Source: Frigoribacterium sp. PhB24 (GTDB taxonomy: Bacteria > Actinomycetota > Actinomycetes > Actinomycetales > Microbacteriaceae). From it: a DNA stretch of 64,000 nucleotides. The position numbers and the translations under genes were made by a program. The notes under the pieces were generated by a model. That model ran no database searches. It was given only the letters and a program-made list of their open reading frames with translations, and had not been told where the DNA came from. Below, one piece after another: positions 1 to 64,000 of this stretch. Numbering within the stretch: the first letter of the stretch is position 1; the number at the start of each line of letters is the position of its first letter. Where the stretch lies: contig NZ_RKIC01000010.1 of assembly GCF_003755185.1 (NCBI RefSeq), positions 310,001 through 374,000 on the forward strand, written 5' to 3'.

Positions 1-1665
1 GACGGCGCGGGAGTCACGCAGCCCAAGCTCGGCCCCGTCGGCTACCTGCGCTTCTTCTGGCGGCAGCTGACCAGCATGAAGACCGCGCTCTTCCTGCTCA
101 TGCTGCTGGCCGTCGCGGCCATCCCCGGTTCGCTCGTGCCGCAGCGCACCTCCGACCCCAACGGCGTCGTCCAGTACCGCACCGACCACCCCGACCTGTT
201 CCCCGTGCTCGACAAGCTCGGCGTCTTCGACACCTACTCGTCGCCCTGGTTCTCGGCTGTGTACCTGCTGCTCTTCATCTCGTTGATCGGCTGCATCATC
301 CCGCGCACGCGGCACCATTTCGAGGCGCTGCGGGCCCGCCCGCCGAAGACCCCCGCGCGGCTGTCGCGCCTGGCCGGCTACCGGTCGATCACGCTCGAGA
401 CCGGAGGAGGCGCGGGTGAGGCCTCGACCACGACCGCCCGTGCCGTCGACGCGGCCCGCGCGCAGCTGAAGCGCGCCGGCTACCGCACGCAGGTCTTCGG
501 CGACTCGGTCAGCGCGGAGCGCGGCTACCTGCGCGAGACCGGCAACCTGGTGTTCCACTCGGCGCTCGTCGGAGTGTTGCTGACCGTCGGGGTCGGCGGC
601 GGCTTCGGGTACTCGGGCCAGCGCGTGGTCGTCGAAGGGCAGACCTTCTCGAACGTGCTCGGCTCGTACGACTCCTTCAACCCGGGCCGCTGGTTCGACG
701 AGTCGCAGTTGTCCCCGTTCTCGATCGCACTCGACGAGTTCTCGACCGAGTACGCGCCGGACTCCGCGGGTGCCGCCGGCATGGCCACCGACTTCACGGC
801 CGACGTCACCGCGCAGGCGCGGGGCGGCGAGGCCGAGAAGACGCAGATCAAGGTCAATTCGCCCCTGTCGATCGGTGGATCGAACGTCTACCTGCTGGGC
901 AACGGCTACGCCGTCGACGTGACGGTGCGCGACGGCGAGGGCAACGTTGCCTTCCGCGACACCGTGCCGTTCCTCCCGCAAGACACCAACCTCACCTCGC
1001 TCGGCGTCATCAAGGTGCCCGACGCCCTGCCCGAGCAGCTCGGCATGATCGGGTTCTTCTACCCCAGCGCCGTCGACCTCGGCACGGGGGCGCTGTCCTC
1101 GAACGACCCCGACACGACGAATCCCGTGCTCAGCCTGAACGTCTACTCGGGCGACCTGGGGCTGGACGACGGCGTGCCCACCTCGGTCTACACGTTGACG
1201 ACCGACGGGCTGACCCCTCTGGCCGGCACGGACGACGCCGCGAAGGAGAAGGCCATCCAGCTGAAGCCCGGCGAGACCGCGACGATCCCCGAGGGCCTCG
1301 GCACGATCACCTTCGACGGCGTCAAGCGTTTCGCCTCGTTCGACATCCACCACGACCCCTCGCAGGTCTGGGTGCTGCTGTTCGCCGGGCTGTCGTTCGC
1401 CGGCCTGCTGACGGCGCTGTTCGTGCCCCGCCGTCGCGTCTGGGTCAAGGCCACCGAGACCGACCGAGGCGTGCGGCTCGAGTACGCCGGGCTCGCCCGC
1501 GGCGAGGACCCCACACTCGGACGTGCCGTCGGTGACATCGCCAGGACCCACCTCGGCGGTCTCGGCGTCCCACCCGACGTCGCCCGCGAGGTGGCGGACG
1601 ACCCGGCCCGTCACGACGTCGAGAAACCCGGCCCCGGTGCGGGCGGGCGCGGACGTAAGATCTGA
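1..1665 (+). CDS. resB: Cytochrome c biogenesis protein ResB (5' partial)
   Basis: ResB/Ccs1 is the membrane partner of ResC in system II cytochrome c maturation, which delivers haem to apocytochrome c outside the membrane. The frame is open from base 1, and the residues before the Met at 76 (GPVGYLRFFWRQLTSMK) match the usual ResB N-terminus, so the start lies upstream of the window. Visible parts are a first membrane segment ending PGSLVPQR, a second (SAVYLLLFISLIGCIIPR), a third near residue 190, a long extracytoplasmic domain, and a last membrane segment (VWVLLFAGLSFAGLLTALF) before a charged C-terminal tail. The stop is followed two bases later by the GTG of resC, so the two form an operon. 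The usual partners ccdA and a thioredoxin-like resA are probably upstream, outside the window. One copy of the AGGAGGCGCG motif lies at 405-414. Confidence 0.93.
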   Translation, partial: DGAGVTQPKLGPVGYLRFFWRQLTSMKTALFLLMLLAVAAIPGSLVPQRTSDPNGVVQYRTDHPDLFPVLDKLGVFDTYSSPWFSAVYLLLFISLIGCIIPRTRHHFEALRARPPKTPARLSRLAGYRSITLETGGGAGEASTTTARAVDAARAQLKRAGYRTQVFGDSVSAERGYLRETGNLVFHSALVGVLLTVGVGGGFGYSGQRVVVEGQTFSNVLGSYDSFNPGRWFDESQLSPFSIALDEFSTEYAPDSAGAAGMATDFTADVTAQARGGEAEKTQIKVNSPLSIGGSNVYLLGNGYAVDVTVRDGEGNVAFRDTVPFLPQDTNLTSLGVIKVPDALPEQLGMIGFFYPSAVDLGTGALSSNDPDTTNPVLSLNVYSGDLGLDDGVPTSVYTLTTDGLTPLAGTDDAAKEKAIQLKPGETATIPEGLGTITFDGVKRFASFDIHHDPSQVWVLLFAGLSFAGLLTALFVPRRRVWVKATETDRGVRLEYAGLARGEDPTLGRAVGDIARTHLGGLGVPPDVAREVADDPARHDVEKPGPGAGGRGRKI

Positions 1666-1667
1666 GG

Positions 1668-2678
1668 GTGACCGCCGACCTCGCCTACTACTCGCTCGTC
1701 GCCGTGTACTCGGCGATGGCCATCTACACGATCTCGTTCGTGGCCTTCGCCCTCGACCTGGCGAAGCGGTCCGGTGACGCCCAGCAGGCGGCGGCGCGTG
1801 CCGCCAAGGCCGAGGCCGTCTCGACGGCGTCCGTCTCCCGCTCGGCGTCGGGCGGCAGCACCGTCGTCCTCGACCGGCCGTCGGGCGGCTCCGGTGCCTC
1901 CGTGGGGTCCGGCGCCGGCACCCGGACCAAGGCATCGAGCTTCGAGCGCGTCGCCGTCGCGATGATGCTCCTCGGCTTCGCCGTGCACGTCGCCTCGGTC
2001 GTCCTGCGCGGCCTCGCCGCCGGTCGCGTGCCCTGGGCCAACATGTTCGAGTTCTCCCTGACCGGCACCGCGATCATCGTCGGGGTCTACCTTGCCGTGC
2101 AACTGGTGGTCAACCTGCGGTTCCTCGGCGCGTACGTCATGGGCCTCAACCTGGTGCTGCTCGCCATCGGCACCGTCAACTACTACGTCGCGGTCTCGCC
2201 GCTGCCCCCGGCGCTCCAGTCGGCGTGGCTCGTCATCCACGTCTTCGTGGCCATCCTCGGTACGGCGTTCTTCGCGATCGCGGCGGGGCTCTCGGCCGCC
2301 CAGCTGGTGCAGACGAAGCGTGAGCAGTCCAAGCTCGCGGGGCTGCGCGTCATGGACACCCTGCCCGGGGCAGAGCGCCTCGAAGACCTGGCGTACCGCA
2401 TCGCCCTCGTCGGGTTCGTGCTCTGGACCTTCACCCTCATCGCCGGCGCCATCTGGGCCGAGCGCGCCTGGGGTCGCTACTGGGGCTGGGACACCAAAGA
2501 GGTCTGGACCTTCATCATCTGGGTGCTCTACGCCGGTTACATCCACGCCCGGGCGACCCGCGGCTGGCGTGGTGCCCGCTCGTCGTGGCTGTCGATCATC
2601 GGTTTCGCGGCCGTCATGTTCAACTTCTCGGTCGTCAACGTGTTCTTCAAGGGCCTGCACGCCTATTCGGGCCTCTGA
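1668..2678 (+). CDS. resC: Cytochrome c biogenesis protein ResC/CcsB (CcsA family)
   Basis: Multi-pass membrane protein that with ResB exports and attaches haem to apocytochrome c. The 336-residue product carries the WWD-type signature WGRYWGWDTKEVWTF near residues 265-280, and candidate haem-ligand histidines in LVIHVFVA and YIHARAT. Eight or so membrane segments are visible. A Ser/Ala/Gly-rich linker at about residues 40-85 separates the first membrane segment from the rest; such a linker is common in actinobacterial members. GTG start two bases after the resB stop, so it is translationally coupled. Confidence 0.94.
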   Translation: MTADLAYYSLVAVYSAMAIYTISFVAFALDLAKRSGDAQQAAARAAKAEAVSTASVSRSASGGSTVVLDRPSGGSGASVGSGAGTRTKASSFERVAVAMMLLGFAVHVASVVLRGLAAGRVPWANMFEFSLTGTAIIVGVYLAVQLVVNLRFLGAYVMGLNLVLLAIGTVNYYVAVSPLPPALQSAWLVIHVFVAILGTAFFAIAAGLSAAQLVQTKREQSKLAGLRVMDTLPGAERLEDLAYRIALVGFVLWTFTLIAGAIWAERAWGRYWGWDTKEVWTFIIWVLYAGYIHARATRGWRGARSSWLSIIGFAAVMFNFSVVNVFFKGLHAYSGL

Positions 2679-2723
2679 TCGAGCGGTGCCTCGGCGTCGT
2701 GCGGCGAGCCGCGTGAACCGACG

Positions 2724-3740
2724 TCAGCCCGCGAGCACGGCATAGGAGGCGCGCAGCCGTCCCAGCCAGTCCTCGCGTCGGTCGTCGTCCACCGCGTGAC
2801 GACGCAGCAGGTCGACGTCGACGTCGACCCGGCGGACGTCGATCGTGCCGTCGAGGGGCAGCAGCGGCTCGCGCGTGACGTCGGCCCCGAGCAGGGCGGC
2901 CGTACCGAGGCCGCAGTCGTGCCGGAGGTCGGGCACGGCGGCGGCGAGATGCGCGCCCATGCTGAGTCCGACCGACGTGTCGATGGCGCTCGAGACGACG
3001 ACCGGCAGCCCCGCCGCGGCGACGATGCGCAGTGCCGCCGTGACGCCGCCGAGCGGCTGGGCCTTGACGACGAGCAGGTCGGCGGCACCGGCCCGGGCGA
3101 CGGCCAGGGGGTCGGCGGCCTTGCGGACGCTCTCGTCCGCGGCGACGAGGACCCCGAGTCCCGAGACGCGGCGACGCAGCTCGGCGAGCTCGGGCACGGT
3201 CGCGCACGGCTGTTCGGCGTACTCCAGGCCGTACGGTGCCAAGCCGACCAGCGCCTCCTCGGCCGACTCGACCGACCAGCCGCCGTTGGCGTCGACGCGG
3301 ACGCGGCCCTCGGGCCCGACCCAGTCGCGGGCCGCGGCCACGCGGGCGATGTCGTCCGCGAGGGTCTGTCCGCGTTCGGCGACCTTGACCTTGACCGTCC
3401 GGCAACCGCGGTAGCCGGCGAGCACGTCGGGCACCCGCTCGGCGGCGACGGCCGGCAGGGTGGCGTTGACCGGCACCCGGCGGGCACCCACGTCGGGCAG
3501 GTGGCCCCAGCCGAAGTCGATCGTCGCCGCGAGCCAGGCGGCAGACTCGGCCGGCCCGTACTCGGCGAAGGGGCTGAACTCGGTCCAGCCCGACGGGCCC
3601 TCGACCACCAGGGCCTCGCGCTCGTCGAGCCCCCGGAAGCGCGCGCGGAGGGGGAGACGGACGACGTGGGCGCCGTCGACCAGGTCGGCCAGGGGAGGCA
3701 GCGGGGGAGGGGTGGACGGCGCACGGTCGACGGTCGGCAT
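2724..3740 (-). CDS. menC: o-Succinylbenzoate synthase MenC
   Basis: Enolase-superfamily enzyme that dehydrates SHCHC to o-succinylbenzoate in menaquinone synthesis. The 338-residue product shows the actinobacterial MenC motifs: a KxK pair in TVKVKVAERG, metal-ligand regions VDANGGW, YAEQPC and ADESVR, and a second catalytic lysine in LVVKAQPLGG. Start ATG at 3740. It converges on resC with a 45-bp gap and diverges from the small membrane-protein gene at 3783. An AGGAGGCGCG copy (2744-2753) lies near its C-terminal end. menB, menE, menA, menD and menF follow nearby, which supports the assignment. Confidence 0.92.
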   Translation of the reverse strand: MPTVDRAPSTPPPLPPLADLVDGAHVVRLPLRARFRGLDEREALVVEGPSGWTEFSPFAEYGPAESAAWLAATIDFGWGHLPDVGARRVPVNATLPAVAAERVPDVLAGYRGCRTVKVKVAERGQTLADDIARVAAARDWVGPEGRVRVDANGGWSVESAEEALVGLAPYGLEYAEQPCATVPELAELRRRVSGLGVLVAADESVRKAADPLAVARAGAADLLVVKAQPLGGVTAALRIVAAAGLPVVVSSAIDTSVGLSMGAHLAAAVPDLRHDCGLGTAALLGADVTREPLLPLDGTIDVRRVDVDVDLLRRHAVDDDRREDWLGRLRASYAVLAG

Positions 3741-3782
3741 CCGCTCAGTGTCGCACCGGCGACCCCGGTAAGGTCGTGCGTC

Positions 3783-4232
3783 ATGGTCGACCGCGAACCC
3801 GTACCCGCCCGAGAACCGGAGTGGTCACCCGACGAGCTCCCCGCCCGGGGTCGTGACGGCACCGGCCGCGACGGCACCGGCCGCGCCGCGTCGGAGCCCG
3901 ACGACCTCCGGGTCTTCGACGGCCCCGCTCACGACGTGGTCGACCGGCCTCCGCGCAGCCGACGGCTGGGCGTCGTCACGTTCGTCCTGGCGATCGTGCT
4001 GCTCGCCCTCGACGGACTGGCCCTCGGCCTCCTCGCCGCGGACGCCGTGAGCCCGGCCGCCGTCCTCGCCCTCGTCACCCTGTTGGCCTCGATCGTCGTA
4101 GGGGTCGTCGGGCTGATGGCTGCCGTCCTGCGTCGTGGTCGCTGGTGGGGGGTGGCCGCCGTGGTCCTCAGCTCGTTGTCGAACCCGTTCGTGCTCGTCT
4201 GGCTGATCGGGCGGTTCGTCTCGACGGTCTGA
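3783..4232 (+). CDS. Small membrane protein of unknown function
   Basis: The 149-residue product is not recognised. The first ~60 residues are hydrophilic with a tandem DGTGR repeat, followed by three hydrophobic segments (VVTFVLAIVLLALDGLALGLL, AVLALVTLLASIVVGVVGLM, WWGVAAVVLSSLSNPFVLVWLIG), so it probably sits in the cytoplasmic membrane with a cytoplasmic N-terminus. ATG chosen because TAAGGT at 3769-3774 ends 8 nt upstream, fitting a leaderless transcript; longer open frames upstream are antisense to menC. It lies between menC and menB, but nothing in the sequence ties it to menaquinone synthesis. Confidence 0.75.
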   Translation: MVDREPVPAREPEWSPDELPARGRDGTGRDGTGRAASEPDDLRVFDGPAHDVVDRPPRSRRLGVVTFVLAIVLLALDGLALGLLAADAVSPAAVLALVTLLASIVVGVVGLMAAVLRRGRWWGVAAVVLSSLSNPFVLVWLIGRFVSTV

Positions 4233-4275
4233 CCCCGGTCGGGGCGAGGTCGGACCCCGTTGGTAAGCTGGGGGC

Positions 4276-5184
4276 ATGGCTTGCGAGGTGTCCGACCTGT
4301 TCGATCCGACCGAGTGGCGGGGGGTCGAGGGCTTCGACACCCTGACCGACGTCACCTACCACCACAGCGTCGACGGCCGCGTGGCCCGCGTGGCCTTCGA
4401 CCGTCCCGAGGTGCGCAATGCGTTCCGGCCGCACACGGTCGACGAGCTCTACCGGGTGCTCGACGACGCTCGCATGAACAGCCGCATCGGGGTCGTCCTG
4501 CTCACCGGCAACGGTCCCAGCGCGAAGGACGGCGGCTGGGCGTTCTGCAGTGGGGGCGACCAGCGCATCCGCGGTCGCGACGGTTACAAGGCCGAGGGCG
4601 ACCAGGCGAACGTGCCCGACCCCGCCTCGGCGGGGCGTCTGCACATCCTCGAGGTGCAGCGGTTGATCCGGTTCATGCCCAAGGTCGTCATCGCCGTGGT
4701 GCCCGGCTGGGCGGCGGGCGGCGGACACTCGTTGCACGTGGTCTGCGACCTGACGATCGCCAGTCGCGAGCACGGCCGGTTCAAGCAGACCGACGCCGAC
4801 GTCGGCTCGTTCGACGCGGGCTACGGCAGCGCCTACTTCGCCAAGCAGATCGGGCAGAAGTTCGCCCGCGAGGTCTTCTTCCTGGCCGAGGAGTACAGCG
4901 CCGACCGCGCCCACGAGATGGGCGCCGTCAACAGGGTCGTGCCCCACGCCGACCTCGAACGCGAGGCAATGGGCATGGCCCGCACCATCCTGACGAAGTC
5001 GCCGACCGCCATCCGCATGCTCAAGTTCGCGTTCAACGCGACCGACGACGGCATCGTCGGCCAGCAGGTCTTCGCGGGCGAGGCGACCCGTCTCGCCTAC
5101 GGCACCGACGAGGCCGTCGAAGGGCGTGACTCGTTCCTCGAGAAGCGCGCCCCCGACTGGTCACCCTTCCCCTGGCAGTACTGA
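4276..5184 (+). CDS. menB: 1,4-Dihydroxy-2-naphthoyl-CoA synthase MenB
   Basis: Crotonase-family enzyme that closes the ring of o-succinylbenzoyl-CoA to give DHNA-CoA. The 302-residue product has the oxyanion-hole regions AFCSGGDQRIRGRDG and VVPGWAAGGGHSLH, the TDADVGSFDAGYGSAY stretch characteristic of MenB, and a C-terminal WSPFPWQY ending. TAAGCT at 4264-4269 ends 6 nt before the ATG, so the transcript is probably leaderless. The TGA stop shares one base with the menE ATG, so the two genes are coupled. Confidence 0.96.
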   Translation: MACEVSDLFDPTEWRGVEGFDTLTDVTYHHSVDGRVARVAFDRPEVRNAFRPHTVDELYRVLDDARMNSRIGVVLLTGNGPSAKDGGWAFCSGGDQRIRGRDGYKAEGDQANVPDPASAGRLHILEVQRLIRFMPKVVIAVVPGWAAGGGHSLHVVCDLTIASREHGRFKQTDADVGSFDAGYGSAYFAKQIGQKFAREVFFLAEEYSADRAHEMGAVNRVVPHADLEREAMGMARTILTKSPTAIRMLKFAFNATDDGIVGQQVFAGEATRLAYGTDEAVEGRDSFLEKRAPDWSPFPWQY

Positions 5185-6344
5185 TGACCCGCGCCCTACG
5201 GGCCGTCGATGCGCGCGACCCCGGTGCCGTGCTCGACGGGCTCCGGGTCGCGCTCGAGGGCGGTCCGGCGGTCGCGCCCCGGGCCGACGACCTCGTGCCC
5301 ACCGATCTGCCGGGCCTCGTGCCGCAGGCCGTCTCACTCGTCGTCGAGACCAGCGGGTCGAGCGGGCGCCCGAAGCGCGTGGCGCTGTCCTCCGACGCCG
5401 TGCTCGCCGGTGCCGCCGCGGCCGACGGCGCCCTGGCCGGGCCGGGGCAGTGGGTGCTCGCTCTGCCGGCGCACTACGTCGCAGGCCTGAACGTGCTGGT
5501 CCGCTCGCTCGCCGCCGGTACCGAGCCGGCCCTGCTCGCGCCGGGGCACTTCGACGTCCGGGCGTTCGTCGACGCCGCGGCCGGGCTCGAACATCCCACG
5601 CGGTACTCGTCGCTCGTCCCCGCGCAGCTCTCGACGGCGCTCGACGCGGCCGAGGCGGACTTCGTCGTCGCGGACGCCCTGCGCCGGTTCGACGCCCTCC
5701 TGATCGGCGGCCAGGCGACGCCGGCCGCCCTCGTCGGGCGGGCCCGCCGCCTCGGCGTCACCGTCGTCCGCACCTACGGGTCGAGCGAGACGAGCGGCGG
5801 GTGCGTGTACGACGGCGTGCCCGTGGGCCGCACCCGCGTCGAGGTCGTCAACGGCCAGGTCGAGCTGTGCGGGCCGTCGCTCGCCGAGGGGTACCTCGAC
5901 GATCCCGAGCGAACGGCCACGGCCTTCGTCACGCGCGGTGGCCTGCGCTGGTACCGCACGGGCGACGCCGGCACGGTGTCGCCCGACGGGGTGCTGACCG
6001 TCAGCGGGCGGCTCGACGACGTGATCGTCTCGGGCGGTGAGAAGGTGTCGCTCGGCGTGGTCGAGCGGGTCGTGCGTGAGCAGCCGGGGCTCGCCGACGC
6101 CGTCGTCGTCCGCGCGGCACACGTCCGGTGGGGCGAGGTGCCCGTCGTGGTCACCGGCGCCGCGCCTCCTGCGCCGACGGCGGCCGACGACCTGTCGGCA
6201 CTGCGGTCGACGGTGGCGGCCGTGGCCGGTCGCGCCGCGGCTCCCGACCGCGTCGTCCGGGTCGACGCAGTGCCCCTGCTGCCGAGCGGCAAACCCGACC
6301 GGGTCGCCCTGACCCGCCTGGTCGCCGGTCTCGCGGCGAGCTGA
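5184..6344 (+). CDS. menE: o-Succinylbenzoate-CoA ligase MenE
   Basis: Acyl-adenylate-forming enzyme that activates o-succinylbenzoate with ATP and CoA for MenB. The 386-residue product is short for the superfamily but normal for actinobacterial MenE. Motifs in order are the P-loop-like SGSSGRPKR (~53-61), TYGSSETSGG, WYRTGDAG, SGRLDDVIVSGGEKVS, and the C-terminal catalytic-lysine region LPSGKPDRVAL. The start overlaps the menB stop by one base. menA follows after 27 bases but has its own leaderless-type promoter. Confidence 0.93.
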   Translation: MTRALRAVDARDPGAVLDGLRVALEGGPAVAPRADDLVPTDLPGLVPQAVSLVVETSGSSGRPKRVALSSDAVLAGAAAADGALAGPGQWVLALPAHYVAGLNVLVRSLAAGTEPALLAPGHFDVRAFVDAAAGLEHPTRYSSLVPAQLSTALDAAEADFVVADALRRFDALLIGGQATPAALVGRARRLGVTVVRTYGSSETSGGCVYDGVPVGRTRVEVVNGQVELCGPSLAEGYLDDPERTATAFVTRGGLRWYRTGDAGTVSPDGVLTVSGRLDDVIVSGGEKVSLGVVERVVREQPGLADAVVVRAAHVRWGEVPVVVTGAAPPAPTAADDLSALRSTVAAVAGRAAAPDRVVRVDAVPLLPSGKPDRVALTRLVAGLAAS

Positions 6345-6371
6345 TAGCCGCCTGCGAACTAGACTCGTCGC

Positions 6372-7328
6372 GTGGCGAAGACGAAGACCTCGACCCCCAA
6401 GCGCAGCGGCCGCCCCGGTGGCCGACCCGGTGGCCGGCCCGGAAAGCAGCCCGTCCGTCGAGTGACGGCCGGCGACTGGATCGGCGGCGCCCGCCTCCGT
6501 ACCCTGCCGCTCGGAATCGCCCCGGTCGCCCTCGGCACCGGCGTCGCCCGGGCGAACGGCGGGTGGGACCTCACCCTGGCGCTTCTCTGCCTCGCCGTCG
6601 CGGTGTTCCTGCAGATCGGCGTCAACTATTCGAACGACTACTCCGACGGCATCCGCGGTACCGACGACTTCCGGGTCGGGCCCTCACGCCTGACGGGCTC
6701 GGGCAGCGTCCGCCCGAAGACCGTGCTGAAGGTGGCGCTGGCGTTCTTCGCCCTCGCGGCCGTGGCCGGTGTGGTCGTCGTCGTCATCACCCAGATCTGG
6801 TGGCTGCTCGCGGTCGGTGCCGCCGCCGTCGTGGCCGCCTGGTTCTACACGGGCGGCAAGCGGCCCTACGGCTACAACGCCCTGGGCGAGCTGTTCGTCT
6901 TCGTGTTCTTCGGGCTCGTCGCGACCGTGGGTACGACGTTCGTGCAGCTGCGCGAGTTCCCGTTCGACGCCTGGGTGGCGGGCGTCGCCGCCGGGTTGTT
7001 CGCCTGCGCGGTCCTGATGATCAACAACGTCCGCGACATCCCGCAAGACACCGCCGCCGGCAAGCGCACCCTCGCGGTCGTCGTCGGCGACCCGGTGGCG
7101 CGGGCTCTCTACGCGCTCTTCCTGCTGCTGCCGTTCTTCATCCTCGTGTACTTCGCGTTCCTGTACCTGCACGCACCGTACGTCTACTTCACGTTGATCG
7201 TGGCGGTGCCCGCCGCGGTCATCGGCGTCACGGGCAAGACTCCACGCGAGCTGATCCTGGCCCTGCAGCTGTCGTCGCTCTCGGCCCTGGTCTGGGCCCT
7301 CGCACTGTCGGCGGCCCTCTTCTTCTGA
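6372..7328 (+). CDS. menA: 1,4-Dihydroxy-2-naphthoate polyprenyltransferase MenA
   Basis: UbiA-superfamily membrane enzyme that attaches the polyprenyl tail to DHNA, giving demethylmenaquinone. The 318-residue product begins with a basic Gly/Pro/Arg-rich tail (GGRPGGRPGK). The first Asp-rich motif is NYSNDYSDGIRGTDD and the second is NNVRDIPQDTAAGKRTLA. About eight membrane segments follow. GTG start with TAGACT at 6360-6365 ending 6 nt upstream. The polyprenyl diphosphate synthase at 16203 is a likely supplier of the prenyl substrate. Confidence 0.95.
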   Translation: MAKTKTSTPKRSGRPGGRPGGRPGKQPVRRVTAGDWIGGARLRTLPLGIAPVALGTGVARANGGWDLTLALLCLAVAVFLQIGVNYSNDYSDGIRGTDDFRVGPSRLTGSGSVRPKTVLKVALAFFALAAVAGVVVVVITQIWWLLAVGAAAVVAAWFYTGGKRPYGYNALGELFVFVFFGLVATVGTTFVQLREFPFDAWVAGVAAGLFACAVLMINNVRDIPQDTAAGKRTLAVVVGDPVARALYALFLLLPFFILVYFAFLYLHAPYVYFTLIVAVPAAVIGVTGKTPRELILALQLSSLSALVWALALSAALFF

Positions 7329-7345
7329 TCACCCGCCCCGGTCTG

Positions 7346-7364
7346 CCCGGCGATCACCCGGGCT
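7346..7364. terminator. Weak stem-loop between menA and DUF4229 gene
   Basis: GCCCGG at 7346-7351 pairs with CCGGGC at 7359-7364 around a 7-nt loop, in the 50-bp gap between two convergent genes. There is no T-tract. The placement fits a bidirectional terminator, but the stem is short. Confidence 0.4.
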
Positions 7365-7378
7365 CGAGCGTCAGGCGG

Positions 7379-7672
7379 TCAGGCCGAGCCCCCGGCGCCG
7401 CGTGCCCGGTCGGCGTCGGTCTCGTCGTCGGCGATCGCCTCGTCCTCGGCGACCGAGTCGTCGTCGAGCTTGGCGGGCCGCGACCGACGGTCGGCGAGGT
7501 CGAGGGCGACCCGGCGCCGCAGCGGGGCGAAGAACAGGTACGAGACACAGAAGCCGACGACGGCGGCGATCACCGTGGCCCAGAACGGGTCCAACCGCAG
7601 CACGAGCAGGACGCCCAGCACGACGGCGAACAGGCCGAGGCGGACGATCGAGTACTTGAGCCAGGGTTTCAC
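7379..7672 (-). CDS. DUF4229 domain membrane protein
   Basis: 97-residue protein with two hydrophobic segments (LGLFAVVLGVLLVLRL, ATVIAAVVGFCVSYLFF) followed by LRRRVALDLADRR and an acidic C-terminal tail. This is the DUF4229 pattern found in many Actinobacteria next to menaquinone genes; its function is unknown. GTG at 7672 (VKPWLKYSIVR) was chosen because this matches the family N-terminus; upstream in-frame sequence looks non-coding. Convergent with menA. Confidence 0.82.
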   Translation of the reverse strand: MKPWLKYSIVRLGLFAVVLGVLLVLRLDPFWATVIAAVVGFCVSYLFFAPLRRRVALDLADRRSRPAKLDDDSVAEDEAIADDETDADRARGAGGSA

Positions 7673-7849
7673 GACGTGGAGTCTACGGTCCGCGAGGTGT
7701 GCGGCCGCCGAGCGGTGTGCGACCGCGACCGACGGGGCCCGCCGGGCCGAGGAGGCGCGGTGCGGCGCCACCGGGCACCGGACGTCACGGCTCCGCGACG
7801 GACGACCGACCATCAGGCGTTGCACCGGATCGAGAACTAGGCTCGGGGC

Positions 7850-8209
7850 ATGGTCAGGCTCTTCATCGTGGGCATCGTCGCCGCGGCGGCGTTCGTCATC
7901 TTCGCGCTCATCGATTGCCTGTTCGCCGACGCCTCGCGGTTCCGGGCCCTGAACAAGCCGCTGTGGGCCGTCATCATCGTCCTCCTCCCCGTGATCGGGG
8001 CCGTGTTGTGGTTCATGCTCGGGCGGGCCCGCAAGAGCGGTCGCCCGGCTGCGACGCGCACCATCGCCCCCGACGACGATCCCGAGTTCTCGGGGTCGTC
8101 CTGGCGCACGACGAGCGACCTCGATCAAGAGACCACCGACGAGCGCATCCGTCGACTCGAGCAAGAGCTGCTCGACCTCGACAACGACGACAAGACCGGC
8201 ACGCAGTAA
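7850..8209 (+). CDS. PLDc_N domain membrane protein
   Basis: 119-residue protein with two membrane segments, the second ending LPVIGAVLWFMLGR, which is the signature of the phospholipase D N-terminal (PLDc_N) domain. No HKD catalytic motif is present, so it is not itself a phospholipase. The C-terminal half is charged and ends in a probable short helix (ERIRRLEQELLDLDNDD). TAGGCT at 7838-7843 ends 6 nt before the ATG, suggesting leaderless transcription. The stop TAA abuts the GTG of menD, and this pairing with menD is common in actinobacteria. Confidence 0.85.
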   Translation: MVRLFIVGIVAAAAFVIFALIDCLFADASRFRALNKPLWAVIIVLLPVIGAVLWFMLGRARKSGRPAATRTIAPDDDPEFSGSSWRTTSDLDQETTDERIRRLEQELLDLDNDDKTGTQ

Positions 8210-9979
8210 GTGACCAGTCGCGCGACCGAGTACGCCCTGTCGCTGCTCGCGTCCCTCGCCGACGCGGGTGTCCGCGACGTCGTCCTCAGCCCCGGCTCCC
8301 GTAGCCAGGCGCTGGCCCTCGCCGCGGCCGAGTTCGAGGCAGCCGGTCGGCTGTCGGTCCACGTCCGCATCGACGAGCGTTCCGGCGGGTTCCTCGCCCT
8401 GGGTCTGGCCGCCGAGACGGGGGTCCCGAGCGTCGTGATCACCACGTCGGGCACCGCCGTGGCGAACCTCCACCCGGCCGTGCTCGAGGCACACCACTCG
8501 GGGGTGCCGCTCATCGTGCTGAGCGCCGACCGTCCACTCGAGATGCGCGGGATCGGGTCGAACCAGACCACGGTGCAACCGGGGCTCTTCGCGAGCGCCG
8601 TCGGGTGGGTGCGCGACGTCGAGGCGCCGCGTTCAGGCCCGGTCGACCACGATGCCGTCCGCGCCCTCGCCCGCGACGCGGTCGCCGAGGCCCTCGGCGG
8701 TGACTCCCACGGTCCTCTCACGCGCTCGCGTGGGCCGGTCCAGCTCAACATCGCCTTCCGCGAGCCCCTGTCGTCGGGCGAGCAGTCGCTGCCCGCCGCC
8801 CGCCCCGAGCCGGTCGAGATCCCATCTGGTGAGTCGCCGACCGCCCTCGAGGTCGACGTCGACCCGGCCACCCTCGTCGTCGCCGGACACGCGGCCGGTC
8901 CACGGGCCGAGGCCGTGGCCCGCGCCCTCGGGGCCCCGCTCGTGGCCGAGGTGTCGAGCGGTGCCCGTTTCGGGCCCCACCTCGTGCCCTCGTACCGTGC
9001 CCTGCTCGACGACGCCGACTTCGGCGGTCGGGTGCGTCGGGTGGTGGTCTTCGGGCATCCGACGCTCAGCCGTCAGATCCCGGCGCTGCTCGTCCGCGAC
9101 GGGGTCGAGGTCGTCGTCGTCCGCGCCGCGGGTGCGGAGGCCTACGACCCGGGCCGCTCGGCGCGCGTGGTCGAGGCCGTCGAGGTGGCCCGCGCCTCCA
9201 CGGGGTCCGGTTCGACCGACGACGCCGCTCATCGTGCGTGGGTGGGTCGGTGGGTGCACACCGGCCGCCGGCTGCTCGAAGCCGAGGCCGAGGCCGAGGC
9301 GGGCGCTGCACGGCCGGGCGCCGGCGGCACCACGGGTGGCGACGACGAGACGCGCGACGGTGCGACCGACCTGACCGCGGCGGCCGTGCAGGCCGAGTTC
9401 CTGCGTCGTGAGGTGCAGCTGTTGCGGCGGCCGGTCACGCGCCGGGCCCTCGCCGAGGCCCTCTGGCGGGTGAGCTGGCCGCACGACCGTCTCGTCCTCG
9501 GCGCGTCGAGACTCATCCGCGAGCTCGACCAGCTCGTGTCGGGCAAGAAGATCCCCGTGCACGCCAACCGGGGTCTGGCCGGGATCGACGGCACGATCGC
9601 GACCGCGACCGGCATCGCGCTGGCCAGCCAGCGGGACGACCCCGCAGCGGGCACGACCCGTGTGCTCGTCGGCGACCTGACGATGCTGCACGACGTCGGT
9701 TCGATGCTCCTGGGTCTCGGCGAGACCCGGCCGCGGCTGCAGGTGGTCGTGGGCAACGACGGCGGCGGGACCATCTTCGACGGGCTCGAGGTCGCGGCGA
9801 CGGCATCCCCCGAGGCGATGACGCGCGTCCAGTTCACCCCGCACGAGGTCGACCTCTCGGCCCTCGCCCGGGCCTACGGCTGGCAGCACGTCGAGGCGGC
9901 CACACGCTCGGAGCTCGACCAGGCCCTCGTGGCCCGGTACGACGGCCCGGTGCTGATCGAGGTGCCTCTCACTCGCTGA
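8210..9979 (+). CDS. menD: MenD, SEPHCHC synthase
   Basis: Thiamine-diphosphate enzyme joining isochorismate and 2-oxoglutarate, the first committed step of menaquinone synthesis. The 589-residue product shows the N-terminal catalytic-glutamate region RIDERSGGFLALGLA (~55), SAD/RPLEMRGIGSNQT, and the C-terminal cofactor region GDLTMLHDVGSM followed by VVGNDGGGTIFDGLE. A hydrophilic stretch around residues 350-390 (AEAEAEAGAARPGAGG) is a non-conserved linker. GTG start directly after the upstream stop. Confidence 0.95.
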   Translation: MTSRATEYALSLLASLADAGVRDVVLSPGSRSQALALAAAEFEAAGRLSVHVRIDERSGGFLALGLAAETGVPSVVITTSGTAVANLHPAVLEAHHSGVPLIVLSADRPLEMRGIGSNQTTVQPGLFASAVGWVRDVEAPRSGPVDHDAVRALARDAVAEALGGDSHGPLTRSRGPVQLNIAFREPLSSGEQSLPAARPEPVEIPSGESPTALEVDVDPATLVVAGHAAGPRAEAVARALGAPLVAEVSSGARFGPHLVPSYRALLDDADFGGRVRRVVVFGHPTLSRQIPALLVRDGVEVVVVRAAGAEAYDPGRSARVVEAVEVARASTGSGSTDDAAHRAWVGRWVHTGRRLLEAEAEAEAGAARPGAGGTTGGDDETRDGATDLTAAAVQAEFLRREVQLLRRPVTRRALAEALWRVSWPHDRLVLGASRLIRELDQLVSGKKIPVHANRGLAGIDGTIATATGIALASQRDDPAAGTTRVLVGDLTMLHDVGSMLLGLGETRPRLQVVVGNDGGGTIFDGLEVAATASPEAMTRVQFTPHEVDLSALARAYGWQHVEAATRSELDQALVARYDGPVLIEVPLTR

Positions 9980-10031
9980 CCGTCCGCCCCACGGGGGTAC
10001 GGAGCACAGCGCCCGGCCGTAGGGTCGGGGC

Positions 10032-10883
10032 ATGGCCAAGACGTGGACTACCCCGCCCTCCCAGACCCTCCGCGCCGGTGAGGGCTTCGTGCTCACCGGC
10101 GTCGACACCTCCTCGACCCCGGGGTTCCCGGGCGACAAAGCCTACGCGCAGCAGGCGCTCGAATCGGGTCGCGAGACCCTGGGCGAACTGCAGGAGAAGC
10201 TGTTCGCGCAGAGTCGCAGCGGGGGCAGCACCGGCAACGTCCTGCTCGTCCTGCAGGCGATGGACACCGCCGGCAAGGGCGGCATCGTCCGGCACGTCGT
10301 GGGTGCCGTCGACCCGCAGGGCGTCGCGCATCACGCGTTCAAGGCGCCGACCCCCGACGAGCTGGCGCACGACTTCCTCTGGCGGGTGCGGCGCGAGCTG
10401 CCCGGCCCCGGCATGATCGGGGTCTTCGACCGGTCGCACTACGAGGACGTGCTGATCGGCAAGGTGCGTCGCCTCGCGCCGCCCGAGGAGATCGAACAGC
10501 GGTACGCCGACATCGTCGCGTTCGAGGACGAGCTCGTCGCGAACGGCACCACCCTCGTCAAGGTGATGCTGCACATCTCGTCCGACGAGCAGAAGGAGCG
10601 TCTCGCCGACCGGCTCGACCGTCCCGACAAGCACTGGAAGTACAACCCCGGCGATCTCGAGGAACGTCTCGTCTGGGACGACTACCAGGACGCCTACGAG
10701 ACGGCGATCCGTCGCACCTCGACCGAGACGGCCCCGTGGTTCGTCGTCCCGGCCGACCGCAAGTGGTACGCCCGGGTAGCCGTCCAGAAGCTGCTGATCG
10801 ACGCCCTCTCGTCGCGGGGGCTCGACTGGCCCGCCGCGCAGTACGACGTCGAGCTCGAGAAGACCAAGCTCGCCACGTCGTAG
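10032..10883 (+). CDS. PPK2-family polyphosphate:nucleotide phosphotransferase
   Basis: Cytoplasmic kinase that transfers phosphate between polyphosphate and nucleotides. The 283-residue product has the PPK2 Walker A motif AMDTAGKGG (~76-84), a lid-region pattern, and the Walker B-like DRSHYEDVL; length is normal for a one-domain PPK2. The sequence does not show whether AMP, ADP or GDP is the preferred acceptor. TAGGGT at 10020-10025 ends 6 nt before the ATG (leaderless type). Confidence 0.92.
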   Translation: MAKTWTTPPSQTLRAGEGFVLTGVDTSSTPGFPGDKAYAQQALESGRETLGELQEKLFAQSRSGGSTGNVLLVLQAMDTAGKGGIVRHVVGAVDPQGVAHHAFKAPTPDELAHDFLWRVRRELPGPGMIGVFDRSHYEDVLIGKVRRLAPPEEIEQRYADIVAFEDELVANGTTLVKVMLHISSDEQKERLADRLDRPDKHWKYNPGDLEERLVWDDYQDAYETAIRRTSTETAPWFVVPADRKWYARVAVQKLLIDALSSRGLDWPAAQYDVELEKTKLATS

Positions 10884-10981
10884 GGGTGGCACGGCCTCGT
10901 CGACCGTGGCGGCGCGCCCCGGGGGACAATTTCGGGCATCCGGAGGCGAGATCTCGTGACTCCCGGGTACGGCGAGGGCAT

Positions 10982-10999
10982 CCGAACTCTTCGGTTCGG
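10982..10999. other. Small hairpin upstream of the cell-wall-binding-repeat gene
   Basis: CCGAAC (10982-10987) pairs with GTTCGG (10994-10999) around a 6-nt loop, in the 162-bp gap between ppk2 and the secreted protein gene. It could end ppk2 transcripts or be a cis-regulatory site; there is no T-tract. Confidence 0.35.
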
Positions 11000-11045
11000 G
11001 GCACAGGCAGTTGTCCCTGACGACGTCAGCCCATGACAATGACTC

Positions 11046-12704
11046 ATGCTCTCGACACGCCGCCGCTCTGTTGTATCCGCCCTCGCGGCGGTGATGGCCC
11101 TGACCCTGGTCGGTCTGGTCGTGGGCACCCCTTCCGATGCCCGGGCCGACGCGCCAGCAGCCTCGACGATCTCGGGTCGTGTCCTGGGCCAGACCGCCGA
11201 CGGCGGCGTCATCCCCGTGACCTCCGGCACCCTTCACCTGCTGGTGCCGACGTCGGGACATGCTCTGGCCGCCGCCGTCGAGTTCCGGCCGGATGGTACT
11301 TACACCTTCTCGGGACTCGGTCCCGGCAGGTACAACGTCTACTTCGCCCTTCGATATCCCTCGATCTACGTGCGAAACGTGAGGGTCGAGGTCACCGTGC
11401 CGACGCCCGACTCCGACACGGTCGCGCCGGATCTGGTGCTGGCCCTCGCCGGCACGTTCTCGGGCACGGTCAGCGCGCTCGTCGACGGGGTCGTCACCCC
11501 GGTGGGCTCCGCTCACATCGAAGTCCTGGTGAAGGACGCCGCGACCGGGACGTTCCGTCACCATGAAGACGCATACGCGACCTGGCCCGGAGCATGGTCC
11601 ATCGGGTATCTGCCCAGCGGAACGTACCGTCTGAAGTTCGAGGACGACAGCTCGTCGCCACGGACCCGCGACATCGTCTACTGGCCGTCCGCCCTGCGAT
11701 CCAGCGGGGCTCTCGACCTGGTCGTCACGCCCGGCAAGTCCTTCACCGGCCTCGACGTCGTCCTGCCGGACCGGTCACTGGCATCACACCGCATCGCCGG
11801 CGCGGACCGTTTCGGCACGAGTGCAGCATCCCTCTCGTCGCGATGGGGGTTCCCGGACTCCGCCGGGGTCGCGCCGGAGGTGCCGGTGCTCTACATCGCC
11901 AGTGGCAGGGACTTCCCGGACGCCCTCAGCGCAGGCCCTGCGGCCGCTCGACAGGACGGTGCTCTGCTGCTGGTCGACCGCGACGGCATCCCCGAGGTCG
12001 TTCGGGACGAGATCACGAGGCTGTCACCCGACCGCATCGTCGTGGTGGGGGGCGAGGCAGCCGTCTCGGCTTCCGTCTTCGAGGCGCTGGAGTCGATGCA
12101 GCCGTCCATCGAGCGGATCGCGGGTGCCGATCGCTACGAGACGTCTCGGCTCGTGGCCCGTGAAGCTTTCCCCGACGGCGCCGATCGCGCCTACTTCGCG
12201 ACCGGGGCGAGTTTCCCCGACGCGTTGTCCGCGGGCCCGGCAGCAGCACGACACGGGGGCCCGGTCGTGCTGGTGCGAGGGCTGGCCGGAGACGTCGACA
12301 CGGCGACGGCCGAGCTCGTGGTCGCGCTGGGCGCGCCCCCGGCCATCATCGTGGGTGGTCTGCAGGTCGTCGACCGCGGCGTCGAGAACTCGCTGATCGC
12401 GATCTCACGGGCCGGTGGACGGATCTCGGGACCGGACCGGTTCGCCACGTCCGTCGCGCTGAACGCCGAACTCCCGGCATCGGAGACGGCCTTCGTCGCG
12501 AGCGGGCGCGGGTTCGCGGACGCCCTCGTGGCCGGGGCCGCGGCGGCCCGGGTCGGGGCGCCGCTCTATCTCAGCGAACGGTCCTGCGTGCCAGAGGGCG
12601 TCCGCCGCGCCGTCCTCGACGGCGAGGCCCTCGACCTCGTGCTCGTGGGTGGCGACGCCTCGCTCGGCACCGGTGTGGAGGGCTTCTCGACCCCTTGCGG
12701 GTGA
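11046..12704 (+). CDS. Secreted protein with carboxypeptidase-like domains and three cell-wall-binding repeats (CWB2)
   Basis: The 552-residue product starts with a signal peptide (basic MLSTRRR, hydrophobic core, cleavage near ARADA). Two small beta-sandwich, carboxypeptidase-regulatory-like segments follow (TYTFSGLGPGRYNVYF at ~80-95; SIGYLPSGTYRLKF near 185). Three PF04122-type repeats are marked by IAGADRFGTS, IAGADRYETS and ISGPDRFATS, each followed by YIASGRDFPDALSAGPAA-like text. CWB2 repeats anchor proteins to anionic wall polymers. No catalytic domain is visible. Codon choice is less extreme (TCT, GTT, GTA appear) than in neighbours, a possible sign of transfer. Confidence 0.85.
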   Translation: MLSTRRRSVVSALAAVMALTLVGLVVGTPSDARADAPAASTISGRVLGQTADGGVIPVTSGTLHLLVPTSGHALAAAVEFRPDGTYTFSGLGPGRYNVYFALRYPSIYVRNVRVEVTVPTPDSDTVAPDLVLALAGTFSGTVSALVDGVVTPVGSAHIEVLVKDAATGTFRHHEDAYATWPGAWSIGYLPSGTYRLKFEDDSSSPRTRDIVYWPSALRSSGALDLVVTPGKSFTGLDVVLPDRSLASHRIAGADRFGTSAASLSSRWGFPDSAGVAPEVPVLYIASGRDFPDALSAGPAAARQDGALLLVDRDGIPEVVRDEITRLSPDRIVVVGGEAAVSASVFEALESMQPSIERIAGADRYETSRLVAREAFPDGADRAYFATGASFPDALSAGPAAARHGGPVVLVRGLAGDVDTATAELVVALGAPPAIIVGGLQVVDRGVENSLIAISRAGGRISGPDRFATSVALNAELPASETAFVASGRGFADALVAGAAAARVGAPLYLSERSCVPEGVRRAVLDGEALDLVLVGGDASLGTGVEGFSTPCG

Positions 12705-12780
12705 CGACCCGGCAGCGTCCCCGCCCGTCGTCCGGTGCCACGAGCGAGCCGACCTCCGGCCGCCGCTGCCGAAGCAGCCC

Positions 12781-14184
12781 CTAGGAGGCGCGGGCCCGCA
12801 ACGCCTCGCCGGTCCCCTTGGGCAGCCGCAGCCCCTCGACCAGGCTGAGCAGGGCCAGCACGGCCAGCACCATCAGCGCGGCCTGGTACCCGGACGCCGC
12901 GGGTGCCGGGCCGTCGCTCGAGGCCACGAGGTCGGCCACGCGGACGGCCAGCGCCGTCACGGCGACGCCGAGTCCGACGGCGAGCTGGCTCGTGATGGAC
13001 GCGATGGCGTTGGCAGGTCCGATCATCTCGGCCGGCACGTCGGCGAACTGCAGCGTGTTGTAGGCCGTGAAGCCGACGGAACGGAAGACACCGCTGAGCA
13101 GCAGCACACCCGCCACGACGACCGGAGAGGTGTCGGGGCCGACGAGCGAGGCCGCGACGAAGGTCGCCGCGAGGGCCACCGTCGCGACGACGATGATCGG
13201 GACGACGCGGAACCGCTTCAGGAGGGGCGTCGTGAACGGTTTGACGGCCAGGTTGCCGACGAACACCCACATGAGCATCAGACCCGCCTGGACGGGAGAC
13301 CAGCCGAAGCCGTCCTGCAGCAGCAGCGGGACCACGAAGGGGATGCCGTTCACGACGGCGCGGTAGAGCGAGCCGCTGAGGTTCGTCACGCGGAACGACC
13401 CGATGCGGAACGCCGCGAGGTCGAGCAGGGGGTGCGCCGCCCGGCGGAACCACCGCACCGCGACGAGCCCCAGCACGACCGCGGCGACGAGCAGCAGGAC
13501 GCCGGCCACGAGCGTCGCGGGTTCGCCGAGTAGCTCGAACGCTAGGACCAGTGCCACGATCGAGCCGGCGACGAGCCCCAGGCCGATCAGGTCGAGCGGG
13601 CGGCGGTCGCCGATCTCGGGGGAGGGGACGACCCGCCAGGCGACGACGAGCAGCGCGAGGCCGACCGGGACGTTGACCAGGAACACCCACTGCCAGCCGA
13701 GGTGCTCGGTGAGCAGTCCGCCGAGCAACGGCGCGACGACGGGGGCCACGAGCGCTGGCCACGTGAGGTAGGCGATGGCCCGGATCAGCTCGGACCTCTC
13801 GGTGCTGCGCAGGACGATCAGCCGGCCGATGGGCACCATCATGCTGCCCGCGAAGCCCTGCACGACCCGGGAGGTCGTCAGGGCGACCAGGTCGGTGCTC
13901 GCGGCACAGGCCACCGAGGCGAGGACGAACAGCACCACCGCCGCGAGGAACACCCGCCGCGCACCCCACCGCTCGGCGAGCCAGGCCCCCAACGGGATGA
14001 AGGCCGCGACGGCCACCAGGTAGCCGGTCACGGCCAGCCCGAGCTGTGCAGGCTGGACCTCGAAGTCGCCCGCGATCGTGGCGGTGGCCGTCGAGAGGAT
14101 GGTCGCGTCGAGGTTCTCCATGAAGAACGCCGCCGCCACGACGAGGGCCACCGGACGCGACCACGTCGTCGCGGGGGCGGTCAT
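12781..14184 (-). CDS. MFS transporter (DHA2-like drug/metabolite exporter)
   Basis: 467-residue protein with about 14 hydrophobic segments. FMENLDATILSTATATIA in the first helix and GAWLAERWGARRVFLAA in the loop between helices 2 and 3 match drug:H+ antiporter family MFS exporters. Its ATG overlaps the menF TGA by four bases, so it is translated together with isochorismate synthase. The substrate is unknown; export of a chorismate-derived or aromatic compound is only an inference from this coupling. The C-terminal codons and the TAG stop contain an AGGAGGCGCG copy (12783-12792). Confidence 0.88.
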   Translation of the reverse strand: MTAPATTWSRPVALVVAAAFFMENLDATILSTATATIAGDFEVQPAQLGLAVTGYLVAVAAFIPLGAWLAERWGARRVFLAAVVLFVLASVACAASTDLVALTTSRVVQGFAGSMMVPIGRLIVLRSTERSELIRAIAYLTWPALVAPVVAPLLGGLLTEHLGWQWVFLVNVPVGLALLVVAWRVVPSPEIGDRRPLDLIGLGLVAGSIVALVLAFELLGEPATLVAGVLLLVAAVVLGLVAVRWFRRAAHPLLDLAAFRIGSFRVTNLSGSLYRAVVNGIPFVVPLLLQDGFGWSPVQAGLMLMWVFVGNLAVKPFTTPLLKRFRVVPIIVVATVALAATFVAASLVGPDTSPVVVAGVLLLSGVFRSVGFTAYNTLQFADVPAEMIGPANAIASITSQLAVGLGVAVTALAVRVADLVASSDGPAPAASGYQAALMVLAVLALLSLVEGLRLPKGTGEALRARAS

Positions 14185-15413
14185 CGGCTGAAGGCGTCGA
14201 CCACGGGGCGGAACTTCATCGCCGTCTCGGCCACCTCCCGCTCGGGGACGGACTCGGCGACGACGCCGGCCCCCGCGAACGCGCGCACGGAACCGTCCCG
14301 GTCCACCTGGGCGCAGCGCAGGGCGATCGCCCACTCGCCGTCGCCGTCGGCACCGACCCAGCCCACGGGACCCGCGTAGCGACCGCGGTCGAACGGTTCG
14401 AGCTCTCGGATCAGGGCCAGCGCCTCCTGCGTCGGGGTGCCGGCCACGGCCGCGGTCGGATGCAGCGACGCGATCAGGTCGAGCGAACTCGAGCCGTCCG
14501 TGAGCCGACCCCGCACGTCGCTCGCCAGGTGCCAGAGGTTCGGGAGGCGCAGGGTGAAGGGCTGTTCGCCGGTCACGACGTCGCGGGCATGGGGCCCGAG
14601 GGAGATCAGCAGGCTGCGCAGCGCGAAGGCGTGTTCGTCGAGGTCCTTCGGCGAGGTCGCCAGGGCGAGGGCTGCCTGCTCGTCGGTCGTCGCGTCGACG
14701 CCGCGGGCCGCGCTGCCGGCCAGCACCCGGGCCGACACCTCGCCGCGTTCGGACTTGACGAGCGTCTCGGGGCTGGCCCCGATCAACCCGTCGACGGCGA
14801 AGGCGTAGCAGTCGGGGTAGGCGGTCAACAGGGTGGCGGCGACGAGCCGCAGGTCGGCCTCGGCCGGCAACCTGCCCACGAGGTCGCGCGCCAGGACGAC
14901 CTTGCTCACGCGTCCGTCCTCGATGGCCTGCACGGCCCCGGCCACGGCCCGCGCGTAGCCGTCGGCGCCGAGGGCGCCGTCCACCAGCGAGAGGCGGACG
15001 GAGGCGCCGACCGGCTTCCCCGCGGGCAGTTCGGCCCCGTCGACCCGCGTGATCCAGGCGACACCGTCGCGCCGCCCGATGACGATGCTCGGGACGATCA
15101 GCACGCTCTTCTCGGCGGACTCGTCGTCGAACGCGAACGAGCCGAACGCGACCAGGCCGGTGCCGGGTACGCCGACCTCGTCGTGCACCGTGGCAGCTGC
15201 CGCGACGGCCCGCCAGGCGTCGGCCGCCTCCGTCATGCGGCCGGGTCCGGAGAACTCGAGACGGAGGGCCTCGCCGACACCCGCCATGCCCGCCCCGCCG
15301 CGGACGAAGACCACCGGACGGGCCCGGTCGACGACGTCCAGCAGGGGGCTGACGTGGTCGATGCGAGTGGTGCGGACGGCGAGGGACGGAGCGCTGAACG
15401 CGGGGGAGTTCAC
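14181..15413 (-). CDS. menF: Isochorismate synthase MenF
   Basis: Converts chorismate to isochorismate, the MenD substrate. The 410-residue product has the chorismate-enzyme motifs KSERGEVSARVLAGSAARG, LHPTAAVAGTPTQEAL and FDRGRYAGPVGWV. A siderophore EntC-like role is possible, but menG lies divergently 52 bp away and menD is within 5 kb. GTG start at 15413, with TAGGGT on the minus strand at 15425-15420 ending 6 nt upstream. Confidence 0.92.
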   Translation of the reverse strand: MNSPAFSAPSLAVRTTRIDHVSPLLDVVDRARPVVFVRGGAGMAGVGEALRLEFSGPGRMTEAADAWRAVAAAATVHDEVGVPGTGLVAFGSFAFDDESAEKSVLIVPSIVIGRRDGVAWITRVDGAELPAGKPVGASVRLSLVDGALGADGYARAVAGAVQAIEDGRVSKVVLARDLVGRLPAEADLRLVAATLLTAYPDCYAFAVDGLIGASPETLVKSERGEVSARVLAGSAARGVDATTDEQAALALATSPKDLDEHAFALRSLLISLGPHARDVVTGEQPFTLRLPNLWHLASDVRGRLTDGSSSLDLIASLHPTAAVAGTPTQEALALIRELEPFDRGRYAGPVGWVGADGDGEWAIALRCAQVDRDGSVRAFAGAGVVAESVPEREVAETAMKFRPVVDAFSR

Positions 15414-15465
15414 CAGTCGACCCTACTCGGGACACCTCCAGTGCTTGACGGTAGGATCCACCATC
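15414..15465. promoter_or_regulatory. Divergent leaderless promoters for menF and menG
   Basis: This 52-bp gap carries a -10-like TAGGGT on the minus strand (15425-15420), 6 nt before the menF GTG, and TAGGAT on the plus strand (15452-15457), 8 nt before the menG GTG. No Shine-Dalgarno sequence fits either start. The two transcripts probably begin at or next to their start codons. Confidence 0.55.
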
Positions 15466-16206
15466 GTGACCAAGGCCGACATGAACAAGCAACCCGACGA
15501 GGTCGCCTCGATGTTCGACGGCGTCGCGCGCCACTACGATCGCACGAACGACGTGCTCTCGGCGGGTAACGCCGTCCTGTGGCGCATCGCCACCGTCAAG
15601 GCGATCGGGGCCGGTCCGGCGGACAAGGTCCTCGACATCGCGGCCGGCACGGGAACGAGCTCGGCGGCCATCGCCCAGCGAGGTGCCGAGGTCGTGGCGC
15701 TCGACTTCTCGAAGGGCATGGTCGAGGTCGGGCGCGAACGTCACCCAGAGCTCGAGTTCGTCGAGGGCAACGCCGAATCGCTGCCCTTCGACGACGACAC
15801 GTTCGACGCCGTCACCATCTCGTTCGGCCTGCGCAACGTCAACCGGCCGAAGGTCGCGCTCGCCGAGATGAACCGCGTGCTCAAGCCCGGCGGTCGGCTC
15901 GTCGTCTGCGAGTTCTCGACGCCGCCGTTCGGCCTGCTGCGAGCTGCCTACCGGGCCTACCTGACGTACGGCATGCCCCTCATCGCGAAGCTCACCAGCA
16001 GCAACGGTCCGGCTTATTCGTACCTCGCCGAATCCATCGAGCAGTGGCCCGAGCAGCAGGTCCTCAGTCAATGGATCCGCGGCGCCGGCTTCACCCGGGT
16101 CGCCCACCGCAACCTCAGCCTGGGCATCGTCGCCCTGCACCGCGGTCGCAAGCCGGCCCAGGGTGCCGCGCGCGCCTCCTCGCGGTCGAAGCGGGCGACC
16201 TCGTGA
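15466..16206 (+). CDS. menG: Demethylmenaquinone methyltransferase MenG/UbiE
   Basis: SAM-dependent enzyme that methylates demethylmenaquinone, the final step. The 246-residue product has the UbiE opening FDGVARHYDRTND, motif I VLDIAAGTGTSS, and FGLRNVNRPKVALAEMNRVLKPGGRLVVCEFS. GTG at 15466 chosen because of the leaderless-type TAGGAT just upstream. The C-terminal tail encodes ARASSRSKRATS, where the RASS codons are a CGCGCCTCCT motif copy. Its TGA overlaps the GTG of the next gene by four bases. Confidence 0.95.
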   Translation: MTKADMNKQPDEVASMFDGVARHYDRTNDVLSAGNAVLWRIATVKAIGAGPADKVLDIAAGTGTSSAAIAQRGAEVVALDFSKGMVEVGRERHPELEFVEGNAESLPFDDDTFDAVTISFGLRNVNRPKVALAEMNRVLKPGGRLVVCEFSTPPFGLLRAAYRAYLTYGMPLIAKLTSSNGPAYSYLAESIEQWPEQQVLSQWIRGAGFTRVAHRNLSLGIVALHRGRKPAQGAARASSRSKRATS

Positions 16207-17342
16207 ACACCGGGGCGCCTCCCGCCCAGCGCAACTCCCTGGGGCGGTCCCTCGGTCTGGGCGAGAAGCTGTTCGCCTCGCCGACCGAGCGTCGGTTCGT
16301 GGCCGCTGTCGACGACGGGCTCGAGCTCGTCGAAGAAGGGCTGCTGCGCGAGATCGCCTTCGCGGACGACATCGCCGACGCCACGACGCGCTACCTGCTC
16401 GCGGCCGGCGGCAAGCGCGTCCGACCGACCTTGACGCTGCTCATCGCCCAGTTGGGTGACGGAGCGACGCCCGGCATCGTGGCATCGGCGCAGGCCACCG
16501 AGATCACCCACCTCGCGTCGCTCTACCACGACGACGTCATGGACGAGGCGCAGATGCGCCGTGGTGTCCCGAGCGCCCAGACCGTGTGGGGCAACAACGT
16601 CGCGATCCTCGCGGGCGACCTGCTGTTCGCCCGCGCCAGCACCATCGTCTCGGGGCTCGGCCAAGAAGCCATCCTGTTGCAGGCCGAGACCTTCGAACGC
16701 CTCTGCCTCGGGCAGCTGCACGAGACCGTCGGCCCGCGCGAGGGCGACGACCCGATCGCGCACTACATCGACGTGCTCGCCGACAAGACGGGGTCCCTCA
16801 TCTCGACGGCGGCCCGGGCCGGCGTCATGTTCAGCGGAGCCCCGCGCGAGTACCTCGCGCCCGTCGCCGAGTTCGGCGAGAAGATCGGCATCGCCTTCCA
16901 GCTGATCGACGACGTCATCGACCTCTCCGACCAGCCTGCCGAGACCGGCAAGAAGGCCGGCACCGACCTGCGGGCCGGCGTCGTCACGCTCCCGGTGCTG
17001 TACCTGCGCGAGCGGGCCCGGACCGATCTCGAGGCATCGTCCCTGTTGTCCGAGATCGACCGCATCGTGGACGCCACCCGGGCCGCCGCGCAGCGGGTCG
17101 ACGTCGAACCGCCCGCCGAGGGCGCCTCGTCGGCACCGCTCGCCGACGCGACGGCCCATCTCGACGACGAGTTCGCCGACCTGGTCCGGCGGGTCCGCGA
17201 GCACGAGGTCACCGAACGCACCCGGGTAGAGGCCCATCGCTGGGCTCGAGAGGCCCTCGGTGCCTTGTCGCCGCTGCCCGACGGGCCGGTGAAGAAGGCG
17301 CTCACGCGCTTCGCCGACCGCGTGGTCGAGCGGTCCGCCTGA
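16203..17342 (+). CDS. Polyprenyl diphosphate synthase (long-chain, menaquinone side chain)
   Basis: Builds the isoprenoid tail by condensing isopentenyl diphosphates. The 379-residue product has both Asp-rich motifs: LYHDDVMDEAQMRRG (first DDxxD) and IDDVIDLSD (second DDxxD), plus the GGKRVRP substrate site. A low-conservation insert at about residues 300-325 precedes the last helices. The GTG overlaps the menG stop (GTGA), so tail synthesis and quinone methylation are coupled, which argues for a menaquinone role. Chain length cannot be read from the sequence with confidence. Confidence 0.92.
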   Translation: MNTGAPPAQRNSLGRSLGLGEKLFASPTERRFVAAVDDGLELVEEGLLREIAFADDIADATTRYLLAAGGKRVRPTLTLLIAQLGDGATPGIVASAQATEITHLASLYHDDVMDEAQMRRGVPSAQTVWGNNVAILAGDLLFARASTIVSGLGQEAILLQAETFERLCLGQLHETVGPREGDDPIAHYIDVLADKTGSLISTAARAGVMFSGAPREYLAPVAEFGEKIGIAFQLIDDVIDLSDQPAETGKKAGTDLRAGVVTLPVLYLRERARTDLEASSLLSEIDRIVDATRAAAQRVDVEPPAEGASSAPLADATAHLDDEFADLVRRVREHEVTERTRVEAHRWAREALGALSPLPDGPVKKALTRFADRVVERSA

Positions 17343-17432
17343 CCGGCGCCGCGCCTCCTCGTCCGTCTCGACCTCGAGCACCAACGTCCAACCGGCCGGC
17401 CCCGCCGTGCCACCCCAGATCTAGGAGAATCC

Positions 17433-18815
17433 GTGACCACCTTGCGACTGGCCATCGTCGGCGCCGGACCGGCCGGCATCTATGCCGCCGACATCCTCGC
17501 GAAGGCCGAGAAGGCCTTCGACGTCTCGATCGACCTCTTCGAGCAACTGCCGGCCCCCTACGGTCTCGTGCGGTACGGCGTGGCCCCCGACCACCCGCGC
17601 ATCAAGGGCATCGTCAACGCGCTGCGCGACGTGCTCGACAGCGGCGACATCCGGGTCTTCGGCAACGTCCGCTACGGCGTCGACATCGGCCTCGACGACC
17701 TGCGCAAGCACTACAACGCGGTGATCTTCTCGACCGGCGCCATCAAGGACGCCGACCTCGACATCCCCGGCATCGACCTCGAGGGCAGCTACGGCGCCGC
17801 CGACTTCGTCAGTTGGTTCGACGGTCACCCGGACTTCCCCCGCACCTGGCCGCTCGACGCGTCGTCGGTCGCCGTCGTCGGTGTCGGCAACGTGGCGCTC
17901 GACGTCTCGCGCATCCTGGCGAAGCACGCCGACGACCTGCTGCCCACCGAGATCCCCGACAACGTCTACGAAGGTCTCAAGCGGTCGTCCGTCACCGACG
18001 TGCACGTCTTCGGACGCCGCGGTCCGGCGCAGGTCAAGTTCACGCCCCTCGAGCTGCGAGAACTCGGCGAGGTGCGCGACGTCGACATGATCGTCTACGA
18101 CGAGGACTTCGACCACGACGAGGCGTCCAAGACGGCCATCGCGACCAACAAGCAGGTCTTCGTCATCGACAAGGTGCTGAACCAGTGGCGTCAACGCGAG
18201 GTCGGCACGGCCTCGCGCCGCCTGCACCTGCACTTCTACGCCAGACCCGTCGAGGTCGTCGGCGACGCCGACGGTCGTGTCGCGGCCTTCCGGTACGAGC
18301 GGACCCGTCCCGACGGGCAGGGTGGCGTCGAGGGCACGGGCGAACTGCGTGACGTCCCCATCCAGGCGATCTACCGGGCGGTCGGCTACTTCGGTTCGCC
18401 GCTCGACGGCATCCCCTTCGACGAGCGTCGCGGCGTCATCCCGAACCACGAGGGCCAGGTGATGGACGACGACAACCAGATCGTCCCCGGCGTCTACGCC
18501 ACCGGGTGGATCAAGCGCGGGCCGGTGGGCCTCATCGGGCACACCAAGAGCGATGCGATGGAGACCGTCAAGCACCTCATCAACGACCAGGCCAGCTGGT
18601 GGCAGCCCGAGGACCCGTCCGACGAGGCCGTCCCCGCCCTGCTCGAGCAGCGCGGCGTCGAGTACACCGACCTCGACGGCTGGCACCGCCTCGACGAGCA
18701 CGAGGTCGCCCTCGGTGGCTCGCACGAGCACGAGCGCGCCCGGGTCAAGGTCGTCGAGCGTGACGAGATGGTGCGCGTCTCGCGTGCCGTCGAAGCGGAG
18801 TCGACGCCGGCCTGA
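17433..18815 (+). CDS. fprA: Ferredoxin/adrenodoxin-type NADP+ reductase (FprA-like)
   Basis: FAD enzyme that moves electrons between NADPH and ferredoxin. The 460-residue product has the FAD site IVGAGPAGIYAADIL (~6-20) and NADP site VVGVGNVALDVSRIL (~148-162), with APYGLVRYGVAPDHPRIKG and the late VYATGWIKRGPVGLIGHTK typical of the FprA/adrenodoxin reductase family. A good Shine-Dalgarno sequence (TAGGAGA) precedes the GTG. It stands apart from the men operon by 90 bp containing an AGGAGGCGCG copy (17350-17359). Confidence 0.93.
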   Translation: MTTLRLAIVGAGPAGIYAADILAKAEKAFDVSIDLFEQLPAPYGLVRYGVAPDHPRIKGIVNALRDVLDSGDIRVFGNVRYGVDIGLDDLRKHYNAVIFSTGAIKDADLDIPGIDLEGSYGAADFVSWFDGHPDFPRTWPLDASSVAVVGVGNVALDVSRILAKHADDLLPTEIPDNVYEGLKRSSVTDVHVFGRRGPAQVKFTPLELRELGEVRDVDMIVYDEDFDHDEASKTAIATNKQVFVIDKVLNQWRQREVGTASRRLHLHFYARPVEVVGDADGRVAAFRYERTRPDGQGGVEGTGELRDVPIQAIYRAVGYFGSPLDGIPFDERRGVIPNHEGQVMDDDNQIVPGVYATGWIKRGPVGLIGHTKSDAMETVKHLINDQASWWQPEDPSDEAVPALLEQRGVEYTDLDGWHRLDEHEVALGGSHEHERARVKVVERDEMVRVSRAVEAESTPA

Positions 18816-18832
18816 CCTCCCCGGTCACCGGA

Positions 18833-18880
18833 AGCGCGCCTCCTCGGCTCCCGCCCACGTCGGAGCCGAGGAGGCGCGCT
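18833..18880. terminator. 19-bp perfect stem-loop made of two inverted AGGAGGCGCG motifs
   Basis: The 19 bases at 18833-18851 are the exact reverse complement of 18862-18880, with a 10-nt loop. Each arm contains CGAGGAGGCGCG. It lies 17 nt after the fprA stop and 40 nt before yajQ, so it probably ends the fprA transcript. There is no T-tract, as is usual at this GC content. Confidence 0.75.
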
Positions 18881-18920
18881 GTCGTCACCGACCGCGGTGG
18901 TCGTCGGTAAGGTGGTCGTC

Positions 18921-19409
18921 ATGGCAGACAGTTCCTTCGACGTGGTCAGCAAGGTCGACAAGATGGAGGCGGACAACGCCCTCCATCAGGCGCAGAAAGA
19001 GATCGAGCAGCGCTACGACTTCAAGGGCGTCGGCGCGTCGGTCGACTGGAGCGGCGAGAAGCTGTTGCTCAAGGCCGGCACCGAAGAACGTGTCAAAGCG
19101 GTGCTCGACGTCCTCGAGTCGAAGTTCATCAAGCGCAGCATCAGCCTCAAACACCTCGACGTGGGCGAACCGTTCGCCAGCGGCAAGGAGTACCGCATCG
19201 AGGCGTCGCTGAAGCAGGGCATCGAGCAGGACGCGGCGAAGAAGATCGGCAAGATCATCCGCGACGAGGCCCCCAAGAGCGTCAAGAGCCAGATCCAGGG
19301 CGACGAGCTCCGCGTGCAGTCCAAGAGCCGTGACGACCTGCAGGCGACCATGGCGCTGTTGAAGAAGGCCGACCTCGACGTCGACCTGCAGTTCGTCAAC
19401 TTCCGCTAG
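18921..19409 (+). CDS. yajQ: YajQ family nucleotide-binding protein
   Basis: 162-residue protein of the UPF0234/YajQ family; begins [20 protein letters not shown], contains [10 protein letters not shown] and ends [10 protein letters not shown], all family hallmarks. Members bind nucleotides (c-di-GMP in Xanthomonas); the role here is unknown. ATG at 18921 chosen over an upstream GTG because TAAGGT (18908-18913) ends 7 nt before it and the family starts there. Confidence 0.95.
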
Positions 19410-19442
19410 TCCCTCGCGGCTCACGGCTCAGAGGTAGTGCCC

Positions 19443-20909
19443 ATGGTCGAACCCGCGTGGGTCGCGCCGACGATCGCCGTGATCGGCATCGTGCTCGACA
19501 TAGCGATCCGGGTGTTCGCGATCGTCTACGTCCCGATCAACCGTCGGCCGCAGACGGCCACCGCCTGGTTGCTCGCGATCTTCTTGATCCCGTACGTCGG
19601 GTTCGTCCTCTTCCTGCTGATCGGCAGCACCAAGCTGCCCGCCCGGCGTCGTGAGAAGCAGAGCGAGATCAACAAGTACATCATCGAGACGACCGAGGGC
19701 ATCGAGCGCGTCAAGCGTGACCACCCGTGGCCGGCCTGGCTCGACTCGGTGGTCGAACTCAATCGCACCCTCGGTGCCATGCCCCTCGTCGGCGGCAACA
19801 CCGGCGAGATGCACACCGACTACGACGAATCGATGGCGGCCATGGTCGAGGCCGTCGACGGGGCCCATCGGTACGTCCACGCCGAGTTCTACATCACGAG
19901 CCTCGACCGGACGACCGAGCCGTTCTTCCTGGCGCTCGAGAACGCCCGTCGTCGGGGTGTGACGGTCCGTGTGCTGATGGACCACATCGCCAGTCGGGGG
20001 TACCCGGGCTATCGCAAGGCACGGCGCCGGTTGGACGCGATGGGTGTGCAGTGGCAGCTCATGCTGCCCGTGCTGCCGTTGCGGGGCAAGTACCAGCGGC
20101 CCGACCTGCGCAATCACCGCAAGCTGCTCGTGGTCGACGGTCGCGTGGCCTTCACGGGCTCGCAGAACATGGTCGACAAGACCTACCAGAAGCGCAAGAA
20201 CAGGCGACGTGGCCTCGAGTGGAAGGACTTCATGGTCCGTTTCGAGGGCCCGATCGTCGCCGGCATCAACGCCCTGTTCGTCACCGACTGGTACAGCGAG
20301 ACCGACGAGTTGTTGCTGCGCGAGACCGACCCCGTGCATACGGCCGACCGGCTCGAGACGATCGACTGCCAGGTGGTGCCGAGCGGGCCGGGCTTCGACG
20401 GCGAGAACAACCTGCGGCTGTTCAACTCGCTGCTCTACAGCGCACAAGAGCGCATCATCATCACGAGCCCTTACTTCGTGCCCGACGAGTCGATGCTCTA
20501 CGCCGTCACGACGGCGGCCCAGCGGGGGCTCGAGGTGCAGCTCTTCGTCAGCGAGATCGGTGACCAGCCGGTGGTCTACCACGCGCAACGGTCCTACTAC
20601 GAGGCCCTGCTGAGGTCAGGGGTCCGCATCTTCCTCTACCGCTCGCCCACGGTGCTGCACGCCAAGCACTTCTCGATCGACGACGAGGTCGCCGTCATCG
20701 GTTCGAGCAACATGGACATGCGATCCTTCAGCCTCAACCTCGAGATATCGATCATGGTCCGTGGTCGCGAGTTCGTCGACCGGCTGCGCGACGTCGAGCA
20801 GACCTACCGCGACTCGAGCCGCGAGCTGTTCCTGGACGACTGGCTCGCCCGACCCTTCCGCTCGAAGGTGCTCGACAACGTCGCCCGCCTGACCTCCGCC
20901 GTGCAGTAG
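19443..20909 (+). CDS. cls: Cardiolipin synthase (phospholipase D type)
   Basis: Membrane enzyme that condenses phosphatidylglycerol into cardiolipin. The 488-residue product has two N-terminal membrane segments (PLDc_N-like, ending PYVGFVLFLLIGS), then two HKD motifs: NHRKLLVVDGRVAFTGSQN (~220-240) and LHAKHFSIDDEVAVIGSSN (~404-422). ATG at 19443 chosen over GTG 19437 because GAGGTAG at 19431 gives better ribosome-binding spacing. Phosphatidylglycerophosphate-based variants exist; the exact substrate is inferred from family. Confidence 0.92.
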   Translation: MVEPAWVAPTIAVIGIVLDIAIRVFAIVYVPINRRPQTATAWLLAIFLIPYVGFVLFLLIGSTKLPARRREKQSEINKYIIETTEGIERVKRDHPWPAWLDSVVELNRTLGAMPLVGGNTGEMHTDYDESMAAMVEAVDGAHRYVHAEFYITSLDRTTEPFFLALENARRRGVTVRVLMDHIASRGYPGYRKARRRLDAMGVQWQLMLPVLPLRGKYQRPDLRNHRKLLVVDGRVAFTGSQNMVDKTYQKRKNRRRGLEWKDFMVRFEGPIVAGINALFVTDWYSETDELLLRETDPVHTADRLETIDCQVVPSGPGFDGENNLRLFNSLLYSAQERIIITSPYFVPDESMLYAVTTAAQRGLEVQLFVSEIGDQPVVYHAQRSYYEALLRSGVRIFLYRSPTVLHAKHFSIDDEVAVIGSSNMDMRSFSLNLEISIMVRGREFVDRLRDVEQTYRDSSRELFLDDWLARPFRSKVLDNVARLTSAVQ

Positions 20910-20927
20910 CGCCCGTCCCGCCCCCGT

Positions 20928-21043
20928 GTGCAAATCGCGACAAATTCGTCGTGACACGCCGACAGGTTGTGGTTCGACGCGGCAGGCGGCTGGGTTTTGT
21001 CGGGTTCGGCCCGCCTGTCGTGGCGTGTGTGGTCGGGTTCGGC
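20928..21043 (+). repeat. Left arm of ~117-bp imperfect inverted repeat
   Basis: Begins with GTGCAAATCGCGACAA (20928-20943), the exact reverse complement of 22248-22263. Further matching blocks follow in the same order and spacing as in the right arm: GACACGCCGA (20953), GGTTCGACG (20971), GTCGGGTTCGGC (20999) and the same 12-mer again (21032). The DNA is less GC-rich and non-coding. The arm starts 18 bp after the cls stop. Confidence 0.8.
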
Positions 21044-21149
21044 TCGGCCCGATCTGCCACGTCACCGATCGGACGGCGGGCGACGGACGTCGGACCGCGG
21101 ACGGCAGGCGGCACGGCATGCCGCGTGGTGCGGGGAGAGAGATCCCCGT

Positions 21150-22019
21150 CTAGCGACCGAGCGTCGTTCGGACGGCTTTGAGCACCGAGGGCCAGTCGAA
21201 GAGGACCTGCGCGTACGTCACCTCGAGCACCACGAAGCCGAGACCCGTGATGCGGATGGTCCGTTCGCGATCACGGTCGTATGCGGCCGGCGAGGAGTGG
21301 TGCTCCTTGCTCACGCATTCGAGAACGAACCAGCCGTCGACGAGCAGGTCGACGCGTGTGTGGTCGTCGACCCATACCTGTGGCTCGGCTCGGATGCCGT
21401 CACGAGCCAGAAGGAGGCGCGCGATCGACTCGGTCCCGGACTCCGCTCTCGCGTCGATCGATGTCACGAGTCCGCGGGCCGAGCGTCTCGTCGCCAGCAG
21501 ATGGCATACCTGGTCGAGGTCGGGTCGCTGCATCGGTGAGAGTCGGAGAGCCGAGTCGACTATGGCGGCCGCATGCTCTGCCGGTTCGTGGAGCAGGACC
21601 TGGGCCGCTGCTCTACTGGGGGACGCCAGCAAGCGTTCCGTCCGCCGGTCGAACCGCGACAGGTCACGGAGGACGAGCACGTCGTCCCGGTCGCGATCGA
21701 GTCGGGCGCCGGCGTCGTCCGGGTCCCTGAGGTCGCGAGCATTGTGGTCGACGGAGACGACCAGCCGTGGTCTCGGTGGGACCCACGCGCCTCGGTGCGC
21801 GAGCGACGAGGCTCCTGCCAACGCGCCTCCTACCCGTGCCGCCCGGATGACGTCGGCCGGCAGATCGAGGAGCCCGTACAGCCCATGCCGGATGCGGACG
21901 ATCTCGCCCGCGCGCCATGAGGTCTCCACCTGGCGTCGCGTCAGGCCGGTCGCGAGCAGCTCACGCCGATGGGCGACCGAGCCGAGGCGCCGAACGGTGG
22001 CCGGGACGATGCGAGTCAT
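21150..22019 (-). CDS. AbiEi-type N-terminal domain plus DUF559/VSR-like nuclease-fold protein
   Basis: 289-residue protein. The N-terminus (RLGSVAHRRELLATGLTRRQVETS followed by IRHGLYGLLD) is the winged-helix pattern of AbiEi-type antitoxins (AbiEi_4). The C-terminus (VDLLVDGWFVLECVSKEHH, then YDRDRERTIRITGLGFVVLEVTYAQVL) is the PD-(D/E)XK fold of DUF559, related to very-short-patch-repair nucleases. Where many relatives read ECDS, this one reads ECVS, so catalytic competence is uncertain. ATG at 22019. Codon use is less biased than in neighbours. It lies between two inverted repeat arms with no toxin gene beside it. Function not established; defence or mobile-element cargo is plausible. Confidence 0.72.
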   Translation of the reverse strand: MTRIVPATVRRLGSVAHRRELLATGLTRRQVETSWRAGEIVRIRHGLYGLLDLPADVIRAARVGGALAGASSLAHRGAWVPPRPRLVVSVDHNARDLRDPDDAGARLDRDRDDVLVLRDLSRFDRRTERLLASPSRAAAQVLLHEPAEHAAAIVDSALRLSPMQRPDLDQVCHLLATRRSARGLVTSIDARAESGTESIARLLLARDGIRAEPQVWVDDHTRVDLLVDGWFVLECVSKEHHSSPAAYDRDRERTIRITGLGFVVLEVTYAQVLFDWPSVLKAVRTTLGR

Positions 22020-22146
22020 CTCCGCAGTGTGGTGATGACGGCGCGACCGGGGGGTTGACGGACGACTGGGTGTGGAAGCCCATGACGTCGAGCTCGGTGT
22101 GGGGGAGGCGAAGGTCGGCGTCCGCCGGGTCGCGGGACGGACACGG

Positions 22147-22263
22147 GCCGAACCCGACCTCCTGAGCCGCCCATGGGGTGCCGAACCCGACCGCCGGGTC
22201 GCGGAACCGCTCGTCGAACCATCGAACATCGGCGTGTCGGACGCGGGTTGTCGCGATTTGCAC
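22147..22263 (-). repeat. Right arm of ~117-bp imperfect inverted repeat
   Basis: Reverse-complement counterpart of 20928-21043. Exact blocks are TTGTCGCGATTTGCAC (22248-22263), TCGGCGTGTC (22229-22238), CGTCGAACC (22212-22220), GCCGAACCCGAC (22180-22191) and GCCGAACCCGAC (22147-22158). Distances between blocks equal those of the left arm to within one base. It ends 101 bp before tRNA-Tyr. The rest of 22020-22363 holds no gene that can be supported. Confidence 0.8.
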
Positions 22264-22313
22264 GGTGGGGCGGGGTGGGACGGGGTGTGGTCGTGAGGGG
22301 GCTCGCGAGGCTG

Positions 22314-22319
22314 TATATT
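22314..22319 (+). promoter_or_regulatory. Probable -10 element of tRNA-Tyr
   Basis: TATATT, an unusually AT-rich hexamer for this genome, lies 45 nt upstream of the mature tRNA 5' end. No good -35 hexamer was seen at 17-nt spacing. Confidence 0.45.
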
Positions 22320-22363
22320 TGACTGGTGCCTCCGGTCGGTGATCACACGGGCTGGGCGTGCAT

Positions 22364-22445
22364 GGCAAGTTACCCAAGCGGCCAAAGGGATCTGACTGTA
22401 AATCAGCCGGCGTAGCCTTCGGGGGTTCGAATCCCTCACTTGCCA
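22364..22445 (+). tRNA. tRNA-Tyr (GTA)
   Basis: Acceptor stem GGCAAGT/ACTTGCC, anticodon loop CTGTAAA giving GTA, long variable arm of class II type, T-loop GGTTCGAATCC. CCA is not encoded. Followed by a strong terminator. Confidence 0.97.
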
Positions 22446-22456
22446 CGGTTGCCCCT

Positions 22457-22489
22457 CAAGAACGGACTCGCTCGTCGAGTCCGTTCTTG
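22457..22489 (+). terminator. Terminator after tRNA-Tyr
   Basis: Perfect 14-bp stem CAAGAACGGACTCG/CGAGTCCGTTCTTG with a 5-nt loop, 11 nt after the tRNA. It separates the tRNA from the next gene. Confidence 0.85.
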
Positions 22490-22521
22490 CGTTACCGGGC
22501 ACCTCACCCCCAGGAGGACCC

Positions 22522-23334
<813 letters not shown>

Positions 23335-23377
23335 CGGCGCACCTCGCCCCGGGCGCCGCGTCGCGGGCACGTCGCCC

Positions 23378-23403
23378 GTGTCGTCGTGCCGTGTCGTCGT
23401 GCC
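23378..23403 (+). repeat. Two tandem copies of a 13-bp unit
   Basis: GTGTCGTCGTGCC occurs at 23378-23390 and again at 23391-23403, in the non-coding gap after the phosphatase gene. No function is apparent. The remaining gap to 23632 holds a -10-like TACCCT at 23469-23474, likely the promoter of the M23 peptidase. Confidence 0.6.
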
Positions 23404-23632
23404 GTGTGTCGAGCGGGCGTGTCCGCCGTGACACCCGAACGCGGGTAGCCATTCGTTCATCGACCGGCTACCCTTGTGAGGTCGTTACTGATCCGTGATC
23501 ACCGAGTGACGCGCTCCTCGCCGGCTCCTCCCGAAGGCCTGTGCCGAGACCGTGTCACGATCACCAGTGGCGGCCGTGAAGACGACGGTGCACCCACCGT
23601 CTGATCCCGAGCACCCCGAGGACCCATCACAC

Positions 23633-24769
23633 GTGACGAAGTACCAGCAGATCGCCGAGCCAGACGGCGACGGAACCCCGTCGCGTCACGCCACCGACGA
23701 ACTCACGGGCACCGGATCGCAGAGCGCCGCTCCTATCGTTCCCGTCGTGGCCGACGCACCCGTTTACCTCACACGCCGTGAAGCCCGCGAGGCCGAGCGT
23801 CGCGCGGCCGCCGAGTCCGCTCTCTCGACGCCTCCCGCCGTGTCGGCATCGCCGGCCGCATCGGTCGCTCCGGCCGTCGCCGAGCCCGTGCTCGTGACCG
23901 AGGCCGCGACCCTGGCGAGCGAGCCCGTCTCGCCGAGGCGTGCTGCTCGACTCACCGCCGCGTCCGGTGTTCGTCCCGGCGAGGCGCGTCGCGTCAAGAC
24001 GGCCCGAACGCAGCGTCCCGCGCCGCGTCGCGAGACCTCGGCCGGCGCCCCTCGCACCGCCGGAGCGACGTTCCGTCGCACCACCAAGCGCGTCACCGTC
24101 GTCGGGGCCATGCTCTTCGCCGGGTCGATGCTCGTGGCCACGTCGGTGCCCGCCAACGCCTTCTTCGTCGACACCCCCACGCAGACGGCCGCGAAGAAGG
24201 CCTCCGACTCGCAGAGCTACACGGCCGCCGCGCCCACGACGGACGGTACGGCCGGCATCGCACGCGACGGCTACTCGGTCACCGAGATGAGGGCCGTCTC
24301 CGAGTACGCCTCGACGAGCGCCAGCACGTTCTCGAACGACGTCGACGGCACGGTCCAGTGGCCGTTCCAGACCGGTGTCCCGATCAGCAGCGGCTTCGGC
24401 GCTCGCCAGGTCGCCAACTGTGGCTTCTGCTCGACGTTCCACCAGGGTCTCGACTTCGTCCCCGGTGCGGGGTCGCCGATCCAGTCCATCGCCGACGGAG
24501 TCGTCAGCAAGGTCGACGGTCCGTCCGGCGCGTTGGGCAACAACGTATGGATCGACCACGTCGTCAACGGCCAGAAGGTCACCAGCGTCTACGCGCACAT
24601 GCAGACCGGCTCGGTCGAGGTCCGTGAGGGCGAGACCGTCACGGTCGGCACCATCATCGGCAAGGTCGGCAGCACGGGCAACAGCACCGGTGCCCACCTG
24701 CACTTCGAGATCGTGATCGGCGGCGTTCCCGTCGACCCCTACCCCTGGCTCGAGGCGAACACGAACTGA
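23633..24769 (+). CDS. M23 family metallopeptidase (peptidoglycan endopeptidase), membrane-anchored
   Basis: 378-residue protein. About 155 residues of Ala/Arg/Glu/Pro-rich sequence (LTRREAREAERRAA, RRAARLTAASG) precede a membrane segment VTVVGAMLFAGSMLVATSVPANAF. An extracellular linker leads to a C-terminal LytM domain with metal ligands in FHQGLDFVPG and HLHFEIV and the GHIxxV-like TVTVGTIIGKVGSTGNSTG. It probably cuts peptide cross-links in the wall. GTG at 23633 preferred: codons between an alternative GTG at 23552 and 23633 end in A/T in about a third of cases, unlike real coding sequence here. Confidence 0.85.
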   Translation: MTKYQQIAEPDGDGTPSRHATDELTGTGSQSAAPIVPVVADAPVYLTRREAREAERRAAAESALSTPPAVSASPAASVAPAVAEPVLVTEAATLASEPVSPRRAARLTAASGVRPGEARRVKTARTQRPAPRRETSAGAPRTAGATFRRTTKRVTVVGAMLFAGSMLVATSVPANAFFVDTPTQTAAKKASDSQSYTAAAPTTDGTAGIARDGYSVTEMRAVSEYASTSASTFSNDVDGTVQWPFQTGVPISSGFGARQVANCGFCSTFHQGLDFVPGAGSPIQSIADGVVSKVDGPSGALGNNVWIDHVVNGQKVTSVYAHMQTGSVEVREGETVTVGTIIGKVGSTGNSTGAHLHFEIVIGGVPVDPYPWLEANTN

Positions 24770-24797
24770 GCGGCTGCCTGCGTACGCGGTCCGCACG

Positions 24798-24833
24798 AGA
24801 AGAGCCCCACCTGCTGACAGGTGGGGCTCTTCT
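24798..24833. terminator. Bidirectional terminator between M23 peptidase and GH13 genes
   Basis: Perfect 16-bp stem AGAAGAGCCCCACCTG/CAGGTGGGGCTCTTCT with a CTGA tetraloop, placed between two convergent genes. The A-rich and T-rich ends make it work on both strands. Confidence 0.9.
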
Positions 24834-24847
24834 GCCGTCCGGCCCGC

Positions 24848-26572
<1,725 letters not shown>

Positions 26573-26704
26573 GGGGCCACGATACGGCAGGCCCCCGACG
26601 CGGCATCGGCTACGGTTCTGGTCAGAGCACCCTGGGCGCGAGCTCCTGGGGGTACGAGCACCCGCGACACGATTGGCACGACCCTGAACCCTGCGACCGA
26701 CCTC

Positions 26705-27649
26705 GTGACGGCCGACCTGCCCGCCGGCACCCGGCCGTTCCCCCTCGCGCTCGGGACCAACGTCTTCGGCTGGACGGTCGGAGCGCCCACCGCCCTCGAG
26801 GTGCTCGACCTCTTCGCCGACGACGGCGGTCGCGTCGTCGACACGGCCGACGTCTACTCGGCGTGGCTGCCGGGCAACTCTGGTGGCGAGTCCGAGGCGA
26901 TCATCGGTCGCTGGCTCGCCCGGCCGGGCAATCGCGACCGCGTCGTCCTGAGCACCAAATGCGGTCAGCATCCCGATGCGCCGGGCCTGTCCCGCGCCAG
27001 CATCCGCACCGCGGTCGAGGCGTCACTGCGGCGGCTGCGCACCGATCACGTGGACTTCTACTTCACGCACTTCGACGACGACGAGACGCCGCTCGACGAG
27101 ACCGTGGGCGCGCTCAGCGAGCTCGTCGACGAAGGCAAGATCCTCTGCGCCGGGGCGTCCAACTACACGGGGGCTCGCCTCCGCCAGGCCCTCGCCATCG
27201 CCGACCGCGACGGCCTGCACCCGTTCCGGGTGGTCCAGGTCGCGTACAACCTGGTGCGTCGGGGCGAGTACGAGGGCGACGTCGCGGCGATCGTCGACCA
27301 CTACGGCCTCGCGGTGCTGCCGCACTCGTCCCTGGCGAGCGGTTTCCTCACGGGCAAGTACCGTCATGAGGCGGGTCGGGGCGATTCCCCCCGGGGCAGT
27401 CGGGCGCTCAGTTACGTCACCCCCCAGAACCAGGGCACCCTCGAGGTCGTCGTCGAGATCGCCGAGCGGCTCGACGTCGAGCCGGGCGCCGTCGCCGTCG
27501 CCTGGCTGGCCTCGCGCGACAACGTCATCGGGGCGCTGGGCAGCGCCCGCACCCCGCGACAGCTCGAGGGTCTCCTCGACGCCGCCCGGGTCGAGTTGAC
27601 CGACGGCGACCTGGCGTCGCTCGAGGCCGTCTCGCGCCCGCTCGACTGA
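26705..27649 (+). CDS. Aldo/keto reductase
   Basis: NADP(H)-dependent TIM-barrel oxidoreductase, 314 residues. Family motifs visible: ALGTNVFGWT, RVVDTADVYSAW (catalytic Asp/Tyr), VVLSTKCGQ (catalytic Lys), DFYFTHFDDDE (His) and the cofactor region GALGSARTPRQLEG. GTG at 26705 is the best in-frame start; a TACGGT -10-like element sits at 26611-26616. Substrate unknown. Confidence 0.88.
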   Translation: MTADLPAGTRPFPLALGTNVFGWTVGAPTALEVLDLFADDGGRVVDTADVYSAWLPGNSGGESEAIIGRWLARPGNRDRVVLSTKCGQHPDAPGLSRASIRTAVEASLRRLRTDHVDFYFTHFDDDETPLDETVGALSELVDEGKILCAGASNYTGARLRQALAIADRDGLHPFRVVQVAYNLVRRGEYEGDVAAIVDHYGLAVLPHSSLASGFLTGKYRHEAGRGDSPRGSRALSYVTPQNQGTLEVVVEIAERLDVEPGAVAVAWLASRDNVIGALGSARTPRQLEGLLDAARVELTDGDLASLEAVSRPLD

Positions 27650-27661
27650 CGGGCGACGAGC

Positions 27662-28228
27662 TCAGCGACCGGCGTCGTCCGGCTGTTCCGTGCGCCGCGG
27701 TCCGGGCCCCAGCGGAACGATCGTCTTCGTGCTCGGGTCCCAGCGCCGCAGCCGAGACAGCACGACCGGACGGCTCGCCGGGGCATCGGCCTCGGCGAGG
27801 GCGACGAGGGCCCGCGCCACCTGGTCGGGCGTGAGGCGTGACGCGAGCGTCACGTGGGGGGTCCACCGACCGGGGGTGGTGTGCGGGACGTCTCCCGCGC
27901 CTCCCAGGCTCTCGTGCACACGGGCGTGCAGGGCCAGCAGCTCGCTCGTCACGACCACGGGTCGCACCAGCACGAGCCCGCGCGGCGGGGCACCGAAGAG
28001 CGACAGCCCGCCGAGCTCGGCCGGCAGGGGCAGGGCCGCCGACAGGGGCAGGAGGCGCGGGTCGGCGTCCGGGTCGAGGCCCGGTCGTGCCACCAGGGTG
28101 ACGTGAGGCGCGTTCGACGTCCCGGCGTGGTCGCCCTGCGACGGGAGACCCGCCGCGGACAGGACGCGCCATTCGTCACGGACGGCCGCGTCCGAGGCCG
28201 GGTCGAGCAGGAGTTCGAGGCTGTGCAC
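27662..28228 (-). CDS. 2'-5' RNA ligase/phosphoesterase superfamily protein (LigT-like)
   Basis: 188-residue protein with the two HxT motifs of the 2H phosphoesterase superfamily, PHVTLVARPG (~42) and PHVTLASRLT (~129). Members act on 2',3'-cyclic phosphates or ligate RNA ends; the cellular substrate is unknown. GTG start at 28228. Convergent with the aldo/keto reductase, with a 12-bp gap. Contains one AGGAGGCGCG copy (28050-28059). Confidence 0.85.
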   Translation of the reverse strand: MHSLELLLDPASDAAVRDEWRVLSAAGLPSQGDHAGTSNAPHVTLVARPGLDPDADPRLLPLSAALPLPAELGGLSLFGAPPRGLVLVRPVVVTSELLALHARVHESLGGAGDVPHTTPGRWTPHVTLASRLTPDQVARALVALAEADAPASRPVVLSRLRRWDPSTKTIVPLGPGPRRTEQPDDAGR

Positions 28229-28300
28229 CCGTCGATCCTGCCCTGGGCGGGGCCCGACGGGCCGGGTCGTCGCGTGGCGTCAGCACCCCGTTCGCTCTGC

Positions 28301-28306
28301 TACCCT
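28301..28306 (+). promoter_or_regulatory. Probable -10 of the tRNA-Thr/tRNA-Met unit
   Basis: TACCCT, in the context GCTACCCTTGT, 49 nt before tRNA-Thr. The same TACCCTTGT string occurs upstream of the M23 peptidase gene (23469). No consensus -35 was identified. Confidence 0.4.
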
Positions 28307-28354
28307 TGTCTGGTGCCAATCGGCAGCGGCCCCGGTCGCTCGTCTGGTGGTCAC

Positions 28355-28426
<72 letters not shown>

Positions 28427-28478
28427 CTGGCTGTCTCGGTCCCGTCCCGGTGTGATGCCGGCAGGGCCCGCAGCTTGC

Positions 28479-28552
28479 GGCGGGGTAGCTCAGTTGGTTA
28501 GAGCACACGGCTCATAATCGTGGTGTCGCGGGTTCAAGTCCCGCCCTCGCTA
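28479..28552 (+). tRNA. tRNA-Met (CAT), elongator type
   Basis: Acceptor GGCGGGG pairs with CCTCGCT using two G-U pairs; anticodon loop CTCATAA gives CAT; T-arm GCGGG/CCCGC with loop TTCAAGT. The D-arm and the paired first acceptor position fit an elongator rather than initiator tRNA. It is 52 bp after tRNA-Thr; both are probably one transcript. Confidence 0.94.
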
Positions 28553-28557
28553 CCGCA

Positions 28558-28584
28558 GGCCCGAATCTCTCACGAGTTCGGGCC
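28558..28584 (+). terminator. Terminator after tRNA-Met
   Basis: GGCCCGAA (28558-28565) pairs with TTCGGGCC (28577-28584), followed by TTCG. It lies 5 nt after the tRNA. Confidence 0.75.
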
Positions 28585-28680
28585 TTCGTCGGCGGTCGCC
28601 GCAGACCGTGGGGTGCTCGTCGTCCGGCGGTGGGTCGGGTGCCGGTACGCCGCCTCCAGGTGCCGGGCCTACGATGAGGC

Positions 28681-29799
28681 ATGGCCGTGAGCATCCGCAG
28701 CATCGGCACCGCGGTGCCCCCGACCATCATCCGACAAGACGACGTCCGTGAGATCTTCGCGACGCAGCCCGGCCTCGGTCGCCTCGGGCAGCGCATCGTC
28801 GGCGCCGCGTTCGGGGCTTCGGCCATCGAGACCCGGCACACCGTCGTCGACGAGCTCGACCGCCGGCCGCGCGAGGGCGATCCGACGTTCTACGACGCCG
28901 GGTCGAACGAGATCCTGCGACCCGGCACGGGCGCCCGCAACCAGGTGTACGTCGACCGGTCGCCCGAGCTCTTCCTGGCCGCCGCCCGTGCCGCCCTCGA
29001 GGGTGCGCCCGACCTGGGCCCCGACGACGTCACGCACGTCATCAGCGTGTCGTGCACCGGGTTCTTCGCGCCCGGGCCCGACTACCTGCTCGTGCGGGGT
29101 CTCGGGTTGTCGCCGTCGACCCGGCGTCACCACCTCGGCTTCATGGGCTGTTACGGGGCCTTCCCCGCCCTCGCGGCGGCCCGGGACTTCTGCCTCGCCG
29201 ACCCGGACGCGGTCGTGCTCGTCGTCTGCGCCGAACTCTGCACGCTGCACCTGCGGAGCTCCGACGACCCCGACTCGATCGTGGCCTCGTCCGTGTTCGC
29301 CGACGGAGCGGCCGCCGCGGTGGTGACCGCCCGTCCGGCACCGTCGGGTTCCGTGGTGCTCGACCTCGACGTGCTCGAGACGGTCCTCACCCCGGTCGGC
29401 GAGACCGACATGGCGTGGACCATCGGCGACCTGGGCTTCGACATGGTGCTGAGCAGCTACGTGCCGCAGATCATCGAGCTGCACATCGACTCGGCCCTGG
29501 CGCCGCTCCTCGAGGCCGGCGGCGTCGGCGTGGGTGACGTCGACCTCTGGGCCGTGCACCCGGGCGGGCGCAGCATCCTCGACCGGGTGCAACAACAACT
29601 CGGGCTCACCGACGCCCAGCTCGCGCCCTCGCGCGGGGTGCTGCGCGACTACGGCAACATGTCGAGCGCGACCGTCCTCTTCATCCTCGGCGAACTGCTC
29701 TCCGGACCCGCCGCCGCACCCCGACGTGTGGGCGCCATGGCGTTCGGCCCCGGGTTGACCGTCGAGACCGCGCTGATGACGCGACGCGCGGTCTCGTGA
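28681..29799 (+). CDS. Type III polyketide synthase (chalcone/stilbene synthase family)
   Basis: Homodimeric ketosynthase that extends a fatty acyl or other starter with malonyl-CoA. The 372-residue product has the Cys-His-Asn triad in GFMGCYGAFPAL (~157-168), LWAVHPGG (~298) and YGNMSSAT (~331). Heads a four-gene set with a methyltransferase, a flavin monooxygenase and UbiA. That resembles srsABC of Streptomyces griseus, which makes methylated alkylresorcinol-derived phenolic lipids and quinones; a lipid-type product here is inference. TACGAT at 28670-28675 ends 5 nt before the ATG. Confidence 0.92.
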   Translation: MAVSIRSIGTAVPPTIIRQDDVREIFATQPGLGRLGQRIVGAAFGASAIETRHTVVDELDRRPREGDPTFYDAGSNEILRPGTGARNQVYVDRSPELFLAAARAALEGAPDLGPDDVTHVISVSCTGFFAPGPDYLLVRGLGLSPSTRRHHLGFMGCYGAFPALAAARDFCLADPDAVVLVVCAELCTLHLRSSDDPDSIVASSVFADGAAAAVVTARPAPSGSVVLDLDVLETVLTPVGETDMAWTIGDLGFDMVLSSYVPQIIELHIDSALAPLLEAGGVGVGDVDLWAVHPGGRSILDRVQQQLGLTDAQLAPSRGVLRDYGNMSSATVLFILGELLSGPAAAPRRVGAMAFGPGLTVETALMTRRAVS

Positions 29800-30587
29800 G
29801 CACGACCCGCGCCTCCTCGGCTCCGTCGATCGCGGCGCGGCCGCCCTGGTGGCCCGACCTGTCGCGACGGGGTGTCGACCTCGTCGAGCTGATGGACGAC
29901 CCGGGGTGCGACCTCGGGCTCCTGAACGCCACCTACCGGGCGTTCCCCGTCGTGAACGGTCTCGTCGCGGGGTGGCGTCGGGTGTACCTCCGCCGCCTGC
30001 GCCCGCTGCTGTCGGCGGAGAGCATGACGCGGCTGCTCGACGTCGGGTCGGGCGGCGGCGACCTGGCCCGGGCGATGGCGGGCTGGGCGCGTGGCGACGG
30101 TCTGCTGCTCGAGGTGGTGGCCGTCGACCCCGACGAGCGGGCCCACGACTTCGCGGCGTCGCGTCCCGCTCCGGCCGGTGTGGAGTTCCGACGGGCGTCG
30201 AGCGCAGAGCTCGTCGCGGCCGGTGAGACCTTCGACGTGGTCGTGTCGAACCACGTTCTGCACCACCTCGACGACCGGTCCCGGGAGGCCTTTCTCGACG
30301 ACAGCGCCCGACTGGCCACGCGTCTCGTGCTCCACGCCGACATCGAGCGGGCCCGCGGGGCGTACCTCGCCTACCGGGCGTCGACCTGGCCGTGGCGGAC
30401 CCGCTCGTTCGTCCACGTCGACGGGCTGCTGTCGATCCGTCGCAGCTTCACGCCGGCGGAGCTGATCGACGTGGCCCCCCGCGGCTGGCGCGTCGTGCGG
30501 CAGTGGCCGTTCCGCCTGCTGCTCGTCCGCGAGGTGGGCGCCGGCCCCGTCGACGCCCCCGGAGGCGGTGGCCGTGCGGACGCATGA
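29796..30587 (+). CDS. Class I SAM-dependent methyltransferase (polyketide tailoring)
   Basis: 263-residue methyltransferase; motif I is LLDVGSGGGDLARAMAGWA (~75-93) and VVSNHVLHHLDD matches motif II/post-II. GTG overlaps the polyketide synthase stop by four bases (GTGA), so it very likely acts on that product, as SrsB does in the griseus cluster. The N-terminal codons include a CGCGCCTCCT motif copy (29808-29817) encoding RASS. Confidence 0.85.
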   Translation: MSTTRASSAPSIAARPPWWPDLSRRGVDLVELMDDPGCDLGLLNATYRAFPVVNGLVAGWRRVYLRRLRPLLSAESMTRLLDVGSGGGDLARAMAGWARGDGLLLEVVAVDPDERAHDFAASRPAPAGVEFRRASSAELVAAGETFDVVVSNHVLHHLDDRSREAFLDDSARLATRLVLHADIERARGAYLAYRASTWPWRTRSFVHVDGLLSIRRSFTPAELIDVAPRGWRVVRQWPFRLLLVREVGAGPVDAPGGGGRADA

Positions 30588-31737
30588 CGTCCTGATCGTG
30601 GGCGGCGGACCGGTCGGCGTGATGCTCGCCGCGGCGCTGGCCGACCGTGGCCTCGACGCCGTCGTCTGGGAGGCGCGGGTCGACGATCCGGCGCACTCTC
30701 GCGCCCTCGGCGTGCACCCGCCCTCGATGGACCTTTTCGACCGTCTCGGGCTCGCGGACGAGCTGCTGGCCGACGCCGTCCGCATCAGACGCGGGATCGC
30801 CCGGCGGGGCACCCGGACGGTCGGCGTCGTGCCGTTCGACCGGGCGTCGTCCCGGTGGCCGTTCGTCGTCGCCGTGCCGCAGGACCGCACCGAGGCCGTG
30901 TTGCGAGCGGGGCTCGCGGCGCGGCGGGACGACGCGTTGCGCCGGGGCGTGCGGTTCGTCGGGCTCGAGCAACGCGACGAGGACGTGGTCGTCCGGGGGG
31001 CCGACGACGAGGGCCCGGTGGTCGTCGCCGCCCGGTTCGTCGTCGGGGCCGACGGCACGCGCAGCGCCGTCCGTGCCGCCCTGGGCGTCGACACCAGGGC
31101 GCTTGACCTGCCCGACCGCTACGTGATGGGTGACTTCACGGACGCCACAGACCACGGGTCCGACGCCGTGATCCACCTGGAGCGCACCGGGGTGGTCGAA
31201 TCGTTCCCCCTGCCCGCCGGGCGACGTCGGTTCGTGGTGCACGCCGGTTCGGCGCGCGGGCCGGCCGCCACCGTGACCGCGGACGACGTGGCCGGGCTCG
31301 TGTCCGACCGCACCGGGTCGCCCGTCGACCCGACGACCTCGACCATGACGAGCGCGTTCGGCGTCCGGCGCCGACTGGCCACCCGGACGGTCGTCGGCCG
31401 CGTCGTGCTGATCGGTGACGCCGCCCACGAGATCAGCCCCATCGGGGGCCAGGGCATGAACCTCGGCTGGCTCGACGGACACGCGCTCGAGGCCGTGCTC
31501 GCGGCGGCGGTGAAGCGGAGGGGTGGCCGGGTGCTCGAGCCGACGGCCTTCGGTCGGTTCGAGGCCGACCGTGCTCATGCCGCGGTCCGCGCCGCCCGTC
31601 AGGCCGAGTGGAACACCGCGCTCGGCCGGCCCGTCGGCGGGGGTACCGCCCGGGCCCGTGACCTGGCGCTCGCGGCCGTTCTCCGTGCGCCGAGCCGACA
31701 CCTGCTCGCCTCGGTCTACGCGATGCGCTGGGCCTGA
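30568..31737 (+). CDS. FAD-dependent aromatic monooxygenase (PHBH family)
   Basis: Flavoprotein hydroxylase, up to 389 residues. Motifs: dinucleotide site VLIVGGGPVGVMLAAAL near the N-terminus, VVGADGTRSAVR (DG motif), and VLIGDAAHEISPIGGQGMNLGWLD (GD motif). Probably hydroxylates the polyketide-derived phenol, as SrsC does. It overlaps the methyltransferase by 20 bases at GTG 30568; GTG 30574 is also possible and has better spacing from GGAGG at 30561-30565. Confidence 0.88.
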   Translation: MAVRTHDVLIVGGGPVGVMLAAALADRGLDAVVWEARVDDPAHSRALGVHPPSMDLFDRLGLADELLADAVRIRRGIARRGTRTVGVVPFDRASSRWPFVVAVPQDRTEAVLRAGLAARRDDALRRGVRFVGLEQRDEDVVVRGADDEGPVVVAARFVVGADGTRSAVRAALGVDTRALDLPDRYVMGDFTDATDHGSDAVIHLERTGVVESFPLPAGRRRFVVHAGSARGPAATVTADDVAGLVSDRTGSPVDPTTSTMTSAFGVRRRLATRTVVGRVVLIGDAAHEISPIGGQGMNLGWLDGHALEAVLAAAVKRRGGRVLEPTAFGRFEADRAHAAVRAARQAEWNTALGRPVGGGTARARDLALAAVLRAPSRHLLASVYAMRWA

Positions 31738-31756
31738 GGGCCCCGCGCCGTCCGCC

Positions 31757-31805
31757 CGGCGTGACGCGACGCCACCCGTGTGCGACGCGACTTCGTGTCA
31801 CGCCG
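31757..31805. terminator. Inverted repeat between the monooxygenase and ubiA genes
   Basis: CGGCGTGAC (31757-31765) pairs with GTCACGCCG (31797-31805) across a 31-nt loop, between convergent genes. The loop and right arm resemble, with gaps, the start of the 117-bp repeat arms at 20928 and 22263 (shared blocks CCGTGTGC, CGCGAC, CACGCCG). Confidence 0.5.
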
Positions 31806-32720
31806 TCAGGCGACGATCGTGCCGCCGCTGAGGGCCAGCTGCACCACGAGCAGCACGGCCGCGACCATGATCAACCGGAAGAGGGTGCGGTCGACGCGCC
31901 CCGCGATCACGAGCCGCACGCCGACGAGGGCGATGCCGAGCGTCACGACGGTGCCGACCACCGCCGCGACGAGGCCGGGTGTCGACGCGTCGCCGCCGAG
32001 CTGCCCCGAGAGCAACAGGACCGCCGCGACGGCCAACGCGGCGAAGGCCGTGACGCCCGAGCGGGTGCGCCCGAGGCGGTGCGGCAGCCCCGCGATGCCG
32101 GTCCGGGCGTCGTCCTCGAGGTCGGGCAGCACGTTGGTGAAGTGGATCGCGACACCGAAGACGGCTCCGACCGCCACGGCCCAGGCGGCGGGCGGTGCGG
32201 GCGGGGCGGCGGCGAGGGTGGCGACCGCGGGGAGGAGGCCGAAGCTCACGACGAACGGCACGACGGAGGCCGGCGTGCGCTTGAGTCCCAGGTCGTAGGC
32301 CCACCCCGATGCCACGAGCACGAGGTGCGCCGTACCGGCCGCCGGCCCCAGCGCGTACGACGGCACGAGCATCAGCGCCGCGGAGGCGACCGCGGCGGTA
32401 CGGACGGCCGCCACGCTCACGCGGCCCTGGGCGACCGGCTTGTCGGTCCGGCCCACGGCACGGTCGCGTCCGGCGTCGAGCCAGTCGTTGGCGAAACCGA
32501 TCGAGGCCTGACCGAGCAGGACCGCGAGGGCGAGCAGCACGAGTCGATCGAGGGGCAGCCCCGAGGAGGCGCCCAGCACGACCGCGAGCAGGGTCACCAC
32601 GACCGTCGGCCCCGGATGGGTCGAGCCCAGCAGGGCGGTGACCCGGGCAGCCAGCGTGTCGGGCCGCCGGGTGCCGTGAGGCGTGCCGCGAGACGTGCCG
32701 TGAGGCCCGGGGGAGGTCAT
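31806..32720 (-). CDS. UbiA-family prenyltransferase
   Basis: 304-residue membrane prenyltransferase with the Asp-rich motifs FANDWLDAGRDRAVGR (~70-85) and NVLPDLEDDARTG (~188-200) and about eight membrane segments. Convergent with the type III polyketide genes, so prenylation of that product is plausible but unproven. ATG at 32720 with TAGGGT ending 6 nt upstream on the minus strand. The first ~18 residues come from three 12-bp tandem repeats (32671-32706). Confidence 0.88.
   Translation of the reverse strand: MTSPGPHGTSRGTPHGTRRPDTLAARVTALLGSTHPGPTVVVTLLAVVLGASSGLPLDRLVLLALAVLLGQASIGFANDWLDAGRDRAVGRTDKPVAQGRVSVAAVRTAAVASAALMLVPSYALGPAAGTAHLVLVASGWAYDLGLKRTPASVVPFVVSFGLLPAVATLAAAPPAPPAAWAVAVGAVFGVAIHFTNVLPDLEDDARTGIAGLPHRLGRTRSGVTAFAALAVAAVLLLSGQLGGDASTPGLVAAVVGTVVTLGIALVGVRLVIAGRVDRTLFRLIMVAAVLLVVQLALSGGTIVA
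32671..32706 (+). repeat. Three tandem 12-bp repeats in the ubiA N-terminal codons
   Basis: GTGCCGTGAGGC, GTGCCGCGAGAC, GTGCCGTGAGGC in direct succession. The repeat is a multiple of three bases, so copy changes keep the frame. Confidence 0.8.
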
Positions 32721-32790
32721 CCGCTCACCCTAGACGGCGACGGCGGGCGGCCCGGATGCCGGGCTGGGTCGCGCTGGGCCCGACGCGGAG

Positions 32791-32827
32791 AGGTGCACCC
32801 GAGTCGGGGGAGGACTCGGGTGCACCT
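32791..32827. other. 15-bp stem-loop upstream of ubiA
   Basis: AGGTGCACCCGAGTC (32791-32805) pairs exactly with 32813-32827 around a 7-nt loop. It lies 70 nt upstream of the ubiA start and about 180 nt after the DUF3072 gene, on whose strand it is read. It may be a back-up terminator or a regulatory structure. Confidence 0.6.
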
Positions 32828-32951
32828 TGTCGCACCCTCGGCGCTCGAGGTGCAGGTGGATCAGTACCGGCACGCGCCCGATGAGGGTGCCCACGTCGAG
32901 TTACCATCCCAGACGTGCCTGGAGTGTACGACGGCGCCGGGTGGATGGGAA

Positions 32952-32990
32952 GGGGCCCGGCGCCGGTCTTCGCGGATCGGCCCGGGCCCC
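32952..32990 (-). terminator. Terminator after the DUF3072 gene
   Basis: GGGGCCCGG (32952-32960) pairs with CCGGGCCCC (32982-32990), extended inward by GCCG/CGGC. It starts 16 nt past the DUF3072 stop on the minus strand. Confidence 0.7.
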
Positions 32991-33006
32991 GTCGGGCGGT
33001 GGGGCG

Positions 33007-33372
33007 TCAGGCGCCTCGGCCGGTCTTCTGCTGCAGACGGTCGATGTGCTCGCTGGCCTCGGCCTTGGTCATGTCGGCGGGCAGCTCTTCGCCGGCCTCG
33101 CGGGCCAGGGTGTCGAGGTAGCTCTTCTGCGGGCCGGTGATCGGCTCGTCGCCGGTGACCCAGTCGTCGGGGTCCTTCGAGGCCGTGCTGCCGGCGTCGG
33201 GCCGTGCGCCGCCGAGGGTCTCGCCGTGTGCGGGCGACGAGTTCTCGTCGCGGGCCGTGGCGGCCTGGTCGGTCTGCTCGGTGGTCGTCGTGTCGGTGGT
33301 CGTCGTCTCGTCGGACTCGGCCGCTGCCGGGTCGACGGGGGTGATGTCGGGGTCGATGTTCGCGTCGCTCAT
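33007..33372 (-). CDS. DUF3072 domain protein
   Basis: 121-residue hydrophilic protein. The first ~60 residues are low-complexity and acidic (a TTTTDTTTTEQT run); the C-terminal part DDWVTGDEPITGPQKSYLDTLAREAGEE followed by TKAEASEHIDRLQQKTG is the DUF3072 signature. Function unknown. TACGGT ends 6 nt before the ATG on the minus strand. Divergent from hadA. Confidence 0.88.
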   Translation of the reverse strand: MSDANIDPDITPVDPAAAESDETTTTDTTTTEQTDQAATARDENSSPAHGETLGGARPDAGSTASKDPDDWVTGDEPITGPQKSYLDTLAREAGEELPADMTKAEASEHIDRLQQKTGRGA

Positions 33373-33440
33373 GCCGTGACCGTACGCCGTGCCCCCGACA
33401 CCGGGCCGGGTGTCGTACCCCGCTGGTTAGACTCGTCCGC

Positions 33441-33899
33441 GTGTCCGTGAACCCTGATCTGCAAGGGCGGGTCTTCCCGCCGGCTCCCTCCTACCTGGTG
33501 GGTCGAGAGAAGGTGCGCGAGTTCGCCCGTGCCACCGGCTCGACGAGCCCCTTGTCGCTCGACGTCGAGGCGGCCCGCGCGGCCGGCCACGCGGACGTCG
33601 TCGCCCCGCCGACCTTCGCCGTCGTCGTGCAAGAGGCGACCCTCGCCCAACTGCTCGCCGAGCCCGACGCGGGCATCGACTTCTCGCGCGTCGTCCACGG
33701 CGAGCAGCGCTTCTCGCTCTCGCGACCCATCGTCGCGGGCGATCAGCTCACGGCGACCCTGACCGTCACGAGCGTCAAGACCCTGGGGGGCAACGCGATG
33801 GTCACGGCCTCCTCCGACATGCGCGACGTCGACGGGCAGCACGTGGTCACGGCCGTGTCGACGCTCGTCGTCCGCGGCGACGACGGCGCAGCCGCATGA
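33441..33899 (+). CDS. hadA: MaoC-like N-terminal dehydratase domain protein (HadA type)
   Basis: 152-residue hot-dog-fold protein (FAS1-like dehydratase domain: PPAPSYLVGREKVREFARATG, VAPPTFAVVV, GEQRFSLSRPIVAGD). In mycobacteria HadA pairs with HadB as a 3-hydroxyacyl-ACP dehydratase; here the same arrangement suggests a heterodimer acting in fatty-acyl elongation. GTG start with TAGACT ending 7 nt upstream. Overlaps hadB by four bases. Confidence 0.88.
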   Translation: MSVNPDLQGRVFPPAPSYLVGREKVREFARATGSTSPLSLDVEAARAAGHADVVAPPTFAVVVQEATLAQLLAEPDAGIDFSRVVHGEQRFSLSRPIVAGDQLTATLTVTSVKTLGGNAMVTASSDMRDVDGQHVVTAVSTLVVRGDDGAAA

Positions 33900-34327
33900 G
33901 CGCGCTCGAGGTCGGCCAGGTCGTGGCCGAGAAGACGTACCCCCTGACACGCGACTCGCTGGTGCGGTACGCGGGCGCCTCGGGTGACTTCAACCCCATC
34001 CACTACCGCGACGACGTGGCGGCCGAGGTCGGGCTGCCCGGCGTCCTGGCCCACGGCATGCTGACGATGGGTACCGCCGTGCAGCCCGTCGTCGAGTGGC
34101 TCGAGGGTGCGGGCGACGACGCCGGCGTGCTCGGCTGGGTGTCCGACTACCAGGTGCGCTTCACGCGCCCCGTCGTGGTCGACGCCGCCGCCGGCGCCGA
34201 GATCGCCGTCGTCGCGAAGGTCGGCAAGCTCGACGACGAGGCGGGCACGGCGCGCATCGACCTGACCGTCACGGCGGGTGGCCAGACCGTGCTCGGCAAG
34301 GCCCAGGTCGTGGTGACGCTGGCGTGA
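33896..34327 (+). CDS. hadB: MaoC family dehydratase (HadB type)
   Basis: 143-residue R-specific hydratase/dehydratase. The hydratase-2 motif GDFNPIHYRDDVAAEVGLPGVLAHGMLTMG contains the catalytic Asp and His, so this is the active subunit of the predicted HadAB pair. ATGA overlap with hadA and GTGA overlap with murB make a tight three-gene operon, a common actinobacterial order. Confidence 0.92.
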   Translation: MSALEVGQVVAEKTYPLTRDSLVRYAGASGDFNPIHYRDDVAAEVGLPGVLAHGMLTMGTAVQPVVEWLEGAGDDAGVLGWVSDYQVRFTRPVVVDAAAGAEIAVVAKVGKLDDEAGTARIDLTVTAGGQTVLGKAQVVVTLA

Positions 34328-35415
34328 CGACCTTCGCCGAGCTCACGACGATGCAGGTGGGTGGCGAACCCGCCCGCCTGGTCGAGGCGACGACGACGGA
34401 CGGGCTGCTGGCGGCCGTCCGCGAGGCGTCACTCGGCGACGATCCCTGGTTCGTGCTGGGCGGCGGGTCGAACACGGTCGCCTCCGACGAGCCCTTCGAG
34501 GGCACAGTCGTCCGCGTGGCCACCCGCGGTGTCGAGCGCGTGGACGCCGAGGGCGACCGCGTCCACGTGCGCGTCGCCGCCGGCGAGCCCTGGGACGACC
34601 TCGTGGCGTACACGGTCGAGCAGGGGTGGTCGGGGCTCGAGGCGCTCAGCGGCATCCCCGGCTCCACGGGCGCCTCGCCGATCCAGAACATCGGGGCCTA
34701 CGGTCAAGAGGTCGCATCGACCCTCGTGGCCGTCGACTTCCTCGACGACGACTCGGGTGAATTCGTCCGCATCCCGGCGGCCAACCTCGACCTGGGCTAC
34801 CGCACGAGCGTGTTCAAGAAGGGGCGGCGGGGGGTCGTCACGGCGGTCGAGTTCGCCCTGTCCGACGACGGAGGCGCGAGCGAGCAGGTCGCGTACCCGC
34901 AGCTCGCGAAGGCCCTCGGTGTCGAGCTCGGGTCTCGTGTCTCGGTGGCCGACGTGCGGTCGAGCGTGCTCGCCCTGCGGGCGGCGAAGGGCATGGTGCT
35001 CGACCCCGACGACCGCGACACCGCGTCGAGCGGCTCGTTCTTCACGAACCCCGTCGTGTCGCGGGCCGACGCGTCGAGCCTGCCTGCCGACGCCCCGCGC
35101 TGGCCGACCGGTCCCGAGCCCGAGCGTCGCGTCGTGCCACTCGGCGAAGAACCGGCCGCCCCGGCTCCACGAGCACCGGCCGAGGTCAAGCTCAGTGCGG
35201 CCTGGCTCATCGAGCACGCCGGTGTCGCCAAGGGCTTCCGTCTGCCCGGCTCGCGAGCCGCCGTCTCATCCAAGCACACCCTGGCCCTCACCAACCGCGG
35301 TGGTGCGACGGGCGACGAGGTCGCCGAGCTCGCCCGCTACGTGCAACACCGCGTGCAGTCCGAGTTCGGGGTGCTGTTGCACCCCGAGCCGGTCCTTCTC
35401 GGCCTCTCGCTCTGA
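34324..35415 (+). CDS. murB: UDP-N-acetylenolpyruvoylglucosamine reductase MurB
   Basis: FAD enzyme that reduces UDP-GlcNAc-enolpyruvate to UDP-MurNAc in peptidoglycan precursor synthesis. The 363-residue product is type I MurB: FAD-site VLGGGSNTVASD, GIPGSTGASPIQNIGAYGQEV, GYRTSVFK, catalytic Ser in GSFFTNPV, catalytic Glu in LHPEPVLLG. GTG at 34324 overlaps the hadB stop and gives the normal N-terminus (TTMQVGGEPARLVEA). Confidence 0.95.
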   Translation: MTTFAELTTMQVGGEPARLVEATTTDGLLAAVREASLGDDPWFVLGGGSNTVASDEPFEGTVVRVATRGVERVDAEGDRVHVRVAAGEPWDDLVAYTVEQGWSGLEALSGIPGSTGASPIQNIGAYGQEVASTLVAVDFLDDDSGEFVRIPAANLDLGYRTSVFKKGRRGVVTAVEFALSDDGGASEQVAYPQLAKALGVELGSRVSVADVRSSVLALRAAKGMVLDPDDRDTASSGSFFTNPVVSRADASSLPADAPRWPTGPEPERRVVPLGEEPAAPAPRAPAEVKLSAAWLIEHAGVAKGFRLPGSRAAVSSKHTLALTNRGGATGDEVAELARYVQHRVQSEFGVLLHPEPVLLGLSL

Positions 35416-35502
35416 GGCCGAGGCCCGCTCGACACTGCGTCTCGGGCACGGCATCGCGACCGGTCGGGGTGCGGTGCACGAGACGCGGTGCGGTGGCGGC
35501 CG

Positions 35503-36213
35503 TCAGACTCGCGGCAGAAGTCCGCGCTCGAGCGCCAGTGTGACGGCGCGCGTCCGGTCGTTCACCCCGAGCTTCTCGAAGACGTGCAGCAGGTGTGTCT
35601 TGACCGTCGCCTCGCCGACGAAGAGCCGACGTCCGATCTCGCGGTTCGAACACCCCTCGGCCACGAGGGCGAGCACCTCGGTCTCGCGAGGGCTCAACGG
35701 GCTCGCGGGGCGGACGGAGCCGCCACCGGTCCGAGCACGACCGACGAGTCGGGCGGCCATCGCAGGGGCCAGGGCCACCTGCCCCGCGACCACGGCTCGC
35801 AGGCCGGCCAGGAGCTCGTCCTCGGGCGAGGCCTTGAGCAGGTAGCCGCTCGCTCCGACCTCGATCGCTCGAAGGATGCTGTCGTCCGACTCGTAGGTGG
35901 TGAGGACGACGACGCGGGTGGACGGGTGTCGCGCCAGGACGGCCTCCGTCGCGCCGACCCCGTCGAGGCCCGGCATCCGGAGGTCCATCACGATCAGGTC
36001 GGGTCCGAGCGACTCCGCGAGGGCGACGGCCTCGTGGCCGTCGCTCGCCTGGCCGACGACGGCGAAGTCGTCGGTCGTCGCGAGCAGCGCGGCGATGCCC
36101 TGTCGCACGATCGGGTGGTCGTCGGCCACGAGGGTGCGGTGGACGGACGACGTCACCGGCGTCGTCCGGGCGTCGGTCGGGGCCGTGCCCTCGCCGGTCG
36201 CCGGGACGGTCAC
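35503..36213 (-). CDS. NarL/LuxR-family response regulator
   Basis: 236-residue regulator: receiver domain with phospho-acceptor Asp in LIVMDLRMPGLDG and acidic pair VADDHP; C-terminal GerE helix-turn-helix LSPRETEVLALVAEGCSNREIGRRLFVGEATVKTHL (segments). GTG at 36213 overlaps the kinase TGA by four bases. With the kinase and the ABC-2 exporter upstream it forms a four-gene unit resembling drug- or peptide-responsive systems; probably activates that exporter. Confidence 0.92.
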   Translation of the reverse strand: MTVPATGEGTAPTDARTTPVTSSVHRTLVADDHPIVRQGIAALLATTDDFAVVGQASDGHEAVALAESLGPDLIVMDLRMPGLDGVGATEAVLARHPSTRVVVLTTYESDDSILRAIEVGASGYLLKASPEDELLAGLRAVVAGQVALAPAMAARLVGRARTGGGSVRPASPLSPRETEVLALVAEGCSNREIGRRLFVGEATVKTHLLHVFEKLGVNDRTRAVTLALERGLLPRV

Positions 36214-37427
36214 GGGGTCACCGCCACGAGCAGTGGCACGCGTGCGGCGACGGTCGTGCCGCCGACCCCCGATGCGAGCTCGAGACGGCCGCCCGACAGC
36301 TCGAGCCGCTCGCGCAGTCCGTCGAGACCGAAGCCGGTCGACGCGACGGTCGGGTCGAACCCGGTGCCGTCGTCGGTCACGACCAGCACGGCCGAGCCAC
36401 CCGAGGTCGTGAGCGCCACCCGCGCCGCCGTCGAGGCGCTGTGCTTGCGGACGTTGGCCAGCGCCTCCTGGGTGCACCGCACCAGTACGACCTGCAGGTC
36501 GCGGGGGAGCGCGACCTCGGCCGCGTGGACCGTCACCTCGATGCCGCTCTCGCGCTCGAACCGCTCGCCGAGGCGACGCAGGGCCGCTGCGACGTCGGTG
36601 CCGGCCGGGCCGGACGACGCGGTCGCCGCGACGAGGGTGCGGGCCTCGGTCAGAGCCTCTCGGGCAGCGGCCTCGATCACGTCGAGCCGCTCGAGGGTCG
36701 TTGCGACGTCCCCGGAGGCGAGGGCGCCCCGGGTCTGCTGGGTGAGCATGACGACCCCGGTCAGGCTCTGGGCGATCGTGTCGTGGATCTCGCGGGCCAG
36801 CCGCTCGCGTTCGGCGCTCGTGCCGGCGTCGCGATGGCGGGCGGCGAGCTCGGCCTGGGCTTCGCGCAACTCGTCGAGCAGGCGGCCGCGCTCGGCGCCG
36901 ACGCGGGCGATGGTGGTGATCCACAGCCCGAGCGCGATGCTGAAGACGAGCGAGAGGCCCTCGCTGGTGGCGGCGGTCGCGACGGCCTCGGCAGACCAGC
37001 CGAGGCTGACGACGAACCCGACCGAGATGGCGAGGCAGAGCGCGACGTTGGCCACGATCGCGGAGCGGGGAGTCGGCAGCAGGGTCCAGAGCAACGGCAT
37101 GAGGAAGGCCTGGACGACGGCGAGCTCGGGGGTGGCCCCGACGGCGACGCCACCGACGACCACGAGGGCGACCACGGCCCCGACGGCCTGGAGCGACACG
37201 AGGCCGTCGTCGCGACGGACGACGGGCCGGGCGAGACCGAACCAGACGAGCAGCAGCGATCCGACGGCGACGAACGAGGCCGTGACGCGTCCGCTCGAGG
37301 ACGTCGTCGCCAGCACCACCAGCACCACCACCGTGCTGACGAGGCCGGCGTCCCACCAGCGCATCGAGATCGCGGTGCCCGACCCGGTGGGCGCCTCGGC
37401 CGGGGACCGGTCTCGGGGTTCGTCCAT
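36210..37427 (-). CDS. Sensor histidine kinase (HisKA_3 type)
   Basis: 405 residues: about five to six membrane segments in the first ~190 residues with almost no extracytoplasmic loop, a coiled linker (LLDELREAQAELAARHRD), HisKA_3 H-box REIHDTIAQSLTGVVM, and an HATPase with DDGTGFDP and GFGLDGLRERLEL. The absence of a sensor domain suggests membrane-located signal sensing. TAGCGT ends 7 nt before the ATG at 37427, so kinase-regulator expression may start separately from the exporter genes. Confidence 0.92.
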   Translation of the reverse strand: MDEPRDRSPAEAPTGSGTAISMRWWDAGLVSTVVVLVVLATTSSSGRVTASFVAVGSLLLVWFGLARPVVRRDDGLVSLQAVGAVVALVVVGGVAVGATPELAVVQAFLMPLLWTLLPTPRSAIVANVALCLAISVGFVVSLGWSAEAVATAATSEGLSLVFSIALGLWITTIARVGAERGRLLDELREAQAELAARHRDAGTSAERERLAREIHDTIAQSLTGVVMLTQQTRGALASGDVATTLERLDVIEAAAREALTEARTLVAATASSGPAGTDVAAALRRLGERFERESGIEVTVHAAEVALPRDLQVVLVRCTQEALANVRKHSASTAARVALTTSGGSAVLVVTDDGTGFDPTVASTGFGLDGLRERLELSGGRLELASGVGGTTVAARVPLLVAVTP

Positions 37428-37483
37428 GCCGATCACGCTAGCGGCCGTCGTCGGACGGCGGGGGACCGGTGATCGTCCATGGC

Positions 37484-38293
37484 TCAGGTGTCCTTCCTGA
37501 TCCAGCGGAAGGTCAGCGACGACGCGACGGCCCCGGCGACCAGCCAGACCGTCAGCCAGAGGGCCACGCCGGGCAGGTCCCACGAGCCACCGGCCTCGGC
37601 GGCCGAGAACGTGTCGGGCAGGAACACGCTGCGCATGCCCTGGGCCAGCCACTTCAAGGGGAAGACCGAGGCCACGGATCGCAGCCAGTCGGGTAGCTGG
37701 GTGAAGGGCAGGTAGACCCCCGAGATGAACTGCAGGACCAGCGTGATCGGGACGATGACGGCCGTGGCGCTCTTGCCGCTGCGGGGCACACGGGACAGGG
37801 CGATGCCGACCAACGACGAGGTCGCGATGCCGAGCAGGTAGACCCAGACGAGCGTCAGCCACGACCCGGCGTCGGTCGGCAACGGCACGCCGAAGACCAC
37901 CCGCGCCACCAGCACGAGCAGGGCCACCTGCAGCAGGCTCGTGACGAGCACCTGCCCGAACTTTCCCACGAAGTACGACCCGACCGGCAGGGGAGTGCCC
38001 GAAAGCCGCTTCAGGGTGCCGTCGCCGCGTTCGAGGGCGATGTCGACGGCGAGGTTCTGCACGCCCGAGAGCAGGATGCCGGCCGCGATCATGCCCGGGA
38101 GGTAGAACGCGGCGGCCCCCACCTCGGAGCCGTCCGGCCGGGTGCCGAACGAGCCCGACGCGCTGAACGCCGTCGAGAAGATCGCCAGCATCACGACCGG
38201 GAACAAGAACGTGAAGAACACCGTGTCTCCTGCCCGGAAGTATCCCCGGACCTCGTACCGGGTGCGGCTCAGCCCGAGTGCCAGCGTCCTCAC
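37484..38293 (-). CDS. ABC-2 type exporter permease
   Basis: 269-residue membrane protein with six predicted segments; TVFFTFLFPVVMLAIFSTAF and the late LQFISGVYLPFTQLPDWLRSVASVFPL are ABC-2 (DrrB-like) hallmarks. GTG overlaps the ATPase stop by four bases. Substrate unknown. Confidence 0.88.
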   Translation of the reverse strand: MRTLALGLSRTRYEVRGYFRAGDTVFFTFLFPVVMLAIFSTAFSASGSFGTRPDGSEVGAAAFYLPGMIAAGILLSGVQNLAVDIALERGDGTLKRLSGTPLPVGSYFVGKFGQVLVTSLLQVALLVLVARVVFGVPLPTDAGSWLTLVWVYLLGIATSSLVGIALSRVPRSGKSATAVIVPITLVLQFISGVYLPFTQLPDWLRSVASVFPLKWLAQGMRSVFLPDTFSAAEAGGSWDLPGVALWLTVWLVAGAVASSLTFRWIRKDT

Positions 38294-39210
38294 GAGAGCG
38301 CTCCGGACGAGGAGGCGCGGTGCCCGTCCCCGGTGCTCGTCGCGTCGGCCGTCCCGTCCGCCGCCTGCTCGACGGTCGCGACCAGCCCGAGGTACACGTC
38401 CTCCAGCGACGGCCGGATGACCTCGAGCGAGCGGGGCTCGCCTCCGCGGGCGTGCAGGTCGGCGACCAGGGCGCCCGGTTCGGAGGTGCGGACGTCGTGC
38501 CGTCCGTGCTCGTCGATCCAGGTGACGCGAGGCGTGCGCGCCTCCTCGTCCCCGAGCTCGTCGGGTCGCCCCTGGGCGACGAGCCGGCCTCGCGCGATCA
38601 CCGCGACGCGGTCGCTCAGCTGCGCCGCCTCGTCGAGGTAGTGCGTCGTGAGGACGATGCTCGTGCCGTCCTCCGACAGCGACCGGATCAGCTGCCAGAA
38701 CCGTCGCCGGGCCTCGGGGTCGAAGCCCGTGGTCGGTTCGTCGAGGAAGAGCAGCTCGGGGCGGCCCACGACGCCCAGTGCCACGTCGACGCGACGCCGT
38801 TGCCCACCGGAGAGCGACCGGATTCGTGCGCCCGCCTTCGCCTCGAGTCCGACGGCCGCGATCACCTCGTCGACGTCGCGCGGGTCGGGGTAGAAGCCGG
38901 CGAAGTGGGCGAGCTGCTCACGGACCGTGGCCGTCCCCTGTTCGCCGGACGTCTGCAGCACGATGCCGAGGCGTGCCTTCCAGTCGAGACCGCCGTGCTG
39001 CGGGTCGGTGCCGAGCACCGAGACCTCGCCGCCGGACCGGTCGCGGTAGCCCTCGAGGATCTCGATGGTGGTCGACTTGCCGGCACCGTTCGGGCCGAGC
39101 AGGCCGAGGGTCTCGCCCGCGGCGACCTCGAACGAGATGCCGTGCAGGGCCGTGGCGGTGCCGTAGGTCTTGGTGAGGTCGCGCACTCGCACGACGGGAT
39201 CGGGGGTCAT
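38290..39210 (-). CDS. ABC exporter ATP-binding protein (DrrA-like)
   Basis: 306-residue ATPase: Walker A GPNGAGKST, Q-loop VLQTSGEQ, signature LSGGQRRRVDVAL, Walker B LLFLDEPTTGFDP, H-loop LTTHYLDEA. A C-terminal ~90-residue domain follows, as in DrrA-type exporters. The last residues (HRASSSGALS) come from an AGGAGGCGCG copy (38310-38319); another copy is at 38537-38546. ATG at 39210. Confidence 0.92.
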   Translation of the reverse strand: MTPDPVVRVRDLTKTYGTATALHGISFEVAAGETLGLLGPNGAGKSTTIEILEGYRDRSGGEVSVLGTDPQHGGLDWKARLGIVLQTSGEQGTATVREQLAHFAGFYPDPRDVDEVIAAVGLEAKAGARIRSLSGGQRRRVDVALGVVGRPELLFLDEPTTGFDPEARRRFWQLIRSLSEDGTSIVLTTHYLDEAAQLSDRVAVIARGRLVAQGRPDELGDEEARTPRVTWIDEHGRHDVRTSEPGALVADLHARGGEPRSLEVIRPSLEDVYLGLVATVEQAADGTADATSTGDGHRASSSGALS

Positions 39211-39310
39211 GGCTCCAGCGTGCGCGTCGGCGGCCCCGCGCACCAGGCCCGACCGGTCGAGGCCGGGTCCACCGATCGGTGGACCCGGCCTCGGGAGGGT
39301 GCGGGACGGC

Positions 39311-40513
39311 TCAGGCGAACAGACGCTGGAGGCGGCGGACGCCCTCGAGCAGCTCGTCGTCGCCGAGGGCGTACGACAGGCGGAGGTACCCGCTGGGGCC
39401 GAAGGCCTCACCGGGCACCGTCGCGACGTCGGCCTGCTCGAGGATCAGGTCGGCGAGCTCCAGTGACGTGGTCGGCGTCACGCCACCCCACTCGCGACCG
39501 AGCAGGCCCTGCACGTCCGGGTAGACGTAGAAAGCGCCTTCGGGGGTGGGGGTCACGACCCCGTCGATCCGGTTCAGCTCTCGCACGATCGTGCTGCGGC
39601 GGGCGTCGAAGGCGACGCGCATGGCCTCGACCTCGTCCTGCGGGCCGCTGAGCGCCGCCAGGGCCGCGCGCTGCGAGACGTTCGAGACGTTCGAGGTGAG
39701 GTGGGACTGGAGGTTCGCGGCACCCTTGATCACGTCGGTCGGGCCGATCATCCAGCCGACCCGCCAGCCGGTCATCGCGTAGGTCTTCGCGACGCCGTTG
39801 ACGAGGATCGTCCGGTCGGCCAGCTCGGGCACGGCCTGCGTGATCGAGGTGGCCGTCACGCCGTCGTAGGTGAGGTTCTGGTAGATCTCGTCGGTGATCA
39901 CCCAGACGCCGGCGTCGAGGGCCCACCGACCGACGGCCTCGACCTCGTCGGGCGAGTAGACCGCCCCGGTCGGGTTCGACGGAGAGCAGAACAGCAACAC
40001 CTTGGTGCGCTCGGTGCGGGCGGCCTCGAGCTGGTCGACGGTGACCTTGTAGCCCTGGTCGGCACCGGCGAAGACCTCGACGGTGACGCCGCCGGCCAGG
40101 GCGATGGCCTCGGGGTAGGTCGTCCAGTAGGGCGCGGGCAGCAGGACTTCGTCCCCGTCGTCGAGGAGTGCCTGGAAGGCCTGGTAAACGGCCTGCTTGC
40201 CACCGTTCGTGACGATCACCTGGGACGTCGACACCGTGGTGCCGCTGTCGCGGAGGGTCTTCGCGACGATGGCCTCGCGCAGCTCGGGCAGGCCGGCCGC
40301 GGCCGAGTAGCGGTGGTTGCGCGGGTCACGGGCGGCGGCGACGGCCGCCTCGACGATGTGGTCGGGCGTGGGGAAGTTGGGCTCGCCCGGGCCGTAGCTG
40401 ATGATCGGCCGGCCCTCGGCCAGTAGGGCCTTGGCCTTCGCGTCGACGGCCAACGTGGCCGATTCGGCGATCGACGAGATACGGGACGAGAGACGGCGCA
40501 CGGTCGGGGTCAC
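39311..40513 (-). CDS. Pyridoxal-phosphate aminotransferase, aspartate aminotransferase type (AspC/AspB family I)
   Basis: 400-residue fold-type I aminotransferase. Motifs: [37 protein letters not shown] (Asn for PLP), [11 protein letters not shown] (Asp), [17 protein letters not shown] (Schiff-base Lys) and C-terminal [12 protein letters not shown] (Arg). Typical of the Ib aspartate/prephenate aminotransferases encoded before tRNA-Trp-secE in related actinobacteria. GTG at 40513 chosen because TAGGCT on the minus strand ends 7 nt upstream; earlier in-frame sequence looks non-coding. Confidence 0.92.
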
Positions 40514-40593
40514 GCGGGTCAGCCTAGCGGGGGTGCCACCGGGCCGGACAGGCCCGGTCCCGGCGTGTGGGTGGGTCGCCGCACGGCCCGGCT

Positions 40594-40622
40594 TTGCACG
40601 CACCCGCCGCTTCGCCTACACT
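40594..40622 (+). promoter_or_regulatory. Promoter of tRNA-Trp (secE-nusG) unit
   Basis: TTGCAC (40594-40599) and TACACT (40617-40622) separated by 17 nt, a near-consensus housekeeping promoter and one of the best in the window. Transcription would begin near 40629, about 118 nt before tRNA-Trp. The rest of 40514-40746 contains no gene. Confidence 0.7.
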
Positions 40623-40746
40623 TGACGAGGCGATCGAATGCGCCAAGCTTCAGCGCGCCTCTGCAGTCCGGTTCACCAACAGCCGGCTTCGAGAGGCAGG
40701 GCCTCCGGGCCCGACCGAGAGGTCATCTGAAGGGCGTCGATCCCAT

Positions 40747-40819
40747 AGGGCGGTGGCTCAATTGGTAGAGCAGCGGTCTCCAAAACCGCAGGTTGCAGGT
40801 TCGAGTCCTGTCCGCCCTG
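40747..40819 (+). tRNA. tRNA-Trp (CCA)
   Basis: Acceptor AGGGCGG/CCGCCCT, anticodon loop CTCCAAA giving CCA, T-loop GGTTCGAGTCC. 84 bp before secE, the usual actinobacterial position. The 3' CCA is not encoded. Confidence 0.97.
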
Positions 40820-40903
40820 CAGCCCGGCTGTGTTCTTCATGACACGGTGATCACACACAGATACGGACACAGGCCCTCGGGCCGAGCTCGGAAGGTCGGA
40901 ACA

Positions 40904-41185
40904 GTGGCGAGAAAAGACGTTGACGTCCCCAGTGAAGACGTCGTCGAGAAGGCGAAGAGCGACGGTGCGACGCGCCGCAGCCCCTTCGCCCGCATCGCGT
41001 TGTTCATCCGCCAGGTGATCGCCGAGCTCAAGAAGGTCGTCACGCCGACCCGCAAAGAGCTGCTCAGCTACACCGGCGTCGTGCTGGTCTTCGTGGTCAT
41101 CATGATGGCCCTCGTCTCCCTGCTCGACCTGGTGTTCGGTACGGGCGTCGGCTACGTCTTCGGCAACGGCCCTACCGGCAGCTGA
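40904..41185 (+). CDS. secE: Preprotein translocase subunit SecE
   Basis: 93-residue single-span subunit of the SecYEG channel. Conserved FIRQVIAELKKVVTPTRKEL precedes the membrane segment TGVVLVFVVIMMALVSLLDLVF. GTG start at 40904. Lies between tRNA-Trp and nusG as in most bacteria. Confidence 0.95.
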   Translation: MARKDVDVPSEDVVEKAKSDGATRRSPFARIALFIRQVIAELKKVVTPTRKELLSYTGVVLVFVVIMMALVSLLDLVFGTGVGYVFGNGPTGS

Positions 41186-41280
41186 CGCGCCACCCACCGG
41201 CCGACTCCCCGAGCATCACGTGAGCGGGTCCCGTGCCATCGAGCACGTGCACCCGACAACCCCGATCGAAAGAAGAACCC

Positions 41281-42375
41281 TTGCCTGACAACGAGCGCGA
41301 CGACATCGACCTCGCCACCGCTGCCGAGCAGTCCTCCGAGGTCGAAGAGGCCCAAGAGGGCGGCACGCTGGCCGCCGACGAGGACGCCGTCGAGCCCGCC
41401 GAGTCCGAGGCCCTCTCGGTCGTCGACGAGGGCGACTCCGGTTCGACCGACACGAGCGACCTCGACGGTCTGCTCGACACGCTGGCCGAGGCGCGCGACC
41501 CCGAGGCCGACGCGATCGTCGACGACGCCCTCGACATCGACGACGCCTTCGAGGCCGAGGCGGCTGTCGAGGCGACCGACGACGAGGCCGACTCCGAGGC
41601 CGAGCAGGCCGGCGACGAGGGCGACGCCCCCGCCGCGAACGCCGTCGTCGCCGAGGCCGAGCAGTCCGTCCAGGACGCCGACGCCGAGATCGCGCACGAC
41701 GACGTCGACGTCGACGTGTCCGCCACCGAGGTCGAGGACGACGAGCCCGCCGAGGTCGACCCCTACGAGGCCTTCCGTTACGAGCTGCGCGGCAAGCCCG
41801 GCAAGTGGTACGTCATCCACTCCTACGCCGGCTTCGAGCGTCGCGTGAAGCAGAACATCGAGAACCGCATGGTCTCGATGACCATGGAGGACTACATCTA
41901 CCAGGTAGAGGTCCCGATGGAAGACGTCGTCGAGATCAAGAACGGGCAGCGCAAGCTCGTCACCCGCGTCCGCATCCCCGGCTACGTGCTCGTGCGTCTC
42001 GACCTCAACGAGGACAGCTGGTCCGTCGTCCGTCACACCCCCGGCGTCACCGGCTTCGTGGGCAACGCCCACAACCCCACGCCGCTGCGGTTCGAAGAGG
42101 CCTTCAACATGTTGAAGAGCCTCGTCCAGGTCGACACCACCCCGGCCCCCGCCAAGGGCGGTGCCAAGGGCGGCAAGCAGGCTCAGCGGGTCATCCCCGC
42201 CGAGGTCGACTTCGAGATCGGCGAGACGATCACGATCAAAGAGGGGTCCTTCGCCGGACTTCCCGGTACGATCAACGAGATCAAGCCCGAGAGCGGCAAG
42301 CTCACCGTGCTGGTCTCGCTGTTCGAGCGCGAGACGCCGGTCGAGCTCAGCTTCGACCAGGTCACGAAGCTCTAG
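41281..42375 (+). CDS. nusG: Transcription termination/antitermination protein NusG with long acidic N-terminal extension
   Basis: 364 residues, about twice the length of E. coli NusG. Residues ~1-160 are extremely acidic and Ala-rich (for example DALDIDDAFEAEAAVEATDD). The NGN domain starts at GKWYVIHSYAGFERRVKQNI (~174) and the KOW domain at FEIGETITIKEGSFAGLPGT (~313). NusG binds RNA polymerase and links it to Rho or ribosomes. TTG start at 41281 after a weak purine-rich site (AAAGAAGAA). Acidic extensions are known in actinobacterial NusG proteins, but this one is on the long side. Confidence 0.95.
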   Translation: MPDNERDDIDLATAAEQSSEVEEAQEGGTLAADEDAVEPAESEALSVVDEGDSGSTDTSDLDGLLDTLAEARDPEADAIVDDALDIDDAFEAEAAVEATDDEADSEAEQAGDEGDAPAANAVVAEAEQSVQDADAEIAHDDVDVDVSATEVEDDEPAEVDPYEAFRYELRGKPGKWYVIHSYAGFERRVKQNIENRMVSMTMEDYIYQVEVPMEDVVEIKNGQRKLVTRVRIPGYVLVRLDLNEDSWSVVRHTPGVTGFVGNAHNPTPLRFEEAFNMLKSLVQVDTTPAPAKGGAKGGKQAQRVIPAEVDFEIGETITIKEGSFAGLPGTINEIKPESGKLTVLVSLFERETPVELSFDQVTKL

Positions 42376-42480
42376 CCACACACCCCCAAGTTTTCAGATC
42401 ACCGGAGTCCGCGCCGCGGGCCACCGGGAGAGCAGCTCGCGACCGCGATCGGCTCGAACCCCACAAGAAGGAAAAGAACA

Positions 42481-42912
42481 ATGGCACCGAAAAAGAAGGT
42501 CACGGGTCTGATCAAGCTTCAGATCAACGCCGGCGCCGCGAACCCCGCCCCGCCCATCGGCCCGGCCCTGGGTCAGCACGGCGTGAACATCATGGAGTTC
42601 TGCAAGGCGTACAACGCGGCCACCGAGTCGCAGCGCGGCAACGTCGTCCCCGTCGAGATCACCGTCTACGAGGACCGCTCGTTCACGTTCATCTTGAAGA
42701 CCCCGCCCGCCGCCGAGCTCATCAAGAAGGCCGCCGGCGTCGCCAAGGGTTCGGGCACCCCGCACACCACCAAGGTCGGCAAGCTGACCATGGACCAGGT
42801 GCGCGAGATCGCGACGACCAAGCAGGCCGACCTGAACGCCAACGACATCGACGCCGCGGCGAAGATCATCGCCGGCACGGCCCGCTCCATGGGCATCACG
42901 GTCGACGCCTAA
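42481..42912 (+). CDS. rplK: 50S ribosomal protein L11
   Basis: 143-residue ribosomal protein binding the GTPase centre of 23S rRNA. Hallmarks: [38 protein letters not shown], and the C-terminal [11 protein letters not shown]. Shine-Dalgarno AAGGAAA. Followed by rplA. Confidence 0.98.
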
Positions 42913-42925
42913 GCAGCACCCCTCC

Positions 42926-42946
42926 GTGCAGGCGACCCGCCTGCAC
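42926..42946 (+). promoter_or_regulatory. Hairpin between rplK and rplA
   Basis: GTGCAGGCG pairs with CGCCTGCAC around a 3-nt loop, in the 100-bp rplK-rplA gap. It could be part of an L1 mRNA-binding (autoregulation) site or a pause/processing hairpin. No T-tract follows, so full termination is unlikely. Confidence 0.5.
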
Positions 42947-43012
42947 GACCCTGACATCAGTGGGAGAGCCGGCCAGGCTCGCAACCACGTCCCCAGTACG
43001 AAGAGGTCCAAC

Positions 43013-43702
43013 ATGGCTCAGAAGTCCAAGGCGTACCGCGCCGCTGCCGAGAAGATCGAGGCAGGCAAGTTCTACAGCACCAGCGAGGCCGTCGCCGTCG
43101 CTCGCGAGACCGGCTCGAAGAAGTTCGACTCGACCGTCGAGGTCGCGTTGAAGCTCGGCGTCGACCCCCGCAAGGCCGACCAGATGGTGCGCGGCACCGT
43201 CATCCTGCCGCACGGCACGGGCAAGACCGCCCGCGTCATCGTCTTCGCGACGGGTGCCGCCGCCGAGGCCGCCATCGCGGCCGGTGCCGACGAGGTCGGT
43301 GGCGACGAGCTCATCGAGAAGGTCGCCGGCGGCTACACGTCGTTCGACTCGGCCGTCTCGACCCCCGAGCTCATGGGCAAGGTCGGTCGTCTGGGTAAGG
43401 TCCTCGGCCCCCGCGGCCTCATGCCCAACCCGAAGACCGGCACCGTGACCCCCAACGTCGCGCAGGCCGTCAACGACATCAAGGGCGGAAAGATCGAATT
43501 CCGTGTCGACAAGCACAGCAACGTGCACTTCGTCATCGGCAAGGCCGGCTTCTCGGAAGAGCAGCTCAACACCAACCTCGACGCCGCCCTCGAAGAGGTC
43601 GTCCGTCTGAAGCCGTCCTCGTCCAAGGGTCGTTACATCACCAAGGGCACGCTGTCGACGACCTTCGGTCCCGGCATCCCCCTCGACATCAACGTCTTCT
43701 AG
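43013..43702 (+). CDS. rplA: 50S ribosomal protein L1
   Basis: 229-residue L1; [21 protein letters not shown] start, [19 protein letters not shown] and [16 protein letters not shown] are diagnostic. ATG at 43013 after AAGAGG. Followed by a strong terminator, ending the secE-nusG-rplK-rplA block; rplJL is 18 kb away. Confidence 0.98.
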
Positions 43703-43733
43703 GTCCATCCGACCCCGAAGACCTCGTGTCGCC

Positions 43734-43769
43734 CGAAGGCCGTCCCACTCTCGAGTGGGGCGGCCTTCG
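43734..43769 (+). terminator. Terminator after rplA
   Basis: CGAAGGCCG-T-CCCACTC pairs with GAGTGGG-G-CGGCCTTCG around a 2-nt centre, giving a 17-position stem (one T-G pair), 31 nt after the rplA stop. Confidence 0.88.
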
Positions 43770-43823
43770 TCGTCGCCCCGCCCGTGGTCGGGTGAGGAGG
43801 TGCGGGTGGGGCACCATGGGCAG

Positions 43824-44360
43824 ATGACCGTCACCGTGCGCCCCGCCCTCCCCTCCGACGCCGCCCTGCTCGCCGAGGTCGCGGCCGTGACCTTCCCGCT
43901 CGCCTGCCCGCCCGGGTCCGACCTGGCCGACATCGCCCGGGTCGTCACGACGGTGCTCTCCGAGGAGGCCTTCGCGCGCTACCTGGTCGACGACACCCGC
44001 ACCGTGCTGCTGGCCGTCGACCCCACGGCCCCAGGGGCTCTGGGGTACAGCATGATGATCGCGGGTGATCCGGTCGACGCCGACGTGGCGGCAGCCGTGT
44101 CGTCCCGGCCGACCGTCGAGCTCAGCAAGTTCTACGTCATGCCTCAGGGGCACGGCACCGGGGCGGCCTCGACCCTGATGGCCGCGACCGTCGAGGCAGC
44201 CCGCGCGACCGGCGCCTCCTCGGTCTGGCTCGGCGTCAACCAGCAGAACGAGCGCGCACTCCGCTTCTACGCCAAGCACGGTCTCGTCGAGGTCGGCACG
44301 AAGGCGTTCGCCCTCGGAGACGACCTGCAGCAGGACTTCGTCCTCGAGCGTCGGATCTAG
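43824..44360 (+). CDS. GNAT family N-acetyltransferase
   Basis: 178-residue acetyltransferase; acetyl-CoA motif A is FYVMPQGHGTGAASTLMAA (~104-122), followed by ARATGASSVWLGVNQQNERALRFYAKHGL. Substrate unknown. ATG at 43824 chosen since earlier in-frame sequence overlaps the rplA terminator. A GCGCCTCCT motif copy lies at 44212-44220. Confidence 0.88.
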   Translation: MTVTVRPALPSDAALLAEVAAVTFPLACPPGSDLADIARVVTTVLSEEAFARYLVDDTRTVLLAVDPTAPGALGYSMMIAGDPVDADVAAAVSSRPTVELSKFYVMPQGHGTGAASTLMAATVEAARATGASSVWLGVNQQNERALRFYAKHGLVEVGTKAFALGDDLQQDFVLERRI

Positions 44361-44407
44361 TCGGACCGGCGCCGAGCCGGGCCCGTCCGTCCGTGCCGAG
44401 GGGCCGG

Positions 44408-45394
44408 TCAGGCGGCCTCGGAATCGTCCGTGACGCTCAGCACGAGTTTGCCGCGGGTGTGCGACCGCTCGAGACGGGTGTGGGCGTCACGAGCGTCGGC
44501 CAGGTCGTACACCTCGTCGACGTGGACACGGACGTCGCCCGAGTCGAGCAGGCGCGAGATGATCGCCAACGTGGCGCCGTCGGGTGAGACGGCGAAGCCG
44601 GTCGACCGGACGCCGGCCTGCGCCGCCTTCTCGGCGAAGGCGGTGCCCGAGGCGAGCGGGGCGTGGACGGCGAGTCCGCCGGCCCGCAGCAGTCGCAGCG
44701 ACCGGTCGGCCTCGACGTCCTCGTCGACCAGGTTGATCACGACGTCGACCTGGCGGACGCTGCGGTCGACGTCGGCAGCGCCGTAGTCGACGACCTCGGC
44801 GGCGCCGAGCTCGCGGAGCCAGGCCGAGTTGCCCCGTGAGCCGGTCGCGACGACGTGCGCCCCGAAGTACGAGGCGAACTGCACGGCGAAGTGCCCGACC
44901 CCGCCGGCACCGGCGTTGATCAGCACGCGCTGGCCCTCGTGCGCCTTGGCGACGTCGACGACCATGCCCCACGCCGTGAGCGCCGCGAGAGGTACGGCGG
45001 CGGCCTCCAGGTGCGACAGGGCCGCCGGCTTCCGGGCCACCGACAGCGAGGGCACGCTGATGTACTCGGCGTAGCTGCCACCGGAGCGCGGACACGGGGC
45101 CATGCCGTAGACCGCGTCGCCCGGACTCAGCGGATGGGCGGCGTACGGCGTCTCGACGACGACGCCACTGAAGTCGTGGCCGAGCACGGCCGGGAACGAG
45201 GGGATCGCGTCACTGTCGCCCCGACCGGCCCGGGTCTCGAGGTCGAAGCGGTTGACCCCGGCGGCGACCACGCGCACGAGCACCTCGGCGTTGACCCGTC
45301 GCGGGTAGGGCACGTCCGCGGCGACGAGTTGCTCGGGCCCCCCGGTCCTCTCGATCACCATGGCACGCATCGTCGTGTGCATCGTCCTGTCCAT
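44408..45394 (-). CDS. NADP-dependent zinc-independent alcohol dehydrogenase/quinone oxidoreductase (MDR superfamily)
   Basis: 328-residue MDR enzyme: N-terminal catalytic fold with LGHDFSGVVVE, then NADP site INAGAGGVGHFAVQFASYFG (~150-170). No structural-zinc cysteine cluster is seen, fitting quinone-oxidoreductase-like members. ATG at 45394 chosen for the AGGGG site upstream; ATGs at 45382 and 45370 are alternatives. Substrate unknown. Confidence 0.85.
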   Translation of the reverse strand: MDRTMHTTMRAMVIERTGGPEQLVAADVPYPRRVNAEVLVRVVAAGVNRFDLETRAGRGDSDAIPSFPAVLGHDFSGVVVETPYAAHPLSPGDAVYGMAPCPRSGGSYAEYISVPSLSVARKPAALSHLEAAAVPLAALTAWGMVVDVAKAHEGQRVLINAGAGGVGHFAVQFASYFGAHVVATGSRGNSAWLRELGAAEVVDYGAADVDRSVRQVDVVINLVDEDVEADRSLRLLRAGGLAVHAPLASGTAFAEKAAQAGVRSTGFAVSPDGATLAIISRLLDSGDVRVHVDEVYDLADARDAHTRLERSHTRGKLVLSVTDDSEAA

Positions 45395-45520
45395 CGTCGG
45401 CCCCTGTCGGCTCGTGCGCGCCGTGGTTCGGGCGCGGTGCTGACGCCAGTCAACGGGACGCATGAGTCACCCGTGTTTCGCGGGTGTCACCGACCGGGAA
45501 ACGATGGGTACGGTGAGCAC

Positions 45521-46162
45521 ATGAGAGCATCGGTCGCCGTCCTGCGTACCGCGGCCGCCGTGGCGGTCCTCGTCGCGGTCGTGGCCCAATGGGAGAACAG
45601 CCTGCGCGACCCGGGGTACCGGTTCGTCGACTTCTTCGGGTACTTCACGATCCAGAGCAACCTGATCGTGCTCCTCGCCCTGCTGGTCGGGGCGTTCACG
45701 GTGCTGCGCAGGACGTCTCCGCCCCGCTGGACGGTCGCGCTCCGGGCCGCCGCCACCACGTACATCGCGCTGACGGGCCTCGTCTTCAACCTGGTCCTGG
45801 CGGGCCTGCCCTCGACCGACCCGTACACGGTGGGCTGGGCCAGCGACGTGTTCCACCGGGTGATCCCGTTGTACGTCGTGGTCGACTGGGTCGTGTTCGC
45901 CGACCGTGACCGGCAGCCGTGGCGGCGGCTGTGGCAGTTCGTGGTGTTCCCGCTGGTCTGGTTGGTCGTCGTGTTGGCCCGCGGCGCGGACTTCGTGCCG
46001 TACCCGTTCCTCGACGTGGCGGCCGTCGGTGGTGGCGTGGTCGCCCTGTGGTGCGTCGCGATCGCCCTGGCGGTGGCCGTGATCGGTGCGCTGATCGTGG
46101 TCGCGTCACGACTGCGGTTGCTCGACCCCGACCGGCCCGTGGCTCAGCGCAGCGGGTCGTAG
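45521..46162 (+). CDS. Pr6Pr family membrane protein
   Basis: 213-residue protein with six membrane segments; FFGYFTIQSNLIVLLALL, ALTGLVFNLVL and VFHRVIPLYVVVDWVVF are the family hallmarks. Function unknown. TACGGT (45509-45514) ends 6 nt before the ATG. Its 3' end overlaps the convergent YqaJ gene by 19 bp. Confidence 0.85.
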   Translation: MRASVAVLRTAAAVAVLVAVVAQWENSLRDPGYRFVDFFGYFTIQSNLIVLLALLVGAFTVLRRTSPPRWTVALRAAATTYIALTGLVFNLVLAGLPSTDPYTVGWASDVFHRVIPLYVVVDWVVFADRDRQPWRRLWQFVVFPLVWLVVVLARGADFVPYPFLDVAAVGGGVVALWCVAIALAVAVIGALIVVASRLRLLDPDRPVAQRSGS

Positions 46163-46887
46163 GGCGGGGGCTCGTAGGCCTCGTAGGCGTCCGGTGGCGG
46201 CGGGGCCGAGGCCCGGCCACCCGGTGCGAACGGATCGACGGGGGCCTGTCGTGCGAGGGTGTCGAGCACCTGGTCGGCGAGAGCCACGAGCCGGTGGATC
46301 TCGTCCTCGTCGCGCTCGACCCAGCGGCACTGCGGATCACCGTGCAGGGGGACGAAGTCGGTGTGTTGCTCCCACACCACGAGGGTGCGTTCGGCGCCCA
46401 ACACGTACTGCTGCCAGGCGACCTGACGAAGGTACGAGCGGGGGATCGACGACCAGGCCTTCTTGGTGGTCTTGATCTCGCAGAGTTCGACGGTGCCGTC
46501 GGCACGGACGGTCACGCCGTCGGGGGTGGCCAGGTGGCGGCGCTGCCCCGCGGCGTGGAAGAGCTTCTGGCTGGACTCGATGCCGTGCCGCTGCAGCACC
46601 CACCGGGCGATCTCGGGTTCGCGGGCTCGCCCGTGGTCGGTGTAGGCGTTACCGCCGAATCCGTTGCCGTAGAGCTTGTCGAGCACGACGGCCTGCACGG
46701 CCCGCGGGCTCGCGAGCCGGGCGACGTCGGTCGCCGTGATGCCCTGGCTGCGGGCCCGGAGCCACGCGATGCGGTCCGACGAGTCGGCCAGTACCCGGGC
46801 CAGGTGCGCAGGAGGCGCGGCGGGGGTGGCCGGTTCGTCGTCGTCCCACAGGGCGAGCATGGGTTGGACGACGGTCATGGTGACCAT
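46144..46887 (-). CDS. YqaJ-family (viral recombinase-type) exonuclease domain protein
   Basis: 247-residue protein with the lambda-exonuclease-like YqaJ fold: ITATDVARLASPRAVQAVVLDK, HGRAREPEIARWVL, then the PD-(D/E)XK core DGVTVRADGTVELCEIKTTKKAW, and YLRQVAWQQYVLGAERTLVVW. In phages this nuclease works with a RecT-type annealase; no partner is seen here, and the chromosomal context suggests a domesticated copy. ATG 46887 or 46878. C-terminal tail is Pro/Tyr-rich. Confidence 0.82.
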   Translation of the reverse strand: MVTMTVVQPMLALWDDDEPATPAAPPAHLARVLADSSDRIAWLRARSQGITATDVARLASPRAVQAVVLDKLYGNGFGGNAYTDHGRAREPEIARWVLQRHGIESSQKLFHAAGQRRHLATPDGVTVRADGTVELCEIKTTKKAWSSIPRSYLRQVAWQQYVLGAERTLVVWEQHTDFVPLHGDPQCRWVERDEDEIHRLVALADQVLDTLARQAPVDPFAPGGRASAPPPPDAYEAYEPPPYDPLR

Positions 46888-46966
46888 TGTCCCCCGTGAC
46901 GGGCGAGAGGACGGCACCCGCGCCTCCTCGTGTCGTGGACGAGGGGCGGACGCCCTGCCGACGCGG

Positions 46967-48157
46967 TCAGACGGCGGCCGCGAGCTCGTCGATCGCGGCG
47001 GGGGAGAGGGCGTGGTGGATCGCGAGCATGCTCGCCCCCATGAGTCCCGCCCGGTCGCCCGCGCGCGACGGCACGATGCTCAGGTGCTCCGTCGCGAGCG
47101 GCATCGACCGCTGGTAGACGACCTCGCGGACGCCCGCCAGCAGGTGTTCGCCGGCCTGCGCCATCGAGCCGCCGATGGCGATGACCGAGGGGTTGATCAT
47201 GTTGACGCAGGCGGTCAGCACCTCGCCGAGGTCACGACCCGCCTGCCGGACGGCCTGCACCGCGTCGACGTTGCCGGCGCGGACGAGCTCGACGACCTGA
47301 CGGCCCCCTGGGCAGTCGTAGCCGAGCGCCCGGAGCGACCCGGCGAGGGCCGGGCCCGAGGCGACGGCCTCGAGGCAGCCGACGTTGCCGCAGTGGCAGA
47401 CGACACCGGCCCCCCGGGGGATCTGCACGTGGCCGATGTCGCCCGCGATGCCCTGGGCACCGCGCTGGAGGCGACCACCCGAGATGATCCCCGAGCCGAT
47501 GCCGGTGGCGACCTTCACGAACAGGAAGTGGTCGGTGCTCGGCCAGGCGTGGTTGCGCTCGCCGAGGGCCATGATGTTGACGTCGTTGTCGACGAGGACG
47601 GGGACGTCGAGGTGGCGCCTGACCCATCCCGGCACGTCGAAGCCGTCCCAGCCGGGCATGATCGGCGGATTGACGGGTCGTCCCGTGCTGAACTGCACGG
47701 GGCCGGGCAGGCCGACGCCGATGCCGATGAGGTCGTCGCGGGTGCGACCGAGCCGGTCGAGCAGGGCGTCGGCGCCGGTGACCATGCCGGCGAGGGTGGT
47801 CTCGGGGCCGTCGGCGATGTCGATCAGGCGACGGTCGCTGGTCAGCTCGACGCCCATCAGGTCGGTCAGGGCGAGGTTGACGTGGCCCGCCCCGAAGTCG
47901 GCGGCCAGGACGACACGGGCCGAGGGGACGAGCGCGACGCGCGAGGGTGGGCGACCGCCGGTCGAGACGGCGTCGGCGTAGGGGCCGACGAGACCGAGCT
48001 CGGCCAGGACGTCCAGTCTCAGGCCGATGGTGGACCGGGCGAGGCCGGTCATCGCCGCGAGCTCGGCCCGCGTGCGGGGCGCGCCGTCGCGGAGCAGCTG
48101 GAAGATCTCGCTGGCCCCGGTGCTGCCGAGGGCAGACGACCGCGTCGTGTCGGACAT
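46967..48157 (-). CDS. ROK family transcriptional regulator
   Basis: 396 residues: N-terminal winged helix (EIFQLLRDGAPRTRAELAAMTGLARSTIGLRLDVL) fused to a ROK domain with ATP/sugar motifs (AADFGAGHVNLALTDL, VDNDVNIMALGE) and the zinc motif CHCGNVGCLEA. Divergent from the sugar cluster starting at 48375, so it probably represses that cluster until a sugar or derivative binds. The ROK sugar-kinase function may be lost. Confidence 0.92.
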   Translation of the reverse strand: MSDTTRSSALGSTGASEIFQLLRDGAPRTRAELAAMTGLARSTIGLRLDVLAELGLVGPYADAVSTGGRPPSRVALVPSARVVLAADFGAGHVNLALTDLMGVELTSDRRLIDIADGPETTLAGMVTGADALLDRLGRTRDDLIGIGVGLPGPVQFSTGRPVNPPIMPGWDGFDVPGWVRRHLDVPVLVDNDVNIMALGERNHAWPSTDHFLFVKVATGIGSGIISGGRLQRGAQGIAGDIGHVQIPRGAGVVCHCGNVGCLEAVASGPALAGSLRALGYDCPGGRQVVELVRAGNVDAVQAVRQAGRDLGEVLTACVNMINPSVIAIGGSMAQAGEHLLAGVREVVYQRSMPLATEHLSIVPSRAGDRAGLMGASMLAIHHALSPAAIDELAAAV

Positions 48158-48224
48158 GGCAGCAGTAAACCACAGGCCGTGACGACCACCGAGAGAACCT
48201 CGCCGAGAAAACGACGACTTTTGC

Positions 48225-48253
48225 TTGCGGGTCGACAGAAGCGGTCCTATGGT
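48225..48253 (+). promoter_or_regulatory. Promoter of the carbohydrate cluster
   Basis: TTGCGG (48225-48230) and TATGGT (48248-48253) are 17 nt apart, in the 217-bp gap divergent from the ROK regulator. This leaves a leader of about 115 nt before the GTG at 48375. An imperfect CTTTTGC/GACAGAAG symmetry around the -35 could be the ROK operator. Confidence 0.5.
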
Positions 48254-48374
48254 GAGTCTCGGTCGACGCCGACCGCCACTCTTCCGGGGGTGACCGGTCG
48301 ACGGCTCGACAGCTGAGAGTCCCCGGCGGTGCCCGTCACCGTCGCACATCCACTCGGAAGAGGAGACACCCCTG

Positions 48375-49118
48375 GTGACCACCGCAAGCCCGATCTCGGT
48401 CCAGCTCTACACGGTCAGAGACGCCATCGCCGCCGACCTGCCCGGCACCTTGAAGCGCATCGCCGACCTGGGCTACACGCAGGTCGAGCCGTATGCGTTC
48501 GTCGATCGCGTCGACGAGTACGCCGAGGCCCTGCCCGCCACCGGGCTCACGGCGCCCAGCGCCCACGTCGGACTGATCGGCAAAGACCTGGAGCCGATCT
48601 TCGCCGCCGCCACCCGCCTCGGGATCGGCACGGTCATCGACCCGCACATCGACGAGACCCGCTGGGTCACCCGCGAGGACGTCGAGGCGATCGCGAAGGA
48701 GCTGGGCGAGATCGCCGACGCGGCCGCCGCCCACGACCTGACCATCGGTTACCACAACCACGCCTTCGAGCTCGAGAACCTGATCGACGGCACCCCCGCC
48801 CTCGAGGTGTTCGCCGCGGCCCTGCCCGCGAACGTCGTGCTCGAGATCGACACCTACTGGGTCGAGGTCGGCGGCGTCGACGCCGCCGAGCTGTTGGCCC
48901 GCCTCGGCGACAAGGTGCGGTTCCTGCACGTGAAGGACGGCCCGAAGAACAAGAACGACGTCGAGCAGGTCGCCGTCGGACGCGGCTCGATGCCCGTCCG
49001 GGACATCCTGCAGGCGGCCCGCCAGGCCACGCCCGTCGTCGAGCTCGACGACCACGCGGGCGACGTGTTCACCGCGCTCGCCGACAGCCTCGAGTTCCTC
49101 CAGGGGGTCCGCGCATGA
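48375..49118 (+). CDS. Sugar phosphate isomerase/epimerase family protein (AP-endonuclease-2 TIM barrel)
   Basis: 247-residue TIM barrel. Metal-site regions: SVQLYTVRDAI, TIGYHNHAFELE, VLEIDTYWVEVGG, RFLHVKDGP. Family members isomerise or epimerise sugars, or in C-glycoside catabolism cleave 3-keto glycosides. GTG start after GAGGAGACACC. Its stop overlaps the dehydrogenase ATG by four bases. Confidence 0.88.
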   Translation: MTTASPISVQLYTVRDAIAADLPGTLKRIADLGYTQVEPYAFVDRVDEYAEALPATGLTAPSAHVGLIGKDLEPIFAAATRLGIGTVIDPHIDETRWVTREDVEAIAKELGEIADAAAAHDLTIGYHNHAFELENLIDGTPALEVFAAALPANVVLEIDTYWVEVGGVDAAELLARLGDKVRFLHVKDGPKNKNDVEQVAVGRGSMPVRDILQAARQATPVVELDDHAGDVFTALADSLEFLQGVRA

Positions 49119-50263
49119 GCGACGTGACCACGGCCACGCGCCCCGCCGTCGCCTCCGACGGCAAGACCGGACCGGTCGGCGTCGGCGTCATCGGTGCCGG
49201 CGTGATCAGCGACCAGTACCTCGGCAACCTCACGCGGTTCCCCGACCTGACGGTGCTCTTCATCGCCGACATCGACCAGGCCCGCGCCGCGGCCCAGGCC
49301 GAGAAGTGGGGCGTCCCCGCCAGCGGCACGGTCGACGAGCTGCTCGCCCTCGACGACGTCGAGATCGTCGTCAACCTGACGATCCCTGCGGCCCACGTCG
49401 ACGTGGCGCTGCAGGCGGTCGCCGCGGGCAAGCACGTCTGGGGCGAGAAGCCCTACGCGCTCGACCGCGAGAGCGGCGCCCGACTGCTGGCTGCCGCGAA
49501 CGACGCAGGCGTCCGCGTGGCCGTCGCCCCCGACACGTTCCTCGGCGCCGGTCTGCAGACCGGCTTGCGGGTCGTGAGACGTGGTGACATCGGCGCGCCC
49601 TTGACCGGTCTCGCGCTCTTCCAGGTGCCCGGCCCCGAGTCGTGGCACCCGAGCCCCGAGTTCCTCTTCGCCCACGGCGCGGGCCCGATGTTCGACGTCG
49701 GCCCGTACTACCTGACCACGCTCGTGCAGGTCTTCGGACCCGTCGCGAAGGTCACGGCCACGGCGTCCAAGGCGCGCGACAGCCGCGTCATCGGATCGGG
49801 GCCCAAAGCCGGCACGGTGTTCCCGGTCGAGGTGCCGACGCACGTCAGCGCCCTGCTGCAGTTCGAGAGCGGCGCCAGCGCGCAAGCCGTCTTCAGCTTC
49901 GACTCGAAGCTCGCGCGGGCCGGCTTCGTCGAGATCGCCGGCACCGAGGGCACGGCCGTGTTCCCCGACCCGAACGAGTTCGAGGGGGCCACGACCGTCC
50001 ACACCGGCACGGACGAGCCGACGGTCGTCGCGGCCACGGGGTCGACCTTCACCCGCGGCACCGGCGTCGCCGAACTGGCCCAGGCGATCCGCGAGGGCCG
50101 CCGCGAGCGGGTACCCGGCGAGCTCGCCTTCCACGTCCTCGACGTCATGGTCTCGCTGGCCGAGTCCGCCGAGCGCGACGAGAGCGTCCGCGTCGACTCG
50201 ACCCTCGAGCCGACTCCCGAACTGCCCGAGAGCTGGGACCCTTCCGTCCCGACCCTCGGCTGA
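49115..50263 (+). CDS. Gfo/Idh/MocA family oxidoreductase
   Basis: 382-residue NAD(P)-dependent sugar dehydrogenase. Rossmann motif GVGVIGAGVISDQYL (~23-37), family motif GKHVWGEKPYAL (catalytic Lys in EKP), and DVGPYYLTTLVQVFG. Overlaps the isomerase gene, so the two enzymes probably act in one pathway. No signal peptide. Confidence 0.92.
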   Translation: MSDVTTATRPAVASDGKTGPVGVGVIGAGVISDQYLGNLTRFPDLTVLFIADIDQARAAAQAEKWGVPASGTVDELLALDDVEIVVNLTIPAAHVDVALQAVAAGKHVWGEKPYALDRESGARLLAAANDAGVRVAVAPDTFLGAGLQTGLRVVRRGDIGAPLTGLALFQVPGPESWHPSPEFLFAHGAGPMFDVGPYYLTTLVQVFGPVAKVTATASKARDSRVIGSGPKAGTVFPVEVPTHVSALLQFESGASAQAVFSFDSKLARAGFVEIAGTEGTAVFPDPNEFEGATTVHTGTDEPTVVAATGSTFTRGTGVAELAQAIREGRRERVPGELAFHVLDVMVSLAESAERDESVRVDSTLEPTPELPESWDPSVPTLG

Positions 50264-50269
50264 CCCGGT

Positions 50270-50302
50270 GCGGTGCCGACGCCTCCTCGACGCCGGCACC
50301 GC
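50270..50302 (+). terminator. Stem-loop before the solute-binding protein gene
   Basis: GCGGTGCCG (50270-50278) pairs with CGGCACCGC (50294-50302), 7 nt after the dehydrogenase stop. The right arm overlaps a CGCGCCTCCT motif copy (50300-50309). It may end or attenuate the first two-gene unit. Confidence 0.55.
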
Positions 50303-50425
50303 GCCTCCTCACCCACCCACCCCCGAGCGCACCATCCGCACGACCCACAGCACCACGACACCCCGCACCATCCCTTCCCTCACTCGATGAAGAGAAATCT
50401 CGAAGAAGAGACACCAGGAGAAGTC

Positions 50426-51751
50426 ATGCAAACCAAGTTCCGTTGGCTCGCCGCACTCGCGGTCGGAGCCCTCTCGGTCGGATCGATGACCGCGTGCAGC
50501 GCCTCGGGCGGCAGCGGCGACGCCGACACCATCACCTACTGGGCCAGCAACCAGGCCCCGACGGTCGAGAAGGACGCCGAGATCCTGCAAGAGAGCATCG
50601 ACCGGTACACGGAGGAGACCGGCGTCAAGGTCGACCTCGAGGTCATCCCGTGGTCCGACCTGTACAACCGCATCCTCACCGCCGTCTCGAGCGGTGAGGG
50701 CCCCGACGTCCTCAACATCGGCAACACCTGGGCCGTGTCGCTGCAGTCCAGCGGTGCTTTCGTGCCGTGGGAGGGCGACGCCCTCGACCAGGTCGGCGGC
50801 CAGGACCGCTTCGTGCAGTCGAGCTTCGCCACCGGTGGTGCCGAGGGCCAGGCCCCGACGTCGATCCCGCTCTACGGTCTGTCGTACTCGCTGTACTACA
50901 ACACGAAGATGTTCGAGGCCGCGGGCATCACCACGCCCCCGGCCACCTGGGACGAGTTCGTCGAGGACGCCAAGAAGCTCACGGTCGACACCGACGGCGA
51001 CGGCACGATCGACCAGTGGGGCGTCACCATGGCCGGGTCGAGCATCTCGAACAACGCCCACCAGGCGTTCGTCCGGGGTCTGCAGAACGGAGGCGCGCTC
51101 TACGACGAGGACGGCAAGCCCGACTTCGGCAACGACGGCGTCGTGAAGGGCGTCAAGGAGTGGGTCGACCTGATGGCGGTCGACAAGGTGGTCTCGCCGT
51201 CCGACGCCGAGAGCGTGAACGGCTCGGACATGGCAGCGACCTTCGCCGACAACAAGGCCGCGATGTTCTTCGACCAGGCCCCCGACGCGAACCTCGCGGC
51301 CCGCGACTTCGCCGACTACGCCGCGGCACCCGTGCCGATGGAGTCCGCCGACGCGACCGGCCTGCTGGGCACCCAGAGCCACGTCGCCGGCATCAACATC
51401 AGCGTCTTCGAGAACAGCGGCAACAAGGACGCGGCGATCGACTTCGTCAAGCACCTGACGAGCGACTCCGAGCAGGTGTACCTGAACAAGTCGTTCAGCT
51501 CGCTGCCCGTGGTCACGAGCGCGTACGACGACCCGGCGTTCCAGTCGGACACCATCAAGCTGAAGCAGGTCACGCTCGCCGACCACGCCCAGCCCATGCC
51601 CCTCTACCCCTCCGAGGGGCAGATGGAGACCTTGGTCGGCACCGCGATCAAGAACCTCCTCGCCACCGCAGCCCAGGGCGGTTCCGTCAGCGAGTCCGAC
51701 GTCGAGTCGGCCCTCGAGGACGCGAACAGTCAGATGAGCTCGGGTCAGTAG
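50426..51751 (+). CDS. Carbohydrate ABC transporter substrate-binding lipoprotein
   Basis: 441-residue family 1 solute-binding protein. Lipoprotein signal with lipobox [12 protein letters not shown] (Cys ~28), then [39 protein letters not shown] and [29 protein letters not shown] (segments), typical for sugar binding. Good Shine-Dalgarno CAGGAGAAG. Sugar not identifiable from sequence. Confidence 0.93.
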
Positions 51752-51771
51752 CCCGTCCCACCGCTACCGGT

Positions 51772-51804
51772 GGGGGCGGTCGGTCACCGCGACCGGCCGC
51801 CCCC
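51772..51804 (+). promoter_or_regulatory. Stable intercistronic hairpin between binding-protein and permease genes
   Basis: GGGGGCGG-T-CGGTC pairs with GACCG-G-CCGCCCCC (one T-G pair) around a 5-nt loop, a 14-position stem with no T-tract, 20 nt after the lipoprotein stop. Such structures commonly protect the binding-protein mRNA or give partial termination so that permease levels stay lower. Confidence 0.7.
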
Positions 51805-51827
51805 GCCGAGGCCCCGAGAGGACCCTC

Positions 51828-52823
51828 ATGACCGTCAACGTCCTGCCCCCCGCCACCACCGAGAAAGACCTCCCGCCGGACCCGCACCAGCAGGCCCCGC
51901 TCGAGCCCGCGAAGCGCAAGAGACACCGCTCGCCGCTCGCCTACGTCCTCGTGGCCCCGGCCGCCCTCGCCGAACTGCTCGTCCACATCGTCCCGATGGT
52001 GCTGGGTGTGTGGATCGCCTTCATCACGCTGAACCAGCTCAGCATCGCCAACTGGGTCAACGCGCCCTTCGTCGGGCTGCAGAACTTCGTCACGGCGCTC
52101 GACCCGAGTTCGCCGATCGCCGGACAGCTCTACGGCGCCCTCGGCCGTACGGTGCTTTTCACCGTGATCGTCGTGGCGATCGCCTGGAGCATGGGCATGC
52201 TGGGCGCCGTCCTGCTGACCAGCTCGTTCAAGGGTCGTGGCATCCTGCGCACGCTCTTCCTCGTGCCCTACGCCCTGCCGTCGTACGTCGGCACCATCGC
52301 CTGGGCCTTCATGTTCAACCAGCGCGACGGGGCCATCAACCGCTTCCTGGTGGACGACCTCGGCATCCTGCAGGACCGCCCCTTCTGGCTCCTCGGCGGG
52401 AACTCGTTCTGGGCCATCGTCATCGTCACGGCATGGCAGTTCTGGCCCTTCGCCTTCCTGATGCTGCTCGCCGCCCTGCAGAACATCCCCGGCGACGTCT
52501 ACGAGGCCGCCAGCCTCGACGGCGCCAGCCTCTGGAAGCAGTTCACCCAGATCACCCTGCCCATGGTCAAGCCGGCCAACGCCGTGCTGCTGTTGATCAT
52601 GAGCCTGTGGATCTTCAACCAGTTCAACGTGCCCTACGTGCTCTTCGGTCCGGCCTCACCCGAGCAGGCGACGCTCATCTCGCCGCTGATCTACCAGCAG
52701 TCGTTCAACAACTGGAACTTCGGCCTCGGCGGCGCCATGAGCGTGATGCTCCTGGTCGTGCTGTTGATCGCGTCGGCGTTCTACATCCGCATGGTTCTGC
52801 CGAAGGGACAACACGATGATTGA
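51828..52823 (+). CDS. Sugar ABC transporter permease 1 (MalF-like)
   Basis: 331-residue permease with a ~45-residue hydrophilic N-terminus and six membrane segments. The EAA loop is EAASLDGASLWKQFTQITLP (~224-243). Overlaps the second permease gene by 8 bp. No ATP-binding gene in the cluster; a shared MsiK-type ATPase elsewhere is likely. Confidence 0.93.
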   Translation: MTVNVLPPATTEKDLPPDPHQQAPLEPAKRKRHRSPLAYVLVAPAALAELLVHIVPMVLGVWIAFITLNQLSIANWVNAPFVGLQNFVTALDPSSPIAGQLYGALGRTVLFTVIVVAIAWSMGMLGAVLLTSSFKGRGILRTLFLVPYALPSYVGTIAWAFMFNQRDGAINRFLVDDLGILQDRPFWLLGGNSFWAIVIVTAWQFWPFAFLMLLAALQNIPGDVYEAASLDGASLWKQFTQITLPMVKPANAVLLLIMSLWIFNQFNVPYVLFGPASPEQATLISPLIYQQSFNNWNFGLGGAMSVMLLVVLLIASAFYIRMVLPKGQHDD

Positions 52824-53655
52824 GACCCGTGGGTTCAAGGTCTTCCGCTTCTTCGGGCTGGCCTTCCTGTCGCTCGTGGTGGTCATCCCGCTCTACGTGG
52901 TGCTGACGACCTCGATCAAGCCGCTCGCCGACGTGCAAGGTCTGTTCACGTGGATTCCCAGCCGGGTGACGCTCGAGCCGTACGTGCAGATCTGGCAGAC
53001 GGTGCCGTTGGCGTCGTACTTCAAGAACAGCCTCATCGTCACGATCTCGGCGACGGTGCTCTCGGTGGCGATGGCCGTGCTCGCCGCCTACTCGCTGGCC
53101 CGCCTGCGGTTCCGGGGGCAGCGCAGCTTCAGCCTGGTCGTCCTCTCGACGCAGATGTTCCCGGGCATCCTGTTCCTGCTGCCGCTGTTCCTGATCTTCG
53201 TGCAGATCCAGCGCACGATCGGGGTGCAGCTGACCGGCAGCTACCTCGGCCTGATCATCACGTACATGACGTTCTCGTTGCCGTTCTCGATCTGGATGCT
53301 GACGGGGTACTTCGCGTCGATCCCGAAAGAGCTCGAAGAGGCCTCGATGATCGACGGCACGGGACGCCTCGGCGCCTTGTTCCGTGTCGTGATCCCCGTC
53401 GCGAAGCCCGGCATCATCGCGGTCGCGGTCTACGCCTTCATCACGGCCTGGGGAGAGGTGCTCTTCGCCTCGGTGCTCACGAGCAAGGACACGCGGACGC
53501 TCTCGATCGGTCTGCGGGCCTACGCCTCGCAACAGGACGTGTACTGGAACCAGCTCATGGCCGCCTCGGTCGTCGTCTCGCTGCCCGTGCTCATAGGCTT
53601 CATGCTCGTGCAGAAACACTTGATCACCGGACTGTCGTCGGGGGCCGTGAAGTGA
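52816..53655 (+). CDS. Sugar ABC transporter permease 2 (MalG-like)
   Basis: 279-residue permease with six membrane segments and EAA loop EEASMIDGTGRLGALFRVVIP (segment). SIGLRAYASQ near the C-terminus is a MalG-type feature. The GTG of the next gene overlaps its stop. Confidence 0.93.
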   Translation: MIETRGFKVFRFFGLAFLSLVVVIPLYVVLTTSIKPLADVQGLFTWIPSRVTLEPYVQIWQTVPLASYFKNSLIVTISATVLSVAMAVLAAYSLARLRFRGQRSFSLVVLSTQMFPGILFLLPLFLIFVQIQRTIGVQLTGSYLGLIITYMTFSLPFSIWMLTGYFASIPKELEEASMIDGTGRLGALFRVVIPVAKPGIIAVAVYAFITAWGEVLFASVLTSKDTRTLSIGLRAYASQQDVYWNQLMAASVVVSLPVLIGFMLVQKHLITGLSSGAVK

Positions 53656-54824
53656 CCGAACCGGCCGTGGCCACGGCGGTGGGGCCGGTGGGCGTCACCG
53701 CCGGCCCGGCCGGCGACGTCGAGTCGAGCCGAGGAGGCGCGGTGCCGGTCGAGCCGCTGCGCGTCGGCATCGTGGGCGGCGGCTTCATGGCGCGCGTCCA
53801 CGCCGGTGCCGCGCGGTCGGCTGGTGCCCGGGTGGTCGCCCTGGCCTCGTCGAGCGCGGCCAGTGCGGCCCGGGCGGCGGCCTCGCTCGGCGTCGACACG
53901 GCGCACGAGACCGTCGACGACCTCGTGACCGACCCCGGTATCGATGTCGTGCACGTCTGCTCACCGAACGCCTCCCACGCGTCCGTCGCGCTGGCGGCGC
54001 TCGCCGCCGGCAAGCACGTCGTCTGCGAGAAGCCGCTCGCGACCTCGGCCGCCGAGGCCGAGGCCCTGGTCGAGGCCGCCCGTGACGGCCGCCTGGTCGG
54101 CGCGGTGCCCTTCGTCTACCGGTATCACCCGATGGTGCGCGAGGCACGGGCCCGGGTCGCCACGGGCGAGGTCGGCCGTGTGCTCAGCGTGCGCGGGTCG
54201 TACCTGCAGGACTGGCTGCTCGACAGCGACGACGTCGACTGGCGGGTCGACTCGGCGGCGGGTGGCCCCTCGAGGGCCTTCGCCGACATCGGCAGCCATC
54301 TCGTCGACCTCCTCGAGTTCGTCCTGGGCGACCGTCTGGCGCGGTTGACGTCGACGACCACCACGGTGCACGCGCAGCGCGGCGGATCGTCGGTCGACAC
54401 CGAGGACGAGGCGGCCGTCGTGTTCGAGACGGCCCGAGGTGCCATCGGCACCCTCTTCGTGTCGCAGGTCGCGCCGGGTCGCAAGAACCGCCTCCTGCTC
54501 GACCTGTCGGGCACCGCGGAGAGCCTCGAGTTCTCGCAGGAGGAGCCCGAGACGCTCTGGGTCGGTCGTCGGTCGGGCACGCAGCTCGTGGCGAGGGACG
54601 CCGCCGTGCTCACGCCGGACGCCGCGCGCCTCTGCACCGTCCCCGCGGGGCACCCGATGGGCTACGTCGACGCCTTCGCGGGGTTCGTCCGCGACGCGCA
54701 CGACGCCGTCCGTGGCGCCACCCCGGAGGGCCTGCCCACCTTCGCCGACGGCCTGCGCGCCGTGCGGGTGACCGAGGCGGTCCTCGCCTCCGCCGCGGCG
54801 CGCACCTGGGTCGACCTGCCCTGA
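53652..54824 (+). CDS. Gfo/Idh/MocA family oxidoreductase, second copy
   Basis: 390 residues if started at GTG 53652 (GTGA overlap with the permease). Rossmann motif RVGIVGGGFMARVHAG (~38-53), GKHVVCEKPLAT (catalytic Lys), and DIGSHLVDLLEFVLGD. GTG 53742, just after the AGGAGGCGCG copy at 53732-53741, would remove a 30-residue low-complexity N-terminus and is an equally good start. Diverged from the copy at 49115, so it probably acts on a different intermediate or a different position of the sugar. Confidence 0.9.
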   Translation: MTEPAVATAVGPVGVTAGPAGDVESSRGGAVPVEPLRVGIVGGGFMARVHAGAARSAGARVVALASSSAASAARAAASLGVDTAHETVDDLVTDPGIDVVHVCSPNASHASVALAALAAGKHVVCEKPLATSAAEAEALVEAARDGRLVGAVPFVYRYHPMVREARARVATGEVGRVLSVRGSYLQDWLLDSDDVDWRVDSAAGGPSRAFADIGSHLVDLLEFVLGDRLARLTSTTTTVHAQRGGSSVDTEDEAAVVFETARGAIGTLFVSQVAPGRKNRLLLDLSGTAESLEFSQEEPETLWVGRRSGTQLVARDAAVLTPDAARLCTVPAGHPMGYVDAFAGFVRDAHDAVRGATPEGLPTFADGLRAVRVTEAVLASAAARTWVDLP

Positions 54825-54872
54825 CCCCCGTCCGCACCGGCCCCCGTCCGCACCGACCCCCGCCCGCACCCG
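54825..54872 (+). repeat. Three tandem 16-bp repeats before the second isomerase gene
   Basis: CCCCCGTCCGCACCGG, CCCCCGTCCGCACCGA and CCCCCGCCCGCACCCG follow one another directly after the dehydrogenase stop, then a decayed fourth copy. C-rich, without secondary structure. Confidence 0.8.
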
Positions 54873-54907
54873 TCGCCCGCACCCCGTCGCCCCCCGAGAA
54901 GGAACCC

Positions 54908-55921
54908 ATGGCCGAGAGCTCCCGCCCCGTCACCCTGTTCACCGGCCAGTGGGCCGACCTGCCGTTCGAGGAGGTCGCGGCACTCGCGGCCGGCTGGGGG
55001 TACGACGGCCTCGAGATCGCGGCCTCGGGCGACCACCTCGACCTCGAGCGCGCAGACCAGGACGACGCGTACCTGCGTTCGCGGCTCGACGTGCTCGAAC
55101 GGCATGGGCTGGGGGTCTGGGCGATCTCGAACCACCTGACGGGTCAGGCGGTCTGCGACGACCCGATCGACTTCCGTCACCAGGCGATCGTGCGACCGTC
55201 CACCTGGGGCGACGGCGACCCCGAAGGCGTCCGACAGCGTGCGGCGGACGACATGAAGCGGGCGGCACGCGTCGCCCGCAAGATGGGCGTCGACACCGTC
55301 GTCGGCTTCACCGGCTCGAAGATCTGGCCGTACGTCGCGATGTTCCCGCCGGTGCCCGCGAGCGTGATCGACGCCGGCTACCAGGACTTCGCCGACCGAT
55401 GGAACCCCATCCTCGACGTGTTCGACGCCGAGGGCGTCCGGTTCGCCCACGAGGTGCATCCGAGCGAGATCGCCTACGACCACTGGACGAGCGTCCGAGC
55501 CCTCGAGGCCATCGAGCACCGCTCGGCGTTCGGCTTCAACTGGGACCCCTCGCACATGCTCTGGCAGGGCGTCGACACCGTGTCGTTCATCACCGACTTC
55601 GCCGACCGGATCCTCCACGTCGACTGCAAGGACACCCGCATCAAGCCGCCCACCGGGCGGTCGGGCGTGCTCGGCTCGCACCTGCCCTGGGGCGACCCCC
55701 GCCGCGGCTGGGACTTCGTCTCGACCGGGCACGGCGACATGGACTGGGAGGACGCCTTCCGCGCCCTCGACGCCATCGGCTACGACGGCCCGATCTCGAT
55801 CGAGTGGGAGGACGCCGGCATGGACCGGCTGCACGGCGCCCCCGAGGCCTTGGCCTACATCCGATCGCTGCTCTGGAAACGGCCGAGCGCCTCCTTCGAC
55901 GCCGCGTTCTCGAACCAGTGA
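54908..55921 (+). CDS. Sugar phosphate isomerase/epimerase family protein, second copy
   Basis: 337-residue TIM barrel, longer than the copy at 48375. Metal-site regions: GYDGLEIAASGDHLD, RFAHEVHPSEIAYD, FGFNWDPSHMLWQGVD, LHVDCKDT and PISIEWEDAG. The layout is typical of members annotated as sugar isomerases in Gfo/Idh clusters. Shine-Dalgarno GAGAAGGAA. Confidence 0.9.
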   Translation: MAESSRPVTLFTGQWADLPFEEVAALAAGWGYDGLEIAASGDHLDLERADQDDAYLRSRLDVLERHGLGVWAISNHLTGQAVCDDPIDFRHQAIVRPSTWGDGDPEGVRQRAADDMKRAARVARKMGVDTVVGFTGSKIWPYVAMFPPVPASVIDAGYQDFADRWNPILDVFDAEGVRFAHEVHPSEIAYDHWTSVRALEAIEHRSAFGFNWDPSHMLWQGVDTVSFITDFADRILHVDCKDTRIKPPTGRSGVLGSHLPWGDPRRGWDFVSTGHGDMDWEDAFRALDAIGYDGPISIEWEDAGMDRLHGAPEALAYIRSLLWKRPSASFDAAFSNQ

Positions 55922-55936
55922 CGGCAGACTGAACCC

Positions 55937-56902
55937 ATGCCCCGAACCCTGTCGACCGGCCAACGGAGCCGCCTGCTCGTCGTCGACCCCGCGACCGGTG
56001 CCACCGAGGTCGTCCTCGAGAGCACCCGCCTGCTGGTCGAGGCCCCGAACTGGAGCCCCGACGGCCGCTGGCTCGTCGTGAACGGCGACGGCCTGCTCTG
56101 GCGCCTGCCCGCCGAGGCGCGAGGCGTCGACGAGACGGCCCTCGAGCCGGTGCCGATGGGCGACGTCCCCGAGATCAACAACGACCACGTCATCGCCCCC
56201 GACCAGGGCGCCGTCGTCGTGAGCGCCCGCGACGGCCACCTGTACGAGGTGCCGTGGGACGGCGTCTCGCCGGGCGGCACCGCCCGCCGCGTGACGCGCG
56301 ACCACCCCGTCGGTCGAAACCACAAGAACTACCTGCACGGCGTCTCGCCCGACGGCGCGACGCTCAGCGTGATCGTCGGTGCGCTTCCGGGGCCGGTCGA
56401 CGACCCGGACGACCAGGAGGCGCGGGCCGGCTGGCGCACGAACGTCGCCCTGGTCTCGCTCGCCGACGGCGCGACCACGCCGGTGACCGACGACGAGCAT
56501 CCCGACGACGGGGCCGAGATCTCTCCCGACGGCGCCTGGTTGTGGTCGAACTCGGAGCGCGCCTCCTCGGGGGTCGCCGGTCACGCCCAGCTCTTCCGCA
56601 GCCGGCTCGACGGCGACGACGTGGTGCAGGTGACCGACGACGAGCGCGTCAACTGGTTCCCGCACGTGTCGCCCGACTCGTCGACCCTGCTCTGGGTGTC
56701 GTTCGAGCCCGGCACGCGCGGCCATCCAGAGGACCGCGAGGTCGTGCTGCGCACCCTGCCGTTGGGCCCCGACGGCCTGCCCGTGCCGGGCTCGACGCCG
56801 CAGGACGTCCTCGCCCTGTTCGGCGGCCAGGGCACGATCAACGTGCCCTGCTGGGCCCCCGACTCGACCCGCTTCGCCTGCGCCGACTACCCGCTCGCCT
56901 GA
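55937..56902 (+). CDS. TolB-like beta-propeller protein (PD40 repeats)
   Basis: 321 residues without a signal peptide. Repeats of the PD40/WD40-like type are visible: [72 protein letters not shown]. Probably a six- or seven-bladed propeller. Sits 15 bp after the isomerase and ends the cluster. Role unknown; a cytoplasmic sugar-processing or binding role is inferred only from context. Two motif copies (56415, 56558) lie in the gene. Confidence 0.82.
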
Positions 56903-56929
56903 CGCGGGGGACCACGCCGGGCAGGCGCT

Positions 56930-56946
56930 CCGCCCGCGCCGGGCGG
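56930..56946. terminator. Bidirectional stem-loop between convergent genes
   Basis: CCGCCCG pairs with CGGGCGG around a 3-nt loop in the 48-bp gap between the propeller gene and the ABC ATPase gene. Confidence 0.6.
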
Positions 56947-56950
56947 ACGG

Positions 56951-57733
56951 TCAGATCTCGGTCACCCGGCCGCCCTCGAGGCGCAGCCGACGCTCGGCGC
57001 GCCTCGCCACGGCCGAGTCGTGCGTGACGACGACGAGGGTCAGTCCGCGCTCGCGCCAGACGCCTTCGAGCAGGTCCATGATCTCGTCGCGGGTCGCCTC
57101 GTCGAGCGAGCCCGTGGGCTCGTCGGCCAGCAGCACGGTGGGCTCTTTCACCAGGGCGCGCGCGATCGCGACGCGCTGCTGCTGCCCGCCCGAGAGCTCG
57201 ACCGGCAGGTGGTCGGCGCGCTCGGCCAGGCCGACGGACGCGAGCGCCGCCGCCGCACGACGTCGCCGCTCGTCGCGCGGCACGGAGCCGTCGGCGAACG
57301 CCGTCTCGACGTTCTCGGCCGCGGTCAGCGTCGGGATCAGGTTGAACCCCTGGAACACGAAGCCGATCTCGCGACCCCTGGCGGCGGCGAGGGCGTGGTC
57401 GCCGGCCCCCGAGAGATCCGTCTCGCCGAGCCGCACGGTGCCGCTCGTCGGCCGGTCGAGGGCGCCGAGCATCTGCAGCAGCGTCGACTTGCCGCCGCCG
57501 GTCGGCCCCTGGATCGCGACCATCTGGCCGGCCGGGATCTCGAGCGTGACGCCGGCCAGCGCGGTCACGGTCTTCTTCTTCTGCGAGTACGTCTTGACGA
57601 CGTCGGTGAGGCTGTACATCGGTCGGGGCCCTTCGGGTGCGTGCGGCGCGGTGGGGGAGTGCTGGTCGGAGGGGGACGAGGAGGCGCGGGTCGCGTCGAC
57701 CACGTCGGTCGCCGCCCCCTCGACACGGCTCAC
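56951..57733 (-). CDS. ABC transporter ATP-binding protein (MacB/LolD type)
   Basis: Walker [11 protein letters not shown]-loop [19 protein letters not shown], signature [15 protein letters not shown], Walker [15 protein letters not shown]-loop [11 protein letters not shown] 57733 overlaps the permease stop by four bases and gives 260 residues; the first 38 residues have coding-like third positions (about 90 percent G/C). ATG 57619 ([11 protein letters not shown]) gives the usual family length of 222 and is the alternative. The extension includes RASSS from an AGGAGGCGCG copy. Confidence 0.9.
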
Positions 57734-59289
57734 GCGACGCTCCGCAGGGCCTCGGCCGGACGCAACCGCGAGGCGCGCCAACCGCCGATCGCCCCGGCGA
57801 GGAGGCCGCCGAGGACGGCGAGTCCCACGGCGATCAAGATGATCGGGAGCGTGACCGGGACGTGCAGGGCGATGTCGGTCGTGGCCTGGGCCACCTGTTG
57901 ACCGAAGCCTCCGCCGGTGCCCGCGGCCGCGCCTCCGTCGATCGCCGAGCCCGCCGCCGCCGTCGCGGCACCGCCGGGCAGGCCGCCGGGACCACCGGCC
58001 CCGGGGCCCGACGAGGTCGCGGCCGAAGCCGAGAGGGTCGGGGCGATCGCGTTGACGACCACGATGCCGAGCAGGCCGACGGCCACGCCGGCGACGCCGC
58101 CGATCACGCCCTGCACGAGCGACTCGCCGGCCACCTGGCGGGTGATGCGGGCGTTGCTCCAGCCGATGGCCTTGAGCGTGCCGAACTCGCGGGTGCGGCG
58201 GCCGACGCCCGAGACGGTGAACAGGGTCGCGATGGCGAACGCCGCGACCAGCACGATGACCGAGAGCCAGGTGCCGAGGTTCGAGACCAGGCCCGAAGCG
58301 GTCGACAGCGAGCCCGAGACGCTCGACGCGAGGTCGGACTGCGTGCTGACGGTCGCGTCGGGCAGGGCGGCCCCGAGGTCGGTCTTCAGCGACTCGACGT
58401 CGCTCGCGCTCGCGGCCGTGACGTAGACGCTGCTGATCTGGTCGGTCAGGCCGCTGACGGTCTGCGCCGTGTCGAGCGGGACGTACGTGTCGCTCGCGGT
58501 CGCCGCGTCGGACGAGGTGGACGCCACGATGCCGATCACGGTGAAGTCGGTGCCGCCGATGGCGAGGGTGTCGCCGGTGGAGAGGTCGGCGCTCGTGGCG
58601 TAGGACCGGTCGAGCACGACCACGTCCTCGCCGGCGTCGTCGGCGGTGAAGGTGCGGCCGTCGGCCAACGTGACGCTGGTGAGCGGACCGACCGCGTCCG
58701 CGGCCACGTCGATGCCCTCGACCGCGAACTGGTCGACGTCGAACGAGCTGCCGCCCGCGCCGTCGGCTCCGCCGCTGGGCGGGGCCTGCTCTGCGGTGCC
58801 CGTGTCGGTTCCGGTACCTGAGCCGGGGGCCGTGCCCGCGCCTCCGGAACCGCCCTGGGCGACGTCCGGCAACGTGCCCGAGAAGCTGGAGGCCTGCAGG
58901 CTGAGGGTCGCGGTCGCGGCGGAGACGCCGTCGACTCCCTCGACCGTGGCGAGCGTCGAGGCAGCGAAGGTGGCCGTGCCGCGCGCGGCCGAGAGCGTGC
59001 TCTGCGAGACCTCGGTGCTGCCGCCTTCCGTGCTGCCGTCGCCCGAGCCGAAGGCGAACTGCCGGCCGGGGCCGCCTCCGTCGGTTCCGGGCTCGGCGGA
59101 CTGCGTGATGGTCACGTCGGTGCCGACGCCGTAGACGGACTCGAGCACGGACGACTGGGCGTTCCGCACGCCGGCGGCGACACCGTTGACGATGATGACG
59201 AGAGCGATCGCGAGCGCCATGCCGATGGCGATGACGACGGTCTGCTTGCGCCTGTTGCCGAGTTCTCGGCGCAGGTAGGTGAAGAACAT
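57730..59289 (-). CDS. MacB/FtsX-type ABC transporter permease
   Basis: 519 residues: N-terminal membrane segment ([22 protein letters not shown]), an extracytoplasmic MacB-type domain, and three C-terminal membrane segments with the FtsX pattern [25 protein letters not shown]. Two Gly/Ser/Thr/Pro-rich linkers stand out (~145-185 in the external domain; ~420-465 between the last two membrane segments). Likely exports or mechanically acts on an envelope substrate. Divergent from the OmpR-type regulator, which probably controls it. Confidence 0.9.
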
Positions 59290-59467
59290 GGGTGGGGGTC
59301 TCCTTGGCTGGGGCGGTGCCGGGCCGTCGGGCCTGCCGCCGGAGCGAACCTAGGGACGGCCCCGATGAGGCCCCGATCGATCGGCTATGAAGCGTCGATG
59401 AGACATGTGCAGCCCGCTCATCGGTCGAACACAGTCGATTCATAGGAATGCCTCGATACTAGGAAAG
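59290..59467. promoter_or_regulatory. Divergent control region of the MacB exporter and the two-component system
   Basis: Contains nested inverted repeats: CTATGAA (59385-59391) with TTCATAG (59439-59445), and CGATGAG (59396-59402) with CTCATCG (59417-59423). AT-richer than its surroundings. Likely binding sites for the adjacent OmpR-type regulator. Confidence 0.5.
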
Positions 59468-60214
59468 GTGACCACAACGACCCCCGCCACCGCCTCGGCC
59501 CCGCGCCTCACCCGCGCCGACGGAACACCCCTGCGCGTCCTCGTCGTCGACGACGAGAACAGCCTCACCGACCTGCTCTCGATGGCCCTGCGCTACGAGG
59601 GCTGGGACGTCAAGGCCGCCTCCGACGGCCAGGCGGCGCTCGCCACGGCCCGCGAGTTCAAGCCCGACGCGATCGTGCTCGACTGGATGCTGCCCGACAT
59701 CGACGGCATCCAGGTGCTGGGCCGGCTGCGGTCGAGCGGCGACGACACCCCGATCCTGTTCCTCACCGCCAAGGACAGCGTCGAAGACCGCGTGTCGGGC
59801 CTCACCGCAGGCGGCGACGATTACGTCACCAAGCCGTTCTCGCTCGAAGAGGTCGTCGCCCGACTGCGCGGTCTGATCCGCCGGTCGGCCTCGGCCGTCA
59901 GCGAGGCGGGCGACTCGCGCATCGTCGTCGGCGACCTCGTGCTCGACGAGGAGAGCTACGAGGTGACCCGCTCCGGTCGCGAGATCGAGCTGACCGCGAC
60001 CGAGTTCGAGTTGTTGCGCTTCCTGATGCGCAACCCGCGCCGGGTATTGAGCAAGGCGCAGATCCTCGACCGGGTCTGGAGCTACGACTTCGGCGGCAAG
60101 TCGAGCGTCGTCGAGATCTACATCTCGTACCTGCGCAAGAAGATCGACGTCGGCGAGGAGCCGATGATCCACACCGTGCGCGGCGTGGGTTACGTCATCA
60201 AGCCCACGTCGTGA
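59468..60214 (+). CDS. OmpR/PhoB-family response regulator
   Basis: 248 residues: receiver with acidic pair VVDDEN, phospho-Asp in IVLDWMLPDIDG, and FLTAKDSVEDRVSGL plus DDYVTKPFS; C-terminal winged helix ending VEIYISYLRKKID and IHTVRGVGYVIKP. GTG at 59468 directly after AGGAAAG; spacing is tight. Overlaps the kinase gene (GTGA). Confidence 0.93.
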   Translation: MTTTTPATASAPRLTRADGTPLRVLVVDDENSLTDLLSMALRYEGWDVKAASDGQAALATAREFKPDAIVLDWMLPDIDGIQVLGRLRSSGDDTPILFLTAKDSVEDRVSGLTAGGDDYVTKPFSLEEVVARLRGLIRRSASAVSEAGDSRIVVGDLVLDEESYEVTRSGREIELTATEFELLRFLMRNPRRVLSKAQILDRVWSYDFGGKSSVVEIYISYLRKKIDVGEEPMIHTVRGVGYVIKPTS

Positions 60215-61818
60215 GCGATGCCCTGCCCGCCCGGGTGGGCTCGCGCCTCCGTGGTCTCGTCAGACGGGCGCCCGGGCTCGCCGGGCCGCTCACGCTGCGC
60301 AACCGCCTGATCCTCAGCATCGTCGCACTCGTCGTGCTGCTGACCATCGTGATCGGTTCGGTGAGCGTGTTCGTCCTGCAGGCGTCGTTGATGCGTCAGC
60401 TCGACGACGAACTCCAGGGGGCGACCGGTCGCTCGGTGCCCATGGTGAACGCGCAGGGCTCGACGTCGAGGCCGAACCTGACCCCCGACGACGACGACCT
60501 GTCGGGGCCGCGGCAGTCACCCGGCACCTTCACGGCCGTCGTCGTCAACGGGATCGTGGTCGACGCCTACCGGGTCGAGCAGTCGGGGCAGGTCGTGACC
60601 CCGCGCCTGACCGACGAGCTGACCTCGGCCGTGACGACGGTGGCCGGGTCGACCGAGCCCGAGACCGTCTCGCTGGGGACGGCTCTGGGCTCGTACCGGG
60701 TGGAGTCGCTCGCGGTCGGCTATCGGCAGCCCACCACGTCGGGGTCGTTCACGACGACGCCGGCCTACCTCGTGGTCGGTCTGCCGACGAGCAGCGTCGA
60801 CCGCACCATCACGGTCATGGTGATCACGATCCTCGCCGTGACCCTCATCGGCCTCGCCATCGCCATCGCCGTGGCCTACGGCGTCGTGCGCAGCGCCCTG
60901 CGTCCCCTCGAGCGCATGTCCGACACGGCCCTGCGGGTCGCCGAACTGCCCCTCGATCGCGGCGAGGTCGCGCTGGCGGAACGCGTCCACGAGGCCGACG
61001 CCGACACCCGCACCGAGGTCGGCCGCGTCGGCGCCTCGCTCAACCGCATGCTGGGGCACGTGGCGGCTGCCCTCGAAGCCCGTCAGCAGAGCGAGAACAA
61101 GGTACGGCAGTTCGTCGCCGACGCCTCGCACGAGCTGCGCACACCGCTCGCGTCGGTGCGCGGCTACGCCGAACTCACCCGCCGCATGAACACCGGTCTG
61201 CCCGACGACGTGGTCTACGCCATGGGCCGCATCGAGTCGGAGTCGCTGCGGATGACCTCGCTCGTCGAGGACCTCCTGCTGCTCGCCCGCCTCGACGAAG
61301 GACGCGACCTCGTCACGGGCGACGTCGACCTCACGCGGGTCGTGCTCGACACGGTCAACGACGCCCACGTTGCCGGGCCGACGCACGACGTCGACGTCTA
61401 CGTGCCCGACGAGCCCGTGACGGTGTCGGGTGACGCGATGCGCCTGCACCAGATCGTCGCGAACCTGTTGACGAACGCACGCACCCACACGCCCGACGGC
61501 ACGCACGTGCACGTCTCGCTCACGGTCGACGACGCCTCGGGGCGGGCCGTCGTCTCGGTCGCCGACGACGGGCCGGGGATCGACCCGACCGTGCTGCCGG
61601 TGCTCTTCGAGCGGTTCGCCCGCGCCGACAGCTCACGGTCACGAACGGTCGGCTCGACCGGTCTCGGCCTGGCGATCGTCCAGGCCGTCGTCCAGTCCCA
61701 CGGCGGGACCGTCGACGTCGAGAGCTCGACCGAGGGGGCGACCTTCACGGTCCGCCTGCCGCTGACGGCTCCCGTCGACGTGGCCGCTCGAGGAGGCGAG
61801 GAGGCGCGACTTGCGTGA
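60211..61818 (+). CDS. Sensor histidine kinase (HisKA type, with HAMP)
   Basis: 535 residues: membrane segments ~32-54 and ~200-225 flank a ~145-residue extracytoplasmic sensor region, then HAMP, H-box FVADASHELRTPLASVRGYAE, N-box IVANLLTNARTHTP, G-boxes ADDGPGIDP and GSTGLGLAIVQAVV. The C-terminal RGGEEARLA is encoded by a doubled AGGAGGCG motif, and its stop codon lies in the loop of a motif inverted repeat. Confidence 0.94.
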   Translation: MSDALPARVGSRLRGLVRRAPGLAGPLTLRNRLILSIVALVVLLTIVIGSVSVFVLQASLMRQLDDELQGATGRSVPMVNAQGSTSRPNLTPDDDDLSGPRQSPGTFTAVVVNGIVVDAYRVEQSGQVVTPRLTDELTSAVTTVAGSTEPETVSLGTALGSYRVESLAVGYRQPTTSGSFTTTPAYLVVGLPTSSVDRTITVMVITILAVTLIGLAIAIAVAYGVVRSALRPLERMSDTALRVAELPLDRGEVALAERVHEADADTRTEVGRVGASLNRMLGHVAAALEARQQSENKVRQFVADASHELRTPLASVRGYAELTRRMNTGLPDDVVYAMGRIESESLRMTSLVEDLLLLARLDEGRDLVTGDVDLTRVVLDTVNDAHVAGPTHDVDVYVPDEPVTVSGDAMRLHQIVANLLTNARTHTPDGTHVHVSLTVDDASGRAVVSVADDGPGIDPTVLPVLFERFARADSSRSRTVGSTGLGLAIVQAVVQSHGGTVDVESSTEGATFTVRLPLTAPVDVAARGGEEARLA

Positions 61819-61829
61819 GCGCGCCTCCT
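61799..61829. terminator. Motif inverted repeat across the kinase stop codon
   Basis: AGGAGGCGCG (61799-61808) and CGCGCCTCCT (61820-61829) are exact inverted copies around an 11-nt loop holding the TGA stop and the rplJ -35 hexamer. As RNA it could end the kinase transcript; as DNA it overlaps the rplJ promoter. Confidence 0.6.
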
Positions 61830-61840
61830 GCGTCTACTCT
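61811..61840 (+). promoter_or_regulatory. Promoter of rplJ-rplL
   Basis: TTGCGT (61811-61816) and TACTCT (61835-61840), spacing 18 nt. Transcription would begin near 61847, giving a ~218-nt leader. Confidence 0.65.
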
Positions 61841-61846
61841 GTACGA

Positions 61847-62064
61847 AGCCCAAGACCGCCGGTTGTGCTCGTCTGCTCGCAGACGGGTGCCGAAGGTTCT
61901 CGAGAGAGAGCGACCAGCGCAGGTGTGTGAAGTCGTTCCTCTTCTCGAAGAGATCCAGCTCCGTGCGCTTGCGCCGGAGCTTTTTTCATTGGTGCGGCAT
62001 CGGTCTCGGTGCGGCCGAGTCGAGCGCCAGGGGGCTGCCGGCACACCCACGTTTTAGGAGAGCC
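61847..62064 (+). ncRNA. rplJ leader (L10-leader-like) with attenuator hairpin
   Basis: The long structured leader includes CAAGACCGCCGGTT, similar to the L10-leader core, where L10(L12)4 binds its own mRNA. Downstream, AGCTCCG (61957-61963) pairs with CGGAGCT (61975-61981), extended by GCGC/GCGC, and is followed by six T residues (61981-61986), a textbook intrinsic terminator about 80 nt before the rplJ ATG. Attenuation by L10 binding is inferred. Confidence 0.7.
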
Positions 62065-62580
62065 ATGGCGAACAAGGAAGCATCGGTCGCCGAGCTCACG
62101 GGGAACTTCCGTGACTCGAACGCCGTTCTGCTCACCGAGTACCGCGGTCTCACTGTTGCCGAGCTGAAAGAGCTCCGCAAGTCCATCAGTGCAGACGCGA
62201 CGTACGCCGTGGTGAAGAACACGCTCAGCAAGATCGCGGCGAACAACGCCGGAATCAGCTCGTTCGACGACGAACTCGTCGGACCGTCTGCGATCGCCTT
62301 CGTGCACGGTGACCCTGTCGCCGTCGCCAAGGGCCTGCGTGACTTCGCCAAGGCACACCCCGCTCTGATCGTGAAGAACGGTTACTTCGACGGTAACCCT
62401 CTCTCGGCAGACGAGGTCAACAAGCTCGCCGATCTCGAGTCCCGAGAGGTGCTGCTGGGCAAACTGGCCGGCGCCTTCAAGGCCTCGCTGTTCGGTGCTG
62501 CCTACCTGTTCCAGGCTCCGCTCTCGCAGGCCGTCCGCACGGTCGAAGCGCTGCGCGCGAAGCAGGACGCCGACAGCTAG
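62065..62580 (+). CDS. rplJ: 50S ribosomal protein L10
   Basis: 171-residue stalk-base protein: [49 protein letters not shown]. Binds L7/L12 dimers through its C-terminal helix and 23S rRNA through its N-terminal domain. Shine-Dalgarno TAGGAGAG. Confidence 0.97.
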
Positions 62581-62628
62581 CAGCTGTCGCACCAACCCCC
62601 ACTTCAGCTACACAACAAGGAGAAAATC

Positions 62629-63012
62629 ATGGCGAAGCTCACGCAGGACGAACTGATCGAGGCTTTCAAGGAGCTCACGCTCATCGAGCTCAGCGAGTTC
62701 GTGAAGAAGTTCGAAGAGGTCTTCGAGGTCACCGCTGCTGCCCCCGTGGCCGCCGCCGGTGCCGCCGGCCCCGCCGCCCCCGCCGAAGAGGTCGAGGAGA
62801 AGGACTCCTTCGACGTCGTCCTCGAGGCTGCCGGCGACAAGAAGATCCAGGTCATCAAAGAGGTCCGTGCGCTCACCAGCCTCGGCCTGGGCGAGGCCAA
62901 GGCCGTCGTCGACGGTGCCCCCAGCACCGTCCTCGAGGGTGCGAACAAGGAAGCCGCCGAGAAGGCCAAGGCTCAGCTCGAGGCCGCCGGCGCCACGATC
63001 ACCCTCAAGTAG
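62629..63012 (+). CDS. rplL: 50S ribosomal protein L7/L12
   Basis: 127 residues: N-terminal dimerisation helix, Ala-rich hinge ([19 protein letters not shown]) and C-terminal domain [21 protein letters not shown] that recruits translation factors. Shine-Dalgarno AAGGAGA. Followed by a terminator. Confidence 0.98.
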
Positions 63013-63070
63013 TCGGCGGGCCCTCGCGGCCCTCTGCGCTTGAGCGGCTCGTCCGCTCAGCTCCACACGG

Positions 63071-63098
63071 AAGGCGCCACCCCTCGGGGTGGCGCCTT
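63071..63098 (+). terminator. Terminator after rplL
   Basis: AAGGCGCCACCC pairs with GGGTGGCGCCTT around a CTCG loop, followed by TTC. 58 nt after the rplL stop. Separates rplJL from the expected downstream rpoB region, which is not in this window. Confidence 0.88.
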
Positions 63099-63150
63099 TC
63101 GTCGTTCACGCGCGTGTCCTGCCGAGGTGCGTCGCCGGTCCGTCGTGCGC

Positions 63151-63262
63151 CGCGCCTCCTCGGGTGTTCGGCGGGTTCCCGTCGTCGGTGGCGGGTCGGC
63201 GCCGACCCGCCGGGGGAGACGCGAACCCGCCGACCACGCGATGGCGGTGGTCAGGAGGCGCG
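63151..63262. repeat. Nested inverted repeats between rplL and the APC permease gene
   Basis: Three perfect inverted pairs are nested: CGCGCCTCCT/AGGAGGCGCG (63151-63160, 63253-63262), CGGCGGGTTC/GAACCCGCCG (63169-63178, 63223-63232) and GGCGGGTCG/CGACCCGCC (63190-63198, 63203-63211, 4-nt loop). The inner pairs would terminate the permease transcript; the outer right arm covers the permease's last codons. Confidence 0.75.
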
Positions 63263-64000
63263 GGCCAGGACCGAGTGCCGGCGTCCGTATCCGAGGTACA
63301 CCGCGGTGCCCACGGCCATCCAGACGGCGAAGGCCGCCCAGGTGACCCAGCCGAGCGTCACCATCAGCAGGACGCAGAAGGCGCAGCCGAGGATCGGCGT
63401 CAGCGGGTACAGGGGCACCTTGTAGGTGCGCTCGAGTTCGGGCCGGTTGCGCCGCAGCCAGATGACCGAGACGTTGACCAGGGCGAACGCGAAGAGCGTG
63501 CCGATGCTCGTCGCGTCGGCCAGGGCGCCCAGGGGGACCACCGCGGCGGCCGCGGCCACCACACCACCGACGATCAGGGTGCCGGCGACCGGGGTCTGCG
63601 TCCGCTTCGAGACCCGGCCGAGGACACGGGGCACGAGGCCGTCGCGGGCCATCGAGACGAAGATGCGTGTCTGGCCGTAGAGCACCGTCAGCACGACGCT
63701 GGCGATCGCCGCCACGGCCGTGACGGCGAACAGGAAGGCGACCCACGGCTGGCCGGTGATGTCGGCGACGATCGTGACGAGTGTCGCCTCGCCGTCGGTG
63801 AAGGCCGTCCAGGGGCGTGCGCCGACGGCCGCGACGGCGACGAGGATGTACAGCACCGTGATGATCACGATCGACGCGATGATGGCGCGTGGCAGGTCGC
63901 GCTTCGCGTCGCGGGCCTCCTCGCCGGCCGTCGACGCCGCGTCGAAGCCGATGTACGAGAAGAACAGCCGGGACGCGGCGGCCGAGACCCCTGCCGCGCC
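63251..64000 (-). CDS. APC-superfamily amino-acid permease (N-terminus outside window)
   Basis: 250 C-terminal residues of a permease usually ~480-500 long; the frame is open to base 64000. FFSYIGFDAASTAGEEARD and KRDLPRAIIAS are the cationic amino-acid transporter (CAT) signature, followed by about seven membrane segments. The C-terminal codons and stop (VLARAS) overlap an AGGAGGCGCG copy. Substrate probably an amino acid; which one is not decided. Confidence 0.92.
   Translation of the reverse strand, partial: GAAGVSAAASRLFFSYIGFDAASTAGEEARDAKRDLPRAIIASIVIITVLYILVAVAAVGARPWTAFTDGEATLVTIVADITGQPWVAFLFAVTAVAAIASVVLTVLYGQTRIFVSMARDGLVPRVLGRVSKRTQTPVAGTLIVGGVVAAAAAVVPLGALADATSIGTLFAFALVNVSVIWLRRNRPELERTYKVPLYPLTPILGCAFCVLLMVTLGWVTWAAFAVWMAVGTAVYLGYGRRHSVLARAS

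What the first reader, a model, noticed from the sequence alone, without database searches (positions are those of the whole stretch)
1..64000. AGGAGGCGCG is massively over-represented on both strands
By eye, the exact 10-mer occurs 25 times. Plus-strand copies start at 405, 2744, 7750, 12783, 18869, 28050, 38310, 46810, 53732, 56415, 57679, 61799 and 63253. Minus-strand copies start at 6161, 16171, 17350, 18835, 21823, 29808, 38537, 46919, 50300, 56558, 61820 and 63151. Seven more match nine bases (3251, 14420, 25162, 32564, 36461, 44212, 55887). With independent bases at ~70 percent GC one expects one or two. The 5' context is usually CG (14 of 25), giving CGAGGAGGCGCG. The strands are balanced, unlike Chi or KOPS. 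Copies lie in genes, linkers, C-termini (encoding RASS or ARAS) and gaps, and several sit at gene ends. The density, about one per 2.6 kb, and the inverted pairs at gene ends resemble DNA uptake sequences; a HIP1-like methylation or recombination motif is another option. I do not know of a description of this motif.
Basis: partly seen in the sequence, partly recalled or inferred. Interest (0 to 1): 0.85.

Follow-up and report, generated by a model that had tools for sequence, protein, structure and literature searches.

The report
Uptake-tag-like 10-mer in Microbacteriaceae
A high-GC Gram-positive bacterium carries one exact 10-letter DNA word more than 1,300 times on both strands, several related genera carry similar words, and the pattern looks like the self-recognition tags that a few Gram-negative bacteria use to choose which DNA to take up, although uptake itself has not been tested.

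Summary
The genome has 680+662 copies, the word read backwards 15. It marks one genus: 16 of 16 genomes hold 213-648 copies of the extended 13-mer, controls 0-5; most other genera of the family are near control. The family is Microbacteriaceae.

Codon use does not explain it: sense 34 vs 3.5, antisense 48 vs 3.7 after synonymous shuffles, intergenic 45 vs 0.2 after dinucleotide shuffles. Copies favour intergenic DNA and gene ends, some form hairpins behind genes, strands are balanced, and sites come and go by point changes. Other genera carry dialect-like words, CGGATGCCG(C) or GCAGGATGCC. Two prophages inside dprA have none. comEC and dprA, and by eye comEA, Tad and type IV pilus genes, are present.

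Best reading: a DNA uptake sequence system in Actinobacteria; the papers seen name only Pasteurellaceae and Neisseriaceae. Biased uptake is untested. Against it: three genomes without the PilC-type pilus protein have the most copies.

The parts
405..414 (+). motif copy, inside gene 76-1665 (+), sense
2744..2753 (+). motif copy, antisense, C-terminal end of gene 2724-3740 (-), encodes RASY
6161..6170 (-). motif copy, antisense in gene 5184-6344 (+)
7750..7759 (+). motif copy, antisense, N-terminal end of gene 7379-7771 (-), encodes RASS
12783..12792 (+). motif copy, antisense, last codons of gene 12781-14184 (-), encodes RAS-stop
16171..16180 (-). motif copy, intergenic (divergent genes)
17350..17359 (-). 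motif copy, intergenic, just behind a gene ending at 17342
18835..18878 (.). inverted pair of motif copies (18835-, 18869+) between genes ending 18815 and starting 18897; hairpin -47 kcal/mol, shuffle z -7.7
21822..21831 (-). motif copy, sense in weakly called gene 21150-22019 (-)
28050..28059 (+). motif copy, antisense in gene 27662-28228 (-)
29808..29817 (-). motif copy, antisense, N-terminal end of gene 29796-30587 (+), encodes RASS
38310..38319 (+). motif copy, antisense, C-terminal end of gene 38290-39210 (-), encodes RASS
38537..38546 (-). motif copy, sense in gene 38290-39210 (-), encodes EEAR
46810..46819 (+). motif copy, antisense near the N-terminus of gene 46144-46887 (-); listed as exact in 7 of 16 genus genomes, with 3 more listed as a separate site only because of an alignment gap
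46919..46928 (-). motif copy, intergenic; exact in 6 of 16 genus genomes, one-step variants in others
50300..50309 (-). motif copy, intergenic (a 20-codon call at 50309 was disregarded); exact in 5 of 16 genus genomes
53732..53741 (+). motif copy, sense, aa 27 of called gene 53652-54824; exact in 8 of 16 genus genomes
56415..56424 (+). motif copy, sense, encodes QEAR; exact in 15 of 16 genus genomes
56558..56567 (-). motif copy, antisense, encodes RASS; exact only in this genome (1 of 16)
57679..57688 (+). motif copy, antisense, N-terminus of gene 56951-57733 (-), encodes RASS; 4 of 16
61799..61829 (.). inverted pair (61799+, 61820-) across the stop of gene 60211-61818; each arm exact in 14 of 16 genus genomes; hairpin -34 kcal/mol, shuffle z -4.9
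63151..63160 (-). motif copy, intergenic; 3 of 16 genus genomes
63253..63262 (+). motif copy, antisense, last codons of gene 63251-63868 (-), encodes RAS-stop; 12 of 16 genus genomes

Best explanation
AGGAGGCGCG (extended consensus roughly C-S-AGGAGGCGCG-G-n-K-C) is the genus dialect of a DNA uptake sequence system in Microbacteriaceae. Mechanism as I infer it: during competence a surface receptor on the Flp/Tad pilus or the type IV pilus, or another cell-wall-exposed DNA-binding protein, binds fragments that carry the motif. ComEA and ComEC pull in one strand, and DprA and RecA recombine it. Because motif-bearing alleles are taken up more often, copies pile up wherever selection tolerates them (gene gaps, gene tails, permissive peptides) and arise and decay by point mutation. 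Some close inverted pairs may also serve as terminators behind genes. Shown here: over-representation, genus restriction, balance of strands, intergenic and gene-end preference, site turnover, dialect-like words in other genera, scarcity in most of the phage and prophage DNA examined, and presence of com genes. Inferred: binding, uptake bias, the receptor and the accumulation process.
For: 1342 copies per 3.46 Mb against a reversed control of 15, about one per 2.6 kb. 16 of 16 genus genomes carry the 13-mer 213-648 times. Counts exceed synonymous-codon and dinucleotide shuffles in sense, antisense and intergenic DNA in two genomes. 50 of 155 copies are intergenic in 11% of the DNA, and 47 of 102 genic copies lie in the first or last tenth of the gene. 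Intergenic density is 1.61 per kb between convergent genes against 0.80 between divergent ones. Strands balanced: 57 plus and 67 minus (my sums) in 20 samples spread over the single contig of G110. 18 kb in 16 genomes: 20 listed sites (two of them one place split by an alignment gap), occupied in 1 to 15 genomes, many with one-step variants at the same place. Other genera have their own words: GCAGGATGCC in G150 (intergenic 13 vs 0.0), CGGATGCCGC in G142 (24 vs 0.2), GGATGCCG in G106, G063, G089 and G008; no excess in G014. 30 Microbacterium loci: 82 intergenic GGATGCCG vs 3 reversed. Phages: 7 Microbacterium phage records hold 61 GGATGCCG in 273 kb, while 7 Microbacterium genomes hold 22,473 in about 24.5 Mb (my sums). 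The prophages in dprA of G200 and G209: 0 motif copies in 37 kb. comEC and dprA by family search; comEA, Tad and type IV pilus genes by eye around the matches.
Against: No uptake or binding data. G200, G204 and G210 lack the PilC-type pilus protein yet have the highest 13-mer counts, 585, 596 and 648. G003 has no T2SSF match but a GGATGCCG ratio of 10, though its enrichment in a 100 kb sample is weak. G200 and G209 have a prophage in dprA and still carry 585 and 395 13-mers. Dense core operons at G000:C1:320-400 kb have only 11 copies in 80 kb, so copies do not simply concentrate in core genes. Genera with ComEC can lack any such word in the samples taken (G014, G042). In G110 one-step variants of the core are commoner than in G000. 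One phage, Efeko, has 13 GGATGCCG in 17.5 kb, close to host density, and one Microbacterium genome (G226) has only 1492 in 3.9 Mb. In the 18 kb alignment, motif copies were not clearly better conserved than random 10-mers, with few sites. The likeness of the dialects (GGA-K-GC) could be coincidence. The prophages have lower GC (0.60-0.61) than the host, which alone lowers the expected count.
Confidence: 0.7

Rival explanations
1. The motif is the binding site of an abundant chromosomal protein (nucleoid organiser, or a repair or recombination protein of Chi type) and is kept by selection for that role.
For: Genome-wide spread at about one per 2.6 kb; exactness of the core in G000; present in each of the 20 samples of G110.
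Against: No consistent strand polarity along the sampled chromosomes (origin not mapped), unlike Chi or KOPS. Individual sites turn over and intergenic and gene-end placement is favoured. The word changes from genus to genus and none was found in some.
Confidence: 0.12
2. A methylation or self-marking motif (HIP1-like): a methyltransferase or restriction system recognises it, and methylation-dependent repair or phage defence favours its accumulation.
For: Genus-specific words, and scarcity in most of the phage and prophage DNA examined.
Against: The word is 10-12 bases and non-palindromic with informative flanks to about +17, longer than usual recognition sites; restriction sites are normally avoided, not enriched (recalled). 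No methyltransferase was examined.
Confidence: 0.08
3. The motif is mainly half of a transcription terminator or another RNA element.
For: Three inverted pairs behind genes fold strongly; copies are denser between convergent genes.
Against: Only 15 neighbouring pairs within 50 bp among 279 sites (4.5 expected), 7 of them inverted. 102 of 155 copies are inside called genes, on either strand.
Confidence: 0.06
4. Codon or dipeptide bias plus Shine-Dalgarno content (AGGAGG).
For: RASS and EEAR/QEAR are favoured readings; AGGAGG is the canonical ribosome site (recalled).
Against: Synonymous shuffles leave 3.5 and 3.7 copies against 34 and 48, and dinucleotide shuffles 0.2 against 45 between genes. 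In tandem gaps 17 copies are sense and 28 antisense.
Confidence: 0.01

Closest known systems
DNA uptake sequence (DUS) of Neisseriaceae, receptor ComP
   Same: Hundreds to thousands of copies, about 10-12 bases, inverted repeats as terminators, dialects with a conserved inner core, rare single deviations (descriptions seen as passages of PMC12616744 and PMC5031613)
   Different: Different sequence; Gram-positive Actinobacteria; no ComP-like receptor identified; the pilus is Flp/Tad and/or type IV; uptake bias untested
Uptake signal sequence (USS) of Pasteurellaceae
   Same: Core plus less conserved flank, high density, dialects following phylogeny (passages of PMC12616744 and PMC7811141)
   Different: Different core and GC-rich flanks; another phylum
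Flp/Tad-dependent natural transformation of Micrococcus luteus
   Same: Same phylum; tad genes together with comEA/comEC, the set of machinery seen in this genus (passages of PMC4322843)
   Different: No uptake sequence is mentioned: the phrase 'uptake sequence' does not occur in the main text of PMC4322843 or PMC12849477

Membership tests
Uptake sequences (DUS/USS kind) | Hundreds to thousands of copies per genome, far above a Markov expectation | tested here: met
Uptake sequences (DUS/USS kind) | Not explained by codon use; enriched in intergenic DNA | tested here: met
Uptake sequences (DUS/USS kind) | Both orientations, no replichore polarity | tested here: met
   strands balanced in samples of two genomes; origin and terminus not located
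Uptake sequences (DUS/USS kind) | Single deviations from the core rare | tested here: met
   G000: 155 perfect against 72 over 24 inner variants; weaker in G110: 124 against 130; outer positions laxer
Uptake sequences (DUS/USS kind) | Inverted pairs as hairpins behind genes | tested here: met
   a minority of copies; terminator activity not tested
Uptake sequences (DUS/USS kind) | Dialects in related taxa with a shared inner core | tested here: inconclusive
   dialect-like words found; homology of the shared GGA-K-GC not proven
Uptake sequences (DUS/USS kind) | Scarce in mobile DNA | tested here: met
   one of 7 phages (Efeko) is close to host density
Uptake sequences (DUS/USS kind) | Competence and pilus genes in the same genomes | tested here: inconclusive
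   comEC, dprA and T2SSF by family search, comEA, Tad and type IV pilus genes by eye; dprA interrupted in 2 of 16 and PilC-type protein missing in 3 of 16 genus genomes
Uptake sequences (DUS/USS kind) | Preferential uptake or transformation of motif-bearing DNA | not testable with these tools
   needs experiment
Uptake sequences (DUS/USS kind) | A receptor that binds the motif | not tested
   no candidate singled out
Neisseriaceae DUS or Pasteurellaceae USS themselves | Core sequence ATGCCGTCTGAA, AAGTGCGGT or ACAAGCGGT | tested here: not met
   consensus differs; known cores as printed in PMC5031613 and PMC12616744
HIP1 | Palindromic octamer (recalled) | tested here: not met
   the motif is not its own reverse complement
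Chi / KOPS | Polarity along replichores (recalled) | tested here: not met
   origin not located

The most novel reading that the evidence does not exclude
Self-recognising DNA uptake evolved a third time, in Gram-positive Actinobacteria. One family, Microbacteriaceae, has an uptake-sequence system with genus dialects (AGGAGGCGCG, CGGATGYCG, GCAGGATGCC), read by a Flp/Tad or type IV pilus, and phages answer by integrating into dprA.
Probability: 0.65. Interest if true: 0.93.

Novelty: new variant of a known kind. Interest (0 to 1): 0.88.

Why it matters
Passages seen here name only two Gram-negative families with sequence-specific uptake (PMC7811141; PMC5031613). A third, independent case in monoderm Actinobacteria would allow comparison of how uptake tags arise, offers many genera with natural dialect replicates, gives a handle for finding an actinobacterial DNA receptor, and would supply a simple tag for transforming strains that are hard to engineer. 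It would also bear on why bacteria take up DNA: a costly preference for self, with phages integrating into dprA.

Tried and rejected
Codon bias and Shine-Dalgarno origin: rejected by codon shuffles and by orientation in gene gaps. Chi/KOPS polarity: not seen. Insertion of a mobile repeat: rejected, because only 10-13 bases are conserved and sites form by substitution. A pilus requirement: PilC-type presence goes with a higher GGATGCCG ratio across 199 genomes (median 7.2 in 99 with, 3.7 in 100 without), but the test ignores phylogeny and the small-genome genera, and three genus genomes contradict it. Curtobacterium k-mers (TACGGCAC) looked like a dialect but TACGGCA is mostly in one reading frame (25 of 34) with none intergenic, and I put it down to the same conserved genes in five loci. 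G042 was sampled (80 kb) to look for another dialect; none found. Conservation of motif 10-mers against random 10-mers in the 18 kb alignment was inconclusive, with 3 intergenic and 7 genic sites; one of the 11 copies, at a gene edge, was left out. Genus name: not obtained; the named search left the genus out. Of the 80 named loci, 50 were given to. Paper searches: 17 of 17 listed, the top 20 of 964 that hold any of four short strings, 13 of 13, 2 of 2, the top 15 of 129, 0 (whole words only), 4 of 4; among the titles and abstract starts listed I saw no report of such a motif in this family. Preprints and most subscription journals are not held. The plasmid search gave nothing usable.


Full report
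Observation. Among 10-mers with at least 8 copies in the window it has the highest score (third-order expectation 0.4). The genome of the window (G000, 3.46 Mb, 17 contigs) has 680 forward and 662 reverse copies; the word read backwards has 15. In 464 kb of that genome there are 155 copies. Single-step variants are few within the core, and both ends are laxer; in G110 the core is less sharp. Flanks carry weaker information to about +17 and this remains when only the 90 intergenic copies of two genomes are used.

Not codon use. Genes were called with a small script of my own (88-89% coding), so gene ends are approximate. Copies: 42 sense, 60 antisense, 50 intergenic and 3 at edges, with 11% of the DNA intergenic; 23 and 24 of the 102 genic copies lie in the first and last tenth of genes. 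Permuting synonymous codons among genes and shuffling intergenic DNA (20 replicates) gives 3.5, 3.7 and 0.2 where 34, 48 and 45 are seen in 400 kb of G000; in 400 kb of G110 the figures are 5.8, 6.2 and 0.8 against 39, 38 and 45.

Distribution. Of 199 genomes drawn from the family, the 4 of the window's genus have 730-1342 copies; most others are near the level of the reversed control, with mild excesses such as G055 (216 vs 75), G008 (52 vs 14) and G119 (41 vs 13). All 16 genomes of the genus carry CGAGGAGGCGCGG 213-648 times. Named relatives found with a ComEC alignment place the family as Microbacteriaceae; the genus itself was left out of that output, and I do not name it.

Dialect-like words. 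Samples of other genera show other words: GCAGGATGCCCG in G150, CGGATG[C/T]CGCGG in G089, CGGATGCCGC in G142, GGATGCCG in G106, G063 and G008, and a weak [T/G]GGAGGCGG in G055; none stood out in G014 or G042. They exceed the codon and dinucleotide shuffles, most clearly between genes: GCAGGATGCC 13 vs 0.0, CGGATGCCGC 24 vs 0.2, GGATGTCG 18 vs 1.4. In the window's genus GGATGCCG is near the shuffle expectation (68 genic against 41.6 and 2 intergenic against 3.0 in G000). In all 30 loci titled Microbacterium (646 kb) GGATGCCG occurs 528 times (reversed 30), 82 of them intergenic (reversed 3). These loci share genes, so coding counts are not independent. Over 199 family genomes the ratio to the reversed word is at least 5 in 103, covering 49 of 85 genera when at least 400 copies are also required. 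In a draw of 159 genomes of the order, 9 of 11 from the family and 2 of 148 from other families reach 5, by my reading of the table. Congeners can differ strongly: G106 28, G164 3.3. Aligned on GGA, the words share GGA-K-GC; I regard common descent as likely, not shown.

Dynamics. An 18 kb stretch was compared in all 16 genomes of the genus. 20 sites are listed, two of them (46810 and 46812) one place split by an alignment gap; they are occupied by 1 to 15 genomes, many with one-step variants in the rest. The hairpin pair at 61799/61820 keeps each arm in 14 of 16. Against random 10-mers of the same stretch the motif copies were not clearly better conserved, with 10 sites in all. Convergent gaps hold 1.61 copies per kb, tandem 0.86, divergent 0.80; in tandem gaps 30 of 45 lie nearer the upstream gene's end. 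Three inverted pairs fold with z of -4.9, -7.7 and -7.0.

Mobile DNA. Seven Microbacterium phage records hold 5-13 GGATGCCG each (61 in 273 kb; 13 forward, 48 reverse); Efeko, with 13 in 17.5 kb, is close to host density. Seven Microbacterium genomes hold 1492-4098 each, balanced; an eighth requested locus, L145, was not held. In Min1 the count is at its own order-3 expectation (5 vs 4.9). The host strains of the phages were not among those genomes. dprA is matched in 16 of 16 genomes of the genus, but in G200 and G209 the match is split by about 18 kb. Six proteins of the two inserts match phage tape measure (two), portal, head and primase/helicase families, and next to a dprA end lies an open frame that I read as a large serine integrase, by eye, not by a family search. 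By eye it enters dprA at about the same codons in both genomes. The inserts (37 kb in all, with a few hundred bases of flank) have no motif copy; at G000's density about 14 would be expected, less after allowing for their lower GC. Prophages that disrupt a competence gene (comYC) are described in pneumococci (PMC12637031, passages).

Machinery. comEC was found by family search and the adjoining comEA by eye. ComEC is matched in 198 of 199 family genomes. One Tad/Flp locus and one type IV pilus locus were recognised in G000 by eye around the T2SSF matches. T2SSF matches of the weaker, Tad-like kind occur in all 16 genus genomes, and the strong PilC type in 13; G200, G204 and G210 lack it. In G204 and G210 the Tad genes that fell in the fetched stretch look intact by eye. 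In Micrococcus luteus, of the same phylum, Flp pili serve transformation (PMC4322843, passages). So if the motif is an uptake tag, the Tad pilus is the more consistent reader within this genus. The receptor is unknown.

Verdict. The motif is real, and an uptake-sequence-like system is the best account. Passages of PMC7811141 and PMC5031613 name only Pasteurellaceae and Neisseriaceae as families with such systems, and my searches, some of them capped lists, showed no report for this family. The functional proof, biased uptake, is missing.

Noticed in passing
L251 (G200) and L252 (G209): Two genomes of the genus (about 85% and 94% identical to G000 in the 18 kb stretch) have an about 18 kb prophage-like insert inside dprA at about the same codons, next to what looks like a large serine integrase; no motif copy in the inserts.
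   Followed up: partly
G200, G204, G210 (genus genomes): The PilC-type pilus protein is missing in these three, which have the highest 13-mer counts; unexplained.
   Followed up: partly
G110 samples L034-L053: A separate, mostly intergenic repeat around GTTCCTGAATGAG (TCCTGAAT 23 times between genes in 400 kb, order-3 expectation 0.5), maybe an operator or REP-like element.
   Followed up: no
G150 (L096, L097, L184-L189): Repeat TCGTGGAGTCTCGC, mostly intergenic, about 10-16 copies of its parts in 160 kb.
   Followed up: no
G142 (L234-L238): Repeats GTAGGGCTGTAGG and GTAGGTCTCGTAG, 13 or more copies of their parts in 100 kb, nearly all intergenic.
   Followed up: no
G008 (L088-L091): Repeats GGTTTCGAGACGCC and GGTTGAGGAGCCG, about 10-13 and 8 copies in 80 kb; REP-like.
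   Followed up: no
G055 (L084-L087), G106 (L224-L228): GCGATCGC is enriched in samples of these two genera (56 vs 23.7, 88 vs 35.9, by an order-3 model).
   Followed up: no
L179 (Rathayibacter sp. VKM Ac-2754): GGAGGCG 41 times in 21.9 kb, the highest of the 50 loci listed; possibly a related dialect, but GGAGGCGC has no intergenic copy there.
   Followed up: no
G000:C1:140001-150000: A low-GC stretch (0.635, poorly called genes) without any motif copy, maybe an island.
   Followed up: no
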